Assembly: GCF_001457795.1 (NCBI RefSeq)
Contig: NZ_LN898209.1
Location: forward strand, 124,001 to 188,000
Source of the DNA: Olsenella massiliensis
GTDB taxonomy: Bacteria > Actinomycetota > Coriobacteriia > Coriobacteriales > Atopobiaceae
Length of the DNA: 64,000 bases
Direction: 5' to 3'
The notes under the pieces are model-generated. The model was not told the origin of the DNA. It did not search any database and was given only the letters and a program-made list of their open reading frames with translations. Below are positions 1-64,000 of this stretch, in pieces (position 1 is the first letter of the stretch; each line of letters begins with the position of its first letter). The translations under genes and the position numbers were made by a program.

Positions 1-586
1 GGGTTGCGTCATCGGGGGAGAGGTCCACTATCACGGCATCGAGGTCAACAACGCCGAAACGGACACCTACGCGCTGCGCAAGCAGATCGGCATGGTGTTT
101 CAGCAGCCCAACCCCTTCCGCAAGTCCATCTACGAGAACGTTGCCTTCGCCCCGCGCTGCCACGGCATGACGAGGCGCTCCGAGCTTGACGAGCTCGTTC
201 GCAAGAGTCTGAGCGCCGCCGCCATCTGGGATGAGGTCAAGGACAAGCTGGGCAAGTCCGCCCTCGCGCTGTCGGGCGGCCAGCAGCAGCGCCTCTGCAT
301 CGCGCGTACCCTGGCCATGGAGCCCGACGTCGTCCTCATGGACGAGCCATGCTCGGCCCTGGACCCCATCGCCACCTTCGCCATCGAGGAGACCATTCGC
401 GACATGGCGGAGCGCGGCATCTGCGTGGTCATCGTCACGCATAACATGGAGCAGGCGGGTCGCGTGGCCGACCGCACGGCGTTCTTCCTGCTGGGTGACA
501 TGATAGAGTGCGGACCTACCGCCGAGCTCTTCGAGAGGCCCAAGGACAAGCGCCTCGAAGACTATCTGACGGGGAGGTTTGGCTAA
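1..586 (+). CDS. pstB: Phosphate ABC transporter ATPase PstB (5' end cut by window edge)
   Basis: This is the ATP-hydrolysing subunit of the high-affinity phosphate importer PstSCAB, acting on the cytoplasmic face of the membrane. The reading frame is open from base 2, so the start codon and Walker A lie outside the window. Visible are the Q-loop region ([10 protein letters not shown]), the ABC signature LSGGQQQR, Walker B ([12 protein letters not shown]) and the H-loop (VTHNME). The C-terminus EDYLTGRFG is typical of PstB. The stop codon overlaps the start of a second pstB (TAATG), so the two are translationally coupled. Identification is firm; only the N-terminal third is missing. Confidence 0.96.
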
Positions 587-1335
587 TGGCCGAGAGCATG
601 TCAGTTGAGCATCTCAACCTATGGTATGGGGACAACCAGGCCCTGACGGACGTGAGCCTGGTGGCGCCCGCGAATGAGATCACGGCCTTCATCGGACCGT
701 CCGGCTGCGGCAAGTCCACGCTGCTGCGCTGCCTCAATCGGATGAACGACCGCATCGAGGGCTGTCGGGTGGAGGGCGTCGTGAGGCTGGGCGACGAGGA
801 CGTCTCGACCTCCGACGTCTACGCGCTCCGTCGCCGGGTGGGCATGGTCTTCCAGAAGCCCAACCCGTTTCCCCTGTCCATCTATGAGAACGTGGTCTAC
901 GGCCTCAGGCGGCAGGGGCACGCCAGAAAGGTCGAGCTCGATGAGGTCGTGGAGCGCACGCTGCAGAGCGTGGGGCTGTGGGACGAGGTCAAGGACAAGC
1001 TCGGCAAGTCGGGCCTCTCACTGTCGGGCGGCCAGGCCCAGCGCCTCTGCATAGCCCGCGCCATGGCGGTCAACCCCGACGTCCTGCTCATGGACGAGCC
1101 CACGAGCGCCCTCGACCCCATCTCCACCGCCATGGTGGAGGAGCTCGCCACGCAGATCGCCAAGGAGCACACGGTCGTCATTGTCACGCACAACATGCAG
1201 CAGGCGACGCGCATCTCACAAAAATGCGCCTTCTTCTACCTGGGCGAGCTCGTCGAGTTTGCCCCGACGGCTCAGCTCTTCTCGGCGCCCAGGGACAAGC
1301 GCACGGAAGACTATCTTACGGGAAGGTTTGGCTAA
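586..1335 (+). CDS. pstB: Phosphate ABC transporter ATPase PstB, second copy
   Basis: A complete 249-residue PstB. Walker [10 protein letters not shown] is at residues 37-45, followed by [11 protein letters not shown], the signature LSGGQAQR, Walker [12 protein letters not shown], the H-loop VTHNMQ and the same C-terminal EDYLTGRFG as its neighbour. I place the start at ATG 586, which overlaps the stop of the first pstB, rather than at a longer in-frame upstream start that would lie inside that gene. The ATG of phoU overlaps its own stop in the same TAATG arrangement. Tandem pstB genes are known in some Firmicutes, where the two proteins may form a heterodimer; that role here is inference. 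Confidence 0.96.
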
Positions 1336-2006
1336 TGAGGACCAGGACTTCGTATCTCAAGCAGCTTGACAAGCTCGGGCGTCACGTGTCCGCCCTGGGC
1401 AAGGGCGTCGTCGACAGCATTCGCGACACGGGATTTGCCATCTCGGAGGGCAACGAGGAGGCCGCCCAGGAGGTCATCGACGGGCATTCGGTGAGCGAGC
1501 ATCTGCACCGCTCCATCGAGGACTCCTGCATGAACATCATGCTTCTGCAGTCGCCCATGGCAAGCGACCTGCGCATGGTCACGGCCACGTTCCGCGCCAT
1601 CAGCGACCTGGCGCGCATCGAGGAGATGGCGTACGAGACGGCCTTGCTCTCGCAGGAGACTGACCTCACGCTCGCTCCCGCGTTTGCCCAACAGCTGGGT
1701 GACATGTCACAGCGCGCTGCTACAATGCTCGAAAGGGCAATGGAGGCGTTCAACTCCTCGGACGTCGAGGGCGCCGAATCGGTGTTCCTGATGGATGACG
1801 CCGTGGACAAGATCTTTGACGCGGTCCGCGCCGACATCATCACCCTGCTGCGCCAGGGGGATGATGCCGCGACCATCGCGCCGGAGCTGCTCACCATCGC
1901 CAAGTACTACGAGCGCATGGGTGATCATGCGCAGAGCATCTGCGACTGGGCCATCTTCCGCGCCACCGGCGAGTATCGCGGAAGGTTCATGGTGGAAGAG
2001 GAGTAG
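1335..2006 (+). CDS. phoU: Phosphate signalling protein PhoU
   Basis: A 223-residue all-helical PhoU. In the family it links Pst transporter status to the PhoR kinase and represses the Pho response when phosphate is plentiful. The duplicated PhoU fold is visible: an N-terminal repeat (about residues 15-105) and a second repeat (about 115-215). The conserved ERMGDHAQSICDWA segment near the end is a metal-binding PhoU motif. The start ATG overlaps the stop of the second pstB. The two-component genes follow three bases downstream, so the set is one operon for phosphate uptake and its control. Confidence 0.95.
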   Translation: MRTRTSYLKQLDKLGRHVSALGKGVVDSIRDTGFAISEGNEEAAQEVIDGHSVSEHLHRSIEDSCMNIMLLQSPMASDLRMVTATFRAISDLARIEEMAYETALLSQETDLTLAPAFAQQLGDMSQRAATMLERAMEAFNSSDVEGAESVFLMDDAVDKIFDAVRADIITLLRQGDDAATIAPELLTIAKYYERMGDHAQSICDWAIFRATGEYRGRFMVEEE

Positions 2007-2008
2007 CG

Positions 2009-2692
2009 TTGGCGCTGGTCTATTACGTCGAGGATGACGACAACATTCGTGACCTCTCGATCTACGCGCTGAGGCAGGCCGGCGTCGAGGCGCACGGCTT
2101 CACGGACGACGACGAGTTTCGTCGCGCCTGCACCGAGCGCCTGCCTGACGCCGTGCTCCTTGACATCATGCTCCCCGGAACCGACGGCCTCCAGATCTTG
2201 GGGCGCATCCGGCAGACTGCGGGCCTCTCCAAGGTCCCGGTGATGATGCTCACCGCCAAGGACACGGAGCTTGACACCGTTCGGGCGCTGGATAACGGCG
2301 CGGACGACTACCTGGCCAAGCCCTTTGGCATGATGGAGATGGTCTCGCGGGTCAAAGCCCTGCTCAGACGCTCCGGCGTGAGCCGCACGGAGAAGTCCGC
2401 CGAGATGCTCGTCATAGGCCCCATCGTCCTGTGGCCCAGTCGCCGCGAGGCGACGATGGAAGGCAAGGACCTGCAGCTGACCATGCGAGAGTTTGACCTT
2501 CTGGAGTTTCTCATGCGCTCGCCCGACGAGGTCTTCACGCGCGAGACGCTGCTGCAGCGCGTGTGGGGCTGGGATTTTGACGGGGGCTCGCGTACCGTTG
2601 ACGTGCATGTTCAGCAGGTGCGCTCCAAGCTGGGCGACTGTGCGCGCCTCATCGAGACGGTCAGGGGCGTGGGCTATCGGATGCGCGGATAG
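2009..2692 (+). CDS. phoB: OmpR/PhoB-family response regulator
   Basis: A two-component response regulator of 227 residues. The receiver domain (about 1-120) has the acidic pocket VEDDD near residue 8, phospho-acceptor D52 in LLDIMLPG, the switch Thr in MMLTAKD and the conserved Lys in AKPFG. A winged-helix DNA-binding domain (about 130-225) follows, with the RTVDVHVQQVRSKLG recognition-helix region and the terminal GVGYRM. The start is TTG at 2009, preceded by a GAGGAG ribosome site. Because it follows pstB-phoU and precedes a PhoR-type kinase, its targets are most likely the phosphate-starvation genes. The name rests on this context. Confidence 0.9.
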   Translation: MALVYYVEDDDNIRDLSIYALRQAGVEAHGFTDDDEFRRACTERLPDAVLLDIMLPGTDGLQILGRIRQTAGLSKVPVMMLTAKDTELDTVRALDNGADDYLAKPFGMMEMVSRVKALLRRSGVSRTEKSAEMLVIGPIVLWPSRREATMEGKDLQLTMREFDLLEFLMRSPDEVFTRETLLQRVWGWDFDGGSRTVDVHVQQVRSKLGDCARLIETVRGVGYRMRG

Positions 2693-2695
2693 GCC

Positions 2696-4213
2696 GTGCG
2701 CGGCATGAGGGTGGACACGACGGGTGGGCTGGGCGCGCGCGATCATGCTACGCCCGCCCGCCTGCGCGACTCTGCGGCGCTACTGCTTCCCGTCCGGCGG
2801 GCGATCTCGCTCAGGGACCGCATCTTCTGGGCGCTTGCGTCTGTCTCGGTTCTGGCGTCGCTGCTCGTGACCATCGCCTCCGCCTACGTGCTGCAGGCGA
2901 CGCTGACGATTGACGCCCATGCGACGCTGTCGCGCGAGTGCAGGATCATCGGGTCGGTGCTCGACGACTCGGCCGACGCCGTGCGGACGCTTTCGACGAT
3001 GATGCTGGGCAACGAGCGTTCCACCCTCATCGCGCCTGACGGCACGGTGCTCTTTGACAGCATGACGGACGCCGCCGACCTGCCTAACCATGCGGGTCGT
3101 TCCGAGGTTGCCGACGCCCTTGCGGCGGGCAGCGGATCGTCCGACCGCAAGAGCCAGACGGTGGGCTACGTCTCGATCTACGAGGCGATCAGACTGGCGG
3201 ACGGCAGCGTCCTGCGCCTGTCAGAAGACCGTGCCGGCGCCATGGCCCTCCTCTGGTCGAGCCTTGCGTGGATCGTCGGCATCCTCGCGGGGCTTGTGAC
3301 GCTGAGCTGGTTCACGTCGCTGTTCCTCTCACGCCGCCTCATCAGGCCCGTGCTCCGAATCGACCCGGCGCGGCCCGACTGCCAGGCGCCGTATCGGGAG
3401 CTCGAGCCCCTGGTGCAGCGCCTGAGCAGCCAGCAGGAGCTTCTCGAGGAGCAGATGGAGCGGCTGCGCGACATCGACAGCATGCGCAGGGAGTTCACGG
3501 CAAACGTGACGCATGAGCTCAAGACGCCCATCTCGTCCATCATGGGGGCCTCCGAGCTCATTCGCGACGGCATCGTCCGCCCTGAGGACGTTCGCGGGTT
3601 CGCGCGGCGCATCAACAGCGACGCGCAGCGGCTTTCGTCGCTTGTCTCTGACATTTTGACCCTCTCGAAGCTGGACGAGTCGGAGCGGTCGCTGGACCTG
3701 ACGGCACTGGGCAGCTCCTCTCCCTGCGACCTGTACGAGGTGGCTCGTGACGCGTGTTCCCGCCTGCAGCCAAAGGCGGACGCGGCGCGGGTGTCGCTTT
3801 GGCTGGAGGGGGGTCCCACCGTGGTGACAGGCTACCCGCGGCTTGTGGACGAGATGGTCAGCAACCTGGTGGAGAACGCTATCAGGTACAACGTGCCGGG
3901 CGGCTCGGTGACCATGCGGGTGGGCATGCGCGGGCATGCCCCCACCGTCAGCGTCAGGGACACGGGTGTGGGCATTGCCCCCGAGAACCAGGAGAAGGTG
4001 TTCGAGAGGTTCTTCCGCGTCGATAGGAGCAGGTCGAGGGCGAGCGGCGGCACCGGTCTGGGGCTGGCCATCGTGAAGCACGTTGCCAACGTGCACGGCG
4101 CGAAGCTGTCCCTCAAGAGCAGGCCTGGCAAGGGGACCACCATAACGGTCGTCTTTCCTGCGTCGACGGACACCCAGGGCTCGCAAGATGCGCAGGGGGC
4201 GCCCGAAGCGTAA
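2696..4213 (+). CDS. phoR: Phosphate-regulon sensor histidine kinase PhoR-type
   Basis: A membrane sensor kinase of 505 residues. A first membrane helix lies near residues 45-65, a short extracytoplasmic domain follows, and a second helix lies near 182-204, followed by a HAMP-like linker. The dimerisation domain carries the phospho-accepting His273 in THELKTP. The ATPase domain shows the N-box VSNLVENAIRYN, the G1 box DTGVGIAPENQ, FERFFRVD and the G2 box GGTGLGLAIVKH. The likely start is GTG 2696; an in-frame ATG lies three codons later. It closes the operon pstB-pstB-phoU-regulator-kinase. Partner choice is inferred from the adjacency. Confidence 0.92.
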   Translation: MRGMRVDTTGGLGARDHATPARLRDSAALLLPVRRAISLRDRIFWALASVSVLASLLVTIASAYVLQATLTIDAHATLSRECRIIGSVLDDSADAVRTLSTMMLGNERSTLIAPDGTVLFDSMTDAADLPNHAGRSEVADALAAGSGSSDRKSQTVGYVSIYEAIRLADGSVLRLSEDRAGAMALLWSSLAWIVGILAGLVTLSWFTSLFLSRRLIRPVLRIDPARPDCQAPYRELEPLVQRLSSQQELLEEQMERLRDIDSMRREFTANVTHELKTPISSIMGASELIRDGIVRPEDVRGFARRINSDAQRLSSLVSDILTLSKLDESERSLDLTALGSSSPCDLYEVARDACSRLQPKADAARVSLWLEGGPTVVTGYPRLVDEMVSNLVENAIRYNVPGGSVTMRVGMRGHAPTVSVRDTGVGIAPENQEKVFERFFRVDRSRSRASGGTGLGLAIVKHVANVHGAKLSLKSRPGKGTTITVVFPASTDTQGSQDAQGAPEA

Positions 4214-4433
4214 GGCACGATGCGGCTCGACCCGACGGTCTCGTTGACTCCTGCGCCGATGGGGGCTTTGCCTGCGTCGGGATGATCGCGGGGCCGTCCC
4301 TGCGCGCGCCCACAAGCCGCCCAACAATTCTGACGTGCGCCTTACCAGGACGTAACGTTGGTCCCCTATGGTTAAGGCGTGCAAAAGGCAGGCCTTGATG
4401 GGCCGGGCATCGTCGCGCGAAAGGAGGCGTCGC

Positions 4434-4634
4434 ATGTCAGAGACTCAACGTAGCGTCATCTTCGTCGTGGTGTACTTCGTGCTGCTGGCAGGCATCTTTG
4501 TGCGTGACTGGCTGTCTGAGAGAAGCCAGGCTGGCGCGCCGTCGCAGACACGGGACCATTCGGCCGGCGAGCAGCGCCGCGTCGCGCGGTCGTCAGGAAG
4601 CCACGGTGCGTCGAGCATGATCGCGCTCGGCTAG
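4434..4634 (+). CDS. Small single-helix membrane protein, unknown function
   Basis: A 66-residue protein. I chose ATG 4434 because a strong AAGGAGG ribosome site ends seven bases before it; the longer in-frame start at 4368 has none. A hydrophobic helix covers about residues 8-25 (VIFVVVYFVLLAGIF), and a polar, Ser/Arg-rich tail follows. I do not recognise the family. It lies 220 bp after the sensor kinase in the same direction and could be a late member of that operon or an independent gene. Confidence 0.55.
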   Translation: MSETQRSVIFVVVYFVLLAGIFVRDWLSERSQAGAPSQTRDHSAGEQRRVARSSGSHGASSMIALG

Positions 4635-4790
4635 GCATGCGACAGCCCTCTCGCGGGGCCTAGCTCGCCCGCAGGGTGACGGGTGCCGTCTCAGTGTGTA
4701 CGTTTGGACGGGTCTTGATAACCGGATCCTGGGCAAACGCAAACGTTAGCCTTCGCAACGTACGCTTTGAGCGGCAGGGGGCACGTAGAG

Positions 4791-4827
4791 GGGGCGGGGG
4801 CGCGCCGGTTTGGCATGCCCCCGCCCC
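4791..4827. terminator. GC-rich inverted repeat between the pho operon and metQ
   Basis: Perfect 11-bp arms (4791-4801 and 4817-4827, GGGGCGGGGGC) enclose a 15-base loop. The repeat lies between convergent genes and can serve as a terminator for either side. There is no clear U-run, so termination is inferred from the stem and position. Confidence 0.5.
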
Positions 4828-4882
4828 TGTGACATCACTCCGCCCGGAGGTCCGCCTCGTGCGCCGATTGGCGCACGGCGTT

Positions 4883-5722
4883 CTAGAAGGCGGGCAGGAC
4901 GTCCTTGTCAAAGGTCTCGGAGAGGTACTTCTTGAAGTCATCCGAGGTCAGCACCGCAACCAGGGCCTTGATGCGCTCGTCGTCCTTGTTGGCGGGCGTG
5001 GTGACGAGGTAGTTGGCATACTGCTTGACAGCGACGCCTTCGGCGGACTCCACGACGAGGGCGTCACTCACGTGCAGCCCGGCGTCGATGGCGTAGTTGC
5101 CGTTGATGACGGCAAAGTTAACGTCCTGGAGCTGACGCGGCACCGCGGCCGCCTCCACCTCCACAAGCGTCACGTTGTGGGGGTTCTCGGCCACGTCGGC
5201 GGCGGTGGACTCCAGGTTGTTGGGGTCCTTGAGCGTGATGATGCCCGCCTGCTGCAGCAGAAGCAGGGCGCGGCCCTCGTTGGTGGGGTCGTTGGGGACG
5301 GCAATCTGTGCCCCGTCGGTGATGCCAGCGAGGTCCTTTGACGTGCCGGGGTAGATGCCAAAGGGCTCGTAGTGAATCGCGGCCACGCCCACAAGGTCGG
5401 TGCCGTTCTCCTTGTTGTAGTTGTCAAGGTACTTGATGTGCTGGTAGTAGTTGGCGTCCACCTCACCCGATGAGGTCACCTGGTTGGGAATGATGTAGTC
5501 CGTGTATTCCTTCACCACAAGCTCGATGTTCTGGTCCTTGAGCCTAGGAGCGGCAAAGGCGGTGAGGATCTCGGCGTGCGGCGAGGGGGAGGCGGCGACC
5601 TTGAGCGTCTTCTGCTCCGTGGAGCCGGCAGCGGCAGATGAAGCGCCAGTGCCGCAGGCCGCCAGCGCGCCGGCGGACAGGACGAGGGCGGATGCGGACA
5701 GGAAGTTCCTTCTGGAGATCAT
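4883..5722 (-). CDS. metQ: Methionine ABC transporter substrate-binding lipoprotein MetQ
   Basis: A NlpA/MetQ-family lipoprotein of 279 residues that captures methionine outside the cell for the MetNI importer. The N-terminus is a lipoprotein signal with SRRNFL, a hydrophobic stretch and the lipobox LAAC, giving lipidated Cys23. The mature part has typical family segments: ASPSPHAEIL, YTDYIIPNQVTSSGEVDANYYQHI, PFGIYPG, IAVPNDPTNEGRALLLLQQAGII and FAVINGNYAIDAGL. It is the last gene of metN-metI-metQ. Substrate specificity is assigned from family and gene order; related proteins can prefer D-methionine or derivatives. Confidence 0.94.
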   Translation of the reverse strand: MISRRNFLSASALVLSAGALAACGTGASSAAAGSTEQKTLKVAASPSPHAEILTAFAAPRLKDQNIELVVKEYTDYIIPNQVTSSGEVDANYYQHIKYLDNYNKENGTDLVGVAAIHYEPFGIYPGTSKDLAGITDGAQIAVPNDPTNEGRALLLLQQAGIITLKDPNNLESTAADVAENPHNVTLVEVEAAAVPRQLQDVNFAVINGNYAIDAGLHVSDALVVESAEGVAVKQYANYLVTTPANKDDERIKALVAVLTSDDFKKYLSETFDKDVLPAF

Positions 5723-5823
5723 GACGAATCCTTTCGTGTGAGGGGGCCTCCGGAGACTCCGGTGGCCAAGATGCCTGGTGGGTTGTAAGGGCTGCCGATA
5801 AGCGGTGGGTAGGAACCTGGTTC

Positions 5824-6498
5824 CTAGCGGTGGTCGATGTGCTTCGCGATAAGGTCGCAGCTGCTCTGGATGACCTGAACGACAACGACGAGCAGGACGA
5901 TGGTGGCAATCATGGCCTGGTCCTCGTAGCGATAGTAGCCGTAGCGGATGGCGATGTCGCCCAGGCCCCCCGCGCCGACTGCGCCGGCGATGGCCGTGTA
6001 GCCCAGGACCGAGATGAGGGTGATGGACACCCCGCGCACGATGGAGGGCATGGCCTCGGGCAAAAGCGCAGAGAGCACAATCCTCGGCAGGGAGGCGCCG
6101 CAGGCCTCGGCAGCCTCGATGGCGTCACGCGGCACCTCGTTCAGCGACTGCTCGATCATGCGGGCGACGAAGGGGGCGGCCGAGAGGACGAGCGGGAAGA
6201 TGACGCCGCGCACGCCGATGGTGGTGCCGACGAGAGCCTTGGTCACGGGCATGACCGAGACCAGCAGGATGATGAACGGTATGGAACGGGTCATGTTGAC
6301 GACCCAGCCGAGCACCGCGTTGACGGCGCGATGGGGGCGCAGGCTTTCCGGCGCCGTCACGTAGAGGATGACGCCGATGACGAGGCCCAACAGGTAGGCG
6401 ATCGTTGTGGAGAAGAACAGCATGGCGAGGGTGTCCAGGAGGCCCTGACCTAGAAGCGGGCCAAACGTCGCGAAGAGGTTGCCCATGACCTTACTCAT
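5824..6498 (-). CDS. metI: Methionine ABC transporter permease MetI
   Basis: A 224-residue integral membrane subunit of the MetNIQ importer. About five hydrophobic helices are visible. The EAA coupling loop occurs as EVPRDAIEAAEACGASLPRIVLSALLPEA near residues 120-150, the segment that contacts the ATPase. Its ATG overlaps the last codons of metN by 8 bp, and metQ starts about 100 bp downstream. Length and gene order match the family. Confidence 0.94.
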   Translation of the reverse strand: MSKVMGNLFATFGPLLGQGLLDTLAMLFFSTTIAYLLGLVIGVILYVTAPESLRPHRAVNAVLGWVVNMTRSIPFIILLVSVMPVTKALVGTTIGVRGVIFPLVLSAAPFVARMIEQSLNEVPRDAIEAAEACGASLPRIVLSALLPEAMPSIVRGVSITLISVLGYTAIAGAVGAGGLGDIAIRYGYYRYEDQAMIATIVLLVVVVQVIQSSCDLIAKHIDHR

Positions 6499-7240
6499 CC
6501 CAGCTCACCTGCCCCAGAAGCGCCTTGGTCGTCTCGTGCTGCGGGTGGGCAAAGACCTCGTCCACCGTGCCCGCCTCGACGACCGTGCCGCGCACGAGTA
6601 CCGCGACGTCCTTGCAGATGTCGCGCACCACGCTCATGGAGTGCGTGATCACCACCAGGGTGACGCCCGTCTCTCGGTTGATCTTCTTGAGCAGCGAGAG
6701 GACCGATGCCGTGCTGGCGGGGTCCAGGGCGCTCGTCGCCTCGTCGCAGAGGATGTACTCGGGCTCGCAGGCGAGGGCGCGGGCGATGGCGACGCGCTGC
6801 TTCTGGCCGCCCGAGAGTTGCGCGGGATAGGACGAGGCCTTGTCGGCCAGACCCACCTCGTCAAGAAGCGCGCGGGCGCGACGACGGTTTTCCTCGGTGA
6901 CCCTGCCCGTGCCGGCCAGGAAGGGAAAGCACACGTTCTCCAGGGCCGTCTTCTGGGCGAGAAGCCCGAAGCCCTGGAAGATCATCGCGACGCGGCGACG
7001 ATAGGAGCGCAGGTCGCTGCCCGTGAGCCCCGTCACGTCGATGCCGTCGACCACGACTTTGCCCGACGTGGGGCGCTCAAGGAGGTTGATGCAGCGCACC
7101 AGCGTTGACTTGCCGGCGCCGGAGATGCCGATGATGCCAAACACGTCGCCGTTGGGAATGTCCAGCGAGACGTTTGACAGGGCATGGTCGCCACCGCCGT
7201 CGGCTCCGTAGACCTTTGTTAGTTGTTGCAGGGAAATCAA
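6491..7240 (-). CDS. metN: Methionine ABC transporter ATPase MetN, short form
   Basis: The ATPase of the methionine importer. Walker A GISGAGKST, signature LSGGQKQR, Walker B ILCDEATSALDP and H-loop VITHSM are all present. I place the start at the TTG at 7240 (LISLQQLTKVYG), with GGAG eight bases upstream; the open frame runs further, but the extra 56 residues are Arg/Pro-rich and not ABC-like. The protein ends soon after the H-loop region at 249 residues. The C-terminal NIL/ACT-like methionine-sensing domain of E. coli-type MetN (about 340 residues) is therefore absent. Confidence 0.92.
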   Translation of the reverse strand: MISLQQLTKVYGADGGGDHALSNVSLDIPNGDVFGIIGISGAGKSTLVRCINLLERPTSGKVVVDGIDVTGLTGSDLRSYRRRVAMIFQGFGLLAQKTALENVCFPFLAGTGRVTEENRRRARALLDEVGLADKASSYPAQLSGGQKQRVAIARALACEPEYILCDEATSALDPASTASVLSLLKKINRETGVTLVVITHSMSVVRDICKDVAVLVRGTVVEAGTVDEVFAHPQHETTKALLGQVSWDE

Positions 7241-7468
7241 GACACGTCTCCGCTCGATACGGCATGGCAGAAGGTCGCCGCCTGCCAGCGGCGACTCAAT
7301 GGGAACGCCCGGTCCTCCCTTGCGGCGGTCGCCTAAAGGAGGTGCCCGGGCTTGGGCATCTGCATGGCGGCCGTTGCCGTCGCGGGGGCGATATGTCCTC
7401 TGATCCAACGCATGCCGTCTACTCTAGCGGGAGCGTAAATTGCGAGTCAATGCATAGCACTACATCTG

Positions 7469-8428
7469 TTATCGCATGCTGGTTATCGATATAGACGATA
7501 ATGAACGATCGACCCCGGCCGTGTCGCCCGCGTCGCGTCCGTCGGCCCCGTGGCGCCTATACGCGCCGGGGGAGATGCCAAAGCGCCCCTTGAACCTGCG
7601 GATGAAGTACGAGAGGCTCTCGAACCCGCAGCGCGCGGCTATGACGCTTACCGGCTCCTCGGAGCGTCTGAGCAGGTGGCTCGCTGCGGTGAGCCGATAC
7701 TCCGTGAGATAGCTGACGAACGACTGGCCCGTCTCGTGCCGGAAGCTGCGCATGAGATGCGCCTTGCTGTAACCGGCGACCTTGGCCGCGTCCTCGACGG
7801 TGAGACGCTCCCCGTAGCGCTCCCGCACGAGCTCGAGGACGGCACGCATGCGGTCGGCGGAGGCGCGACGCGGGCGTGGGGACGCTGCGCCCCCGTGCAG
7901 GTATATGGCGCGGAGCAGCAGCAGCAGCTCGCTCTTGACCACGAGGGAGTAGCCCGGCGCGCACGTTTCGCAGGCGCGGTCGGCGGCGTCGAGAGCGGCG
8001 CGGGCCTCGGCTTCGAGGGGGCTTCGCTCGATCAGGGGGCAGGGCAGCCGTATGGTCCCCGCGCGCAGCGGCGCCACGACGTTCTCGGCGAACCACGCGT
8101 CATTTGGCCCTCCTCCCAGCATGGACAGGGAGAATATGATGTTCTCGTACTCCATGCGCTGGCCCCGCGCGCCGTCGATGGCGTGAATCTGGCCGGGAGT
8201 CACCACGACGATCGAGCCTGCCTGCACGGGATGGCTCTCGAAGTCCACGGAGACGACGCCCGAGCCCCTCTTGACGTAGATGACCTCCATCTGCTCGTGC
8301 CAGTGGGGAGCCACGCGCTCGAAGTCAAGCGGGATGGTGCAGAGGTAGGTGTCATAGGGAAAGCCGGGCTGCTCGTGGAGGCGCGTCTCCTGGTACTGGC
8401 TGTACTCGTCGAAGCCATCGGCGGCCAT
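7469..8428 (-). CDS. AraC-family transcriptional regulator with N-terminal cupin
   Basis: A 319-residue regulator. The N-terminal half is a cupin-like sensory domain (about residues 25-120; HWHEQMEVIYVKRG and GSIVVVTPGQIHAI are its two cupin motifs). The C-terminal 100 residues form the double helix-turn-helix (LTVEDAAKVAGYSKAHLMRSFRHETG, then SVIAARCGFESLSYFIRRFKGRFGISPGAYRR). The start is ATG 8428, with GGAGGGA seven bases upstream, in preference to a longer start at 8509. It is transcribed away from glycogen phosphorylase. Members with this layout usually respond to sugars; the ligand is unknown. Confidence 0.9.
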   Translation of the reverse strand: MAADGFDEYSQYQETRLHEQPGFPYDTYLCTIPLDFERVAPHWHEQMEVIYVKRGSGVVSVDFESHPVQAGSIVVVTPGQIHAIDGARGQRMEYENIIFSLSMLGGGPNDAWFAENVVAPLRAGTIRLPCPLIERSPLEAEARAALDAADRACETCAPGYSLVVKSELLLLLRAIYLHGGAASPRPRRASADRMRAVLELVRERYGERLTVEDAAKVAGYSKAHLMRSFRHETGQSFVSYLTEYRLTAASHLLRRSEEPVSVIAARCGFESLSYFIRRFKGRFGISPGAYRRHGADGRDAGDTAGVDRSLSSISITSMR

Positions 8429-8467
8429 GTCGTCTCCCTCCAAAGGGACGTTTTCTTTCCACGGATC

Positions 8468-8492
8468 GATATTGCTTGTATTGTGCAATATC
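8468..8492. promoter_or_regulatory. Inverted repeat in the araC-glgP intergenic region (operator candidate)
   Basis: Perfect 8-bp arms GATATTGC (8468-8475) and GCAATATC (8485-8492) are separated by 9 bases. The site lies 40 bp upstream of the regulator start, in the 186-bp divergent region before glgP. It is AT-rich in a GC-rich setting, as expected for a protein-binding site. Binding by the adjacent regulator is inference. Confidence 0.45.
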
Positions 8493-8614
8493 GCGCCGCT
8501 CTGGTGCAAGAAATGTATCCCCTTAAGCTTCTATAGTTCAGTTAACGCATAATCGCTCGAACGCTTGGAGGGACGGCCGCCGCCGGCGCGCCGCCCAAGG
8601 GAGGGAACACGACC

Positions 8615-10876
8615 ATGACCAGCCTGCGACTCTCGACGTACACGGATAGGCCCCTGGAATCCTGCACGAACTTGGAGCTCTTCAACGCGCTGCTCAGCCT
8701 CACGAAGGACGCCTGCCGCCAGCGGGGCCTCAACGAGGGCAAGAAGAAGCTCTACTACATCTCCGCGGAGTTCCTCATCGGCAAGCTCCTGAGCAACAAC
8801 CTCATCAACCTGGGCCTGTACGACCAGGTCCGCGACGAGCTCGCCGCGGCGGGAAGGGATCTCGCCGAGCTCGAGGAGTTCGAGCATGAGCCCTCGCTGG
8901 GCAACGGCGGCCTCGGTCGCCTTGCCTCCTGCTTCATGGACTCCTGCGCCACGCTGGGGCTTTCCGCGGACGGCGTGGGTCTTGCCTACCACTGCGGGCT
9001 CTTCCGTCAGACCTTCGCGCGCAACAAGCAGTGCGAGACGCCTGACACCTGGCTCACCTGGGGCCAAGAGAGCTGGATGGAGAGGAGCGAGCGCCGCTAC
9101 GTGGTGAGCTTTGGCGGATTCTCGGTCACGTCCACCCTGTATGACGTGGCGGTCACGGGCTATGGTTCGGCGTGCGGGCGCCTGCGCCTCTTTGACGTCG
9201 ACAGCGTGGACGAGCGACTCATCAAGCAAGGGATCGCCTTTGACAAGAGTGAGGTCAAGAGGGGCCTCACGCTCTTCCTCTATCCCGACGACTCTGACGA
9301 GGCCGGCCGCATCCTGCGCGTGTACCAGGAGTACTTCATGGTGAGCAACGCCGCCCAGCTCATGCTCGACGAGTGCGTCGAGCGCGGCAGCAACCTCCAC
9401 GACCTCGCGCAGTATGCAGCGGTCCAGATCAACGACACCCATCCCACCCTGGTCATCCCCGAGCTCGTGCGCCTGCTGGGCGAGAGGGGCATCGGGCGCG
9501 ACGAGGCGATCGACATCGTCCGCGACGTGTGCGCCTACACCAACCACACGATCCTGGCCGAGGCGCTCGAAACCTGGCCCCTGTCCTATCTTGAGGAGGT
9601 GGTCCCGCAGCTCGTGCCCATCATCAGGGAGCTTGACGCCATTGCCGCCGAGCGTTGCGACGACCCCTTCGTCCGGGTGATCGACGAGGACGGGCGCGTG
9701 CACATGGCCAACATCGACATCCACTTCTCGCGCTCCGTCAACGGCGTCGCGGCGCTTCACACCAAGATCCTCGAGGAGTCGGAGCTGGCACCCTTCCACA
9801 GGCTGTATCCCGAGAAGTTCAACAACAAGACCAACGGCATCACCTTCCGCCGTTGGATGGTCTCCTGCAACCCCCGCCTGTCCGCGCTCGTCTCGTCCAA
9901 GCTGGGCGAGGGATGGAAGCGCGACGCCACCCAGCTCGAGGGCCTGCTGGTCTATCGGGACGACGGGGAGGTCCTGGACGAGCTCACGGCCATCAAGCGG
10001 GAGAACAAGCGCCGCTTTGCCGCGTGGATGCTCGCGCACCAGGGAGTCGCCATCGACCCCGAGTCCACCTTCGACGTGCAGTCCAAGCGCCTCCACGAGT
10101 ACAAGCGCCAGCAGCTCAACCTGCTATGGGCCATCCGGGAGTACCAGCGCATCCTCAGGGGAATCCTTCCCCCGAGAAAGGTGACCCTGATCTTTGGCGC
10201 AAAGGCCGCCCCCGCCTACGTCATCGCCAAGGACATCATCCACGCGATTCTCAGCTTTGGCGAGCTTGTGGAGAGCGACCCGCTCGCCAGCCGATACCTG
10301 CAGGTCGTGATGATCGAGAACTACAACGTGACGGCGGCGGAGCGGCTGATTCCCGCGGCGGAGCTGTCCGAGCAGATCAGCCTGGCCTCCAAGGAGGCGT
10401 CGGGGACGAGCAACATGAAGTTCATGCTCAACGGCGCGGTCACGCTGGGGACGATGGACGGCGCCAACGTCGAGATCGCGGAGCTGGTGGGGGAGGACAA
10501 CATCTACTGCTTTGGCGAGGGGTCGGACGACGTGATCGCGCGCTACCAGCGGGGAGACTACGACCCTGCGAGCTATCTCAGGAGGCAGAGAGAGCTCAAG
10601 GCAGCCGTGGACTTTCTCGTGGGGCCCCAGATGGGCGCCGTGGGAGACGAGGAGAGCCTCTCGCGCCTGCATCACGAGCTCACGACAAAGGACTGGTTCA
10701 TGACCTTCCCGGACTTCAGGGAGTACTGCTCCGTGAAGGGTCGCATGCTCGCCGACGTGCTCGATGAGCGCGCCTGGGCGCAGAAGGCGCTCGTCAACAT
10801 CGCAAAGGCGGGGTACTTCTCGTCCGACCGCACCATCGCGCAGTACGACGCCGACATCTGGCACCTGCGGGCCTGA
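8615..10876 (+). CDS. glgP: Glycogen/maltodextrin phosphorylase
   Basis: A 753-residue GT35 phosphorylase that releases glucose 1-phosphate from alpha-1,4-glucans in the cytoplasm. The N-terminal glycine-rich LGNGGLGRLASCFMDS, the active-site segment INDTHPTLVIPELVR, KRLHEYKRQQLN and the pyridoxal-phosphate segment EASGTSNMKFMLNG (Lys602) are intact. It is somewhat shorter than the roughly 800-residue enteric enzymes. The start ATG 8615 follows an AAGGGAGGG ribosome site. The divergent AraC regulator and the palindrome between them suggest carbon-source control. Confidence 0.95.
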   Translation: MTSLRLSTYTDRPLESCTNLELFNALLSLTKDACRQRGLNEGKKKLYYISAEFLIGKLLSNNLINLGLYDQVRDELAAAGRDLAELEEFEHEPSLGNGGLGRLASCFMDSCATLGLSADGVGLAYHCGLFRQTFARNKQCETPDTWLTWGQESWMERSERRYVVSFGGFSVTSTLYDVAVTGYGSACGRLRLFDVDSVDERLIKQGIAFDKSEVKRGLTLFLYPDDSDEAGRILRVYQEYFMVSNAAQLMLDECVERGSNLHDLAQYAAVQINDTHPTLVIPELVRLLGERGIGRDEAIDIVRDVCAYTNHTILAEALETWPLSYLEEVVPQLVPIIRELDAIAAERCDDPFVRVIDEDGRVHMANIDIHFSRSVNGVAALHTKILEESELAPFHRLYPEKFNNKTNGITFRRWMVSCNPRLSALVSSKLGEGWKRDATQLEGLLVYRDDGEVLDELTAIKRENKRRFAAWMLAHQGVAIDPESTFDVQSKRLHEYKRQQLNLLWAIREYQRILRGILPPRKVTLIFGAKAAPAYVIAKDIIHAILSFGELVESDPLASRYLQVVMIENYNVTAAERLIPAAELSEQISLASKEASGTSNMKFMLNGAVTLGTMDGANVEIAELVGEDNIYCFGEGSDDVIARYQRGDYDPASYLRRQRELKAAVDFLVGPQMGAVGDEESLSRLHHELTTKDWFMTFPDFREYCSVKGRMLADVLDERAWAQKALVNIAKAGYFSSDRTIAQYDADIWHLRA

Positions 10877-10997
10877 GGGGCATGAGGCGCGAGCGCCCTG
10901 CGAAAGGAAACCTGCGCGGCAGGTGCATACGTGCCCATAAGGCTATTAGACGCAGGTGCGCCGCCGTGGGTGGTGCCGTTATCGAGAGGAAGTCGCC

Positions 10998-11570
10998 ATG
11001 GGATTGCTCGACGCGCTTACGAAGAGAAGGTCCGTCTATGCCCTGGGCAAGGATCTGCCCGTCTCCGAGGACGAGGTCATCGAGAACGTCTCTCGTGCCG
11101 TCGAGCTCGTGCCCGACGCATTTGACATGAAGTCGGCACGCGTGGTCGTTGCCCTGGGGCGGAGGCAGGACGAGCTGTGGGACGCCATCTATGACGCCTT
11201 TGGCGGCAAGGTCGCTCGCGAGAAGATCGATGGCTTCAAGGCCGGCGCCGGCACCGTGCTGTACTTCATCGACGAGAGCGTGGTCAGGGACCTGCAGGGG
11301 CGGTTTTCGTCGTATGCCGAGAGCTTTCCCGTGTGGGCCGAGCAGGCCAATGGCATGTTGCAGCTGGCCGTGTGGGGCAGGCTCGCCGAGATGGGCATCG
11401 GCGCCAACCTGCAGCACTACAACCCGGTCATCGACGAGGCCGTGAGGAAGCTCTTTGACGTGCCCGCGGGGTATGTGCTGCGCGCGCAGATGGTGTTTGG
11501 CAACATCCTTGAGGCTCCTGGCCCCAAGGACGCCGAGGACGTCACCAAGCGTGTGAGCGTGAGGCGCTAG
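10998..11570 (+). CDS. Nitroreductase-family protein (Frm2-like)
   Basis: An FMN-dependent nitroreductase-like protein of 190 residues. The N-terminal RRSVYALGKDLPVSEDEVIE, the central WAEQANGMLQLAVWGRLAEMGIGANLQHYNP and the ending MVFGNILEAPGPKD resemble the fungal Frm2/bacterial HBN-type branch of the family, which acts on nitro compounds or fatty-acid-related ligands. The start ATG 10998 has GAGAGGA upstream; a longer in-frame start at 10956 lacks a ribosome site. The gene stands alone between glgP and a strong hairpin. The physiological substrate is unknown. Confidence 0.85.
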   Translation: MGLLDALTKRRSVYALGKDLPVSEDEVIENVSRAVELVPDAFDMKSARVVVALGRRQDELWDAIYDAFGGKVAREKIDGFKAGAGTVLYFIDESVVRDLQGRFSSYAESFPVWAEQANGMLQLAVWGRLAEMGIGANLQHYNPVIDEAVRKLFDVPAGYVLRAQMVFGNILEAPGPKDAEDVTKRVSVRR

Positions 11571-11647
11571 CGCCAAGGGCGGCCGCAGGCACGGGACGGG
11601 GACAACGCACGCGCATACGGACGAACGTGACTCTTTCGCCATCACAA

Positions 11648-11679
11648 GCGGCTGGCAGCCTACGGAGGCTGCCAGCCGC
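11648..11679. terminator. Strong hairpin between convergent genes
   Basis: A perfect 14-bp stem (11648-11661 with 11666-11679, GCGGCTGGCAGCCT) closes on the loop ACGG. It separates the nitroreductase gene from the convergent P-type ATPase and probably acts as a bidirectional terminator, although U-runs are poor on both sides. Confidence 0.75.
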
Positions 11680-11735
11680 GTTCCCGCCCGCCGGTGCATG
11701 GCCGTATGTATCAATAGGCACATGGCGCAGCGTGT

Positions 11736-13841
11736 CTAGCGTCCGCGACCCAGATAGGGGCAGGTGCTCGCCGCCGCCACCGCAAAGGTAGAAAGATTGT
11801 GTATATACGCCGCCGTCCCCACGCTCATGAGCCCCAGAACGCCCAAGACCATGAGCGCCGAGTTGCCCGTGATGATTGCCGCATAGTTTGTGCGAATGCG
11901 CCGCATGGAACGCTGAGCGAGCGTGCGCATATATACCAGTCCGTCGAGCGAGGTGTTCATGATGCTCACGTCCGCGACGGCGCGGGCTATGTCGCTCGCG
12001 TCGCTCATGGCCACCGACACGTGAGCGGTCGCCAAGGCGGGAGAGTCGTTGATGCCGTCGCCGACCATGATGACGACATGCCTTTCGTCGCGCAGGCGCT
12101 TGATGTAGGCGCTTTTTTCTTCAGGCGCAACGCGCGCATGAAAAACGTCAATGCCCAAGGCGTCCGCAACGTTCCGAGCGCTTGGCTCGGCGTCGCCGGT
12201 AAGCATGACGACGTGTGATATGCCGAGGTCGTGAAGCTCGCGTATGACTCTTTTTGCTTCGGGTCGTATGGCATCGGTGATGCAGAACGCCCCGACGAAC
12301 TCTCCTCCTATAGACAGATAGATACGAGAGGCATCTGGTGCGACATCGGCAAGAGCTTGATCGAGGTTTGCCGGCTTCTCAACCCCTTCGTCCATGAAGA
12401 TGAAGTCTTCCGAGCCGATGCAGGCACGCTTGCCATCGATGGTGGTAACGATGCCGTGCGCAACGACATACTCAACGCGTGCATGGAGTTCCTCCTGGTG
12501 CACAAGCTCCTGCCTCTTAGCGGCCTCCACTAGCGCCCGAGCCATACTATGCGGAAAATGCTCCTCGATGCAGGCCGCGTAGCGGAGTAGCTCCCCTTCT
12601 GACAGATCGGAGAACGGCACGATGTTGGAAAGGGTTGGTTGAGCAAGCGTGAGCGTGCCCGTCTTGTCAAATACGATCGTGTCGGCATACGCAAGCGCCT
12701 CAAGATACTTGCCACCCTTTATCGTGCACTTGTTCCTGGCAGCCTCATTCATGGCGCTCATGACGCACATGGGCGTCGAAAGCCTGACGGCGCAGGAATA
12801 GTCCACCATGAGCACGACAAGCGCCTTGGTGAGCGTGCGCGTAAGCGCGAGCACGGAGAAGAAGGCCAGGAAGCTATACGGCACAAGGGCATCAGCCATG
12901 CGCTCCGCCTTGCTCTGCACCGACGCCTTGAGGGCAGATGATCGAGAGACGAGCGTCACGATCTCATCAATGCGAGCTTTTCCCGGAGGGGAGACGACGC
13001 GGACATAGAGCTCACCGTTCTCCAACGCGGTGCCAGCATAGATGGTCGCTCCTTGCGCCTTGTTCACCAGACGGGATTCTCCCGTCAGCGAGGCCTCGTC
13101 GACCTCGCCCTCGCCTGCGACGACGGTCCCGTCAACTGGCAGCACCGACCCGCAGAGCAGGTGAAGGACGTCACCCTCTTGAACCTCTTCCATCGCGATC
13201 TCAACGTCCGTGCCGTCAACCGTGCGCCATGCCGTCGCCGCGCGCGTGATGATGCCCTCTTCAAGAGCAAGCCGCATGCGCTTTTCGACATGCTCCTGAA
13301 GCCGCGCGGAGAGTCCGATGAGCGTCACGATCGAGGCAACCTCTGAAAAAGACCGCTTGAGCAAAAAGGCGCCGACGGCAGCCGCGTCGAGCACGTCAAC
13401 CGTTATCGACCCATGCACGAGGCGACGCATGCCCCCCATGATGATGGGTACCGCACGTACCAACGTCCAAAGGGCCCCGAGCGGCGCCGGAAGCAGAAGA
13501 CGTCCGACGGCGCGACCGATGAGAATGTGCCCGACATGCAGCGCAAACTCATTGTTCTCACGGGCAACCTGGAGCTCGAGGGGTATCTCGACGCTTTGCA
13601 CGTCTTTGACCGGAAGGTCATCCACCTCAAGCGCGTCGAGGATGCCAAGCACCGCATCTCGCGCGCCTGGCACATGCGTGATGACGATGGACCCATTCGC
13701 CGGATGTACCTCCGCAAACAGGACGTGCTCATGCTGCATGAGCGCACAGGAAAGGCCGAGGCTCTCTTGGTCGCTAAAGAGCAAGCTTCCGCAGACGAGT
13801 CGCAGCCTTCCCGGCATCTCGTGGGCAATGTGATAGTGCAT
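11736..13841 (-). CDS. P1B-type heavy-metal-translocating ATPase
   Basis: A 701-residue metal-pumping P-type ATPase. An N-terminal HMA-like domain (HIAHEMPGRLRLVCG) lacks a CxxC metal site. Further on are the actuator motif DEASLTGES, phosphorylated Asp392 in DKTGTLT, the hinge GDGINDSPAL and the C-terminal HNLSTFAVAAAS helix. The metal-binding membrane motif, usually CPC, reads DYSCAVRLSTP here (Cys350), so the first Cys-Pro is replaced. This points to a metal preference different from the classical Cu or Zn/Cd pumps. Layout and the small upstream partner recall mycobacterial CtpC (Mn/Zn); the exact ion is not decidable from sequence. Confidence 0.9.
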   Translation of the reverse strand: MHYHIAHEMPGRLRLVCGSLLFSDQESLGLSCALMQHEHVLFAEVHPANGSIVITHVPGARDAVLGILDALEVDDLPVKDVQSVEIPLELQVARENNEFALHVGHILIGRAVGRLLLPAPLGALWTLVRAVPIIMGGMRRLVHGSITVDVLDAAAVGAFLLKRSFSEVASIVTLIGLSARLQEHVEKRMRLALEEGIITRAATAWRTVDGTDVEIAMEEVQEGDVLHLLCGSVLPVDGTVVAGEGEVDEASLTGESRLVNKAQGATIYAGTALENGELYVRVVSPPGKARIDEIVTLVSRSSALKASVQSKAERMADALVPYSFLAFFSVLALTRTLTKALVVLMVDYSCAVRLSTPMCVMSAMNEAARNKCTIKGGKYLEALAYADTIVFDKTGTLTLAQPTLSNIVPFSDLSEGELLRYAACIEEHFPHSMARALVEAAKRQELVHQEELHARVEYVVAHGIVTTIDGKRACIGSEDFIFMDEGVEKPANLDQALADVAPDASRIYLSIGGEFVGAFCITDAIRPEAKRVIRELHDLGISHVVMLTGDAEPSARNVADALGIDVFHARVAPEEKSAYIKRLRDERHVVIMVGDGINDSPALATAHVSVAMSDASDIARAVADVSIMNTSLDGLVYMRTLAQRSMRRIRTNYAAIITGNSALMVLGVLGLMSVGTAAYIHNLSTFAVAAASTCPYLGRGR

Positions 13842-13900
13842 GCGCTTCCAATGCCATTCTTAGCGTGGTTGACGTGTTCACATGTGGGTAGGTCAAACGC

Positions 13901-14197
13901 CTACGCAGTGGGGTTATCTACCTTTGCGGTGGCCTTCTCGCGCATGCTGGGCTCGATGGCGGCGATTTCGGCCTTTACGAGCGCGTCGATCTTTGCCTTG
14001 CGACGAGCCTCGGCGCGCATGTCATTGGCCGCGTCGATGATCGACTGCGTCTCCGCGCTGACCGCATCGCCAACTGCCATGGCGCCCGAGGTGACCGTCA
14101 CGGCACTTTTGTGCAGCACGCCCGATTTTTGCAAACCTGCGACAACCCCTGCCAGAGCAACGCCGCCGAGGCAACAAAGTCCCTTGTGAAACGACAT
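13901..14197 (-). CDS. Small membrane-anchored protein upstream of the metal ATPase (DUF6110/PacL-like)
   Basis: A 98-residue protein. A hydrophobic helix (about residues 6-24, GLCCLGGVALAGVVAGL) is followed by an Ala/Glu/Lys-rich helical part without His clusters. I chose ATG 14197, preceded by GAAAGGA; the longer open frame to 14290 is not supported. It lies 59 bp upstream of the P1B ATPase on the same strand. The length, single helix, Ala/Glu-rich tail and position match small partner proteins of P1B ATPases (DUF6110 in Firmicutes; DUF1490 PacL next to mycobacterial CtpC). A scaffold or chaperone role is inferred from that arrangement only. Confidence 0.7.
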   Translation of the reverse strand: MSFHKGLCCLGGVALAGVVAGLQKSGVLHKSAVTVTSGAMAVGDAVSAETQSIIDAANDMRAEARRKAKIDALVKAEIAAIEPSMREKATAKVDNPTA

Positions 14198-14248
14198 GTC
14201 ACGATCCTTTCTCGTTCGGTTTCCACGTACGCATACAATAGTTTGCTT

Positions 14249-14262
14249 AGTATAACTTATAC
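14249..14262. promoter_or_regulatory. Palindrome overlapping the putative promoter of the metal-ATPase operon
   Basis: The 13-bp palindrome GTATAACTTATAC lies about 50 bp before the start of the small membrane protein. On the minus strand it includes TATACT, a good -10 sequence. A repressor bound here would block transcription of the ATPase pair; a metal-dependent regulator is a natural guess but none is encoded nearby. Confidence 0.4.
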
Positions 14263-14533
14263 GCGCGGCGACAGGTACCAAAAAAGCCAAACTAGCGCTT
14301 TCTCAGGGATGTGACGTCGTGTCACCTGAAGAGGATTCGCCTGACTGCAGAGGCGGTGGTGGACCACCATACATTTCCTTTTAGTCATGACTGATGGGGC
14401 AGGAGGTTCCGGCATGCCCGCCGGGGCCGGTTCGGGCCGCACGGCGCGCCATCGATGCCGCTGCTAGGCTGCCATGGGTAGTTTTGCATATTCCCACTCT
14501 AGTTATTAGCCCATTACCTGTGTCCTCCCTCCC
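14263..14533. other. Intergenic stretch with no recognised gene
   Basis: Short open frames here lack ribosome sites and resemble nothing. Small self-complementary pieces occur (GTGAC...GTCAC near 14310-14325; GGTGGT...ACCACC near 14355-14370; AGTCATGACT near 14383-14392). I see no tRNA or complete coding sequence. Confidence 0.4.
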
Positions 14534-14598
14534 AAGTCGGCATTACTCGGGTGTTTGGGCCAAAAATGAGGGAAACCGCCGAGTAGTGCCGACTTTTT
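14534..14598 (+). terminator. Long hairpin with U-tail upstream of the rRNA operon
   Basis: Arms of 17 bp (14534-14550 and 14579-14595) pair fully in a plus-strand transcript, with one G-U wobble, around a 28-base loop. They are followed by TTTTT (14594-14598). In a minus-strand transcript the same position would be an A-C mismatch, so the structure is selected, if at all, as plus-strand RNA. No intact plus-strand gene lies just upstream, so it may be an insulator before the rRNA operon or a copy of a dispersed element. Confidence 0.55.
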
Positions 14599-15129
14599 GA
14601 CGTCTCCCGCAAAGAAGGGTGAATGGGCGGGCTGGGTTTTACCATTCTTCGGACTGCCGTGCCGCAAAATCTTGCTTACGGCGGGGGGCACCTTTTAAAT
14701 GCGGCGCGCTCGGAGGTGTCAGCCAGCGGCAGGCCCCAAGGGCGACGACCATAACGCGTCGTCTTTCCGTTTTACGTTACGTAGCGCGCCATGTAGAAGG
14801 CAAAGATGTAACTATATATGTCTTATAGGGGCCGCCATCCCTTCAAAAATATGGACACTCTATGAACTAGTCTTTTCACGGACCCATAAGGCGCACAAGA
14901 CACGTATAGTTATACCTCGCGCCGCACGGAAGGGCGAGGCCCAAAGGGCGGCGCGGCGAACCTTGAGAACCGGATACTGCGATCGAGAGATCGACAAGAG
15001 ACAGCGAAGAATGAGCGAAGCTCGAGACGACGCAGAGTCAATTCGAGACCAAGCGAATCCAGATCAGCGGAGCATTCGGCGGGGTCGGCCCCACGCGAGA
15101 CGACCCCGGGCCCCAGGGCCCGGGAGCTC
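14599..15129 (+). promoter_or_regulatory. rRNA operon promoter and leader region
   Basis: This holds the promoter and leader of the rRNA operon. AT-rich segments that could carry -10 elements are TAACTATATATG near 14808 and GTATAGTTATAC near 14903. The leader contains AACCTTGAGAACCGGATAC (about 14959-14977), repeated in similar form in the 16S-23S spacer (about 16771-16787), as expected for an antitermination or processing element. A 9-bp GC hairpin (15105-15124) sits a few bases before the mature 16S end. Promoter positions are not certain. Confidence 0.5.
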
Positions 15130-19827
<4,698 letters not shown>

Positions 19828-19935
19828 GTTCGCGTCCGGCCCGGCGGTCGGTGCGGTCATCTTGGGCGTCGTCGGCGTCGCGCTGTGCGGCCCTCAGGGC
19901 ACGCGGGAGCGGCCCGAGGGAGAACGCCCCTCGCT

Positions 19936-20052
19936 GGTCGGCGGCCATGGCAGGGGAGGCACACCCGGTCCCATGCCGAACCCGGAAGTTAAGCCCCCGA
20001 GCGCCGATGGTACTGCGGAGCAAGTCCGTGGGAGAGCAGGACGCCGCCGACC
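19936..20052 (+). rRNA. rrf: 5S ribosomal RNA
   Basis: About 117 bases. The terminal stem pairs GGTCGGCGG at the 5' end with CCGCCGACC at the 3' end, and the internal CCCATGCCGAACCCGGAAGTTAAG pattern and GTGGGAGAGCAGGACG are typical of 5S rRNA. It lies about 110 bp after the 23S gene in the same operon. Confidence 0.96.
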
Positions 20053-20077
20053 AGCGAGGCGCGTTTTCGCGCGATGG

Positions 20078-20107
20078 AAGGCCCCCGGGGTGACCCCCGG
20101 GGGCCTT
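20078..20107 (+). terminator. rRNA operon terminator hairpin
   Basis: A 13-bp perfect stem (20078-20090 with 20095-20107, AAGGCCCCCGGGG) with loop TGAC lies 25 bp after the 5S gene. The following bases are only moderately U-rich. Confidence 0.8.
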
Positions 20108-20238
20108 CTCGCCCTCGCGGCGCCCTGGCGCCTTTTCAGCTCGCGCCCGGCCGGCCTCCCGGGGTTTCACAGGTGGCTTGTTGATTCGTCTTATTTTCCT
20201 CAGCTCGCGTGCTGATAGGATCATGCCAAGAGAAGATG

Positions 20239-20269
20239 GACCGTTCGGGAGTTTCCCGAACGGTCTTTT
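20239..20269 (+). terminator. Rho-independent terminator
   Basis: A 12-bp perfect stem (20239-20250 with 20254-20265, GACCGTTCGGGA) has loop GTT and is followed by TTTT. It is probably a second terminator for the rRNA operon. Confidence 0.85.
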
Positions 20270-20322
20270 GTTATGGGCGACGTTGCGCTTGGGGTCGATT
20301 GTGGCAATGCCGCTGGTCAAAC

Positions 20323-20364
20323 GGTGGTCCTCATGCGGGGCCTGGTAGTCCTCATGAGGGGCCT
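20323..20364. repeat. Tandem repeat, 2 x 21 bp
   Basis: Two adjacent 21-bp units (20323-20343 and 20344-20364), each of the pattern GGTnGTCCTCATGnGGGGCCT, differ at two positions. They sit between the rRNA terminators and the TPP riboswitch. No function is apparent. Confidence 0.75.
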
Positions 20365-20435
20365 TATGGTACCTTACGTGCAAATTTGGGCCTCCAAGCA
20401 TTAGCGGGCGGAGGAGTGGTAGAGTGTCTCTACAG

Positions 20436-20524
20436 AAAAGGGAGCTGCGGATACGGCGCGGCTGAGAGGAACGACCGATTCGTTCGACCTTAGAACCTGA
20501 TCTGGGTAATGCCAGCGTAGGGAC
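20436..20524 (+). promoter_or_regulatory. TPP riboswitch (THI element)
   Basis: The thiamine-pyrophosphate aptamer is recognisable by GCGGCTGAGAGG (pyrimidine-sensing arm), ACCTTAGAACCTGATCTG and GGTAATGCCAGCGTAGGGA (pyrophosphate-sensing arm). It stands upstream of a thiamine transport operon. Its last bases GGGACC can pair with GGTCCC in the first arm of the following terminator, giving the usual exclusive choice between ligand-bound aptamer plus terminator and antiterminator. Confidence 0.95.
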
Positions 20525-20544
20525 CACGGCACGCGCAAAGGCGA

Positions 20545-20573
20545 GGGTCCCGGACACAGCGGGACCCTTTTTT
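20545..20573 (+). terminator. Riboswitch-controlled intrinsic terminator
   Basis: Stem GGGTCCCG/CGGGACCC (20545-20552 with 20560-20567), followed by six T residues. It is the expression platform of the TPP riboswitch and ends transcription when thiamine pyrophosphate is bound. Confidence 0.93.
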
Positions 20574-20596
20574 GTGGCCCGCAGGAGGGAGTGCCG

Positions 20597-20938
20597 ATGA
20601 ACTGTTCTGTCGCCATCCAATATTTGCCGATGGGGGCGGGCTCCGACGACGAGGTCTGCCGCATCGTCGACGAGGTCATCGCCACCATCGACGCGAGCGG
20701 TCTCGACTACTACGTGGGACCGTTTGAGACCACCGTCGAGGGGGAGTTTGACGCCTGCATGACGCTCGTGAGGCGCTGCATAGAGGCGGGCGCCGCCGCA
20801 GGTAGCGCCGAGTCTGCGAGCTACGTCAAGATCTTCTACCGTCCTGGCGGCGACGTCATGACCACCGAGCGCAAGATCGGCAAGTACCATCAGACCGATA
20901 CGGAGTTTGCGCCAGCGTCTGCGGGGTCGGTGGCCTAG
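20597..20938 (+). CDS. Thiamine-binding protein, MTH1187/YkoF family
   Basis: A 113-residue cytoplasmic protein of the MTH1187 (DUF77) family, whose YkoF relatives bind thiamine or its pyrimidine part. Typical family segments are NCSVAIQYLPMG, IATIDASGLDYYVGPFETTVEGEFDACMTLVRRCIEAG and YVKIFYRPGGDVMTTERKIGKY. The start ATG 20597 has GGAGGGA six bases before it; an in-frame GTG at 20591 is too close to that site. It is the first gene behind the TPP riboswitch and abuts the permease gene directly, so it belongs to the same thiamine-salvage operon. Confidence 0.88.
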   Translation: MNCSVAIQYLPMGAGSDDEVCRIVDEVIATIDASGLDYYVGPFETTVEGEFDACMTLVRRCIEAGAAAGSAESASYVKIFYRPGGDVMTTERKIGKYHQTDTEFAPASAGSVA

Positions 20939-21778
20939 GTGGCTCAGGGGTACGACAGCGATCAGCCTGCCATCAAGGCGTCGCGCCGGGCTCCGGCGTC
21001 GTCCGCACGCCATGTGCGCCGGCGAGGCCTGCGTCGCGCCGTCGTCCCCGCCGCCACGGTGGCGGGGCTCCTGGCGCTGTGGCAGCTGGCCGTGGTCGCT
21101 GGTCTCATTCCCAACTTCCTTTTGCCGAGTCCCGCGCAGGTCGTGTCCGCGCTCGTCGCCGACGCGCCGCTTCTGACGAGCCATGCCGCCACGACGCTGG
21201 CAGAGGCGGCCCTGGGACTTCTCATAGGGTGCGCGGTGGGCTTTGCCTTTGCCGTGCTCATGGACCGCTTTGAGATGCTCTACCTGGCCTTCAGCCCCCT
21301 CATTACCGTCTCGCAGACCATCCCCACCGTCGCCGTCGCCCCGCTTCTGGTGCTGTGGTTTGGCTACGGCCTGATGCCCAAGGTGGTGCTCATCGTGATC
21401 ACCACGTTCTTCCCCGTCACCGTGTCGCTCGTCGCGGGCTTCCGCTCGGTCGACCCCGACATGGTGGACCTCATGAGAACCATGAACGCCACGTCTGCCC
21501 AGGTGTTCTGGCAGGTCAAGATTCCTGCGGCGGCCGAGCAGTTCTTCAGCGGCCTCAGGATCAGCGCCACCTACGCCATCGTCGGCGCCGTGATCGCAGA
21601 GTGGCTGGGGGGCTTCTCGGGGCTGGGCGTCTACATGACCCGGGTTCGCAAGTCATTCTCGTACGACAAGATGTTTGCCGTCATCATGCTCATCTCGGCG
21701 CTTTCCTTGGCGCTCATGGGCGTGGTCGGCGTGCTGCAACGTATCTGCATGCCCTGGAAACGGGCAGAGAGGAACTGA
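20939..21778 (+). CDS. ABC transporter permease for thiamine precursor (ThiX-like)
   Basis: A 279-residue permease of the SsuC/TauC/ThiX class. A basic N-terminal tail of about 40 residues is followed by six or so membrane helices. The coupling loop reads DPDMVDLMRTMNATSAQVFWQVKIPAA near residues 170-200. The GTG start at 20939 directly follows the stop of the thiamine-binding gene. With the riboswitch and the NMT1-like binding protein downstream, the substrate is most likely a pyrimidine precursor such as HMP or formyl-aminopyrimidine. Confidence 0.88.
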   Translation: MAQGYDSDQPAIKASRRAPASSARHVRRRGLRRAVVPAATVAGLLALWQLAVVAGLIPNFLLPSPAQVVSALVADAPLLTSHAATTLAEAALGLLIGCAVGFAFAVLMDRFEMLYLAFSPLITVSQTIPTVAVAPLLVLWFGYGLMPKVVLIVITTFFPVTVSLVAGFRSVDPDMVDLMRTMNATSAQVFWQVKIPAAAEQFFSGLRISATYAIVGAVIAEWLGGFSGLGVYMTRVRKSFSYDKMFAVIMLISALSLALMGVVGVLQRICMPWKRAERN

Positions 21779-21783
21779 CGAAC

Positions 21784-22842
21784 ATGTCTTCTACCACTTC
21801 TAATACCGATTGCTCGATGTGCGCCAACTTGTCCCGTCGGGGCTTTTTGTCGGGCGCCGGCGCCCTGGCCGCCACGGCTGCCCTTGCGGGCTGCGCCTCG
21901 TCCACGCCTTCCGCCCCCTCGAGCTCTCCCGCCGCGCCCACCAAGGTCACCTTCTGCCTGGATTACACCCCCAACACGAACCATACGGGCATCTACGTGG
22001 CCAAGCGCGAGGGCTACTTTGCCGACGAGGGCATTGACATCCAGATCGTCCAGCCTGCCGAGGACACCGCCGAGACCATGATCGGCTCGGGTCAGGCGCA
22101 GCTGGGCGTGAGCTACCAGGACTACATCGCCAACGTCCTCTCCAACGCGCCCGACACGCCCATCGAGGCCGTCGCCGCCATCATCCAGCACAACACCTCG
22201 GGCATCATGAGTCGCCAGGCCGACGGCATCACGAGCGCCCGGCACATGGAGGACCACACCTACGCCACCTGGGACATGCCCATAGAGCAGGCCACGATCA
22301 AGGACGTAATGGAGGCTGACGGCGGCGACTTCTCCAAGCTGAGGATGGTCCCCTACAACACGGACGACGAGGTCGCGGGCCTCAAGGCCAACATGTTTGA
22401 CGACGTGTGGGTGTACGAGGGCTGGGCCGTCCAGAACGCGGCCGTCCAGGGCTATCCCGTGAACTACTTCTCGTTCATCTCGATGGACGAGGTCTTCGAC
22501 TTCTATACGCCGGTCATCGCCGTCAACCCCGACTTTGCCACGAAGAGCCCGGACGTGGTGAAGGCCTTCCTGCGCGCGGCCAAGAGGGGCTATGAGAAGG
22601 CCATCAGCGACCCGGAGGGCTCAGCGCGAATCCTCTGCGAGGAGGTGCCGGAGCTTGACGCCGCACTCGTGGCCAAGAGCGCCCAATACCTCGCCGGTCA
22701 GTATCAGGCCGAGGCTCCGAGCTGGGGCGTCATAGACAAGGGGCGCTGGGCCCGCTATTTCCAGTGGCTCAACGACAACAAGCTGGTCGAGAACCAGATT
22801 GACGTCAACGCCGGCTGGACCATGGACTACCTGGAGCGATAG
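21784..22842 (+). CDS. ABC transporter substrate-binding lipoprotein, NMT1/THI5-like (ThiY)
   Basis: A 352-residue binding protein. The N-terminus has SRRGFLSGAG (twin-Arg-like), a hydrophobic stretch and the lipobox LAGC (Cys37). The mature domain begins KVTFCLDYTPNTNHTGIYVAKREGYFADEGIDI, the hallmark of the NMT1/THI5-like family that binds thiamine pyrimidine precursors, and continues with GQAQLGVSYQDYIA. The start ATG 21784 follows GAGAGGA, five bases after the permease gene. Its stop adjoins the ATPase start. Confidence 0.9.
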   Translation: MSSTTSNTDCSMCANLSRRGFLSGAGALAATAALAGCASSTPSAPSSSPAAPTKVTFCLDYTPNTNHTGIYVAKREGYFADEGIDIQIVQPAEDTAETMIGSGQAQLGVSYQDYIANVLSNAPDTPIEAVAAIIQHNTSGIMSRQADGITSARHMEDHTYATWDMPIEQATIKDVMEADGGDFSKLRMVPYNTDDEVAGLKANMFDDVWVYEGWAVQNAAVQGYPVNYFSFISMDEVFDFYTPVIAVNPDFATKSPDVVKAFLRAAKRGYEKAISDPEGSARILCEEVPELDAALVAKSAQYLAGQYQAEAPSWGVIDKGRWARYFQWLNDNKLVENQIDVNAGWTMDYLER

Positions 22843-23694
22843 GTGAGAGCTCCTGCGGACGGCGACGGGAAGAGGGGGGCGGCCGGCCGTGTGCCCGCCG
22901 CCCCTGCCGGCGCTGCCTCCTCCGACGTCGCCCCCGCGCTCGAGGCGGAGGCGCTCACGCTCTCCTGGAATGCCGGCGACTCCGTCGTCGTCGAGGACGT
23001 CTCGCTCAGCGTGGGCGCGGGCGAGGTCGTCTGTCTGGTGGGACGCTCCGGCTGCGGCAAGACCACCATCATGCACGCGCTCTCGGGCCTGTCCCGGCCG
23101 TTGTCGGGGCGCGTGCTCCTGCACGGGCACGACGTCACCGGCACGCCCGGACGGGTGAGTTACATGCTGCAGAAGGACCTGCTCCTTCCCAGCAAGCGCA
23201 TCCTGGACAACGTGAGCCTGCCGCTGGTGCTGGGGGGCCTCTCGCGCGAGCAGGCGCACGAGAGGGCCCGGCCCCTGTTTGAGCGCTTTGGCCTCAAGGG
23301 CACCGAACGCAGCTGGCCCTCGGAGCTCTCGGGCGGCATGCGCCAGCGTGCGGCCTTCCTGAGGACCTACCTCATGGGCAATGACGTGATGCTCCTGGAC
23401 GAGCCCTTCTCGGCGCTGGACGCCCTCACGCGCTCCGACATGCGCAGCTGGTACTGTGACATGGCCCATGAGCTGGGCATTGCCACGCTTGCCATCACGC
23501 ATGACGTGGACGAGGCCGTGACCATGGCCCGCCGGGTCTACGTGCTCGCCGGAAATCCCGCCTCCGGCGTGCCGAGCCGGGTGGAGGCCGAGGTCAGGGT
23601 GGAAAGGCCGCCCGCCGGCGTCTCGGCGGCGGACTTTGCGCTGACGGAGGGCTTCCTTACGGCCAAGCGAGAGGTGCTCTCGTTCCTGCGCTAG
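22843..23694 (+). CDS. ABC transporter ATPase for thiamine precursor (ThiZ-like)
   Basis: A 283-residue ATPase closing the operon. Walker A GRSGCGKTT, signature LSGGMRQR, Walker B VMLLDEPFSALD and H-loop AITHDVDEA are intact. About 35 Ala/Pro-rich residues precede the ABC domain, so a later start is possible; the GTG at 22843 was chosen because it adjoins the stop of the binding-protein gene. The C-terminus (LTEGFLTAKREVLSFLR) resembles SsuB/TauB/ThiZ ATPases. Confidence 0.88.
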   Translation: MRAPADGDGKRGAAGRVPAAPAGAASSDVAPALEAEALTLSWNAGDSVVVEDVSLSVGAGEVVCLVGRSGCGKTTIMHALSGLSRPLSGRVLLHGHDVTGTPGRVSYMLQKDLLLPSKRILDNVSLPLVLGGLSREQAHERARPLFERFGLKGTERSWPSELSGGMRQRAAFLRTYLMGNDVMLLDEPFSALDALTRSDMRSWYCDMAHELGIATLAITHDVDEAVTMARRVYVLAGNPASGVPSRVEAEVRVERPPAGVSAADFALTEGFLTAKREVLSFLR

Positions 23695-23758
23695 CAGGAT
23701 GACCGCGCCTGCCGCGGCGTCCATCCTGACGACGTCGGTCCTGGCCGAGCAGCATCGC

Positions 23759-23784
23759 GCCGGCGGCCGGCGGCCGGCGCCGGA
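23759..23784. repeat. GC-only low-complexity repeat (GGCGGCC units)
   Basis: Short tandem GGCGGCC-type units lie in the 111-bp gap between convergent genes. They can fold on themselves and may help terminate transcription from either side. Confidence 0.4.
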
Positions 23785-23805
23785 CGCCGGATCGGCGGTG
23801 CCGGG

Positions 23806-26034
23806 CTAGGCTCGTGACGCAAGATCTCGGTACCCTATGTCCCTCAGGAGCTTGTAGGCACCGGTTGGCTCACCGCTTCCGTCCGTCGAGTTGACCCAGC
23901 GACCTTCGGTGTCTAGATAGCCGTTGAGGGTGACGGCCGGCAGGTCGTCCATGAGCATGAGCGTGGCCTTCTGCGTGTCAGTCAGGGGGAGCCCCATGCG
24001 CTCTCCCATCACGGACGCCAGGTAGTTGAGGCTCAGGTCATGGCGCTCGCCCTCTTGGGCGCAGCCGTCCAGCTCGTAGTTTGCCCATATCAGATAGGGC
24101 GTCTGAAAGCTCATGCGGGTCTTGGCGGCCTCGCTTTCCTCAGAGTGGCAGGCCTCCACGATCCAGGGGGATATGATGGGCTGGTGGTCGCCAAAGAAGA
24201 CGAGCACCACGGGCCGGTCAAGCTCGCGCAGCCTCTCGACGAAGTAGCGCAGGTCGTCGTCGGAGGCCTGAACGCACGAGAGGTACTCGTTGAGCTGACG
24301 GTTTTGGTCCTCGCCAAACCAGGGGAGCGTGACGTTGGTCAGGCGGTCCTCGGGAATGTTGCCCAGGTCATATCCCATGTGGTTCTGCATGGTCACGTCA
24401 AAGATGAACTGCGGCGACTGGTCGGCCTCCAGCAGCTCGAGGATCTTGTCGTACGTCGCGCGGTCGGTGACGCAGCTGTGGAAGAGGGGGGCGCCCGCGA
24501 AGTCGTCGATGCTCAGGAACCGGTCAAATCCCATCTGCTTATATACGCGGCTGCGGCTCCAGTTGGAGGAAAGGCTGGGATGCATGGCCGTCGTGACGTA
24601 TCCCAGGTCGGCAAATTGCCTGGCCAACGAGGGGATATGGCTAAAGTCGCACATGTTGTAGGGGTACTTTCCGGGGCCGACGCAGGCCATGGAGACGCCC
24701 GTGAGAAACTCGAACTCTGAGTTGCAGGTTCCGCCCCCGAGCACCGAGGTATAGGCGACGCCCCGCCGCACGGCGTCATGGATGGACAAGGCAAAGCCGG
24801 GACCTGCGTATCCCGCCTCCAGGACCTCGGGATATGTGGAGAGGTCGGCGAAGGTCTCGTTCATGACGCCGATGACCGTCGGCCTCATGGCCTCGAACTG
24901 GGCGGCTGCGGCCCTATGGGCGTCATCGTCCAGGAGGCTCTCGGCCTGCCTCGCAAGATCGCCCTCGGCCCGTCGGGTCGTCTGGGCGTCATAGCCTGCG
25001 GGAGCCTTGATGTCAAGCTCGAGCGCCGCCATGGCGAAGGTGGGCACCGAGCCGTATTGCTGGTAGAACATGGCCGGCAGCCACAGGTTGACGCCCTCGC
25101 TCTGGAGGTATGCGTGGCTTGCCACCGCCACGCGACCGAACGCGAGGCAGCTTGCCGCGCATAGCGCGAGGTTGAGGGCGACGCCCGACACCTTCCGCGC
25201 GAGCTGCGCCTCGCGGGGTTGCGCGCTGTCCTGGCTCTCGCTTGTGGGCTCATCCCGGCGCGTCCTCCCACCCCAGAGGGGGTCCAGGGCAAGGACAAGA
25301 AAGCCGAGCGTGCCTGCCGTCAGGCCGCAGAACAGGTCGGGACCCACTAAAAGCTGCAGCCCGCTCGTGACGGCGGCGGCAGTGCCCAGGGCAAAGACGT
25401 CCCCCGGCATGATGACGCCGCCGCGCTGCGTGACCACGAGGAGCTGCGCGACGCCCGCGAGCACGACGGCGCCATGCGCCACGGCCGCCCCTACGATGCG
25501 CCTTTGAAAGAGGAAGTAGCCCGCGAGCATGAGGAGCCATATGAAGGCGAGCTCAAAGAACAGGGCCTTGGCCTTGATGTTCGGCAGGGCATGCTGCCAG
25601 GGCTCCTCAAGGGCATAGAGCGCAAAGCATCCCGCCACGAGGATGGAGACGAGGTTTCTCAGCGTCATGCGCCCGACGTCGGACGACAGCGCGGCCCGCA
25701 GGCGCCCTCGAAGCCCCCCTTCCGCCTTCGGGGCATGCGACGGCATGTGCATGGGGGACGAGGCAAGCTCGTTGCGTCTCTCGCGCAGCAGGCTGAGCGC
25801 GGCCGCGCCCGCCATGGTAAGGACGCAGACGCAGGGCATGGTGACGTCCTCGGAATCATACGAGCCGCCAAGGACGATGACGCAGGACGTCGCAAGCAGC
25901 AGCATGAAGAGGGAAAACCAGGCATAGGTGCCCCTGCCGGGCGCGCCGCCCCTCTTGAGGGTGACGACGAGCGCCGAGAGGGCTGCGAAGGCGCCCAGCG
26001 CAAAGGCCAGGACAAAGACGGGTAGTTGCGTCAT
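23806..26034 (-). CDS. LTA synthase-family membrane sulfatase-like phosphotransferase
   Basis: A 742-residue protein of the lipoteichoic-acid synthase / phosphoglycerol transferase class. The N-terminal half has about seven to nine membrane helices. The extracellular catalytic domain follows from about residue 370, with GGGTCNSEFEFLTG holding the nucleophile Thr436, the metal-site context TAMHPSLSSNWSRSRVYKQMGFDRFL, VTMQNHMGYD and FFGDHQPI. It probably transfers phosphoglycerol-type groups to a surface polymer. The start at 26034 has only a weak ribosome site. No other wall-polymer genes adjoin it, so the acceptor is unknown. Confidence 0.87.
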   Translation of the reverse strand: MTQLPVFVLAFALGAFAALSALVVTLKRGGAPGRGTYAWFSLFMLLLATSCVIVLGGSYDSEDVTMPCVCVLTMAGAAALSLLRERRNELASSPMHMPSHAPKAEGGLRGRLRAALSSDVGRMTLRNLVSILVAGCFALYALEEPWQHALPNIKAKALFFELAFIWLLMLAGYFLFQRRIVGAAVAHGAVVLAGVAQLLVVTQRGGVIMPGDVFALGTAAAVTSGLQLLVGPDLFCGLTAGTLGFLVLALDPLWGGRTRRDEPTSESQDSAQPREAQLARKVSGVALNLALCAASCLAFGRVAVASHAYLQSEGVNLWLPAMFYQQYGSVPTFAMAALELDIKAPAGYDAQTTRRAEGDLARQAESLLDDDAHRAAAAQFEAMRPTVIGVMNETFADLSTYPEVLEAGYAGPGFALSIHDAVRRGVAYTSVLGGGTCNSEFEFLTGVSMACVGPGKYPYNMCDFSHIPSLARQFADLGYVTTAMHPSLSSNWSRSRVYKQMGFDRFLSIDDFAGAPLFHSCVTDRATYDKILELLEADQSPQFIFDVTMQNHMGYDLGNIPEDRLTNVTLPWFGEDQNRQLNEYLSCVQASDDDLRYFVERLRELDRPVVLVFFGDHQPIISPWIVEACHSEESEAAKTRMSFQTPYLIWANYELDGCAQEGERHDLSLNYLASVMGERMGLPLTDTQKATLMLMDDLPAVTLNGYLDTEGRWVNSTDGSGEPTGAYKLLRDIGYRDLASRA

Positions 26035-26106
26035 GATTGCTGGAAGGACCCCTTGTCGTGCGTGTTTGTTCGCTCCCAGTATAGCAAAGGCGCCGACGTC
26101 ACGACG

Positions 26107-26330
26107 CTAGCTTGAGGCGCCGACCTTCGATCCCTTCGCGCCCGCACCGCCGCTCCCGGCGCCCGTCGTCGAGTCGGCGGCACCGTTCGGGGCGGTCGTC
26201 GTGGGCGAGGAGGTGTCCGACGACCGCCCGTTGGCTGCACCGTTCGCAGTGCCTGACGTCGCGTCGCCGGCCACAGCGCCTTCTTCAACGTGCTGTCCAA
26301 GATGACTCAGGACGACATCATCGGTCGTAC
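26107..26330 (-). pseudogene. Out-of-frame C-terminal tail of the adjacent membrane protein
   Basis: After the stop of the upstream frame, a different minus frame stays open and reads GLLRTTDDVVLSHLGQHVEEGAVAGD and then a Ser/Thr/Gly/Ala-rich tail to a stop at 26107. Third codon positions are strongly G/C, as in real genes here, and the composition matches the end of the upstream protein. It is best explained as the rest of the same gene after a one-base frameshift, or as the decayed end of a longer ancestor. Confidence 0.45.
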
Positions 26331-26992
26331 GGAGCAAACCCTGTAGACTGGTGGGTAGCAGAGACGCCGGGCGCGTCGGGCGTCTGGCTGCTGGCTGTGG
26401 GGGCAGCGCTCGACTGGGGTGCCGAAGACCTAGGAAAGGAGAGGGGCGTCTCGGTGCTGCCGATGCCCTGCCCCGAAGTGGCAAGGCTCACGATGGCGGC
26501 GTAGACGAGCACGGCCAGCACCGCCACGACGGCGGTGAAGACCAGCGCCGTCTTGACGCGTCGTTTTGATCTGCGCCTTGCGACGGCGCGGCGTATGCGT
26601 ACGGGGGCCATGCGACGCTCGCTCACGGCCTGGCCAGGTCGCGGGCGCACGACGGTGTCGCTCGTCACGTCAGTCGGGTCGCAGTCGGGCGCCTCCTCGT
26701 CGACCCCCAGGTTGTCCCGGATCCTCGTGGCCGAGGTGCGCAGCAGCCACTTATAGACCTGAGAGGCAAGCGCCGAGGCCGCCGCCGCGACGCCCACGCC
26801 GATGAGCGACCCGGCAAGGCCGATCTTTGACTGCAGCAGAAACGAGGTGATAGCGGCCAGGGCGCTCGCTATGATGGTCGAGAAGGAGACCTCCTCGGCG
26901 AGCTTGCCTGCGCCCGAGCGATCATCGTCCTGTTGGGGGGTCCTGCCGTCGGCTGTCAAGGGGCCTCTCCCTTCCTGTGTCATGCGTGACAT
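26318..26992 (-). CDS. Membrane protein with Ser/Thr-rich extracellular tail, unknown function
   Basis: A 224-residue protein I do not recognise. Order: polar N-terminus (1-35), two closely spaced hydrophobic segments (about 36-80, FSTIIASALAAITSFLLQ and AGSLIGVGVAAAASALASQV), a charged cytoplasmic stretch ending in a run of Arg/Lys (about 130-145), a membrane helix (ALVFTAVVAVLAVLVYAAIVSLA, about 147-170) and a Ser/Thr/Pro-rich tail. The stop may be premature (see the out-of-frame tail at 26107-26330). It is divergent from the aldolase gene and 284 bp from the LTA-synthase-like gene. Confidence 0.65.
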   Translation of the reverse strand: MSRMTQEGRGPLTADGRTPQQDDDRSGAGKLAEEVSFSTIIASALAAITSFLLQSKIGLAGSLIGVGVAAAASALASQVYKWLLRTSATRIRDNLGVDEEAPDCDPTDVTSDTVVRPRPGQAVSERRMAPVRIRRAVARRRSKRRVKTALVFTAVVAVLAVLVYAAIVSLATSGQGIGSTETPLSFPRSSAPQSSAAPTASSQTPDAPGVSATHQSTGFAPYDR

Positions 26993-27203
26993 GCGTCATG
27001 GGTTGCGTTCCATGGTAGTACCCGCTTCGGCCTGTCGCCCCCGCCGCGGGCGCGCCTTCACGATTCCTACCCCATGCGGGCACGGCGTCTCCGCGGCGCG
27101 CGGAGCCCCTGCCTGCGCCCGCTCCCAACGTTGCGTCGCGAGGTGCGAGCAAGGGGTATGATAGGCATGCAAGCATTACACATGCCGTCCGTTGGAGGTA
27201 CGT

Positions 27204-28076
27204 ATGCTCGTCAACGCATGCACCATGCTCAGGAACGCCGAGAAGGGTCACTACGGTCTGGGTGCGTTCAACACCAACAACCTCGAGTGGGCAAGTGCCA
27301 TCCTTGACGCCGCAGAGGAGCTGCAGTCGCCTCTCATCATCCAGTGCACCGGCGGCGCGGCAAAGTGGCAGACCTCATTCAGGGTCGTCGCGGACATCGT
27401 CAAGAACCTCGTCGAGGATAAGGACATCACCGTTCCCGTTGCCCTGCACCTTGACCACGGCTCCTATGAGCAGGTCTTCCAGTGCATCAAGGCCGGCTTC
27501 ACCTCCGTCATGTACGACGGCTCGCACGAGGCCGACTTCGAGACCAACCTCAAGCGCACGGAGGAGGTCGTCAAGGCGGCCCACGCCAAGGGCATCTCGG
27601 TCGAGGCCGAGGTCGGCGGCATCGGCGGCACCGAAGACGGCGTGACCTCCTCCGGCGAGCTGGCCGACCCTCAGGAGTGCAAGCGCATCGCCGACCTGGG
27701 CGTGGACTTCCTCGCCTGCGGCATCGGCAACATCCACGGCATCTATCCCGAGAACTGGGCGGGCCTCTCCTTTGACCGCCTTGCCCAGATCAAGGCGCTC
27801 ACCGGCGATCTGCCCCTCGTGCTGCACGGCGGCACCGGCATTCCGGTCGACCAGGTCAGGAGGGCCATTTCCGAGGGCATCAGCAAGATCAACGTCAACA
27901 CCGACCTTCAGCTCGCCTTTGCGGCGGCCACGAGGAAGTACGTCGAGTCCGGCGCCGACACCACGGGCAAGGGCTACGACCCCCGCAAGCTCCTGAAGCC
28001 GGGCCGCGACGCCATCACCGCTCGCACCAAGGAGCTCATCGTCGAGTTCGGCTCTGACGGCAAGGGTTGGAACTAG
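27204..28076 (+). CDS. fba: Class II fructose-bisphosphate aldolase
   Basis: A 290-residue zinc-dependent aldolase of glycolysis/gluconeogenesis, cleaving fructose 1,6-bisphosphate to DHAP and glyceraldehyde 3-phosphate. The catalytic Asp84 and zinc ligand His85 lie in ALHLDHGS. Further motifs are the second metal region EAEVGGIGGTEDG, GIGNIHGIYPENW (zinc His), LHGGTGIP (zinc His and phosphate loop) and KINVNTDLQ. ATG 27204 is preceded by GGAGG; a TTG twelve bases earlier has no such site. It is a single gene ended by a strong hairpin, and is distinct from the second class II aldolase at 40 kb. Confidence 0.95.
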   Translation: MLVNACTMLRNAEKGHYGLGAFNTNNLEWASAILDAAEELQSPLIIQCTGGAAKWQTSFRVVADIVKNLVEDKDITVPVALHLDHGSYEQVFQCIKAGFTSVMYDGSHEADFETNLKRTEEVVKAAHAKGISVEAEVGGIGGTEDGVTSSGELADPQECKRIADLGVDFLACGIGNIHGIYPENWAGLSFDRLAQIKALTGDLPLVLHGGTGIPVDQVRRAISEGISKINVNTDLQLAFAAATRKYVESGADTTGKGYDPRKLLKPGRDAITARTKELIVEFGSDGKGWN

Positions 28077-28108
28077 GCGTCGCGCATGACGCCGAGCTGG
28101 CGTTGACG

Positions 28109-28138
28109 GGGGCCGGCCTCGGGCCGGCCCCTGTTCTT
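28109..28138 (+). terminator. Terminator after fba
   Basis: A 10-bp perfect stem (28109-28118 with 28122-28131, GGGGCCGGCC) with loop TCG is followed by TGTTCTTT. Confidence 0.85.
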
Positions 28139-28214
28139 TGGGGCGGCGCGCCGCACGAGGGGTCGCGGGGGCGTGCGCCGTTGACGACGCCCGCGACCGG
28201 ACTGGAGCCGTCGC

Positions 28215-28778
28215 ATGGGGCTGACGGAGGTCTCCTTGGGCATGCAGGCCGCCGAGCCGGTGGTCATCCTCGTGCCCCTCGCATGGCTGAGCGTTGCCGA
28301 CCTGCGCCGCCGCGTCATCCCAAACGCCTGCGTGGTCTCCCTGTTTGCGATACACGTGCTTCTTGCGGGTGGCGGGATGCTCGTGGGAGGGTCGGGGCCA
28401 GTGGGCGTGCTGCTGACGCTTGCGTCCTCGCTCATTCAGTCCGTGGCGTCAGTGGGCGTGCTTGTGGCGCTCGCCCTGGTCATGGACCGCGTGCTGGGAA
28501 GGCCGAGCGTGGGCGGCGGTGACGTCAAGCTGCTCGGGGCCGTCACGTTCTGCGTCGGATGGGAGGCTGGCCTTCTGGTGCTGGCGCTGGGCTGCCTGCT
28601 CGGCCTTGCGTTCGTGGGGGCCCGCGCGCTGCTCGCGGGGAGGTCTCGTCGGGCGCGGCGCGACCTCGAGGGGCATCCGGCCGGGACCTTTGCCTGGGGA
28701 CCCTGGCTCTCTCTCGCCTTCGCGCTGGTCATGCCCCTTACCAACCGGGCGCTCGCGCTGCTTTTGCGCGGCTGGTGA
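28215..28778 (+). CDS. A24-family prepilin peptidase (short form)
   Basis: A 187-residue membrane aspartyl protease of the type IV prepilin peptidase class. The two catalytic Asp motifs are visible: SVADLRRRVIPN near residue 28 and GGGDVKLLG near 100. About five hydrophobic helices are present, and the C-terminal FAWGPWLSLA matches the family. It lacks the N-terminal Cys-rich methylase domain, as do other short (TadV/CpaA-like) members. No pilus genes occur in the window, so the substrate must be encoded elsewhere. Confidence 0.85.
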   Translation: MGLTEVSLGMQAAEPVVILVPLAWLSVADLRRRVIPNACVVSLFAIHVLLAGGGMLVGGSGPVGVLLTLASSLIQSVASVGVLVALALVMDRVLGRPSVGGGDVKLLGAVTFCVGWEAGLLVLALGCLLGLAFVGARALLAGRSRRARRDLEGHPAGTFAWGPWLSLAFALVMPLTNRALALLLRGW

Positions 28779-28926
28779 GGAGGTGCCTTTGGGCTGCGAC
28801 CCATCGGGCCGGCCGCTATCATTTTGCGGCGCGTCTTGCTAGACTCTCCCCGAAGGGCGCCTCACGCCCCGTGTCACGAACCGAGTCTTCGCACGCAACG
28901 ACGCATAAACGAACGAGGGGACCTCC

Positions 28927-30034
28927 TTGAAGACGAACCATCTCACACGCAGGCAGGCGCTTGGGCTCATGATGGCCGCCACCACGGCGGCGCTCGCCCC
29001 CCAGACCGCCCGTGCCGACACCGCCTCGGACCTCGCCCGGACCGAGTCCGACCTCAGGGACGCGCAGGCGGAGCTTGATGCGGTCCAGGCGCGTCTTGAC
29101 GAGCTTGCCGCCGAATACCAGGACCTTGCCAGGGCGCAATCGGACACGCTCGCCCAGGTGGAGTCCACCCAGGGCCAGATTGACGACACGCAAACCCAGA
29201 TCGATGCCCGGCAGCGAGAGCTGGACGAGAAGCGCAGGCGCCTGGCCCAGCGCGTGTCGGGCTCCTACAAGAGCGATGACGGCAACATCCTGTCGGTACT
29301 CATGAGCTCCACGAGCTTGGAGGACCTTGCCTCCAACGTCTACTACTTTGGCAAGATCTCCGAAAACGACCGGCGGATGATTCAGGAGGTCAAGGATGTC
29401 AGGGCACAGCTTGACCAGCAGAAGGCGGAGCTTGAGGACCAGAAGGCCCGGCTCGAGGAGCTGAGCCGGACGCAGCGGGAGCGGATGCAGGAGATGCGGT
29501 CTCGGCAGGACGAGGTGCGCTCGACTTTGGACGGCATGTCCGACCAGGTCAAGCAGCTCCTCTCCCAGCGCGATGACCAACTTCAGCAGATGGCCGAGCA
29601 GCGGGCGGCCCAGGAGCGGGCCGCGCGGGAGGCCGCCGCGGCACGGGGGCGCGTCAGGCGCCGCCGCGCGCGTGGTCGACGCCTGTCATGCGACGCCCTC
29701 GCCCGGCGGCGGCTACTGCGCGATGTGGGTCAGCATGGTCTTTCAGAACGCCGGCCTGGGCTATCCTGCGGGTGACGCCTGCGACATGTACGACAACTGG
29801 TGCGTGAGCTCGGACAGGGGCACGCTCAGGCCGGGCATGATCGTGGCGGTGTCCACCCACAGCCATACGAGCGCCGGGCGCATCTACGGTCACATCGGTA
29901 TCTACGTCGGCGGCGGCACGATGATGGACAACATTGGCTACATCCGTACGATCGGCCTGAACGAGTGGGTCTCCTACTACGGCACCAGCGTGACGCCGCG
30001 CTGGGGCTGGGTCTTTGGCCGGGCCCTGGGATAG
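28927..30034 (+). pseudogene. Secreted coiled-coil CHAP-domain peptidoglycan hydrolase, frameshifted
   Basis: Two overlapping frames together make one PcsB-like secreted wall hydrolase of about 368 residues. The first frame (TTG 28927, ribosome site AGGGG) has a signal peptide with RRQALGLMM and ARA cleavage region, then a long coiled coil (about residues 35-225). It loses coding character near 29645. The second frame continues to 30034 as a CHAP domain with catalytic Cys in GGYCAMWVSM and His in YGHIGIYVGGG. Removing one G from the run of five at 29645-29649 joins them cleanly. This is either a sequencing error or a true inactivating mutation. Confidence 0.8.
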
Positions 30035-30072
30035 CGTCGGCGCCTGCGGCGCGCGTCAAGCCCCCCGCGCCG

Positions 30073-30744
30073 TCATACCACAAACAGCAACGCCGAGAGC
30101 GTGACGCACGTGGCGCCCGCGAGCACCCAGAGGTGCCAGACAAAGTGCAGGTACGGCACCCTCTTTGCCACGTAGAAGCCCACGCCGACCGTGTAGCAGA
30201 CGCCGCCGGCGACCAGCAGCCAGAAGCCCGCGCGCGGCATGAGCTCCCAGATGTCCATGAAGCGCACGACGATGAGCCAGCCCATCGCCACGTAGATCAG
30301 GGCCGAGACAAACGCGGGCTGCCGCTCCCTGAGCGCCACCTCGGCGACGATGCCGGCCGCCGCGACGCCCCAGACCAACAGCGCGAGCTCCAGGCCCCCG
30401 CGACCTGCCAGCGTGACGAGCGCGAAGGGCGCGTAGCTGCCGGCTATGAGCAGGTAGATGGCGCTGTGGTCCAGGGTCCTGAAGACGGACTTCGCCGACG
30501 GCGGCACCAGCGCATGATAGAGCGTCGAGAGGAGGAACTCGAGGATGAGGCCGCCGCCCATGAGCAGCGCGGCAAGAAGGCGGACGCCTCCGCCGTGCGC
30601 GACCGCCCGCATGACGAGCAGCACGAGCGCAGCGATGGAGAGCAGCACCCCAACGCCATGTGACACGGCGTTGGCGACCTCCTCTCCCGTGGAGTACTGC
30701 CGCCGCGGCCGCCTGGCCCGCTCCACCCCCGTCCGTCCGCTCAC
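30073..30744 (-). CDS. Hemolysin III / PAQR-family membrane protein
   Basis: A 223-residue seven-helix protein of the hemolysin III (YqfA/PAQR) family. Family hallmarks are EEVANAVSHGVG near residue 20, LLSTLYHAL, FRTLDHSAIYLLIAGSYAPF and the C-terminal HFVWHLWVLAGA; the His and Asp residues are the presumed metal site. The GTG start at 30744 is preceded by AGGAGG; the open frame upstream is Arg/Pro-rich and unrelated. True haemolytic activity of the family is doubtful; a hydrolase or membrane-homeostasis role is more likely. Confidence 0.92.
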   Translation of the reverse strand: MSGRTGVERARRPRRQYSTGEEVANAVSHGVGVLLSIAALVLLVMRAVAHGGGVRLLAALLMGGGLILEFLLSTLYHALVPPSAKSVFRTLDHSAIYLLIAGSYAPFALVTLAGRGGLELALLVWGVAAAGIVAEVALRERQPAFVSALIYVAMGWLIVVRFMDIWELMPRAGFWLLVAGGVCYTVGVGFYVAKRVPYLHFVWHLWVLAGATCVTLSALLFVV

Positions 30745-30796
30745 ACGCCTCGCCTCCTGGATGTCCCGACGCTCGTCGCGCCCATGCCGGCCACGC

Positions 30797-32359
30797 CTAG
30801 CCGTCGCTGCGCGAAAAGGCGTTGCGCATGCCCTCGCTGGTGGTGAAGAGCACGGCGGCGAGGGCCTTGTCGGTCTCCTCGCGTAGCATGGCCGCGATCC
30901 GCTCGTTGGCCTTCGTGAGCGCGCGGGCGGCGTCCTTGCGCGAGAGGCCCTTGGCGTCGCGGTCGCCGTCGGCGACGAGGGCGTGGCCCCGAGAGCCCAC
31001 CGCCAGCTGATAGCGCTCGATGGCGGGCTGGTTGGCGGCAAACTGAGCGTCCGCCAGGGCGGCGATGAGGCGGCTTGACCAGTAGAAGCTCTCGGTGGTC
31101 ACCTGCCCGGCGTCCGTGTTCGAGAGGTAGGCGGGCGTTGCGTCCACGTTGGCGAAGAGCGGCACGAGGGCGTTGAAGACGTTGGAGCCGTAGGCCATCC
31201 ACTGCAAGGCGCGTGCGCCCTCGGGCGCATGGGGCCTCAGCTGCAGGACCGCGAGCTCGCAGTTGCGATTGATGCCGATGGGACGGTACATGCCGCGCGT
31301 CGCGCTCGTGCCCAGGCGACCGTAGGGGTCATAGGGCGTCCCCTGGAAGTGCAGGGAGAGCGCGTACTTGACGTCCTCGACGGTGAGCCTGCGCTCGGGA
31401 GCCAGGCACCAGGGAAGGTCGTCCGCCTCAGGACCACGGGCCAAGGAGAGGTCGTCCCAGCCCTCGTGAGGCGTCAGGAAGCGATGCATGTCCCAGGCGC
31501 GCGGCGTGTTGTACACGTGGTCGGCGTCGGAGTGACTGCCGAAGGCATCGCGGGGGTTGAAGACGCGTGCCACGGGGACGCCCGCGCCCCGCTCGCCCTC
31601 CTCCGTCGCCTCGTCGTCGGCGAGGGCGCACGGCAGCGTGAGGTCAAGGTGGTTTTGGGCCATCCAGCCCTCGAGGTCCGCCGAGCACATGAACTCCTCC
31701 TGCGCGCCCAAGGCGTCCGCAAGGTCAAACTCGTCGATGCCCAGCTGATTGGGCATGGTCACGTAGCAGTCGTCCGGCACGCGCCGGGCGATCCAATGAT
31801 GCCCGCCCACGGTCTCGAGCCACCAGATCTCGTTGACGTCCGAGAAGGCGATGCCGTTCATCTCGTAGGTGCCGTGGCGCTCGAGGAGCGCGCCCAGGCG
31901 CAGGACGCCCTCGCGCGCCGAGCGGATGTAGGGGAGCACGAGCGTGACCATGTCCTCCTCGCCGATGCCGCCCGGGACCTCGGGAACGTAATCGGCCTCG
32001 CCCGCGCGCCCGCGGGCAGGTACGAGCTGCACGAGGGGGTCCGCCCCCAGCACGCGCTCGTTGGACGTGAGGGTCTCGGTGGCGGTCATGGCGACGTCGG
32101 CCGCGTTGACGCCGGCGGCGGCCCAGACGCCCTCGGCGTCGTCGGCGTCGGGCACGCTCGTGTAGCGCAGGGGGTCGTCGGGCAGGTCGAGCTGTACGTG
32201 ACTGATCTTGGAGCGGTAGTGGCGGGGCTGGTCGGCGGGAAGCACCACCCGCATGCGCTTTACGTTGAAGAGCCCGGAGGGGCTGTCCTCGTTGCGCGCG
32301 ATGATGGTTGACCCGTCATGGCTGGCATTCTTGCCAACGAGCATGGTCGTGCAGGGCAT
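30797..32359 (-). CDS. C69-family dipeptidase (PepD-like)
   Basis: A 520-residue N-terminal-nucleophile hydrolase that cleaves dipeptides in the cytoplasm. The N-terminus MPCTTMLVGKNASHDGSTIIARNEDS is diagnostic; Cys3 becomes the catalytic residue after trimming. Further family motifs are GVNAADVAMTATETL and GGHHWIARRVPDDCYVTMPNQ. The start ATG 32359 has AAGGAG eight bases upstream; the longer frame to 32398 would bury the nucleophile. It is followed 52 bp later by the hemolysin III gene on the same strand. Confidence 0.93.
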   Translation of the reverse strand: MPCTTMLVGKNASHDGSTIIARNEDSPSGLFNVKRMRVVLPADQPRHYRSKISHVQLDLPDDPLRYTSVPDADDAEGVWAAAGVNAADVAMTATETLTSNERVLGADPLVQLVPARGRAGEADYVPEVPGGIGEEDMVTLVLPYIRSAREGVLRLGALLERHGTYEMNGIAFSDVNEIWWLETVGGHHWIARRVPDDCYVTMPNQLGIDEFDLADALGAQEEFMCSADLEGWMAQNHLDLTLPCALADDEATEEGERGAGVPVARVFNPRDAFGSHSDADHVYNTPRAWDMHRFLTPHEGWDDLSLARGPEADDLPWCLAPERRLTVEDVKYALSLHFQGTPYDPYGRLGTSATRGMYRPIGINRNCELAVLQLRPHAPEGARALQWMAYGSNVFNALVPLFANVDATPAYLSNTDAGQVTTESFYWSSRLIAALADAQFAANQPAIERYQLAVGSRGHALVADGDRDAKGLSRKDAARALTKANERIAAMLREETDKALAAVLFTTSEGMRNAFSRSDG

Positions 32360-32460
32360 GGCGCTCCTTGCGTCGCGATGGTCGTACCCGCACATCATAG
32401 CGCAGGGTCAGACGGCCCGATGCGCCGGGAGGCGCGCGGCGGCTCGTTGGCGCCGGCGCC

Positions 32461-33048
32461 CTAGTCTATGAGGCGCGAGCTTCGATGCTGTATGAGCAGG
32501 TGGCCCAGCACGACGCCTGCGGCAATGATGACCGAGATGGACGCGGCGGGCGGCCAGAAGACGAGGGAGACGACGAGCCCGCAGGCCTTGATCGCAAAGT
32601 CGACGGGCATGATGCTGCGGTTGAACTTGGTGAAGTGACGCAGGGTCCCGTTGTCCTTGTCGGCCTTGATGAGGCTGCTGTAGAGGAACATGTTGGTGGC
32701 TGCGGTCATCACGATCACCATCCCATAGAACGCCTGCGGGAAGGGGTCGTAGAAGCTGTTGGAGAGGAGGCTCGTGGCATAGGGCACGAGCGAGGTGAAA
32801 AACAGGAACACCAGCACCCACCACACCACGCGGCGGTCGATGACCCTGACGTAGTCCCACTCCGCGTTGTTGGACGACCACAGCGCGCTCAGCCAGAAGA
32901 ACGAGGCGACGTAGGCAAACAGGTCGCCGCGGATGGCCCAGAGCCCCTCCCAGCTTATGGGGTCGGGCTTCTTGAGCTCCAGCACCAGAACGGTCATGAT
33001 GATTGCGAGCAAGGCGTCAAAGAACGCGATCAGGCGGTCCTTCTCCAC
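32461..33048 (-). CDS. TMEM175/DUF1211-family potassium-channel-like protein
   Basis: A 195-residue membrane protein with six predicted helices. The N-terminal signature RLIAFFDALLAIIMTVLVLEL corresponds to the TMEM175 pore-helix motif (RxxAFxDxxxAIxxTxLxLEL). Bacterial members form potassium-selective tetramers. GTG 33048 was chosen as start because AAGGGA lies just upstream; another in-frame GTG is five codons earlier. The second position of the usual FSDG motif is changed (FFDA), so channel activity is uncertain. Confidence 0.83.
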   Translation of the reverse strand: MEKDRLIAFFDALLAIIMTVLVLELKKPDPISWEGLWAIRGDLFAYVASFFWLSALWSSNNAEWDYVRVIDRRVVWWVLVFLFFTSLVPYATSLLSNSFYDPFPQAFYGMVIVMTAATNMFLYSSLIKADKDNGTLRHFTKFNRSIMPVDFAIKACGLVVSLVFWPPAASISVIIAAGVVLGHLLIQHRSSRLID

Positions 33049-33317
33049 GGGGCGTCCCTTCACTTGGGAATCTACGGTTACCGTCCAGCATACTCCTGAA
33101 CGGGGGTACCAGCAGCGTCGATGGCATGTCGAACGTGACATGGCGCACGATGGGCCCCGTCGTGCGTTTTGCCAGGTGTCGCGAGCGTCTGTGGAGGGCA
33201 TCTTGCGACTGCGGGGAGAGGCGCCCTGCGCCCGCGTGCTAGGATGGGACCGCCATAACGGCGAGGGAGACCACGGACCGGACGCCCGACGCGGGCGCCC
33301 CTGCGGGAAGGACCACC

Positions 33318-34346
33318 ATGCCCATGAGATTCAAGCGCCACCTGCCCATACCGCAGGAGATTCGCGACGAGATGCCCCTCTCGGCCGACCTCGCGGCGCG
33401 CAAGGAGACGTTTGACGCAGAGCTTTCGGCCATCATCCGCGGGGAGTCCCCACGGCGCCTCCTCATCATCGGGCCCTGCTCGGCGGACCGCGAGGACTCG
33501 GTGCTCGACTACATGGAGAGGCTCGCCGCGCTCGCGCAGGAGGTCAAGGACAAGCTCCTCGTCGTCCCGCGCGTGTACACCAACAAGCCGCGCACCAAGG
33601 GAACGGGCTACAAGGGGCTCCTGCACAACCCCGACCCCATGGGGGCGCCCGACCTTCTTGAGGGCGTGAAGGCCATCCGTCACATGCATCTGGCGGTCAT
33701 CGAGCGCACGGGCATGTTCCCGGCCGACGAGATGCTCTATCCCGAGAACTACCAGTATCTCGTCGACCTGCTCTCCTATGTGGCGGTGGGCGCGCGCTCC
33801 GTGGAGAACCAGCAGCATCGCCTGGTGGCGAGCGGCGTGCGCGGCGCGGTGGGCATGAAGAACCCCACCGGCGGCTCCATGGCCGTGATGCTCAACTCCA
33901 TCAGCGCCGCCCAGGCGCCCCAGACCTTCATCTATCGCAACTGGGAGGTGGAGACTGCGGGCAACCCCCTGGCGCACGCGCTGCTTCGCGGCTACCAGGG
34001 CATGGACGGCGTCACCTATCCCAACTACCACTACGAGCACCTCGAGCGCCTGGCCATGCGGTACGCCTCGGGCGCCTACGAGAACCCGGCGGTCATCATC
34101 GACTGCAACCACGACAACTCGGGCAAGCGCCCGCTGGAGCAGCTGCGCATTGCCAACGAGGTGCTCGACAGCGTGCGCCGCAGCGCGGACGTCGCGGGCA
34201 TCTTCAGGGGCTTCATGGTGGAGTCCTACCTCGAGGACGGCAGCCAGCCAGTGGACGGCGGGGTGTACGGAAAGTCCATCACGGACGCCTGCCTGGGCTG
34301 GGAGCGCACGGCCGCGCTGGTGCGGGACCTGGCCGAGCGAATCTAG
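33318..34346 (+). CDS. aroF: 3-deoxy-7-phosphoheptulonate (DAHP) synthase, class I AroFGH type
   Basis: A 342-residue enzyme joining phosphoenolpyruvate and erythrose 4-phosphate in the first step of aromatic amino-acid synthesis. Diagnostic motifs are IGPCSADRE, PRVYTNKPRTKGTGYKGLLHNP, AVGARSVENQQHRLVASG (metal Cys replaced by the alternative pattern of some bacteria), GMKNPTGGS, IDCNHDNSGKR and FMVESYLEDGSQP. The start ATG 33318 has GAAGGA upstream, and TAGGAT near 33239 is a possible -10. The feedback specificity (Phe, Tyr or Trp) cannot be read. It is a single gene at the left edge of the accessory block; aroF is used generically. Confidence 0.93.
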   Translation: MPMRFKRHLPIPQEIRDEMPLSADLAARKETFDAELSAIIRGESPRRLLIIGPCSADREDSVLDYMERLAALAQEVKDKLLVVPRVYTNKPRTKGTGYKGLLHNPDPMGAPDLLEGVKAIRHMHLAVIERTGMFPADEMLYPENYQYLVDLLSYVAVGARSVENQQHRLVASGVRGAVGMKNPTGGSMAVMLNSISAAQAPQTFIYRNWEVETAGNPLAHALLRGYQGMDGVTYPNYHYEHLERLAMRYASGAYENPAVIIDCNHDNSGKRPLEQLRIANEVLDSVRRSADVAGIFRGFMVESYLEDGSQPVDGGVYGKSITDACLGWERTAALVRDLAERI

Positions 34347-34410
34347 GCACGGGGTCCGCCCGGGCGGGAGCCCGGCGAGCCGGGTCGGGGCCGGGCGGCG
34401 TCGCGCGGCG

Positions 34411-34498
34411 CCTAGTCCAGCTGCTCGCGGGCCATCTCTCGGTGCGCCGGCGCCGTCAGAGGACGTCGCAGCCCTAGTCCAGCTGCTCGCGGGCCATC
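34411..34498. repeat. 26-bp direct repeat at the left edge of the accessory block
   Basis: The last 26 bases of the carbonic-anhydrase-like gene, including its stop codon (34473-34498), recur exactly at 34411-34436, with 36 unrelated bases between the copies. The outer copy is thus a stranded duplicate of a gene end, the kind of scar left by recombination or insertion. Confidence 0.85.
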
Positions 34499-34789
34499 CG
34501 CACGTATTCCTCGGCGTTTTCCGCATTCGCCGCGACCTCTGCGGGCGTCAGCCTTCGCCTGACGCGGGCGGGGCTTCCCAGCGCGAGGCTGCCGTCGGGT
34601 ATCACCGCGCCCTGGGTGACGAGCGAACCGGCCCCTATGATGCAGTCGCCGCCCACCTTGGCGCCGTTGAGCACGATGGCTCCCATGCCGATGACGGTGT
34701 TGTCGCCCACGTCGCAGCCGTGAACGACGGCGTTGTGCCCCACGGTCACCCCCTCGCGCTTACAGTTTGCGAGGGTGAGAAGATCATCC
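34474..34789 (-). pseudogene. Gamma-carbonic-anhydrase-like (hexapeptide repeat) gene, 5' end missing
   Basis: The C-terminal part of a YrdA/CaiE-type left-handed beta-helix protein. It reads [40 protein letters not shown] and so on, with the zinc-site His of [10 protein letters not shown], and ends in the usual Arg-rich and helical tail. Intact relatives have about 60-80 more N-terminal residues with the first zinc His. Upstream of about 34789 the frame runs into unrelated, lower-GC sequence and a stop. The missing part is not found at the other end of the block. An internal start at 34749 exists, but the product would lack half the fold. Confidence 0.8.
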
Positions 34790-34808
34790 TCATTGGGGCC
34801 ACTCGGAC

Positions 34809-34952
34809 TCAGGTAAGTCCACGCTCATCTGCTCCATCAACTGACTCGAGGAATTCTCGAGTGCCTCCATGCGCGCGGGCGGTGAGCTCATGCCCCGCAA
34901 GAATCACCTGGAGGTCACACTTGTAGGCACACCTTCGTGATTTTTTAGCAGT
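34809..34952 (-). pseudogene. 3' remnant of an unidentified gene
   Basis: A minus-strand frame of about 47 codons reads AKKSRRCAYKCDLQVILAGHEL and onward to a TGA at 34809, with an in-frame stop just upstream and no start or ribosome site. The Cys-x-x-x-Cys segment suggests the end of a metal-ribbon or transposase-like protein, but I cannot name it. It lies at the left edge of the accessory block and may be part of what interrupted the carbonic-anhydrase gene. Confidence 0.35.
34844..34862. repeat. Short inverted repeat
   Basis: Arms ACTCGAG and CTCGAGT (7 bp) flank GAATT, inside the unidentified gene remnant. It may be chance. Confidence 0.35.
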
Positions 34953-35167
34953 TCAACCTACCTATCAAGTGGAATAGCATGCGCGAATTCAATCTAAGGA
35001 TTGACGTGGCGGGAGATTTTGATACCTCCGGCGACTTCAAGCACCTCGACTAGGCTCGATGATTCGCTCGGTCGACGTGGCCTTCCATCCAAGGCCTTTT
35101 ACTACCTTGATATCCTAAATCTGGTCGAGCGCTCCTTAAAATGAGGCTTTCGTGCGGCGGCATGAGG
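34953..35167. other. Non-coding or decayed sequence
   Basis: Only very short frames occur (for example ATG 34979 to TAG 35053, 24 codons). No recognised protein, RNA or repeat. Confidence 0.4.
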
Positions 35168-35563
35168 CTACGGAGGAGATTGCCTCCCGCTCTCCCGGCA
35201 ACGGAGGCGGTCGCGAAGTTTCTCTAGGGGGTTTAGCTCCTCCGTCGCGACCTCATCCATTGCAACAAAGGTGTCGCGGCCAAGATGGGACCCCATGGCC
35301 CTAACGAGTGCTGCGCCATCATTGGGCACAAGGGTAATGACCTGACCGACATCGGTATGCACAGCGAGCTCACGAACATCTCCACGGAATACTTCGACCC
35401 TAACAAGCGCGATTTCGTTCCAAGCGATACATAGTTGACGCGCGCCATTAATCCCCTCAAACTCGATGCCGGCGTCTCCGCAAAGAATCATTCCCGGCTT
35501 TGGAATAAACCCGCCGGTCAGAACGTTACAGTCGATTTGTGCCTCAATAATGTCGTTAAACAC
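35168..35563 (-). CDS. DUF956 (ManO-like) PTS-associated protein
   Basis: A 131-residue protein whose core (GMILCGDAGIEFEGINGARQLCIAWNEIALVRVEVFRGDVRELAVHTDVGQVITLVPNDGAALVRAM) follows the DUF956 pattern: a PH-like beta fold with GD.G.EF, I.W.EI and a later phosphate-loop-like part. Family members usually sit next to mannose-type PTS operons and are thought to regulate them. The start GTG 35563 has AGGAG about ten bases upstream, at the end of the kinase-like gene, so the two are co-transcribed. Here its partner PTS is fructose-type. Confidence 0.7.
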   Translation of the reverse strand: MFNDIIEAQIDCNVLTGGFIPKPGMILCGDAGIEFEGINGARQLCIAWNEIALVRVEVFRGDVRELAVHTDVGQVITLVPNDGAALVRAMGSHLGRDTFVAMDEVATEELNPLEKLRDRLRCRESGRQSPP

Positions 35564-35580
35564 TATCAGTTCTTACTCCT

Positions 35581-36582
35581 CTACTGTCTGATGCTCGGTT
35601 TCACGCCAGAGGCGAGAAGCGATGCGATTTCGGTTTCGGTCGCGTTTGAAAGATCGCCCAAGACGGTTGCCTTGAAGGCTGATGACATTGTGGCGAAGTC
35701 AACGAGGAACTGGGATTCCCAACGGCTTGCCTCACCATGGAGGATGGCTGCAGCAAAGACACTACCGCAACTGGAAATATCGGCTAAGGACACTTGCTGG
35801 GGTAGCGAGAGGAATGTTTTTTCCCGTGTGACTTTAGCACCGCGAATAAGTGCAATGTCATAGCGGTCAATCTGTCGCACGACAAAGCAGAGAGAGCGCA
35901 GTGAGTAGTCGTTAAGCATTCCATGCGCCCAGTTGAGGCAGAAGTCGAAGAGCTCGGGTTCCTCTACGCTCGCGTGCTCGATAGAGATGATGTCGTCCTC
36001 AGAGGCGATGAGCTCATCGATTAAGGGCATGAGCTTGCCGATTTTTAAGAGTGCGTCCTCGTGAGACCACATGGTTTCCCGATAGTTAAGATCAATAACG
36101 GTTTTTATGCCGCGACCTTTGCAAGCGCGCAACGCGTCAATGCAAACGTGGAACATCTCGTCCGAAATTGCGGGCACGACACCCGAGAAGAAGAACACCT
36201 CGATGCCGTTCAGGATGTGGTCCCAGTCAAAGCTCGCTCTTTTTGCGTTGGCCATAGAAGTGTCGGATCGGTCGTAGGTAACAACGGTCGGACGAATAGA
36301 ACGCCCCCGCTCAGAGTAATAAAGGCCCATGCGATGATTGGAGCGGAGGATTTTCGAGGTGCCAATTCCATAGCGCGCGAGGTTCATAATCGCGTTTGTA
36401 CCGAGACGATTCTCGGGGATTACGCTCATGAAGGCGACATTTTGACCAAGCTGCGCTAGCGTGGTTGCAACAACAACCTCAGCGCCGCCGTACGATATTT
36501 CGACGCTTCTGGCGTTGTCAAGACGCTCGTGCGCAACAGTAGAAAGTCTGATTAGTGGCTCACCGAAGCAGAGGATAACCAT
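35581..36582 (-). CDS. PfkB-family sugar-kinase-like protein with altered active site
   Basis: A 333-residue ribokinase-fold protein, nearest in style to 2-keto-3-deoxygluconate kinases (MVILCFGEPLIRLS; YGGAEVVVATTLAQLGQNVAFMSVIPENRLGTNAIMNLARYGI). The C-terminal PfkB signature, normally DTxGAGDxF, reads DISSCGSVFAAA, so the catalytic base Asp is Ser and the anion-hole glycine pattern is changed. It may be inactive, a sensor, or an unusual kinase. The start ATG 36582 follows TAGGAG. The AEC transporter gene ends two bases upstream and the DUF956 gene follows, all on the minus strand. Confidence 0.82.
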   Translation of the reverse strand: MVILCFGEPLIRLSTVAHERLDNARSVEISYGGAEVVVATTLAQLGQNVAFMSVIPENRLGTNAIMNLARYGIGTSKILRSNHRMGLYYSERGRSIRPTVVTYDRSDTSMANAKRASFDWDHILNGIEVFFFSGVVPAISDEMFHVCIDALRACKGRGIKTVIDLNYRETMWSHEDALLKIGKLMPLIDELIASEDDIISIEHASVEEPELFDFCLNWAHGMLNDYSLRSLCFVVRQIDRYDIALIRGAKVTREKTFLSLPQQVSLADISSCGSVFAAAILHGEASRWESQFLVDFATMSSAFKATVLGDLSNATETEIASLLASGVKPSIRQ

Positions 36583-36584
36583 AG

Positions 36585-37511
36585 CTATACTCCTAAGAAA
36601 AGCACTAGCGAGGTCATCATGATGATGCCTGCAAGGATGGTTAACGCGTTCGCCATTCCGGCTAGCCCTTTGTCGCCGCCAGCCCACAGAGTGTAAACCG
36701 GTCCCGTCGAGGGCGCTGGCGCCCAGGCAAGAATGGCAACTACCTTGCGGATAATGGGGTCAAAGGGCAGCAAAAACAGCGCGGCCAGCGAGAGAACAGC
36801 TGCAAAGGCAAATCGCCAGCTTATCAGGCGAATTAGTTTTGCGGCTTTAGTCTTGTTAACCGTGAACCTAATTATAAGCCCGATCATGAACATTGCTAAA
36901 AAGGAATTTGCGTTGGCAATGGGATCGATAAGAGTGATGGCTTCTGGGGGAATCCGCAAGTCAAAGAGTCCCATGAAGATAAGGACCACATAGCAGTCGA
37001 AAGACGCGGACGAGAAGAGCGAACGGGCAAACAATGTGGCTTTGTCACGCATACACTGATAGTCAGTGTCAAGCACAAGCGCACGAATGAGTGCCCAGGT
37101 GCCTCCCGTGCACATAAGAGAGTTTCCGGCATCAAACAGACATGTTGCGATGGCCGCTTGAGCAGGGAAAAAAGCTTGTACAAAGGCGAATGCAAAGCAC
37201 CCAATATTGAAGCCTGCGACGTTGGACTGTTGAAGAATTCGCTCATCCTGTGGCTTGCCAGCGTATACAACCAGCGAGAGGAAGAATGGCGTGACGTTCG
37301 CAGCGAAACCGAGGGCGATGAGGCACAGAAGTGATTGGTCGAATTTGGATGCCCCAAACGCACGGATTATGGCGCAGGGAAGTGTCAGGTTAAATACGAT
37401 TTTGGAGATTAGTCGGTCGGCACCTTCCCCAAACTTTCCACTGTGACCGGCAGCAACGCCTATGAGGATGACAACGACGAAGGATGAAACTTTAGCTAAG
37501 ACATTAAACAT
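36585..37511 (-). CDS. AEC-family (auxin efflux carrier-like) transporter
   Basis: A 308-residue membrane protein with about ten helices in two halves. The opening MFNVLAKVSSFVVVILIGVAAGHSGKFGEGADRLISKIVFNLTLPCAIIRAF is typical of bacterial AEC transporters, which carry organic acids such as malate or malonate. The second half includes IANANSFLAMFMIGLIIRFTVNK. It lies in a minus-strand series with the kinase-like and DUF956 genes, divergent from the PTS operon, so it may export or import an acid from that pathway. Confidence 0.87.
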   Translation of the reverse strand: MFNVLAKVSSFVVVILIGVAAGHSGKFGEGADRLISKIVFNLTLPCAIIRAFGASKFDQSLLCLIALGFAANVTPFFLSLVVYAGKPQDERILQQSNVAGFNIGCFAFAFVQAFFPAQAAIATCLFDAGNSLMCTGGTWALIRALVLDTDYQCMRDKATLFARSLFSSASFDCYVVLIFMGLFDLRIPPEAITLIDPIANANSFLAMFMIGLIIRFTVNKTKAAKLIRLISWRFAFAAVLSLAALFLLPFDPIIRKVVAILAWAPAPSTGPVYTLWAGGDKGLAGMANALTILAGIIMMTSLVLFLGV

Positions 37512-37592
37512 AACGGGTGTGGCTCCAAATATGACGGTTGAGCAAAAGAAAGGGCCGGCTGGCACCGGCCCTTGAAGGAAAGGTGTCTGTAA

Positions 37593-38156
37593 TTAATATT
37601 TGGGCTTCTGGATGCGGCTTACCTTCTCGGGGTGGAAGCGCTTGACTGCGGCAAGCCCATCCCGCGCATCAATGTGGTCGCCCGCCTTTTTAAACTGAAT
37701 ACGGATAGGTGAGAAGCCCATATCGATGTTGGCTTGTGCAAGACGGGCTTGCCGGCGATTGCGAATCTTGACCCATTCGTCATAGTTGGTGGGAACCGCG
37801 CATAGGAAGGTGTCGTCCTTGAGTTTAAGAAGATGTACGTCTGAAATCTGATTCCAGGGAGTAAAGCCTGAGCCCATCGAGTCGGTGTTGTCGGTAATCC
37901 CCTTTTCGTCGATGACAATGACGCTGTGGCGATGGATGAGCTTTACGATGTTGGATCCAATAATGAAGACTGAGATGGGGAGCATAATCCAGCCCATGCA
38001 AATCTTCATAATAAGGAGATTCTCTGCGTAGGGCAGTGGCTGTGTGAGCACGATGATTGACCCGGAGAGCAGGCAAGCTCCCATAAACAAATAAGATACG
38101 AGAAGGACGGCGTTCGCATTGATGGCGAGTTTCTCACCTTCATTGGTACGGGACAT
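37593..38156 (-). CDS. STM3941-like membrane protein with PH-like domain
   Basis: A 187-residue protein. Two membrane helices (about residues 15-38 and 48-70) are followed by a short beta-rich PH-like domain starting HRHSVIVIDEKGITDNTDSMGSGFTPWNQISDVHLLK. This layout matches the poorly known STM3941 family. ATG 38156 has AAGGAAGGA upstream. It is the first gene of the minus-strand series and is read away from the PTS operon. A membrane-bound regulatory role is possible but unproven. Confidence 0.7.
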   Translation of the reverse strand: MSRTNEGEKLAINANAVLLVSYLFMGACLLSGSIIVLTQPLPYAENLLIMKICMGWIMLPISVFIIGSNIVKLIHRHSVIVIDEKGITDNTDSMGSGFTPWNQISDVHLLKLKDDTFLCAVPTNYDEWVKIRNRRQARLAQANIDMGFSPIRIQFKKAGDHIDARDGLAAVKRFHPEKVSRIQKPKY

Positions 38157-38513
38157 CCGAAATCCTTCCTTTGTGCGCGTAATTCATGCGAATAATTGTG
38201 CTAGTTGAATCATAGGCAATCTATTGGTTTAGCTTGACGAGCATCACCTAAATATGAAGAAATAATGTGTATAAATACACGAAGAATCTCTTATCAGTAG
38301 AATTTTTAATAAAAACGAACAAGAAAAAGAACACAATATGTAATATATATGAATTAACAGCAGAAATATCAACTTCATTCCAAAGATTCTGTGTTGGAAA
38401 TATGATTGATTTCATCGAACCTCCAATGAAAAGAACTTGCGAGGATGGAGGTGCTGGCCAGAATAGGTACATATGTTCTATACGTTGAAAGAAAAAGAGA
38501 GAGGAGAAAACGG
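38157..38513. promoter_or_regulatory. AT-rich divergent control region of the accessory catabolic locus
   Basis: A 357-bp gap between the minus-strand series and the PTS operon. It is by far the most AT-rich stretch in the window. A near-perfect palindrome GTGTATAAATACAC lies at 38267-38280 and is a good operator candidate. TTGACG at 38234-38239 could be a -35 element. An open frame at 38267-38488 has no ribosome site and Lys/Asn-rich filler composition, so I treat it as leader DNA. The EIIB ribosome site GAGGAG ends near 38506. Confidence 0.6.
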
Positions 38514-38840
38514 ATGGCAGGCAAGAAGTTCATCGTTGGTGTTACTGCGTGTCAAATCGGCATTGCACATACGTTTATGGCTGCCGAGTCTCTGCAGCGA
38601 GCTATCGAAGCACGTGGATGCGAGGCAAAAATTGAGACCCAGGGTGCGACGGGTGCCGAGAACGTTATCACCGATGAGGATCTTGCTCGTGCCGATGCTG
38701 CGATAATCGCGGCTGATGTCAAAATCAAGCACGGCGAGCGCTTTGATCCCATTCCCACGCTTAACTGCAAAACCAATGAGGTCATGACGGCCGAGACGGC
38801 TCTTAGCGTTGTCGATGAGGTTCTGGAGGCGATTGAGTAA
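38514..38840 (+). CDS. PTS system fructose-family EIIB component
   Basis: A 108-residue phosphocarrier that passes phosphate from EIIA to the incoming sugar. The active Cys13 sits in VTACQIGIAHTFMAAESLQ, close to the family pattern VTACPTGIAHTxMA. The remaining sequence (CEAKIETQGATGAENVITDEDLARADAAIIAADVKI) is equally typical. The start ATG 38514 is preceded by GAGGAG. EIIC begins two bases after the stop. The cognate EIIA is probably the gene at 49.4 kb. Confidence 0.92.
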   Translation: MAGKKFIVGVTACQIGIAHTFMAAESLQRAIEARGCEAKIETQGATGAENVITDEDLARADAAIIAADVKIKHGERFDPIPTLNCKTNEVMTAETALSVVDEVLEAIE

Positions 38841-38842
38841 CT

Positions 38843-39979
38843 ATGGCAGAGATTAAGCGTAAGAACGTAAAGAAAAAGACCGCAGGCCGCCAAGCTTGGG
38901 ATGCGGTTCTTACAGGCATCTCCTACATGATTCCGTTCATCGTCGGTGGTGGCGTGCTCTGGGGTATCGCTAAGGCCATGGGCGGCTATAACATCGCGGG
39001 CGACATGAAGTCCCTGATTGCCGCTGGAGGCAGCTACAAGGACTACACCCTTGCCATGGTGATTTACTCCATAGGCTCCGCAATCTTTGATGTGTGCGTG
39101 CCCATTATCGGCGCCTATACAGCTTATGCTCTCTCCGATAAACCCGGTCTCGCCCCTGGTTTTGCCGTTGGTGTCATCTCTAACACTATCAAAGCCGGTT
39201 TTCTCGGCGCTGTCATCGGCGGCATCATTGCTGGCTACATCGTAATCTTTCTCAAGGATGCTTCCAAGAAGGTTCCGAGCTCAATCCAGTCCGTTTTCCC
39301 GATTCTGATTATTCCGGTCGTTGGTACCGCGATAACCTCCCTGCTCATGTGGTATATCATTGGTGTTCCCATCGGCTGGTTCATGATAGCCATCACCTCA
39401 CTGCTAACCAATCTCCAGGGCATCGGTGGCGCCGTCTTCGGCGCGGCCATTGGTGTCGGCATGTCCATTGACCAGGGTGGTCCAATTTCCAAGGCAGTTG
39501 CGCTTGTTGCTAATGGCCTCAATGCTGACGGTATCCTTGGGCCTGCAGCTTGCAAGATGTGCGGTGGAATGCAAAACCCACTCGGCGTCTGCTTTGCTCA
39601 GATTATCGACCGCTTTGCCGGCAAGAAGAAGTTTACCGAGAAGGAGCGCTCGACCACTGTATCCGGTCTTGTTCTTGCCTGCTGCTACATCCAGGAGTAC
39701 GTTATCCCGTTCCTAGTCCAGGATACCTGGCGTTGCATCATTCCCTGCATGGTCGGCGGGGCTATCTCCGGTGGTCTTTGCGGCTACTTTGCCCTTGAGT
39801 CTGCTGCTGTCCACGGTGGTGTCTTTGTTATTCCAATGATGAGCAATCCGCTTCAGTTCATTCTGTTCTGGTTCGTCGGTGCGGCTATTAACGGCACCCT
39901 CTACTTTCTCCTTCGTAAGCCCGTCGGGGCTGAGGGCGACATGGCCGGTAACGGTGTTCTAGATCAGCTCCTCGCCTAG
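38843..39979 (+). CDS. PTS system fructose-family EIIC membrane component
   Basis: The 378-residue permease domain of the fructose-type PTS, with about eight to ten helices. Typical segments are LTGISYMIPFIVGGGVLWGIAKAMGG, AYTAYALSDKPGLAPGFAVG, GFLGAVIGGIIAGYIVIFLK and VFGAAIGVGMSIDQGGPISKAV. It has no ribosome site of its own and starts two bases after EIIB, so translation is coupled. In this family the sugar is released as a 1-phosphate or 6-phosphate. The substrate is unknown; the downstream aldolase suggests a keto sugar or polyol. Confidence 0.92.
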   Translation: MAEIKRKNVKKKTAGRQAWDAVLTGISYMIPFIVGGGVLWGIAKAMGGYNIAGDMKSLIAAGGSYKDYTLAMVIYSIGSAIFDVCVPIIGAYTAYALSDKPGLAPGFAVGVISNTIKAGFLGAVIGGIIAGYIVIFLKDASKKVPSSIQSVFPILIIPVVGTAITSLLMWYIIGVPIGWFMIAITSLLTNLQGIGGAVFGAAIGVGMSIDQGGPISKAVALVANGLNADGILGPAACKMCGGMQNPLGVCFAQIIDRFAGKKKFTEKERSTTVSGLVLACCYIQEYVIPFLVQDTWRCIIPCMVGGAISGGLCGYFALESAAVHGGVFVIPMMSNPLQFILFWFVGAAINGTLYFLLRKPVGAEGDMAGNGVLDQLLA

Positions 39980-40001
39980 CCTTTCGTTCGTTTGTTTTGT
40001 C

Positions 40002-40040
40002 GGGCGGGGAGGTTTACGGCGTATCTCCCCGCCCCTTTCT
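40002..40040 (+). terminator. Hairpin with U-rich tail between EIIC and aldolase genes
   Basis: A 10-bp stem (40002-40011 with 40025-40034, GGGCGGGGAG) is followed by CTTTCT. It lies in the middle of a long co-directional series and may reduce read-through or stabilise the PTS mRNA. Confidence 0.6.
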
Positions 40041-40126
40041 ATCACGTCGTGCTTACGACCATTTTTTGGTCAAAACAGTTCCCACCAACGAGTCGGGCAC
40101 AGAAGCAAGAAAGGAAAGGCCCAGGC

Positions 40127-41017
40127 ATGTATGCCTCAATGAAAGAAATTCTCCAGCACGCAAGCGTCAACCATTATGCGGTACCTGCGCCGAATTGCCC
40201 TGGCTATAACATGGTCAAGGCAGCCTGTATGGCCGCTGAGGCAAAGAAGTCTGCGGTCATCATTGACCTTTCTCCCCGTCAGTTCAAGACAAACGCCACC
40301 CCTGAGGTCTGGGCCCCTATGGTCAAGGCAATCGCAGAGCCTCTGGACGTCCCCGTGGCGCTTAACCTCGATCACGGTACGGAGATTGAGGACATCTGCC
40401 GCTGCATTAAGGCCGGCTTCTCGAGTGTCATGTGTGACGCCTCCAGCCTGCCCTTTGAGGAGAATGTCCGCCGCGTCCAGCAGGTTGTGGTCTGTGCTCA
40501 TGCCCACGGCGTTTCGGTTGAGGCCGAACTCGGCCGCGTCGGTCAGGCCGCCGAAGGTGATGGTCGCTTTGATGACATGTACACCAATGTTGATATGGCC
40601 GTCGAGTTTGTCAAGCGAACCGGTTGCGACTGCCTGGCCGTCGCCATCGGAACCGCTCACGGAAAATATCCCGCCGACTATGTGCCCCGTCTCGACTTTG
40701 AGCGCCTCGCCGAGATTAAAGCCGCTCTCGGTCAGAACTACCCGCTTGTGCTCCACGGTGGCTCCGGCTCTGGTGACAAGAACTTCCAGAAGGCTGTCGC
40801 TGGCGGCATCAACAAAATCAACCTATGGACTGACTACTCCCGCACCTATATCAGCGCCGTCCGAGAGTTCCTCGCGGTCAACGAGAGTCCGGACTACATT
40901 TTTGTGGCCACTGATGCTGAGGAGAAGGCGTCTAAGTGGCTCGAGCGTTACATGGACCTCTTCGGCTCTGCAGGACGTTTTCAGTTCTCCAAACATAAGA
41001 TGCAGGAGATGGACTAA
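40127..41017 (+). CDS. Class II aldolase of the KbaY/GatY/IolJ/Fba superfamily
   Basis: A 296-residue zinc aldolase that should split a phosphorylated ketose into DHAP and an aldehyde. Catalytic Asp and zinc His lie in ALNLDHGTEIE; EAELGRVG, GTAHGKYP (zinc His), LHGGSGSGD (zinc His) and KINLWTDYSR complete the site. The start ATG 40127 follows GAAAGGAAAGG. It differs clearly from the housekeeping aldolase at 27 kb. The substrate may be a tagatose, fuculose or deoxy-ketogluconate type phosphate; sequence alone cannot decide. Confidence 0.88.
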   Translation: MYASMKEILQHASVNHYAVPAPNCPGYNMVKAACMAAEAKKSAVIIDLSPRQFKTNATPEVWAPMVKAIAEPLDVPVALNLDHGTEIEDICRCIKAGFSSVMCDASSLPFEENVRRVQQVVVCAHAHGVSVEAELGRVGQAAEGDGRFDDMYTNVDMAVEFVKRTGCDCLAVAIGTAHGKYPADYVPRLDFERLAEIKAALGQNYPLVLHGGSGSGDKNFQKAVAGGINKINLWTDYSRTYISAVREFLAVNESPDYIFVATDAEEKASKWLERYMDLFGSAGRFQFSKHKMQEMD

Positions 41018-41022
41018 CGCCC

Positions 41023-42174
41023 ATGCTAAGGTTTCTCTTCGCATGCGATTCATTCAAAGGCACCATTTCTTCGGCCCGCTCCGCTGAGCTGCTGGTCGAG
41101 GAGGCCCTACCCTTCTTTCCGGACGCAACCTTCTCGTCCTTGGAGGTTGCCGACGGTGGGGAGGGGACGGTGGATGCCCTGGTTTCTGCTCTCGGCGGTG
41201 AGCGTGTGAGGCTTTCCGTTGCTAATCCGCTGGGCCGTTCGGTTGAGGCGTGCTACGGCCTTCTTCCCGGCGGCACGGCAGTCATCGAGACGGCCTCTGC
41301 CTCCGGTTTGCCTCTGCTTTCACTTGCGGATAGAAATCCACTTATTACCAGTACTTACGGCACCGGTGAGCTGATTGCCGACGCTATTGCTCGCGGGGCG
41401 TCTGATATCATGCTCGCTATCGGTGGGTCAGCTACCAACGACTGTGGCATGGGCGCCGTGCGCGCGCTTGGCGTGCGTCTTCTCGATGAAAAGGGCGTTG
41501 AGCTCAAAGGCATGGGCTCTGACCTCGCGCGTGTGGCCCGTATCGACCTTTCTGGCATGGATAAGCACGTAGCAAAGACGAACTTTCATGTGATGTGCGA
41601 TGTCAACAACCCGTTAATTGGACCCCGCGGCGCTACACATACTTTCGGTCCTCAAAAGGGCGCTGACCCCACCTGCGTCGATGAATTAGAGGCCGGTATG
41701 GTGAGCTATTCCTCTATTCTTGCCGAGACCTTTGGCTTAGACGTTTCGACAGAGCCAGGCATGGGGGCCGCTGGGGGCCTCGGTGCTGCAGCGCGCCTCT
41801 TTTTCAATGCCGAGATTGTGGCTGGTGTTGATTGCGTGCTCGATCTTGTCGGCTTCGACGAGGCACTCGCCGGCTGCGACCTTTGCGTGACGGGCGAAGG
41901 CCATGCTGACTCCCAGTCCGCTCACGGCAAGGTCGTTTCGGGTATTGCCGCACGATGTCGCGCTGCTGATGTTCCATGTGTTGCCGTCGTGGGTGGCATG
42001 AACGCCGACGCGATAACGCTGTTTGACTGTGGTGTTAATGCGCTTGTGCCTACGGTGATTGATACCTCCTCCATCGAGGATGCGCTCGCTGCAGCGGAAG
42101 ACAACTTTCGCCTTGCGGCCCAACGCATGTTCGCGCTTTTGTCTATTGGCAAGAAACTGGGGGTAACGCAGTGA
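41023..42174 (+). CDS. Glycerate 2-kinase, GarK/GlxK family
   Basis: A 383-residue enzyme phosphorylating D-glycerate. The diagnostic N-terminus reads FLFACDSFKGTISSARSAELLVEEAL, followed by DGGEGTVDAL, ATNDCGMGAVRALGVRLLD, MCDVNNPLIGPRGATHTFGPQKGA and TGEGHADSQSAHGKV. It starts five bases after the aldolase stop and overlaps the next gene by 4 bp (GTGA), so it is in the same transcript. It implies that glycerate, or glyceraldehyde oxidised to glycerate, arises in the pathway. Confidence 0.92.
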   Translation: MLRFLFACDSFKGTISSARSAELLVEEALPFFPDATFSSLEVADGGEGTVDALVSALGGERVRLSVANPLGRSVEACYGLLPGGTAVIETASASGLPLLSLADRNPLITSTYGTGELIADAIARGASDIMLAIGGSATNDCGMGAVRALGVRLLDEKGVELKGMGSDLARVARIDLSGMDKHVAKTNFHVMCDVNNPLIGPRGATHTFGPQKGADPTCVDELEAGMVSYSSILAETFGLDVSTEPGMGAAGGLGAAARLFFNAEIVAGVDCVLDLVGFDEALAGCDLCVTGEGHADSQSAHGKVVSGIAARCRAADVPCVAVVGGMNADAITLFDCGVNALVPTVIDTSSIEDALAAAEDNFRLAAQRMFALLSIGKKLGVTQ

Positions 42175-43817
42175 TTAGCGGCGCTTCTTGCTGGAACCTT
42201 TCGATTCAGCAGGGGATGTCCCATCTGGACGTCTCTGGTCGTGACGTGTACACCTTCTCGTCCATGAAGCCTACGCTCTACGCGCAGCTTGCTGCCACCG
42301 TAGCAAGGACGCCCGATGCCGTGGCCATTGTTGATGACTGGGGACATCATATTACGTTCGCTCAGCTCATGCACCGTGTTGACGATCTGGCTGGCTACAT
42401 ATGCACAAATCCTAGCGTGCATCAGGGTGACCGCATCGGCCTCCTTATGCACGCCGACTCCGAGTTTGTCGTCGCTTTGTACGCCATTTCGAAGATGGGC
42501 GGCACTTGCGTGCCTATCCCGACCAAGTACCGCAAGCCGGAGGTGACCTCCATTGCACTTGCGGCCGACCTGAAAGCTCTTGTCATTGGCGAGGAGTTCG
42601 AGGCGTGGTGTGGGAGCCTTCCCGTACGCCCTTCCGAGATCATCGTCGCAACCAACTGTAAGAAAGGCTTTGGATTTCCACAGGCCCAAGGCTTTGCCCC
42701 TGCGTGCGAGACTCGCGGTGCTCTTGATGATGCCGCAATTATGATATTCACAAGCGGAACTACATCGAACGCCAAGGGCGTTGTGCTTTCGAACCGCAAT
42801 GTAATTCATGCCACGATGGTCTACCAGCGACTTATGAGTACTGTGCCTGACGATCGCTGTCTCATCCCGATTCCCATATATCACGTTACAGGCCTCATCG
42901 CTCTACTTGCTCAGTTTGTGTATGTGGGCGCGAGAACCTACCTCCATCGTTTCTTTGATGCGAGGCGTGTATTGAGCTCTGTGCGTGATGACCAGATTAC
43001 TTACCTCCATGGGTCACCGACTTCCTTCGCCGAGCTATTGCCTCTGCGCGACGAGTTTCCATTTCTACCCTCAGTGCGCTGTATGCTGTCGGGTTCAAGT
43101 TACGAGCCTGTGTCTACAATGCGGCGCTTTCATGAGTGGATGCCTACGGCAACGTTTCAGGTGGTTTACGGCATGACCGAGACTGCCAGCCCGGCGCTCC
43201 TCTTTCCGCTTGACTCGCCGACATCTGTTTATGCTGGAGCCACTGGCAAACCAGTTCCTGGCGTTGATGCGAAGATTATGGATGAGGGTGGCTCAGAAGT
43301 CCCCTGCGGTCAGACCGGTGAGCTCCTCTTGCGCGGCGCTTGCGTAACGAGCAGTTACTTTCGCTATGACGGCGGTGAGATTGAGCCGGATGGCTGGCTA
43401 CACACCGGAGACCTCGCTCACGCGAACGAGGAGGGCATGGTCTGGGTTGTCGACCGCAAGAAGGACATGATTAACCGCGGAGGCGAGAAGGTCTGGTGCT
43501 CGGAGCTCGAGGAGGTCCTCTGCGAGCTCGACGGTGTTTCGGAAGCCTGCGTGTCTGGCATCTCAGACAAGCTCTATGGTGAGGTTCCTGTCGCCGCCGT
43601 CGTGCGCACCGCTGGCTTCCAGATTTCGGCTGCAGACATCCAAGCTGCGCTTGTATCCAGGATTGCCCACTTTAAGATCCCCGTTTCCATCGTCTTTGTA
43701 GACAAGATTCCCCAGACGAGGGGCGACAAACCCAACAGGTCCGCTGTCCGTGACGTGGTTCTTGCGGCTTCCGGCAAGAGATCGTCCCAGGAAGGAAACC
43801 AAGAGCATGGCAGGTAA
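42171..43817 (+). CDS. AMP-dependent acyl-CoA synthetase/ligase
   Basis: A 548-residue ANL-superfamily enzyme that activates a carboxylic acid with ATP and CoA. Core motifs: the phosphate loop IFTSGTTSNAKGVVLSNRN, VVYGMTETASPAL, the hinge GWLHTGDLAHANEEGMVWVVDRKKDMINRGGEKVWCSELEEVL and the C-terminal catalytic Lys in QTRGDKPNR. The GTG at 42171 overlaps the glycerate kinase stop; an ATG at 42216 is an alternative. Its end overlaps the CoA-transferase gene by 11 bp. Substrate class cannot be fixed; it is closest in form to medium/short-chain and hydroxy-acid ligases. Confidence 0.9.
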   Translation: MISGASCWNLSIQQGMSHLDVSGRDVYTFSSMKPTLYAQLAATVARTPDAVAIVDDWGHHITFAQLMHRVDDLAGYICTNPSVHQGDRIGLLMHADSEFVVALYAISKMGGTCVPIPTKYRKPEVTSIALAADLKALVIGEEFEAWCGSLPVRPSEIIVATNCKKGFGFPQAQGFAPACETRGALDDAAIMIFTSGTTSNAKGVVLSNRNVIHATMVYQRLMSTVPDDRCLIPIPIYHVTGLIALLAQFVYVGARTYLHRFFDARRVLSSVRDDQITYLHGSPTSFAELLPLRDEFPFLPSVRCMLSGSSYEPVSTMRRFHEWMPTATFQVVYGMTETASPALLFPLDSPTSVYAGATGKPVPGVDAKIMDEGGSEVPCGQTGELLLRGACVTSSYFRYDGGEIEPDGWLHTGDLAHANEEGMVWVVDRKKDMINRGGEKVWCSELEEVLCELDGVSEACVSGISDKLYGEVPVAAVVRTAGFQISAADIQAALVSRIAHFKIPVSIVFVDKIPQTRGDKPNRSAVRDVVLAASGKRSSQEGNQEHGR

Positions 43818-45402
43818 GTTCCTCAAAGCAAACTTTGTCACTCCGCGTCAGGTTGCTGCGGGTATCGAGGATGGGCAGACCATCTGCACCGTCGGCATGA
43901 CGCTTGTGTCAGCCTCCGAGTCCAATCTCAAGGCTATCGAGGAGCGCTTTCTTTCTACCGGTCACCCCCGCAACCTTACGCTGCTGCACTCCTGCGGCCA
44001 ATCTGACCGCAAGCGTGGCATTCAGCACCTCGCCCACGAGGGCCTCGTCACTCGCATCATCGGCTCCCACTGGGGCCTCCAGCCTCGCTGGATGGACATG
44101 ATTGCCAATAACCAGGTCGAAGCATATTGCCTGCCTCAGGGCCAGATTGCGCAACTCTACCGCTCCATGGCCTGCGGCCTCCCCGGCAAGATGAGCAAGG
44201 TTGGCCTGGGCACCTTTATTGACCCGCGTGTTGAGGGCGGAAAGATGAACGACCGCACCAAGCCCCTGCCCGACATCTCCGAGATCATCGAGATTCACGG
44301 CGAAGAGTACATGTTTTATCACGAGGTGCCGATTGACGTCTGTCTTATCCGCGGTACCGTCTGCGATGAGATGGGTAATCTCACCACTACCGACGAGGCC
44401 ATGAAGCTCGAGGTCTTCAACGCGGTTCTCGCCACAAAGCGCTATGGCGGAAAGGTCGTCGCTCAGGTCCGCGAGGTCGCTGAGACTGGCACCGTTAATC
44501 CCAAGGACGTTACCGTTCCGGGTGTCTTCATCGATGAGGTCGTGATTTGCCCCAACCCGCAGGAGGACCATCGCATGACCTCTTCAATCTACTTCGACCC
44601 CTCCTATGTGGGCAAGCTTCGCGTCCCCCAGTCCGCCGTTGAGCCTGCTCCCTTCAATGAGCGCAAACTTATTGCTCGCCGTGGCTGTGAGGAGCTCTAT
44701 CCGGGCTGCGTCGTCAACCTAGGCACCGGCATCCCCAACGACATGGTCGGCCGTGTCTGCGCGGAGGAGGGCCTCTCGGACAAGGTTATGATCACCGTCG
44801 AGAGCGGCATCTATGGCGGTGTTCAGCTGGGCGGCATCGACTTCGGCATCGGACAGAACCTCCTTGCCATGGTCAGCCACCCTGAGCAGTTCGACTACTA
44901 CAATGGCGCGGGCGTTGATGTGACCTACATGGGTATGGGCGAGCTTGACGGCGATGGCAATGTTAATTCCACCAAGATGGGTCCTCGCTGCGCCGGAGCA
45001 GGCGGTTTCGTTGACATCACGCAGAACGCCAAGACTGTCGTCTTTCTCGGCACCTTCACGGCCAAGGGCGCTAAGTACTCCTTCGAGGATGGTAAGCTCA
45101 CCATCCTGCGGGAGGGTGCCGTCAGAAAGATGATCTCCCATGTAGGCCAGCTCTCGTTCAATGGCCCAGCCGCTCGCAAGAAGGGTCAGCGCGTGGTCGT
45201 TGTCACCGAGCGCGCTGTTTTCGAGCTCGTGCCCGAGGGCGTCATGCTGGTTGAGATTGCGCCTGGTATCGATCTCCAGACGCAGGTCCTCGACATGATG
45301 GACTTCGCGCCCATTGTCTCCGACGACCTCAAGCTCATGGACGCGTCTCTCTTTAACCAGGACGGCCCCTCCGGTCTTCTTTCCGGCTTTGAGGTCAAGT
45401 AG
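43807..45402 (+). CDS. Acyl-CoA:acetate/propionate CoA-transferase (YdiF/Pct type)
   Basis: A fused-subunit CoA-transferase of 531 residues, with both halves of the SCOT fold in one chain. The first half has ARQVAAGIEDGQTICTVG-like and GSHWGLQPRW segments. The second half carries the covalent catalytic Glu332 in VESGIYGGVQLGGIDFG, followed by MVSHPEQFDYYNGAGVDVTYMGMGELD. It moves CoA between short-chain acids such as acetate, propionate, lactate, 3-hydroxy- or 3-oxo-acids. ATG 43807 has GGAAGGA upstream inside the end of the ligase gene. With the ligase, the locus has two ways to make an acyl-CoA. Confidence 0.92.
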   Translation: MAGKFLKANFVTPRQVAAGIEDGQTICTVGMTLVSASESNLKAIEERFLSTGHPRNLTLLHSCGQSDRKRGIQHLAHEGLVTRIIGSHWGLQPRWMDMIANNQVEAYCLPQGQIAQLYRSMACGLPGKMSKVGLGTFIDPRVEGGKMNDRTKPLPDISEIIEIHGEEYMFYHEVPIDVCLIRGTVCDEMGNLTTTDEAMKLEVFNAVLATKRYGGKVVAQVREVAETGTVNPKDVTVPGVFIDEVVICPNPQEDHRMTSSIYFDPSYVGKLRVPQSAVEPAPFNERKLIARRGCEELYPGCVVNLGTGIPNDMVGRVCAEEGLSDKVMITVESGIYGGVQLGGIDFGIGQNLLAMVSHPEQFDYYNGAGVDVTYMGMGELDGDGNVNSTKMGPRCAGAGGFVDITQNAKTVVFLGTFTAKGAKYSFEDGKLTILREGAVRKMISHVGQLSFNGPAARKKGQRVVVVTERAVFELVPEGVMLVEIAPGIDLQTQVLDMMDFAPIVSDDLKLMDASLFNQDGPSGLLSGFEVK

Positions 45403-45525
45403 GGCGGCGAAACAGTCCTGCCCCTGTTCCAGGCAGATTACCTCGGGTCCGACAAGAAGCTCCGGAATCTGTGTTGCTTGTTTAAACCAAGAGCAGTTTA
45501 GGCACATCGTTCGAAAGGAATCAAA

Positions 45526-46380
45526 GTGGACGCAATCAAGGTAGCGGTCATCGGCAGTGGTCTTATGGGCGGCGGTATCGCCCAAGCCTGCGCGCAGTCT
45601 GGCTTTACCGTAGTCAACATCGACATCGCTCAGGACCCGCTCGACAAGGCTAAGGCCCTCGTCGGTAAGCTTCTCCAGAAGAAAGTCGATAAGGGTAAGA
45701 TGAGCGTTGAGGACTGCCAGACCATTCGCGACCGTCTCTCCTACAGCACCGATTACTCCGAGGTCGCCGGCGCCAAGTTTGTGATTGAGGCTGTCCCCGA
45801 GCGCCTCGACTTCAAGCAGTCAACCTTCCAGAAAATCGATGAGTACGCCGATGCTGACGCCGTGCTACTTACCAATACCTCTGGCATTGACATCGACGAG
45901 ATCGCCGTCTCCACCAGGCGCCCCGAGTCCGTCCTCGGCCTACACTTCTTCTATCCCGCCCCGGTTATGAAGCTCGTTGAGATTATTTGCGGCGAGAAGA
46001 CCTCCGACGAGGCTGCGGCTAAGACCCACGAGTTCGCCCGCGCTCTCGGCAAGGTCTCGGTCGATGCCCCCAATACCCCAGGCTTCATCGTCAACCGCAT
46101 CATCAACCCCTACGAGAACATGGGCGCCTGGCTCGTCTCCGAAGGCGTTTCGGCTAAGGATGTCGATACGGCTATGAAGCTCGCCTGTAATCACCCCATG
46201 GGTCCCTGCGAGCTTATGGACTTCGCTGGCATCGACGTCGTCTACGCCTCGCTGATGAACCTTTATGAGGGCTACGACCACGACGACCTGTATCGCCCGG
46301 CTCCCGTGTTCAAGGAGCTTATTGACGCCGGTAGCCTCGGCCGCAAGACCGGCAAGGGCTTCTACGACTACTTCGAGTAG
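45526..46380 (+). CDS. hbd: 3-hydroxybutyryl-CoA dehydrogenase
   Basis: A 284-residue dehydrogenase interconverting 3-hydroxyacyl-CoA and 3-oxoacyl-CoA with NAD(P). The Rossmann motif [17 protein letters not shown] is near residue 9. The catalytic His/Glu region reads [18 protein letters not shown], and [24 protein letters not shown] starts the C-terminal domain. The start is GTG 45526 with GAAAGGA upstream. The gene pairs with the thiolase that follows. No enoyl-CoA hydratase or acyl-CoA dehydrogenase is present, so the usual route on to butyryl-CoA is not encoded here. Confidence 0.94.
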
Positions 46381-46454
46381 CTTCGTTCCCGAACATCTGA
46401 GCACTGTGCAACATTCCGCGCCAGTATCTAACAATTCTGAAAAGGAGCATTGCC

Positions 46455-47672
46455 ATGAGCAACCGCAAGTTCGAGAACAGCCCCGATGACATCGTTATTG
46501 TCTCGGGCGCCCGAACCGCCGTCGCCAAGTTTGGCGGCAGCCTGAAGACCCTTTCGGCCATTGATATGGGCTCCATCGTCGTTGCCGAGGCCGTTAAACG
46601 CGCCGGTATAGATCCCGCCGTCGTTGACGAGTGCATTATCGGCCAGGTAGGTTCCTGGGGTGCTAACGGCTTTGTCGCCCGCGCCATCAGCCTGAAGGCC
46701 GGCCTGCCCAACGAGACCTGCGCCTACTCCGTCAATCGCCAGTGCGGTTCCGGCCTGCAGTCTATCGCCGATGGCATCATGGAAATCAAGTGCGGCCAGT
46801 CCGAGGTCGTTGTGGCTGGCGGCTCCGAGTCCCTCTCGCAGCTTCCGTACTACGTGCCCTCCGCCCGCTGGGGAGCTCGCATGGGTCACAAGCAGTTTGA
46901 GGACGGTGTGGTCGACATCCTCACTTGGCCGCTCGACATGTGCCACAATGGTGTCACTGCCGAGAACGTGGCAAAGAAGTTCAACGTCTCCCGTGAGGAG
47001 CAGGACGCCTTCGCCGCTCAGTCCCAGCAGCGCGCCTGCAAAGCCGTCGTTGGAGGCGTTTTCAGGGACGAGATTATCCCCGTCGAGATTCACGGTCGCA
47101 AGGGCGCCGTCACCGTTTTCGACACCGATGAGAACCCCCGCGAGGGCGTGACCGCCGAAGGGCTCGCTCACTTGAAGCCGTGCTTCGTTACCGACGGTTC
47201 CGGCACCGTCACCGCTGCCAACTCCTCCTCGCTTAACGACGCCGCCGCAGCTGTAGTCCTCATGACCCGCGCCAAGGCTGAAGAGCTCAGCTGTACCCCG
47301 ATGGTCTGCATCCGCGACTTCGCCGTCGCCGGCTACGAGGCGTCCCTTATGGGCTACTCACCGTATTTCTCATCTAAGAAGCTCGCCGAGAAGCTTGACA
47401 TAAACCTCACCGCTATCGACTTCTTCGAGATTAACGAGGCCTTCGCGTCCCAGGCTTTCGCGGTCTCCCGCGATCTTGGCCTCGACCCCGAAAAGGTCAA
47501 CATCTACGGCGGCGGCATCTCCATTGGTCACCCAATCGGTGCCACCGGCACCATCCTGGCCATCAAGTGCGCCTATGAGCTCGCGCGTCGCCATCCCGAG
47601 AAGCAGGATGCCATGGTGTCTATGTGCATCGGCGGCGGCCAGGGCATCTCGATGTACTTCACCAAGGAATAA
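46455..47672 (+). CDS. Acetyl-CoA C-acetyltransferase (thiolase)
   Basis: A 405-residue thiolase that joins two acetyl-CoA or cleaves acetoacetyl-CoA. The nucleophile Cys97 lies in NRQCGSGLQSI. The catalytic His is in INEAFASQAF and GHPIGATGT, and the second Cys in MCIGGGQGISMYF. ATG 46455 follows AAAAGGAG. It sits between the hydroxyacyl-CoA dehydrogenase and alcohol dehydrogenase genes and completes a two-step conversion between 3-hydroxybutyryl-CoA and two acetyl-CoA. Confidence 0.95.
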   Translation: MSNRKFENSPDDIVIVSGARTAVAKFGGSLKTLSAIDMGSIVVAEAVKRAGIDPAVVDECIIGQVGSWGANGFVARAISLKAGLPNETCAYSVNRQCGSGLQSIADGIMEIKCGQSEVVVAGGSESLSQLPYYVPSARWGARMGHKQFEDGVVDILTWPLDMCHNGVTAENVAKKFNVSREEQDAFAAQSQQRACKAVVGGVFRDEIIPVEIHGRKGAVTVFDTDENPREGVTAEGLAHLKPCFVTDGSGTVTAANSSSLNDAAAAVVLMTRAKAEELSCTPMVCIRDFAVAGYEASLMGYSPYFSSKKLAEKLDINLTAIDFFEINEAFASQAFAVSRDLGLDPEKVNIYGGGISIGHPIGATGTILAIKCAYELARRHPEKQDAMVSMCIGGGQGISMYFTKE

Positions 47673-47717
47673 GGCGCATCTCGTCCATCAAATCCCAAAC
47701 GAAAGGAAATACCAACA

Positions 47718-48908
47718 ATGGTCAACTTTGAGTATCTCGTTCCCACCAAGATGGTCTTCGGTAAGGGCACCGAGGAGAAGGCCGGCCGCCTTATCAGGGA
47801 GTTCGGCGGCCACAAGGCCCTTATCCACTGGGGTGGCGACTATGTGCGTACCACCGGTCTGCTTGAGCGCGTCGAGCGCGGCCTTGAGGCTGAGGGCATC
47901 GAATATGTCGAGATGGACGGTGTTGTGCCTAATCCTCGTCTCTCGCTAATTAAGCAAGGCGTTGAGCTGTGCAAGAAGGAGAACGTCGACTTTATCCTTG
48001 CTATCGGCGGCGGCTCCGCCATCGACTCCTCCAAGGCCATCGCCTACGGCCTTGCAAACGACTTCGAACTTGAGGATCTCTTCCTCGGCAAGGTGAGCAC
48101 CGACAAGATTGCAAAGATTGGCGCCATCTCCACCCTAGCCGGTACCGGCTCCGAGACTTCGAACTCCACGGTCATCAACATTGACACTATGGGCGACGCC
48201 ATGCTTAAGCGCTCCTACAATCACGAGTGCGCCCGCCCGCTGTTCGCCATCCTGAACCCCGAGCTCACCTATTCGGTGCCCGCGTTCCAGACCGCCGCCC
48301 CGGGCGCCGACATCATGATGCACACCATGGAGCGCTACTTCACCACCGAGCAGCATGTCGAGCTCTCTGACGAGTTGGCCGAAGGCCTCATGCGTACCGT
48401 TAAGACCTTCGTCCCCGAGGCGCTCGCCAATCCGACGAGCTACGCCGCTCGCGCCAATCTGCTGTTGGCGGGTGCCAAGTCCCATGATGGCCTCACCGGC
48501 CTCGGTCGCGTTAGCGACTTTGCGTGCCACGCTATTGAGCATGAGATTGGCGCCATGTTCGACGTCGCCCACGGTGCTGGCTTGACCGCCATCTGGTCCA
48601 GCTGGGCCAAGTACGTCATCGACGTCGACCCCGAGCGCTTCGCACAGTTTGCCGTTAATGTCTGGGGCGTCCAGAACAACTTCCACAACCCCAAGGAGAC
48701 CGGTCTTCGTGGCGTCAAGGCTTGGGATGAGTGGTGCCATTCCATTAATCTACCCACCAGCCTCTCCGAACTCGGCATCGAGCCGACTGACGAGCAGATT
48801 CACGAGATGGCTCAGGGCGCCGTCGACGCCCGCGGTGGTGACCATGCCGGTGCGTTCAAGTTCCTCTACGTTGAGGATATCGAAAACATCCTCAAGGCTG
48901 CCCGCTAA
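47718..48908 (+). CDS. Iron-containing alcohol dehydrogenase (BdhA/YqhD-like)
   Basis: A 396-residue group III alcohol dehydrogenase. It begins FEYLVPTKMVFGKGTEEKAG and has the NAD(P) loop LAIGGGSAIDSSKAIAYG, STLAGTGSETSNSTVI, the metal-ligand region PGADIMMHTMERYF, and HAIEHEIGAMFDVAHGAGL with further ligand His residues. The length and motifs match butanol dehydrogenases that reduce aldehydes. The start ATG has GAAAGGA upstream. It is the last gene of the co-directional series, followed by a terminator. It could reduce an aldehyde product or oxidise an alcohol substrate. Confidence 0.93.
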   Translation: MVNFEYLVPTKMVFGKGTEEKAGRLIREFGGHKALIHWGGDYVRTTGLLERVERGLEAEGIEYVEMDGVVPNPRLSLIKQGVELCKKENVDFILAIGGGSAIDSSKAIAYGLANDFELEDLFLGKVSTDKIAKIGAISTLAGTGSETSNSTVINIDTMGDAMLKRSYNHECARPLFAILNPELTYSVPAFQTAAPGADIMMHTMERYFTTEQHVELSDELAEGLMRTVKTFVPEALANPTSYAARANLLLAGAKSHDGLTGLGRVSDFACHAIEHEIGAMFDVAHGAGLTAIWSSWAKYVIDVDPERFAQFAVNVWGVQNNFHNPKETGLRGVKAWDEWCHSINLPTSLSELGIEPTDEQIHEMAQGAVDARGGDHAGAFKFLYVEDIENILKAAR

Positions 48909-48930
48909 GTCTTCAGCCGATAGGCAGCAT

Positions 48931-48974
48931 CGGGGTGTGCGGTGCCCTTCCACACCGCACACCCCGTCGTTTTT
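48931..48974 (+). terminator. Rho-independent terminator ending the catabolic series
   Basis: A 14-bp perfect stem (48931-48944 with 48953-48966, CGGGGTGTGCGGTG) is followed by TCGTTTTT. Confidence 0.92.
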
Positions 48975-49015
48975 GTTCGCTGTGCCCAGTGCCATGTTGA
49001 GTCTGGTGTCTAGGG

Positions 49016-49359
49016 ATGATAACGCTTGACAAGAAGAGAAATAAGCTCCTCATGGTGGCCGCGGCCCTGCTTTTGCCCCTGGGTCTTATCTACGCCTTCG
49101 TGTTCATGCTCGATGGCGTCGGCATGGACACCACCGGCATTGGCCGCGAGCTGCCGTAGGCACCATGCCGTTCGTTTCGCGCGTCGAATGGAGACAGGCG
49201 AATCTTGCTGTCGTTAACGTCTATAGCATCTTTGTCTCACTCGCCGGGCCTTTTGGATTTGGGATGCTATTTGAGACTTACACATCGCTGCTCTCGGTTC
49301 TGGGGATAATGACCGTATTAGGTGGCGCGAGCGTGCTGCTTGCGAGCAAACTGCAGTAA
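49016..49359 (+). pseudogene. Remnant of a membrane transporter (MFS-like)
   Basis: Two short frames in succession. The first (49016-49159) encodes a hydrophobic helix (LLMVAAALLLPLGLIYAFVFML) and ends in GIGRELP and a stop. The second (49165-49359) encodes NLAVVNVYSIFVSLAGPFGFGMLFETYTSLLSVLGIMTVLGGASVLL, like the last helices of an MFS carrier. Neither is long enough for a functional transporter, so this is probably a deleted or frameshifted gene between the catabolic series and the EIIA gene. Confidence 0.55.
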
Positions 49360-49425
49360 TAGCTAGGTCGGTGGACTGGACTTTTAGATACAAAAGCTGT
49401 GAGTTTTCACAGAGAGGGGAGTTTC

Positions 49426-49881
49426 ATGAGCGACTTCGTAAAGGAGGAGAACGTGTTCGTCGGCCAGAGCGCGCAAAGCCGCGATGAGGTTCTCCGCTTT
49501 CTCGCCGACCGTGCGGGTGATTTGGGCATCACTACCGATTCCGATGCCGTTTATCAGGCATTCCTTGAGCGCGAGGACATGGGTGAGACGGGTATGACTG
49601 ACGGCTTCGCCGTGCCGCACGCTAAGAGTGCCGCTATCGACCATGCCACCGTTATCGTTTTCAAAAACGATTGCCCTCTTGATTGGCCTAGCTTCGACAA
49701 CAAGCCGGTCGACATCGCCCTGGCGCTCCTCGTCCCCGACGTTGAGGCTGGTACGACGCATATCAAGCTACTGTCAAAGACCGCCGTACTGCTCATGCAG
49801 GAGGAGTTTAAGAAGCTTCTGCGCAGCTCTGACGATCGTAAGGCCATTGCTGACGCCATTAACACTGGCATCGAATCGTAA
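49426..49881 (+). CDS. PTS system fructose-family EIIA component
   Basis: A 151-residue EIIA of the fructose/mannitol/Ntr class. Phosphorylated His65 lies in GFAVPHAKSAAI. The start ATG 49426 has AGAGGGGA upstream; the nine codons before it are not needed. It most likely serves the EIIB-EIIC pair at 38.5-40 kb, although about 9 kb and a terminator lie between, and so needs its own promoter. It is the last intact gene of the accessory block. Confidence 0.9.
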   Translation: MSDFVKEENVFVGQSAQSRDEVLRFLADRAGDLGITTDSDAVYQAFLEREDMGETGMTDGFAVPHAKSAAIDHATVIVFKNDCPLDWPSFDNKPVDIALALLVPDVEAGTTHIKLLSKTAVLLMQEEFKKLLRSSDDRKAIADAINTGIES

Positions 49882-49915
49882 AGGGAATCGTTTTTACTTT
49901 TGACTTGTTGGGTTG

Positions 49916-49957
49916 GTCCTTCTTGCTGCCGCATGGGAGTTAGGTGACAAGAAGGAC
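49916..49957. terminator. Inverted repeat at the end of the accessory block
   Basis: Perfect 10-bp arms GTCCTTCTTG (49916-49925) and CAAGAAGGAC (49948-49957) with a 22-base loop lie between the EIIA gene and a minus-strand remnant whose stop codon adjoins it. A shared terminator is likely. Confidence 0.5.
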
Positions 49958-50170
49958 TCAGCGCCCTTTCTTCGTCACCGTGCTAGAAGCGATGAGGTGG
50001 GCTCGCAGCAACGATAGTTCCCCCAGATGAGCCATATTCTTAGATGCTTCCTGTGCAACGCGCAGGCTGATTTCTGGTTCTATTTCGGCAACGGGAGAGC
50101 AGCGCCCTCCACTGCGCGCTCGCACGATCGAGCGTCTGTGACGGCCCAAGACCTTGTTAGAGGGAACGTC
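49958..50170 (-). pseudogene. Minus-strand open frame, probable gene remnant
   Basis: The frame reads GGRCSPVAEIEPEISLRVAQEASKNMAHLGELSLLRAHLIASSTVTKKGR to a stop directly before the inverted repeat. It has no start or ribosome site, and upstream it runs into the antisense of the cytidylate-kinase-like gene. It may be the C-terminal end of a lost regulator of the locus, but I cannot assign a family. Confidence 0.3.
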
Positions 50171-50230
50171 TAACCTTACCGCGGATGACGGGGGAGGCGC
50201 AGAGCATGGGGAGTCTTTACCGTCAGCAAC

Positions 50231-50854
50231 GTGAACCTTATGCTCCAGCGCCTGCTCGACCCCATCGTCGTCTCGATCGCGCGCGACTATGGCGCGGAGG
50301 GGCACGAGGTGGGCAAGCTCCTCGCCGACAGGCTCTCGATCCCCCTGTACGACAACGAGCTGCTCGTGCGCTCGGCCCGGCGCATGGGCATCAACGTGGA
50401 CCAGGCCGCCCTGGCCGAGCGGGCCCAGGACGTTCCGCTGGCCCTCCTGCCCGGCGCCATCGACCAGCGCACGGAGTCAGACCGCCTCTTTGAGGCCATG
50501 AGGCAGGTGATACTGGACCTGGGCGCCACCACGAGCTGCATCATCGAGGGGCGCCTGTCCGACTACATCCTGCGCGACAACCCCAACCTCATCGCGGTGC
50601 TGGTGACGGCTCCGCTCGAGTGTCGCGTCAAGATCGTCGCCGACAAGAGGGGCCTCTCGCCCCATGAGGCCCTCACCCTCGTGCGCCGTCAGCAGCGTCG
50701 CCGCGAGCGTTTCTACACCCGCTACTCCGCCGGCAGGTGGGACATGTACGCCGACAAGGACCTCGTCGTGGACCGCTCGGTCTTTGGCCGGCAGGGCTGC
50801 TGCGACATCATCGCGGCGGCATACGAGTACAAGAGGTCGCTGATCGATCGGTAG
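50231..50854 (+). CDS. Cytidylate-kinase-like family protein
   Basis: A 207-residue P-loop protein of the Cytidylate_kin2 family. It begins IVVSIARDYGAEGHEVGKLLADRLSIPLYDNELL, where the usual GSGG(R/K) nucleotide loop is AEGHEVGK, and continues with CIIEGRLSDYIL and a C-terminal LVVDRSVFGRQGCCDIIAAAY. Members are poorly characterised nucleotide-dependent proteins, often near metabolic or transport genes. GTG 50231 and ATG 50240 are both possible starts; neither has a clear ribosome site. That may reflect loss of the native upstream region at the block boundary. Confidence 0.8.
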   Translation: MNLMLQRLLDPIVVSIARDYGAEGHEVGKLLADRLSIPLYDNELLVRSARRMGINVDQAALAERAQDVPLALLPGAIDQRTESDRLFEAMRQVILDLGATTSCIIEGRLSDYILRDNPNLIAVLVTAPLECRVKIVADKRGLSPHEALTLVRRQQRRRERFYTRYSAGRWDMYADKDLVVDRSVFGRQGCCDIIAAAYEYKRSLIDR

Positions 50855-51051
50855 GACGCGCTGCCTCAATGCGATGCGGTCGCGCGGGCCTCTGGCGGGC
50901 GCTCCGAGGACATGCCTGTCCGGACGTCGTCGTGATGAGGGGTCGTATTGTCTTGGCTTCGTAAGCCTTTGGCTGGCGCGCACGATTTGTGGGTACGTCC
51001 CCCATGTCAGGTGGCTGCCCTGCAGGGCGGATGCGGAAAAAACGGGTGCAG

Positions 51052-54000
51052 ATGCTAGAGCTCAGGAACGTCTCGAAGACCTATGTGACCAGTGCGTTTT
51101 CTCAGGTTGCGCTTGACGGCGTGACGGTGATCCTGCGCGACAGCGAGTTCGTGGCGGTGCTGGGGCCGTCCGGGTCGGGCAAGACGACGATGCTCAACGT
51201 CCTTGGCGGCCTTGACCGTCCGGACGCGGGCGACATCGTCATCAACGGCGTCTCCACCGCGCAGTACGGTCCCAGGGACTGGGACGACTTCCGAAATCAT
51301 CGCGTGGGCTTCGTCTTCCAGAGCTATAACCTCATCCCGCATCAGTCGGTCCTCTCCAACGTGGAGCTGGCGCTCACGCTCTCGGGCGTGGGTCGTGCGG
51401 AGCGAAGGACCCGCGCCTTGCGGGCGCTGGGGCAGGTTGGCCTTACGGACCACGCTCGCAAGCGACCCCACCAGCTCTCGGGCGGGCAGATGCAGCGCGT
51501 GGCCATCGCACGCGCCCTCGTGAACGACCCCGACATCATCCTTGCCGACGAGCCGACGGGGGCCCTGGACACCGAGACGGGCCTACAGGTCATGGAAATA
51601 CTGGCCAAGGTCGCCCAGGACCGCCTGGTGGTCATGGTCACGCATAACGCGGGTCTGGCCGAGCGCTACGCGACGCGCGTCATTCGCATCAGGGACGGCA
51701 GCGTCGTGGGGGACTCCGATCCCATCGCCGCAGGAGTCGGCCGCGGCGCCGCCGGCGTCGCGGCAGGGAAGGCCCCGGACGCCGTGCCCGACTCCCGCGC
51801 CCGAGACGTGGCGCCCGCCCGGCCCGCGTCGTCTGGCGACGGCGGTCCTGGGCGCGGTCGCAGGGGAGGAAGACGCGCGTCGATGGGCATCCTGACGGCC
51901 CTCTCGCTCTCCTTCAACAACCTCATGAGCAAGGGGGGACGCACGGCCCTCACGGCCTTTGCGGGCTCCATCGGCATCATGGGCATCGCGGCCATCTTGG
52001 CCCTCTCAAACGGCGTCAACGACTACATACGCACGACCGAGCGCGACACGCTCTCGAGCTACCCGCTCACCGTGAGCAGGGTCGGCATGGACATGTCGGG
52101 CCTGATGGGCACGATGACGGGAGGGTCGGACTCGACGCAGGGGGCGTCCGGGGGCGGCAAGGAGGCCGATGCCTCGGGCCCCATCCCGCAGACCGCCCTG
52201 GTGGGCGACCTGCTCGCACAGGTGAGGTCCAACGACCTCGCCGAGTTCAAGCGCTTCCTCGAGGGAGGCACATCGGACATCACGCGCTATGCCTCCGCCG
52301 TCCAGTACGGCTACGACGTCACGCCTTGGGTCTTTGAGGAGGACGCCTCGCACGGCGTCACGCAGCTCAACCCCTCACCCCTGAGCGGGCCGTCGCCGCG
52401 CGCGGGCGAGCGCCTGTCGCTCAGCATCACCCCCTTCGGGTCCTCCTCGTTCTCGGAGCTTGCCTCCAGCCGCGACCTTCTCGAGAGCCAGATGGACGTG
52501 GTCAGGGGGCGCTGGCCCTCCGCCGACGACGAGGCGGTCCTCATCCTGCGGCCGGACGGCAGCATCAGCGACTACACCCTCTACAACCTCGGCTTCTATG
52601 ACCTCGACGCCATGAGCGACCTCATGCGCAGGCGGACCGGCGGAGAGGACGTGGAGCTGCCGGACGACATGAGGGACTTCAGCTACGACGACGCGATGGG
52701 CATGAGGTTCAAGGTCGTTCCGGCCTGCGCGCTCTACCAGAGAAACGCCTCGTCAGGAACATGGACTGACATGTCCGACGACGCGGATTACCTGCGTGCG
52801 GTCGTAGACGAGGGCATCACCCTCAAGGTCGTGGGCGTCGTCAGGCCCACGAGCGCGGCGGGCGGGTCGAGCATGCCGGAGGGCGTCGGCTACCTGCCGT
52901 CCCTGACGAGCCGCCTGATCAAGGACTCGTCCGAGAGCCGGATAGTCCAGGACCAGCTCGCGCAGCCCGAGGTGGACGTCTTCACGGGACGGACCTTCGA
53001 CGACCTGCAGAGCGAGCAGGGAAGGACCATGGACATGAGCTCCCTCTTCTCCGTTGACGAGGACAAGCTCAGGAGCGCCTTCTCCTTTGACGCCTCGGCG
53101 CTTCAGGGTCTGGGACGGCTTGACCTCTCGGGCATCTCCCTGGGGCCCTCCGACCCCACGGGGACATTTGGCCCCGACCTGACGGGCATGAGCCTTGACC
53201 CGAGCGTGACGTCCTCGATTCTTGACGCCGACGCCCTGGGGCGCCTCGTCGCCGACGCCCCGCGCTTTGACGTGGACGCGGCGCTGGGCCAGGCCGCCGC
53301 CGACCTGACGGACGAGCAGCGCGACGCCATCGCCCACGACACGTACGTGCTGGGCAGCGGCTTTATTCAGTGGATGCGCCAGAACCATCCCGACGAGGTC
53401 CTGGCGGACCCCTCCATCTCGTCCGACGCGCTGTCACGGCGCTTTCAGGAGTACGTGAGCGAGGACGCCACGGCCCGGGAGGTCCGCGACGACCTCGACG
53501 CGCTGACCGAGACCACGCTGCAGACGGTTGTGGACGATGCCATGCAGGCCTACCTGACCCGGCAGTTCGTGCCCTACTTTGCCCAGTCGATGCAGTCTCT
53601 CATGTCCGTGGCGGCGCAGGCCATGACCACGCAGCTCGCTCTGCAGCTGCAGCAGCAGATGGCCCAGGCCACCGACAGCCTCTCCACCCGGCTGTCACAG
53701 GTCATATCAGGCCAGCTTCAGGCGCAGATGTCTGCGCTCTCGCACGCGTTGAGCGACGGGTTTACGGTGGACCCCGCCGTCTTTGCGAGCGCCATCAAGC
53801 TCAACATGAGCCAGGAGGACCTGGCCTCGCTGTTTGCCAACTATGCGAACGCGGACGAGCTCACCTACCGCGCCAACCTCAGGAAGCTTGGGTACGCGGA
53901 CGCAGCCGACCCCGACCTCATCAAAATCTATCCCAAGGACTTCCCATCGAAGGAGGGCGTGCTCGGCGTCATCGACCAGTACAACCAGGCCGCCCGCGAC

Positions 54001-54483
54001 GCCCAAGACGAAAGACGGGCCATCCAATACGTTGACGTCGCCGGCACGCTGATGAGGTCGGTGACCTCCATCGTCGACATGGTCTCGCTGGTACTGATCG
54101 CCTTCGTCTCCATCTCGCTGGTGGTGAGCTCCATCATGATCGGCATCATCACCTACATCAGCGTGCTCGAGCGTCGCAAGGAGATCGGCATACTGCGCGC
54201 CATGGGGGCGTCCCGGCTCAACATCGCCAACATCTTCAATGCCGAGACGACCATCGAGGGGCTCCTGTCCGGCGTCCTGGCCATCTCCGTCGTATATGCG
54301 CTGTCGGCACCCATAAACGCCGCCGTGCTCCAGGCCCAGGGCGTCCACGGCATCATGGCGCTCCGTCTTGCGGACGCCGTCGCGCTGGTTGTCGTCTCGG
54401 TCCTTCTCACGCTCGTCGCGGGCGTCGTGCCCGCCATGGCCGCGGCGCGTCGTGACCCGGTTGAGGCTCTCAGGGGCGAGTAG
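51052..54483 (+). CDS. ABC transporter ATPase-permease fusion (MacB/FtsX type)
   Basis: A 1143-residue fusion. The ABC domain (about 1-225) has Walker [10 protein letters not shown] at 38-46, [14 protein letters not shown], signature LSGGQMQR and Walker [13 protein letters not shown]. After a Pro/Ala-rich linker comes a MacB/FtsX permease: first helix near 300-320, then a very large extracytoplasmic region (about 320-1005) with Gln/Ser-rich helical stretches, then three C-terminal helices. The start ATG 51052 ([11 protein letters not shown]) lacks a strong ribosome site; ATG 51031 is an alternative. Likely a mechanotransmission ABC system that exports a peptide or lipid or acts on the envelope. 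Confidence 0.9.
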
Positions 54484-54574
54484 TACCATCATCAGATGTC
54501 GTGGCGCGCACCGTCACGGACCCTGACCCCGACTCTGACCCGTCATCCCACGGACCGAGAGGAGCCTGTCTCAC

Positions 54575-55954
54575 ATGCCCGAAGCCACGCCTCCCTCCGA
54601 CGCGCAGCGTGAGCGCATCGAGCGGGCGCGGCGGCTCTTCGTGGACCTCTCGCCCCGTCGCCTCTTCTTTACCGCCGCGGTCCCCGGCGCCCTGAGCATG
54701 CTCTCGTCCTCGCTCTACGATCTGGCGGACGGCATCTTTGTGGGACAGATCCTGGGCGAGCAGGCCTTTGCCGCCGTCAACTTCGCGATGCCCTTCGTGA
54801 TCATGGTCTTCGCCTTTGGCGACCTGGTGGGCGTGGGTTCGTCGGTGCCCATCTCCATCGCCCTGGGCAGGGGGGACCACGACCGCGCCAACAACGTCTT
54901 CAGCTGCTCGATCATCATGAACGTGGCGGGCGGCGGCCTGCTGGGCGGCCTGCTCTGGCTCCTGTCGCCTTGGATCATGGGGATGCTGGGCGCCACAGGG
55001 GAGCTCGCGGACATGGCCGTGACCTTCGTGAGGATGTACGCGCTCTGGTCGCCCGTCACCACCACGATGTTCGCCATTGACAACTACCTGCGCATCTGCG
55101 GCAAGATCAAGAGCGCCCTGGCCCTCAACGTGTTCATGGCGCTGGTCGGGGCCGCCGTGGAGTTCTCGCTCCTGTACTATGCGCGCCTGGGCGTATTCGG
55201 TGCGGCTCTGGGCTACTGCGTCGCCATCGCCTCGGCGGTCGTCGTGGGGATGGCGCCCTTCGCGGCGGGACGGATGCTTCTGCGGCTCGTGCGCCCGCGC
55301 TTTACGCTTGAGCTGGTGAGGGAGGTCATGGTCGCCGGCATGTCGGCGTTTCTCAACAACGTGGCCAGCCGCCTCGCCGCCGTCATACTCAACGTCGCTC
55401 TGCTCTCGACGGGCGGGGCCCGCGCCGTGTCGGTCTACGGCATGCTCATGTACGCGGGCGGCTTCATCTATCCCATCATCTACGGCATCTGCGACTCCCT
55501 GCAGCCCGCCGTCGGCTACAACTGGGGCGCCCGCCACTTTGAGCGCGTGCGGGCCATCGAGCGCTGGTGCTTTGGCGCCGCCGCCTTCGTGGGCGTGGGG
55601 TTCTCCTGCGCCATGTTCCTCTTTCCGGAGCAGGTGACGCGCATCTTCATGGCCGACGCCTCGGGCGAGCTGCTCGCCCTGGCCATCTGGGCCTTCAGGT
55701 GCTTCTCGCTGACCTACCTGGTTCGCTGGTTCCCCATAGCGACGCTCTCGCTGTTCACTGCGACCGAGAACCCCAAGCTCGCGGTGCTGCTGTCGATATT
55801 CTTCGCCCTCGTCGCCCCGCTGGTGGCCCTGGGCGTTCTGTGGCCGCTCGGCCTCACGGGGCTGTGGCTTAACGTGCCGCTGTCCGGCCTGCTGTCCGCC
55901 GGCGTCGCCCTTGGGCTGATACGCGCCTTCAGGGACGAGCTTCACCTGCGCTAG
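54575..55954 (+). CDS. MATE-family multidrug efflux transporter (MepA-like)
   Basis: A 459-residue exporter with twelve predicted helices in two similar halves. Family marks are FFTAAVPGALSMLSSSLYDLADGIFVGQILGEQAFAAVNFAMP, GVGSSVPISIALGRGDHDRANNVF and the second-half GAALGYCVAIAS and QPAVGYNWGARHFERVRA. It probably uses a Na+ or H+ gradient to expel cationic compounds. ATG 54575 has GAGAGGA upstream. It lies 91 bp after the ABC fusion gene and may share its transcript. Confidence 0.93.
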   Translation: MPEATPPSDAQRERIERARRLFVDLSPRRLFFTAAVPGALSMLSSSLYDLADGIFVGQILGEQAFAAVNFAMPFVIMVFAFGDLVGVGSSVPISIALGRGDHDRANNVFSCSIIMNVAGGGLLGGLLWLLSPWIMGMLGATGELADMAVTFVRMYALWSPVTTTMFAIDNYLRICGKIKSALALNVFMALVGAAVEFSLLYYARLGVFGAALGYCVAIASAVVVGMAPFAAGRMLLRLVRPRFTLELVREVMVAGMSAFLNNVASRLAAVILNVALLSTGGARAVSVYGMLMYAGGFIYPIIYGICDSLQPAVGYNWGARHFERVRAIERWCFGAAAFVGVGFSCAMFLFPEQVTRIFMADASGELLALAIWAFRCFSLTYLVRWFPIATLSLFTATENPKLAVLLSIFFALVAPLVALGVLWPLGLTGLWLNVPLSGLLSAGVALGLIRAFRDELHLR

Positions 55955-56073
55955 CCGGGGTCCACGCGTCCGCGCCGACGCCCCCTCGCGCCACCGTGGC
56001 CAAATTCATCGAACATATGTCCGCATCTTGCGCTATGCTACGGATGAGATGGCCCGGGACGAGGGAGGAAGTC

Positions 56074-56655
56074 ATGTTCAAGAAGACAAGCGACCTGCGC
56101 GTGGCCGCGTTCTTTGCCGACGGCCTGGAGGAGTGCGAGGCCCTGGTGGTATGCGACCTCCTCTATCGCGCGGGCATCAAGGTCGACAAGGTGTCCGTGA
56201 CGAGCAACCTGGCCGTCCAATCGAGCCACGAGGTGACCATCGTCTGCGACTGCAGCCTGCGGGACGAGGACTTCTCGTTTGATGACTACGGCCTGCTCTT
56301 CCTGCCCGGCGGCATGCCCGGTTCGACCAACCTGCGCGCCTGCGAGCCTCTGACCGCGGCCCTTCGGACGGCCGTCGCGGCGGGCACGGACGTCGCGGCC
56401 GTCTGCGCGGCGCCCTTCATCCTGGCCGAGCTGGGCCTCCTCGCAGGAAGGCGCGCCACGAGCAACCCTGGCTTTCAGCACGTCCTCGCCGAGCACGGCG
56501 CCCAGGTGCTCCAAGACCCGGTGGTCATGGACGGCAGCCTCATCACCAGCAAGGGCCTGGGCACCTGCGTGGAGCTGGGCCTGGCGCTTGTGGGTCGCTA
56601 CCTGGGCCCCAAGGCCGTCGAGCGGCTCAAGGACCAGATCGTCTACCTGCGCTAG
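56074..56655 (+). CDS. DJ-1/PfpI-family protein (ThiJ-like)
   Basis: A 193-residue class I glutamine-amidotransferase-like protein. VAAFFADGLEECEALVVCDLLYRAGIKVDKVSV and LLFLPGGMPGSTNL are typical, and the reactive Cys111 is in AAVCAAPFILAELG. The family includes deglycase/glyoxalase-like and stress proteins. The start ATG 56074 follows GGGAGGA; the upstream frame to 55996 lacks a ribosome site. It precedes the Y-family polymerase gene by 12 bp, so the two are probably co-transcribed. Confidence 0.9.
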   Translation: MFKKTSDLRVAAFFADGLEECEALVVCDLLYRAGIKVDKVSVTSNLAVQSSHEVTIVCDCSLRDEDFSFDDYGLLFLPGGMPGSTNLRACEPLTAALRTAVAAGTDVAAVCAAPFILAELGLLAGRRATSNPGFQHVLAEHGAQVLQDPVVMDGSLITSKGLGTCVELGLALVGRYLGPKAVERLKDQIVYLR

Positions 56656-56667
56656 GGTCAGACGCTC

Positions 56668-58062
56668 ATGCACGGGCTCGCCACGACCCCCGCGGGGGCG
56701 GGGCGCACGTCGCCTCGGCAACGCTGGTATCTGGTCGTTGACCTCAAGAGCTTCTACGCGAGCGTGGAGTGCGTGGAGCGCGGGCTCGACCCGCTGACGG
56801 CCCGCCTGGTGGTGGCCGACCCCACCCGCACCCAAAAGACCATCTGCCTGGCCGCGTCGCCCGCCCTGAAGGCGCTCGGCGTGCGCAACCGCTGTCGGGT
56901 GTTTGAGATTCCCACGTCCATCGACTATCTGATGGCGAGCCCGCGCATGGCCCTCTACATAGAGCGCTCCGCCGATGTCTACGCCGTCTATCTGCGGTAC
57001 GTGAGCCCCGAGGACATCCACGTGTACTCCATTGACGAGGCCTTCCTGGACGTGACTCCCTACCTGGGCCTATATGGCTGCACGGCCCGCGAGTTGGCCG
57101 AGCGCATTCGTCAGGACGTGATGCGCTCCACGGGCATCCCGGCCGCCTGCGGGGTGGGCACCAACCTGTACCTCGCCAAGGTGGCCCTTGACATCACGGC
57201 CAAGCACAGCCCCGACTCGCTTGGCATCCTCACGCAGGAGAGCTACCGTCAGACGCTCTGGGACCACCGGCCCCTCACGGACTTCTGGCGCGTCGGCCCT
57301 GCCACGGCGCGCCGGCTGGCCGCCCTGGGCGTCACCACCATGGGACAGTTGGCCTCGCACCCTCCCGAGCCGCTCTACCGGACGTTCGGCGTGGACGCCG
57401 AGATACTCATCGATCACGCCTGGGGCGTCGAGCCGGTCACCATCGCAGACGTCAAGTCCTATCGGCCGCGGAGCGAGAGCCTCTCAAACGGCCAGGTCCT
57501 GGCGCATGACACGGACCGTGCGGGCGGCCTCGTCATCGCCAAGGAGATGGCGGACGCCCTGACGCTGGAGCTGGTGGAACGCGGGCTCGTGTGCTCGTCC
57601 CTCTCGCTCATGGTGGGCTACAAGCCCACCCCGCGCGACGGGCATGTCGCCCTCGGGGTGGCGCGGCGAGCAGGGGCGCACCCGGGCGACCTGCGCCGAG
57701 GTGAGTTGAGGGAGGCCGGCGGCGTCACGCTGTCGCAGCCCACCAGCTCGCTCGCGCGAGTCTGGCGCGCGCTCGAGGGGCTGTACGGTCGCGTCGTCAC
57801 CCGGGACCTCCCGGTGCACCGGTTGAGCGTCTGCTTGGGCGGGGTCGGTTCCGAGCGGGCCCCGGGCACCCAGATGAGCCTTCTTGACGATGGGGGAGCA
57901 GATGACGCGCGCGAACGTCGTCGCCAGGAGGCCATCAGCGCAATCAAGGGCAAGTTTGGCAAGAACGCCCTGATCAAAGGTATAGACCTGCTGCCGGGTG
58001 CCACGGCGCGGGAGCGCAACGCCCAGATTGGGGGTCATCGCAGTGGCGTCGAGGAGGGCTGA
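56668..58062 (+). CDS. Y-family DNA polymerase (UmuC/DinB type)
   Basis: A 464-residue translesion polymerase. Palm motifs: YLVVDLKSFYASVE (metal Asp) and YSIDEAFLDV with Asp123-Glu124. The little-finger domain occupies about 255-380. QMSLLDD near residue 402 matches the beta-clamp-binding consensus (Q-L/M-S-L-F-like). It resembles the Gram-positive UvrX/UmuC branch, which is often linked to a YolD protein. A YolD-like gene does follow, overlapping or nearly so. No LexA box was identified upstream. Confidence 0.92.
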   Translation: MHGLATTPAGAGRTSPRQRWYLVVDLKSFYASVECVERGLDPLTARLVVADPTRTQKTICLAASPALKALGVRNRCRVFEIPTSIDYLMASPRMALYIERSADVYAVYLRYVSPEDIHVYSIDEAFLDVTPYLGLYGCTARELAERIRQDVMRSTGIPAACGVGTNLYLAKVALDITAKHSPDSLGILTQESYRQTLWDHRPLTDFWRVGPATARRLAALGVTTMGQLASHPPEPLYRTFGVDAEILIDHAWGVEPVTIADVKSYRPRSESLSNGQVLAHDTDRAGGLVIAKEMADALTLELVERGLVCSSLSLMVGYKPTPRDGHVALGVARRAGAHPGDLRRGELREAGGVTLSQPTSSLARVWRALEGLYGRVVTRDLPVHRLSVCLGGVGSERAPGTQMSLLDDGGADDARERRRQEAISAIKGKFGKNALIKGIDLLPGATARERNAQIGGHRSGVEEG

Positions 58063-58072
58063 GGGGGCGGCT

Positions 58073-58510
58073 GTGGGACGTCCTGGGGCTGCCACGTCCG
58101 GACGTCCTGCGCGGCCGACGCCGCCGGGCGACCCGTCGTCGACCCTCGACGGCGACGACGAGCTGCATCTGCGCCATCCGCGCATGCCTCTCTCGCGGCG
58201 GGCAAAGATCTTCATGCCCTTCGAGCCTCTCAGGGGCTATCGCGCGGCCCTGCGCGAGCGCGAGCGTCGGCTGGTCCGCGTGCCGCGCGTCGAGCTTGGC
58301 CTCGAGCGCCGCGAGGAGCTCTCGGCGCTGCTGGCGTCCCTGCGCGCCGGCGAGGAGGTCCTCGTCCGCCACTATCGGGACGGCAGCTACGTGCTGACAC
58401 GGGGCGTCGTCGCCAGGCTGCGCCGAGCCGATCGGGTCCTCGAGCTTGACGGGGCGAGCATCCCCCTTGAGGACATCGCCCTGCTGGAGCGCGTGGACGC
58501 CCGGGAATAG
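58073..58510 (+). CDS. YolD-like protein
   Basis: About 145 residues. The conserved part is RRAKIFMPFEPLRGYRAALRERERRLV (about 45-70), followed by a beta-rich domain ending GASIPLEDIALLERVDARE, the layout of YolD-like proteins encoded beside UmuC-type polymerases in Firmicutes. They are thought to be UmuD-like accessory proteins. The start is uncertain: GTG 58073 lies just after the polymerase stop with GAGGGGG upstream, while GTG 58043 would overlap the polymerase gene. Both keep the conserved part. Confidence 0.82.
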   Translation: MGRPGAATSGRPARPTPPGDPSSTLDGDDELHLRHPRMPLSRRAKIFMPFEPLRGYRAALRERERRLVRVPRVELGLERREELSALLASLRAGEEVLVRHYRDGSYVLTRGVVARLRRADRVLELDGASIPLEDIALLERVDARE

Positions 58511-58682
58511 GTCCCGCCCGCCGCCGTCGCGCCCTTGTCGTCAAGAGTTCGCGGCGTGGCCCGCGCTGACGGCTTTGTGACGTCTGGAGGCGCGCGGGCG
58601 CCGAGCGCCATCCCCGCGGTCGCGCTTGGGCATAATAGACGGAAGTCGTCATGGACGGGACGGACGTGAAGAGAGGTGAGGC

Positions 58683-58976
58683 ATGGCGCGTCAGGTACGC
58701 ACGCGGCAGCTCGTCGGCGAGGAGAGGGACTATCGTGACGTCGCGGCCAACGCCCGCGGCTCATGGCTGCTGACCCTGCTCGGGCTTCTCCTGTCGGCCC
58801 TGGGCATCGCCCTGGTCCCAGGTGGAGGAGGCACGCAGCTGCCTCTCACGCTCCTTGCCATCGCCGTCGTCCTGGGTGGCGTCGCCCTGCTGTACGGGGG
58901 GCACTCCCTACGGCGTGACGCCCGCAGGGCCAAGCGGCGTCATGACGAGGGACGAGGGGAGCGGCATCGTGGCTGA
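58683..58976 (+). CDS. Small two-helix membrane protein, unknown function
   Basis: A 97-residue protein with a polar N-terminus of 25 residues, two hydrophobic helices (about 27-46 and 54-72) and a strongly basic tail (LRRDARRAKRRHDE). ATG 58683 has GAGAGGTGAGG upstream. I do not recognise the family. A TAATAG segment near 58634 could be a -10 element. Confidence 0.6.
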   Translation: MARQVRTRQLVGEERDYRDVAANARGSWLLTLLGLLLSALGIALVPGGGGTQLPLTLLAIAVVLGGVALLYGGHSLRRDARRAKRRHDEGRGERHRG

Positions 58977-59120
58977 CGGGCGCCGCCGTCGCCGGCGCGT
59001 CCGCTCGCGCCTGGGCGACAGGCCTGCTGCCATGGTCGCTCCCCACGTGCCGGAACGCTAGAATTGGCTTCGGCCGCCGCGCGAGAGGCGGGCGCAGGCG
59101 ACGCTGGCAGGAGGTGACCC

Positions 59121-59822
59121 GTGGCGTTCGTTGAGTTCAAGGACGTGCGCAAGACGTATCAGATGGGCGACGTCGAGGTCAGGGCCGTCGATGGCATGGA
59201 CTTCGCCATCGAGCGGGGCGAGCTCGTCGTCATCGTCGGCCCCTCGGGCGCCGGCAAGACCACGGTGCTCAACATGCTCGGGGGCATGGACTCCTGCAGC
59301 TCGGGCACCATCGCGCTCGACGGTGCGCTCGTCAGCGCGATGGGGGAGCGCGAGCTCACCCAGTACCGCCGTCACGACATCGGCTTCGTGTTCCAGTTCT
59401 ACAACCTCGTCCAGAACCTCACGGCGCTCGAGAACGTGGAGCTGGCGGGGCAGATATGTCGTGACCCCCTGCCGGCCGCCGACGTGCTCGCGCAGGTGGG
59501 GCTCGAAAAGCGCATGGACAACTTTCCCGCCCAGCTATCCGGTGGCGAGCAGCAGCGCGTGGCCATCGCACGCGCCTTGGCCAAGAACCCCAAGCTGCTC
59601 CTTTGTGACGAGCCCACGGGCGCCCTGGACTACCGGACGGGCAAGCAAATACTGGGGCTTCTCCAGGACACCTGCAGAAGCACGGGACGCACCGTGGTCA
59701 TCGTGACGCACAACATGGCCTTCACGCAGATCGCCGACCGCGTGATTCATGTCCGCGAGGGGCGCGCGCAGGCCGTCGAGCTCAACGACCGTCCCGCCGA
59801 CGCCGCCGTCGTCGAGTGGTAG
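59121..59822 (+). CDS. ABC transporter ATPase, MacB/LolD type
   Basis: A 233-residue ATPase with Walker [11 protein letters not shown]-loop [22 protein letters not shown], signature LSGGEQQR, Walker [13 protein letters not shown] and H-loop VTHNMA. The start is GTG 59121 with AGGAGG upstream. The permease gene begins four bases after the stop, so the pair forms one transporter. It is of the class that drives periplasmic or extracellular conformational work rather than uptake. Confidence 0.93.
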
Positions 59823-59826
59823 GCCC

Positions 59827-60948
59827 ATGCCCGCGCCCACGAACACCTCCCTTCCGCCCGACGCGCCCCGTGACAGGCCGTCCGCTCGCGGACGCCGCCC
59901 CTCGGCGTTCTGGCTTGAGCTTCTGCGCTCCATCCGCGGCAGCCTGGGGCGCTTCCTCGCCATCCTGGGCATCGTCGCGCTGGGCTGCGGCTTCTTTGCG
60001 GGCCTGCAGATGGCGGGCTCCGACATGCGTCTGGCCGCCGACCGCTACTACGACGCCACCTGCCTCTGGGACCTGCGCGTCATCTCGACCTTGGGCCTCG
60101 GCGACGCCGACGTCCTCCGTCTGGGCCAGATCGAGGGCGTCACGGAGGTCATGGCCTCCCGCAGCGTGGACGCCATGGCCCAGATGGGTGACGAGCAGGT
60201 GGCCGTGAGGATCACGTCCCTTGGCGAGGAGGATGCCGAGACGGACAGGTTCGCGTCCGTGAGCGCCTCGCGCGTCAACCGCCTCGTCCTGCGGGAGGGA
60301 GGCTGGCCCACGGCGGCGGACGAGTGCGTGATCTCGGCCGACGTCAACCGCGGCGTGTCGGTGGGGGACACCGTCAGGGTCCTCTATGGCAGCTCCGCCC
60401 TTGACGACCTGCTCCAGACGAGGTCCTACAAGGTCGTGGGAACGGTGAGCTCGTCCGACAACGTCTACACGAGCAACTTTGGCTCCACCAACCTGGGCGC
60501 GGGCAAGATTGACGACTACCTCTACGTGCCCGACGGCGCCTTCAAGCGCGACGCGGCCTATACCGTCGCCTATCTGAAGGTCGCCGGCGCCCAGGACCTC
60601 CAGAGCGGGTCGGACGCCTATCGCGCAAAGGTGGGATCGGTCAAGGAGCGCATCGAGCAGGGAACGGACGCCCTCGCGTCCGGGCGTCGGGAGGACCTCC
60701 GGAAGAAGGCCCAGGCCGAGCTTGACGACGAGGTCGCCACGTACTGGCGCAAGCATGACGAGGCCTACGACGAGCTTGCCTCCTCCAAACGCAGGCTCGA
60801 CGAGGCGGAGGCGCAGATTGCCGACGGCCAGGCGCAGCTCGACGCGGGCCAGCGGGAGTATGACGCGGGCGTGGCCGAGCTGCGAAGCAGGAGGGCGGAC
60901 GCCGAGCGGCAGCTTGCCGACGGCCAGGCGCAGCTCGACGCTACTTGA
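59827..60948 (+). CDS. FtsX-like ABC permease, 5' part (gene broken by adapter sequence)
   Basis: The first 373 residues of a large permease. A cytoplasmic N-terminus is followed by one membrane helix (FLAILGIVALGCGFFAGLQM, about 38-58), an extracytoplasmic MacB-like domain (about 60-270) and the start of a coiled coil with repeated DGQAQLDA units. The frame ends at an artefactual TGA in LDAT, just before two Tn5 mosaic-end sequences (60952-60989). The remainder is at 60983-62827. In the living genome the gene is presumably intact; an unknown length of coiled-coil DNA is missing between the parts. Confidence 0.88.
   Translation: MPAPTNTSLPPDAPRDRPSARGRRPSAFWLELLRSIRGSLGRFLAILGIVALGCGFFAGLQMAGSDMRLAADRYYDATCLWDLRVISTLGLGDADVLRLGQIEGVTEVMASRSVDAMAQMGDEQVAVRITSLGEEDAETDRFASVSASRVNRLVLREGGWPTAADECVISADVNRGVSVGDTVRVLYGSSALDDLLQTRSYKVVGTVSSSDNVYTSNFGSTNLGAGKIDDYLYVPDGAFKRDAAYTVAYLKVAGAQDLQSGSDAYRAKVGSVKERIEQGTDALASGRREDLRKKAQAELDDEVATYWRKHDEAYDELASSKRRLDEAEAQIADGQAQLDAGQREYDAGVAELRSRRADAERQLADGQAQLDAT
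60820..60941 (+). repeat. Direct repeat in the permease coiled coil
   Basis: A 26-bp sequence encoding ADGQAQLDA occurs at 60820-60845 and again at 60916-60941, 96 bp apart. Further copies may have existed in the missing part; such repeats are a common cause of assembly breaks. Confidence 0.8.
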
Positions 60949-60951
60949 GGG

Positions 60952-60989
60952 CTGTCGCGTATACACATCTAGATGTGTATAAGAGACCG
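60952..60989. other. Tn5/Nextera mosaic-end pair (sequencing adapter artefact)
   Basis: Bases 60952-60970 match the mosaic end CTGTCTCTTATACACATCT at 17 of 19 positions, and 60971-60989 match its reverse complement at 18 of 19. Two mosaic ends head to head are typical of untrimmed transposase-library adapters, not of chromosomal DNA. Translation gives the well-known contaminant peptide YTHLDVYKR. Confidence 0.95.
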
Positions 60990-62827
60990 CCCGCGCCCAG
61001 CTGGAGGACGGCAGGGTCCGCTACGACGACGGCAAGGCCGAGGCGGACGAGCGGTTCGCCACGGCCTGGCGGCAGATTCAGGACGCCCAGAGCAAGATCG
61101 ATGACATCGAGCCCCCCGACGTCCATGTCCTCGACCGCACCCAGAGCGAGAGCGCGGCCACCTATCAGGCGGACACCGAGCGCATGGACCACATCGCCGA
61201 CGTCTTTCCCCTCATCTTCTTTTTGGTAGCGGCCCTCGTGGCCCTCACCACGATGACGCGCATGGTCGAGGACGACCGCGTCCAGATCGGCACGTACAAG
61301 GCGCTCGGCTATGGCAAGGCGGCCATCGCGAGCAAGTACCTCATCTATGCGGCCGCGGCGGCGGGCCTCGGCGCCGTCGTGGGCATTCTCGTGCTGTCGC
61401 AGGCGCTGCCCCGGGTGGTCACCGTCGCCTACTCCATCATCTATGCGGTGCCGCTCATGGCGTTTCCCCTGCCCGTGAGCCTGCCGGTGGCCCTCATGGC
61501 CGGCGGGCTGGGCGTGGGCGTGACGCTGCTCGCCACCTGGGCGGCCGCGTACTCCACCCTGCGCGAGGCGCCCGCGACGCTGATGCTTCCGCGTGCCCCC
61601 AAGGCGGGCAAGCGCATCCTGCTCGAGAACGTTGGCCCCGCGTGGCGACGCCTGTCCTTCTCGTGGAAGGTCACGTTCCGCAACCTCTTCCGCTACAAGC
61701 GCCGCCTGCTCATGACCGTCATCGGCATATCGGGCTGCACCGCCCTGCTGCTGGTGGGCTTTGGGATGCGCGACTCCATCTGGGACATCATCGACCTTCA
61801 GTTTGGCTCGATCGTCCATTACGACACCACCGTGGGCCTCACGACCGACGCCACCGAGCTCGAGGTGGCGGATGTGAGTGACTACCTGCGCTCCACCGGG
61901 TCCGTCAGCGACCAGGTGCGGGTGCAGCAGGAGAACATGCAGGCCGCCGGCACCGGCGCCTCCACGAGCGCCACCGCCACCACCGCCACGACCGTGGTAA
62001 TCCCCCAGGACAGCGCCGCGCTTCCCTCTGCCGTGAGCCTCAGGGACCGCGTCAGGGGATCCCAGGTTTCCTTCGACGATGACGCGGTGGTGGTGAGCGA
62101 GAAGCTCGCCGCGCTTCATAACGTCAAGGTGGGGGACAGCATCGTCCTCTATGACCAGGACGACGTCGGCAACGCCGTCGGGGACGGCCATGCGCTCACC
62201 GTCACGGGCATCGCGGAGAACTACGTGCGCAACTACGTCTACGTGGGCCGTGAGGCCTGGAAGGGCGTGAGCGACGTCGCGCCGACGTTCTCGACGATCT
62301 GGTGCAACATCCCCGACGCGTCCGCCCGCGCCGGCATCTCGAGCCATCTGCATGACTTGGGGGACGTCTCCACCGTGATCTTCTCAAACGAGATCATCGA
62401 CCAGTATCGCCACATGCTCACGGCCGTCAACATGGTCGTGGTGGTCCTCATCGTGTCCGCGGCGTCGTTGGCGTTCATCGTGCTGTACAACCTCACCAAC
62501 ATCAACGTGGACGAGCGCGTGCGCGAGATCGCCAGCCTCAAGGTCCTGGGCTTCACGCGCCGCGAGGTGTACGCCTACGTCTTCCGTGAGATCATCCTGC
62601 TCACGCTCATCGGCGACGCCGTGGGCCTGGCGCTCGGCGTGTTCCTGGAGCGCTTCGTCATCACCACGGCCGAGGTTGACTACGTGATGTTCGGTCGCAC
62701 TATCCACCTTCCGAGCTTTGCGTTCGCCTTTGTCCTCACGCTCGCCTTCTCGGGCGTCGTGATGCTCATCATGCGCCACAAGCTCGACCGCATCGACATG
62801 GTGGAGTCGCTCAAGAGCGTGGAGTAG
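60983..62827 (+). CDS. FtsX-like ABC permease, 3' part
   Basis: The frame is open from 60983, directly after the adapter, and reads ARAQLEDGRVRYDDGKAEADERF, the end of the coiled coil of the same permease. Two FtsX modules follow: helices at about 61200-61600 with TRMVEDDRVQIGTYKALGYGKAAIASKYL, then a first helix of the second module at 61700-61760, an extracytoplasmic domain (61800-62390) and three final helices (62410-62800) with LTNINVDERVREIASLKVLGFTRREVYAYVFRE. It partners the ATPase at 59121. The first ATG, 61184, is internal and not a real start. Confidence 0.88.
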   Translation, partial: ETARAQLEDGRVRYDDGKAEADERFATAWRQIQDAQSKIDDIEPPDVHVLDRTQSESAATYQADTERMDHIADVFPLIFFLVAALVALTTMTRMVEDDRVQIGTYKALGYGKAAIASKYLIYAAAAAGLGAVVGILVLSQALPRVVTVAYSIIYAVPLMAFPLPVSLPVALMAGGLGVGVTLLATWAAAYSTLREAPATLMLPRAPKAGKRILLENVGPAWRRLSFSWKVTFRNLFRYKRRLLMTVIGISGCTALLLVGFGMRDSIWDIIDLQFGSIVHYDTTVGLTTDATELEVADVSDYLRSTGSVSDQVRVQQENMQAAGTGASTSATATTATTVVIPQDSAALPSAVSLRDRVRGSQVSFDDDAVVVSEKLAALHNVKVGDSIVLYDQDDVGNAVGDGHALTVTGIAENYVRNYVYVGREAWKGVSDVAPTFSTIWCNIPDASARAGISSHLHDLGDVSTVIFSNEIIDQYRHMLTAVNMVVVVLIVSAASLAFIVLYNLTNINVDERVREIASLKVLGFTRREVYAYVFREIILLTLIGDAVGLALGVFLERFVITTAEVDYVMFGRTIHLPSFAFAFVLTLAFSGVVMLIMRHKLDRIDMVESLKSVE

Positions 62828-63506
62828 GCGCGGCGGTGCGGATGGTCTCGAGCGCCAGCGCCGCCGCGACCTGGGGGGCCTGCTTGGGGACGTTGTGGGC
62901 GCAGTCGCTCACCACCACCAGGCGCACGCGCTCGTTGCCCCCCGAACAGATGCCCTCATAGATGGCCTGAGTCTCCTCGGGGCGGACGCAGTCGTGCTCT
63001 CCCGCGACGATCGTTGCCGGGCAGCGCACGGCCGCGAGCGAGGACGCCTTGATGTGCGGCTCCTCGAGCATCAGCTCAAGCAGGTCGGCGCCGTCGCGGG
63101 CCTCGCCGGCGGTGGGGCACAGCAGCGTGGGGTCGACGTCCCCGTCCGCAGGCAGGCCCTGGGCCCATGCCGCCCAGGAGCGGGCCGCCCTCGCGCTGCC
63201 GGCGAGGTCCCACCCATCCTCCTCGACGACCCCCTCGGGCGTGAGGTTGGCCCCGATGGCGAGCAGCGAGAGGGCGCGGTCGGGATGATCGCGCGCGACC
63301 AGCAGTGCCTCGATGGCGCCGTCCGAGAAGCCCACGAGGTGGGCGCGACGGACGCCTAGCGCGTCCAGGCACGCGAGGGCGTCGTGGGCCATGAGCTCGT
63401 AGCTGAGCCGGGCGCGACCGCGCGTCGAGCGTCCCTGCGCCCGCGAGTCAAGGCAGACGGCCGCAGCGGGCGTCCTCTCGCGCGCGATGTCGGCCCTCTC
63501 GCTCAT
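62811..63506 (-). CDS. Alpha/beta-hydrolase, N-terminally short
   Basis: A 231-residue hydrolase. The nucleophile elbow GFSDGA, an acid residue in GEHDCVRPEE and the catalytic His in SDCAHNVP are all visible, so the triad is present. The N-terminus starts at ARERTPAAAVCLDSRAQGRS, however, and lacks the usual first strands with the HG oxyanion-hole motif (about 25-30 residues). The frame opens six bases after the metG stop. It may be truncated or the product of a deletion. It overlaps the end of the convergent permease gene by 17 bp. Confidence 0.75.
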   Translation of the reverse strand: MSERADIARERTPAAAVCLDSRAQGRSTRGRARLSYELMAHDALACLDALGVRRAHLVGFSDGAIEALLVARDHPDRALSLLAIGANLTPEGVVEEDGWDLAGSARAARSWAAWAQGLPADGDVDPTLLCPTAGEARDGADLLELMLEEPHIKASSLAAVRCPATIVAGEHDCVRPEETQAIYEGICSGGNERVRLVVVSDCAHNVPKQAPQVAAALALETIRTAAPTPRS

Positions 63507-63512
63507 CGCGGC

Positions 63513-64000
63513 CTACTTGGTGAAGAAGTCGGTGCGCGGGGGCAGCTCCACCAGGGCGTGCTCCCGGGGCGCCTGGCCAAGCTCGCGCGCCAGCTCCAGC
63601 GGCGTCTGGAAGGCATGCTCCCACGAGAAGAACAGCGCGGGGTCAAAGGCGAGGTGCTCGCAGATCCTCTCGCACCCCTCGGGGGTGGCGGGGTGCATGA
63701 GCAGCGTCGTCGTGCGCAGGGCCGCGAAGGCGTTGGCGAGGGCGTGCTCGTAGGCGACGTCATCGCCTCGGGCCGCCTTGGACTCGTCGGACCAGCGCTT
63801 GTTGGCGCCGCGGCAGAAGTCTTCGACGACGGCGAGCGCCCCGTGCGCGTCAAAGGCATGGGCGCAGCGCTCGAAGGCGAGCGTGGCCTCTGTGCAGGCG
63901 TCGCGCACGTCCTCGTCGGCGTCGCGCGAGGGCAGGTGCCCGTCGCAGACGTTCTGGGCCCCGTAGAGGCAGGAGCGCGCCAGGCGGTTGAAGATGTTGG
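63513..64000 (-). CDS. metG: Methionyl-tRNA synthetase, C-terminal part (cut by window edge)
   Basis: The anticodon-binding helical domain of MetRS. The frame is open to the window end and reads NIFNRLARSCLYGAQNVCDGHLPSRDADEDVRDACTEATLAFERCAHAFDAHGALAVVEDFCRGANKRWSD, then LRTTTLLMHPATPEGCERICEHL and a stop at 63513. The NKRW and MHPATPEGCERI segments are standard MetRS marks. There is no C-terminal tRNA-binding (EMAP-like) extension. The catalytic domain lies beyond the window. Confidence 0.88.
   Translation of the reverse strand, partial: NIFNRLARSCLYGAQNVCDGHLPSRDADEDVRDACTEATLAFERCAHAFDAHGALAVVEDFCRGANKRWSDESKAARGDDVAYEHALANAFAALRTTTLLMHPATPEGCERICEHLAFDPALFFSWEHAFQTPLELARELGQAPREHALVELPPRTDFFTK

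Follow-up and report, generated by a model that had tools for sequence, protein, structure and literature searches.

Gene content of a low-GC island in Olsenella massiliensis

The window analyzed here is a 64,000-nt stretch of the Olsenella massiliensis genome, in which a cluster of catabolic genes forms a low-GC insertion beside a truncated gamma-carbonic anhydrase gene. The following features were assigned.

34474..34755, minus strand: C-terminal remnant of a gamma-carbonic anhydrase (gamma-CA), truncated at the island's left edge
35168..35563, minus strand: DUF956 (ManO-like) small protein, a weak match (26.1 bits against a Pfam cut-off of 26.9)
35581..36582, minus strand: PfkB-family kinase (PF00294; nearest models KDG-kinase-like)
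36585..37565, minus strand: AEC-family carboxylate carrier (PF03547; 28.1, just above the cut-off of 25.7)
37593..38156, minus strand: STM3941-family small membrane protein (NF041635, above cut-off)
38157..38513, no strand: predicted divergent regulatory region, with elements conserved in the aligned regions of relatives
38514..38840, plus strand: PTS EIIB, fructose family (TIGR00829; Cys of CQIGIAHT retained)
38843..39979, plus strand: PTS EIIC, fructose family (TIGR01427)
40127..41017, plus strand: class II ketose-bisphosphate aldolase, SPRQ clade (cbbA subfamily TIGR00167, above cut-off)
41023..42174, plus strand: glycerate kinase (GK), GarK/GlxK family (TIGR00045/PF02595)
42171..43817, plus strand: AMP-forming acyl-CoA ligase (profile match; homologue in deoxyribonate-type clusters)
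43810..45402, plus strand: CoA-transferase, FadX/YdiF-like (PF01144; nearest model FadX)
45526..46380, plus strand: 3-hydroxyacyl-CoA dehydrogenase (HBD; PF02737/PF00725)
46455..47672, plus strand: thiolase (TIGR01930; best-scoring model BktB)
47718..48908, plus strand: Fe-containing alcohol dehydrogenase (Fe-ADH; PF00465), proposed aldehydo-acid reductase
49399..49881, plus strand: PTS EIIA, fructose family (TIGR00848)

The genes named in a preliminary description of this DNA were all found intact, in the order and on the strands given there. The GK gene overlaps the ligase gene, and the ligase gene the CoA-transferase gene, by a few bases each. The starts of EIIB and PfkB probably lie at about 38514 and 36582, respectively, judging from where the matches of their relatives begin. 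The aldolase retains the Zn ligands H83, H178, and H210. The ligase reached no equivalog cut-off among the models shown.

The GC content is 0.64–0.71 outside the island and 0.45–0.62 inside it, which bears out the reported drop in base composition at the edges. As had been noted, the left edge runs through a gene: positions 34480–34755 match only residues 110–201 of a same-genus gamma-CA with an open frame of 206 aa, and the N-terminal half was not found elsewhere in the window. In a same-genus genome (G231) the gene is whole, and the corresponding block there (DAHP synthase, gamma-CA, cytidylate kinase, and ABC exporter) has approximately 3.5 kb of other DNA in place of the cluster. No direct or inverted repeat of at least 12 bp was found flanking the island edges. 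The aberrant composition, the disrupted gene, and the same block lacking the cluster in a relative mark the locus as a horizontally acquired island, composed of DNA from elsewhere.

In the divergent set, the STM3941-like, AEC, and PfkB-like assignments of the preliminary description stand, while DUF956 remains below its cut-off and occurs in just one further Coriobacteriia locus (L017). The PfkB and STM3941-family genes are present in all 10 Coriobacteriia clusters, and the AEC carrier in 7 of the 10. Two loci (L013/L014) have both the AEC carrier and an MFS transporter of the oxalate/formate-lactate type, and the MFS proteins of L019/L020 belong to the same sequence cluster as the latter. The predicted regulatory region carries two copies of a 15-bp element, T(A/G)TGnnGnAAnTATG (38253 and 38390), which is conserved in 8/9 aligned regions. 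It also contains GAACA-N7-GAACA at 38317; the GAACA pair is present in 5/9 aligned regions and has no further occurrence in the window.

The PTS and CoA halves are inherited as one unit

We divided the locus into a PTS half (PTS, aldolase, reductase, and often a carboxylate carrier) and a CoA half (ligase, CoA-transferase, dehydrogenase, thiolase, and often GK). A neighborhood survey found EIIB, EIIC, aldolase, ligase, CoA-transferase, HBD, and thiolase together at 23 loci, most of which also had Fe-ADH, EIIA, and GK. These combined loci span three phyla (Coriobacteriia, Clostridia, and Brenneria), and the PTS half adjoined the CoA half in every Coriobacteriia genome with the ligase (10/10). 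Cultured carriers include Thermophilibacter gallinarum, Collinsella provencensis, and Faecalicatena faecalis. In the CoA-transferase tree, the combined loci and one contig-cut locus formed a single group with 99% support, nested among the loci of the SDR type. The pairwise divergence of the aldolase, EIIC, and ADH paralleled that of the CoA-transferase, HBD, or thiolase (Mantel r 0.81–0.89; 0/999 permutations). Given the 10/10 adjacency, the 23 combined loci, the single CoA-transferase branch, and the parallel divergence, a chance pairing in this genome alone is ruled out: the locus is one inherited unit, and the earlier view that its halves belong together holds.

The combined loci use HBD, and L082 alone also has an SDR. 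None of the clostridial loci of the combined type that were examined has PfkB. Most of the combined loci in Lachnospiraceae lack an adjoining GK, although the genomes tested have one somewhere, and no separate acid transporter was found alongside these loci.

The CoA half resembles a proposed deoxyribonate pathway

Price et al. (2019) used mutant fitness to link a module of the CoA-half type to deoxyribonate in Klebsiella michiganensis, in which the cluster is needed for growth on this compound (PMC6365646). The enzymatic steps are those authors' proposal and comprise a ligase, CoA-transferase, hydroxyacyl-CoA dehydrogenase, thiolase, and glycerate kinase (PMC6365646), all of which are present in the island. 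The statement that no described pathway has this gene set was therefore half wrong, because the CoA half matches this proposed set. The comparison also gives the GK a role, which it had lacked in the preliminary description.

Deoxyribonate-type loci and the island have the same core order of ligase, CoA-transferase, dehydrogenase, and thiolase. Between the enterobacterial loci of this order and the window, the CoA-transferases are 57–59% identical and the thiolases 57–62%, whereas the ligases are only about 37% identical. The island has HBD and the enterobacterial loci with the published gene order have an SDR, and the K. michiganensis module presumably has an SDR at this position too. Because HBD replaces the SDR, the 3-hydroxyl configuration of the substrate may be opposite to that of 2-deoxy-D-ribonate, and a serial action of the halves would predict that HBD favors the L configuration; this stereochemical argument is soft because some SDR-type clusters also carry HBD. 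The island lacks the lactonase and the galactonate-type MFS transporter that are both present in L136, and unlike the deoxyribonate loci, it has a PTS, an aldolase, Fe-ADH, and an AEC carrier. Loci that contain the CoA half alone and resemble the deoxyribonate cluster carry a lactonase and acid-type transporters. GK tracks with the CoA half across loci, and relatives of this half occur in Coriobacteriia, Lachnospiraceae, Bacillaceae, Pasteurellaceae, Succinivibrionaceae, and Spirochaetes.

The PTS half and its aldolase

The PTS half occurs alone in Coriobacteriia and Lachnospiraceae. L207, for example, reads PfkB-AEC-STM3941-EIIB-EIIC-aldolase-ADH-EIIA, and no ligase was found in its genome; no CoA-transferase was found in the genome of L175, and L173 and L174 likewise have the PTS half without the CoA half. 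L208 and L211 are mannose-PTS loci with an aldo/keto reductase and an SPRQ aldolase. A GK adjoined the aldolase in none of these six loci, indicating that the GK goes with the CoA half; three of the genomes with the PTS half only (G186, G750, and G705) carry a GK elsewhere, and in G086 a PF02595 kinase is entirely missing. Nearly all loci with the SPRQ aldolase also include a reductase, and at L208 the aldolase lies beside an isomerase, a phosphofructokinase, and hexuronate-like genes.

This aldolase clade is separate from both FBPA and GatY/KbaY: the island enzyme failed the equivalog test for both (its best equivalog score was 258 bits, where the cut-off is 343) and passed only the cbbA subfamily model. 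Its Arg51, within SPRQ, is shared with IolJ (6-phospho-5-dehydro-2-deoxygluconate aldolase) from two independent Bacillaceae sequences, and the residue is Gly in FBPA and KbaY. IolJ is a DHAP-forming class II aldolase, 36% identical to the island enzyme, and the ketose phosphate that it cleaves has a carboxylate terminus. In inositol operons, this substrate is phosphorylated by IolC rather than a PTS, and the semialdehyde passes to IolA; no iolB, C, D, E, or G was found at the island locus. In Ilyobacter, the class II aldolase encoded next to iolC lacks the Arg, and no class II aldolase adjoined the other plasmid iol operons that were retrieved. YdjI/YdjH of Escherichia coli (octuluronate aldolase and kinase) resemble the island in combining an aldolase of the same superfamily with a PfkB kinase, a carrier, and reductases, but have neither a PTS nor CoA enzymes. 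YdjI, whose RefSeq name gives a C8 uronate 1-phosphate as its substrate, is 36% identical to the island aldolase and has Gly, not Arg, at position 51. The loss of distal-phosphate residues at columns 234 and 238, which we take to be residues 255/259 of the Giardia enzyme, was discarded as a mark of monophosphate aldolases because Bacillus FBPAs also vary there.

A possible two-stage route and its alternatives

A thl-crt-hbd and acyl-CoA dehydrogenase locus lies apart from the island in this genome; its HBD carries HFFNP where the island enzyme carries HFFYP. The island shares the thiolase and HBD families with the clostridial butyrate pathway (thl-crt-hbd-bcd), but neither the crotonase (enoyl-CoA hydratase) nor the acyl-CoA dehydrogenase of that pathway was found in it. 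The island is thus not a standard butyrate pathway, as had been recognized, and butyrate or 3-hydroxybutyrate fermentation was rejected as its function in view of the separate locus. An aldehyde dehydrogenase is unlikely to oxidize the aldehyde: ProA, the wrong enzyme, was the single member of that family detected in the genome.

We tentatively favor, as a real possibility, a two-stage route in which the halves act in series on a candidate sugar acid, most likely a ketose acid. The fructose-type EIIABC would import the acid and phosphorylate it next to the keto group, and the aldolase would split the ketose 1-phosphate into DHAP and an aldehydo-acid, which Fe-ADH would reduce to a hydroxy acid. 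Strains with the PTS half only would excrete this product through the AEC or OFA carrier. In the second stage, the ligase would prime the reaction and the CoA-transferase would then recycle CoA onto the hydroxy acid; HBD would oxidize the 3-hydroxyl of the acyl-CoA, and the thiolase would cleave the product to acetyl-CoA and glyceryl-CoA. The CoA-transferase would free glycerate, which GK would convert to 2-phosphoglycerate, and the NADH that HBD generates would offset the NAD(P)H that the ADH consumes. All substrates and the serial link between the halves are predictions. The preliminary description had proposed DHAP and an aldehyde, then an acid-CoA, a 3-hydroxyacyl-CoA, and acetyl-CoA; this order is retained as the most economical.

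Several observations run against the series route. A 2-deoxypentonate product would need an eight-carbon 2-deoxy keto acid, and we know of no natural sugar that yields 2-deoxypentonate in this way. Arg51 sits where the carboxylate of a six-carbon substrate would lie, which favors C6; a C6 substrate would instead give tartronate or malonate semialdehyde. At L208, the far end of the substrate could be a phosphate. The GK is not adjacent in most combined Lachnospiraceae loci, and PfkB is assigned no step in the scheme.

Alternatively, the halves could take separate substrates and converge on glycerate and one shared GK, a reading we consider somewhat unlikely. A six-carbon 5-keto-aldonate (fructuronate, tagaturonate, or 5-ketogluconate type) would give DHAP and tartronate semialdehyde, reduced to glycerate by the ADH, while an external 2-deoxypentonate would enter the CoA half through the AEC carrier. 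The alignment of Arg51 with the Arg of IolJ, which acts on a C6 5-keto acid phosphate, the aldolase-GK adjacency, the hexuronate-like neighbors at L208, and the existence of each half alone all fit, and no exotic sugar is required. However, GK adjoins none of the six SPRQ loci with the PTS half only and G086 lacks a PF02595 kinase, the single origin of the combined loci and their distinct HBD-type CoA half go unexplained, and the combined Lachnospiraceae loci have no adjoining separate acid transporter.

It is very improbable that the CoA half runs in reverse as an electron sink, with the thiolase condensing acetyl-CoA and an acyl-CoA, HBD reducing the product, and the CoA-transferase releasing a hydroxy acid for export by the AEC carrier. 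The HBD and thiolase reactions are reversible and the cluster has a carboxylate carrier, but an ATP-consuming ligase and a GK make no sense in that direction, the genome already holds a butyrate-type locus, and growth on deoxyribonate depends on homologous clusters (PMC6365646). Use of a neutral ketose (fructose/tagatose type, with PfkB forming the 1,6-bisphosphate) beside an unrelated CoA operon is very improbable: every enzyme family is capable of it, and PfkB, the fructose-type EII, and the aldolase are all present, but the halves share inheritance, those combined clostridial loci that were examined lack PfkB, and the aldolase falls outside the FBPA and GatY/KbaY clades. We give least credence to a route in which the PTS half forms malonate semialdehyde from 2-deoxy-5-ketogluconate, the ADH reduces it to 3-hydroxypropionate, and the CoA half yields acetyl-CoA and formyl-CoA. 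The IolJ-like Arg51 is consistent with it, as is an Enterococcus plasmid iol cluster that carries Fe-ADH and lacks the usual semialdehyde dehydrogenase; nevertheless, that Fe-ADH and the window ADH share only 27% identity, GK is left without a role, and the scheme needs a formyl-CoA-forming thiolysis, of which we know no case.

Implications

Glycerate-forming thiolysis of a sugar acid has genetic support in one enterobacterium, and one branch of the CoA-half relatives is this module welded to a PTS and an aldolase. Literature searches on the PTS half and on pentonic-acid catabolism in gut bacteria returned nothing relevant by title or abstract. In its most specific form, which we regard as distinctly unlikely, the series route would be a novel, redox-closed anaerobic pathway of gut bacteria for 2-deoxy keto-sugar acids, probably C8, in which PTS-aldolase and CoA-thiolysis stages are joined by a hydroxy acid and half-pathway strains cross-feed by releasing or taking up this acid. 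If the series model is true, gut anaerobes would degrade, by a route not yet charted, a sugar acid that could be found from a short list of candidates, and a specific cross-feeding exchange would be expected from the strains with only one half.

Gene content and insertion of the cluster

All genes named in the preliminary description were found, intact and in the expected families, in the window (G000:C11:124001–188000) of the 1.82-Mb O. massiliensis genome (G000), which belongs to the Coriobacteriia. The reported decrease in GC content was also evident (0.45–0.62 inside the island vs 0.64–0.71 outside), and the gene cut at the left edge proved to be a gamma-carbonic anhydrase gene reduced to residues 110–201. 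At the corresponding locus of another genome of the same genus (L230 of G231), DAHP synthase and an intact gamma-carbonic anhydrase are followed by cytidylate kinase and a large ABC exporter, with approximately 3.5 kb of unrelated DNA in the place of the cluster. Because the anhydrase gene is truncated here but intact in G231, where other DNA occupies the site, the cluster has, by this comparison, been inserted here or has replaced other DNA, and its flank is damaged. No repeats were found at the cluster edges. As previously proposed, the island is not the butyrate pathway; genes for thiolase, crotonase, 3-hydroxyacyl-CoA dehydrogenase (HBD), and acyl-CoA dehydrogenase lie in a row elsewhere (L212; G000:C10, 102000–118000), adjoined by a CoA-transferase-like gene and by mannose-family PTS genes.

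In the divergent promoter region (window 38157–38513), two copies of a 15-bp element, T(A/G)TGnnGnAAnTATG, lie approximately 137 bp apart, with a GAACA-N7-GAACA pair between them. The element, which also occurs upstream of related clusters, including one with only the PTS–aldolase half, is a likely operator; no regulator gene was recognized within the island. An IS3-like transposase sequence marks an insertion element in the divergent intergenic region of another Coriobacteriia cluster (L013:3988–5541). Each PTS-type cluster encodes one small membrane protein (e.g., window 37593–38156 and L028:7672–8385), of the STM3941 family in Coriobacteriia and with a NERD domain in most clostridial loci and Brenneria. 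Extra HPr genes adjoin the PTS-type cluster at L032:13849–14862 and L040:7800–8069, with enzyme I also present in L032.

Association of the two halves

The cluster combines half A (PTS, class II aldolase, and reductase) with half B (ligase, CoA-transferase, dehydrogenase, and thiolase, often with glycerate kinase). Among 298 Coriobacteriia genomes, the ligase was present in 10, from seven genera and two families, and all 10 had the whole set (EIIB, EIIC, aldolase, glycerate kinase, ligase, CoA-transferase, HBD, thiolase, alcohol dehydrogenase [ADH], PfkB, and STM3941), together with EIIA in eight stretches and the AEC carrier in seven. The MFS carrier of L019 and L020 grouped with the OFA-type MFS of L013 and L014. 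When a CoA-transferase alignment was scanned against 84,980 species genomes, 67 loci, overlapping the Coriobacteriia genomes, were obtained, and the combined set occurred at 23 loci once those of Clostridia and Brenneria roseae were counted. In a CoA-transferase tree, from which five duplicate loci were removed, the 23 combined loci and L039, whose contig stops just upstream of the ligase, formed a single group (SH-aLRT 99%, support values being approximate with the quick method used), nested within a wider set of SDR-bearing, PTS-free loci. The protein divergences of the halves were correlated (r 0.81–0.89; observed value reached by 0 of 999 permutations), shared organismal descent being part of the cause. 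Because the whole set recurs in 10 of 10 genomes, the combined loci form one group, and the divergences are correlated, these comparisons make chance adjacency untenable and uphold the earlier view that the halves belong together.

Half B and the deoxyribonate cluster

In enterobacterial loci such as L136, the order is ligase, CoA-transferase, dehydrogenase, thiolase, MFS, SMP-30 lactonase, MFS-like protein, and SdaR, and in L137 and others glycerate kinase and SdaR adjoin the same core. These loci match, in gene order and content, the Klebsiella michiganensis cluster BWI76_RS23695–23730 described by Price et al. (PMC6365646), whose importance for growth, according to mutant fitness data, was confined among the tested conditions to deoxyribonate; this match explains the glycerate kinase beside the thiolase. 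From loci of the same order, the K. michiganensis dehydrogenase appears to be an SDR. Non-PTS loci also contain lactonase-like metallohydrolases, solute:sodium symporters, LacI or SdaR regulators, and glycerate kinase, and therefore fit aldonate or aldonolactone substrates.

In contrast to the deoxyribonate-type loci, the combined loci have an HBD-family dehydrogenase in place of the SDR, only L082 having an SDR as well, and this HBD carries HFFYP vs HFFNP in the butyrate enzyme of G000. HBD enzymes use the L form of 3-hydroxyacyl-CoA, whereas FabG-like SDRs use the D form; the half-B acid therefore probably has a C3 configuration opposite to that of 2-deoxy-D-ribonate, although the presence of HBD in some SDR-type loci softens this argument. 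In L082 (5149–8357), the aldolase and ligase genes are separated by genes for a CaiB-type CoA-transferase, a MaoC-type dehydratase, an enoyl-CoA hydratase, and the SDR. This set, which has similar counterparts in L068–L070 and L087, may constitute an additional CoA-dependent path for that acid.

Half A and its aldolase

Half A also occurs alone. L207 (Coriobacteriia) has PfkB, AEC, STM3941, EIIB, EIIC, aldolase, ADH, and EIIA with nothing inserted, and its genome gave no ligase match; L173, L174, and L175 (Lachnospiraceae) have EIIA, EIIB, EIIC, aldolase, a PRD regulator, and ADH, and no half-B-type CoA-transferase was found in the L175 genome. Half-A aldolases share the zinc ligands and an invariant S49-P50-R51-Q52 (SPRQ) motif. 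Across 299 Lachnospiraceae genomes, the SPRQ clade scored approximately 480–563 bits vs ≤275 bits for ordinary class II aldolases, and those of intermediate score were without the Arg. Two Bacillaceae IolJ proteins, which act on a substrate with a carboxylate at that end, have Arg51 as well, whereas FBPA and KbaY have Gly at this position. Next to the SPRQ aldolase lies a reductase (Fe-ADH or aldo/keto reductase) at nearly every examined locus and, at many, a carrier of the carboxylate type; in the six A-only SPRQ loci, glycerate kinase was absent from this position. Together, Arg51, the reductase, the carrier, and the missing kinase suggest that half A yields DHAP and an aldehydo-acid, which would then be reduced. 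Since a PF00171 search of G000 found only ProA, an enzyme of a different family would be required to oxidize an aldehyde to the acid; it is simpler to suppose that the substrate already carries the acid group.

Sister aldolases with G-x-G-Q replacing SPRQ accompany PTS genes in L176, L177, L209, and L210, which variously add an RpiB-like isomerase, GldA-like and Fe-ADH dehydrogenases, an IolC-like kinase, or transketolase, and may represent a neighboring set of PTS pathways.

Possible links between the halves

The halves could serve two substrates, half A taking a C6 5-keto acid and both routes ending at glycerate. The position of Arg51 and the chemistry of known sugars favor such convergence, but the common origin of the combined loci and the HBD switch speak against it, and we consider it less likely than a series arrangement. 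The same two observations favor a series arrangement, which we hold tentatively, at slightly less than even confidence: the ADH product would pass to the ligase and CoA-transferase. For glycerate kinase to be used, the acid would have to yield glyceryl-CoA on thiolysis and hence be a 3,4,5-trihydroxypentanoate, and by carbon count the PTS substrate would therefore be an eight-carbon 2-deoxy keto acid. We know of no natural source of such a compound; the aldolase YdjI of Escherichia coli, whose annotated substrate is a C8 octuluronate 1-phosphate, provides a precedent for chains of this length.
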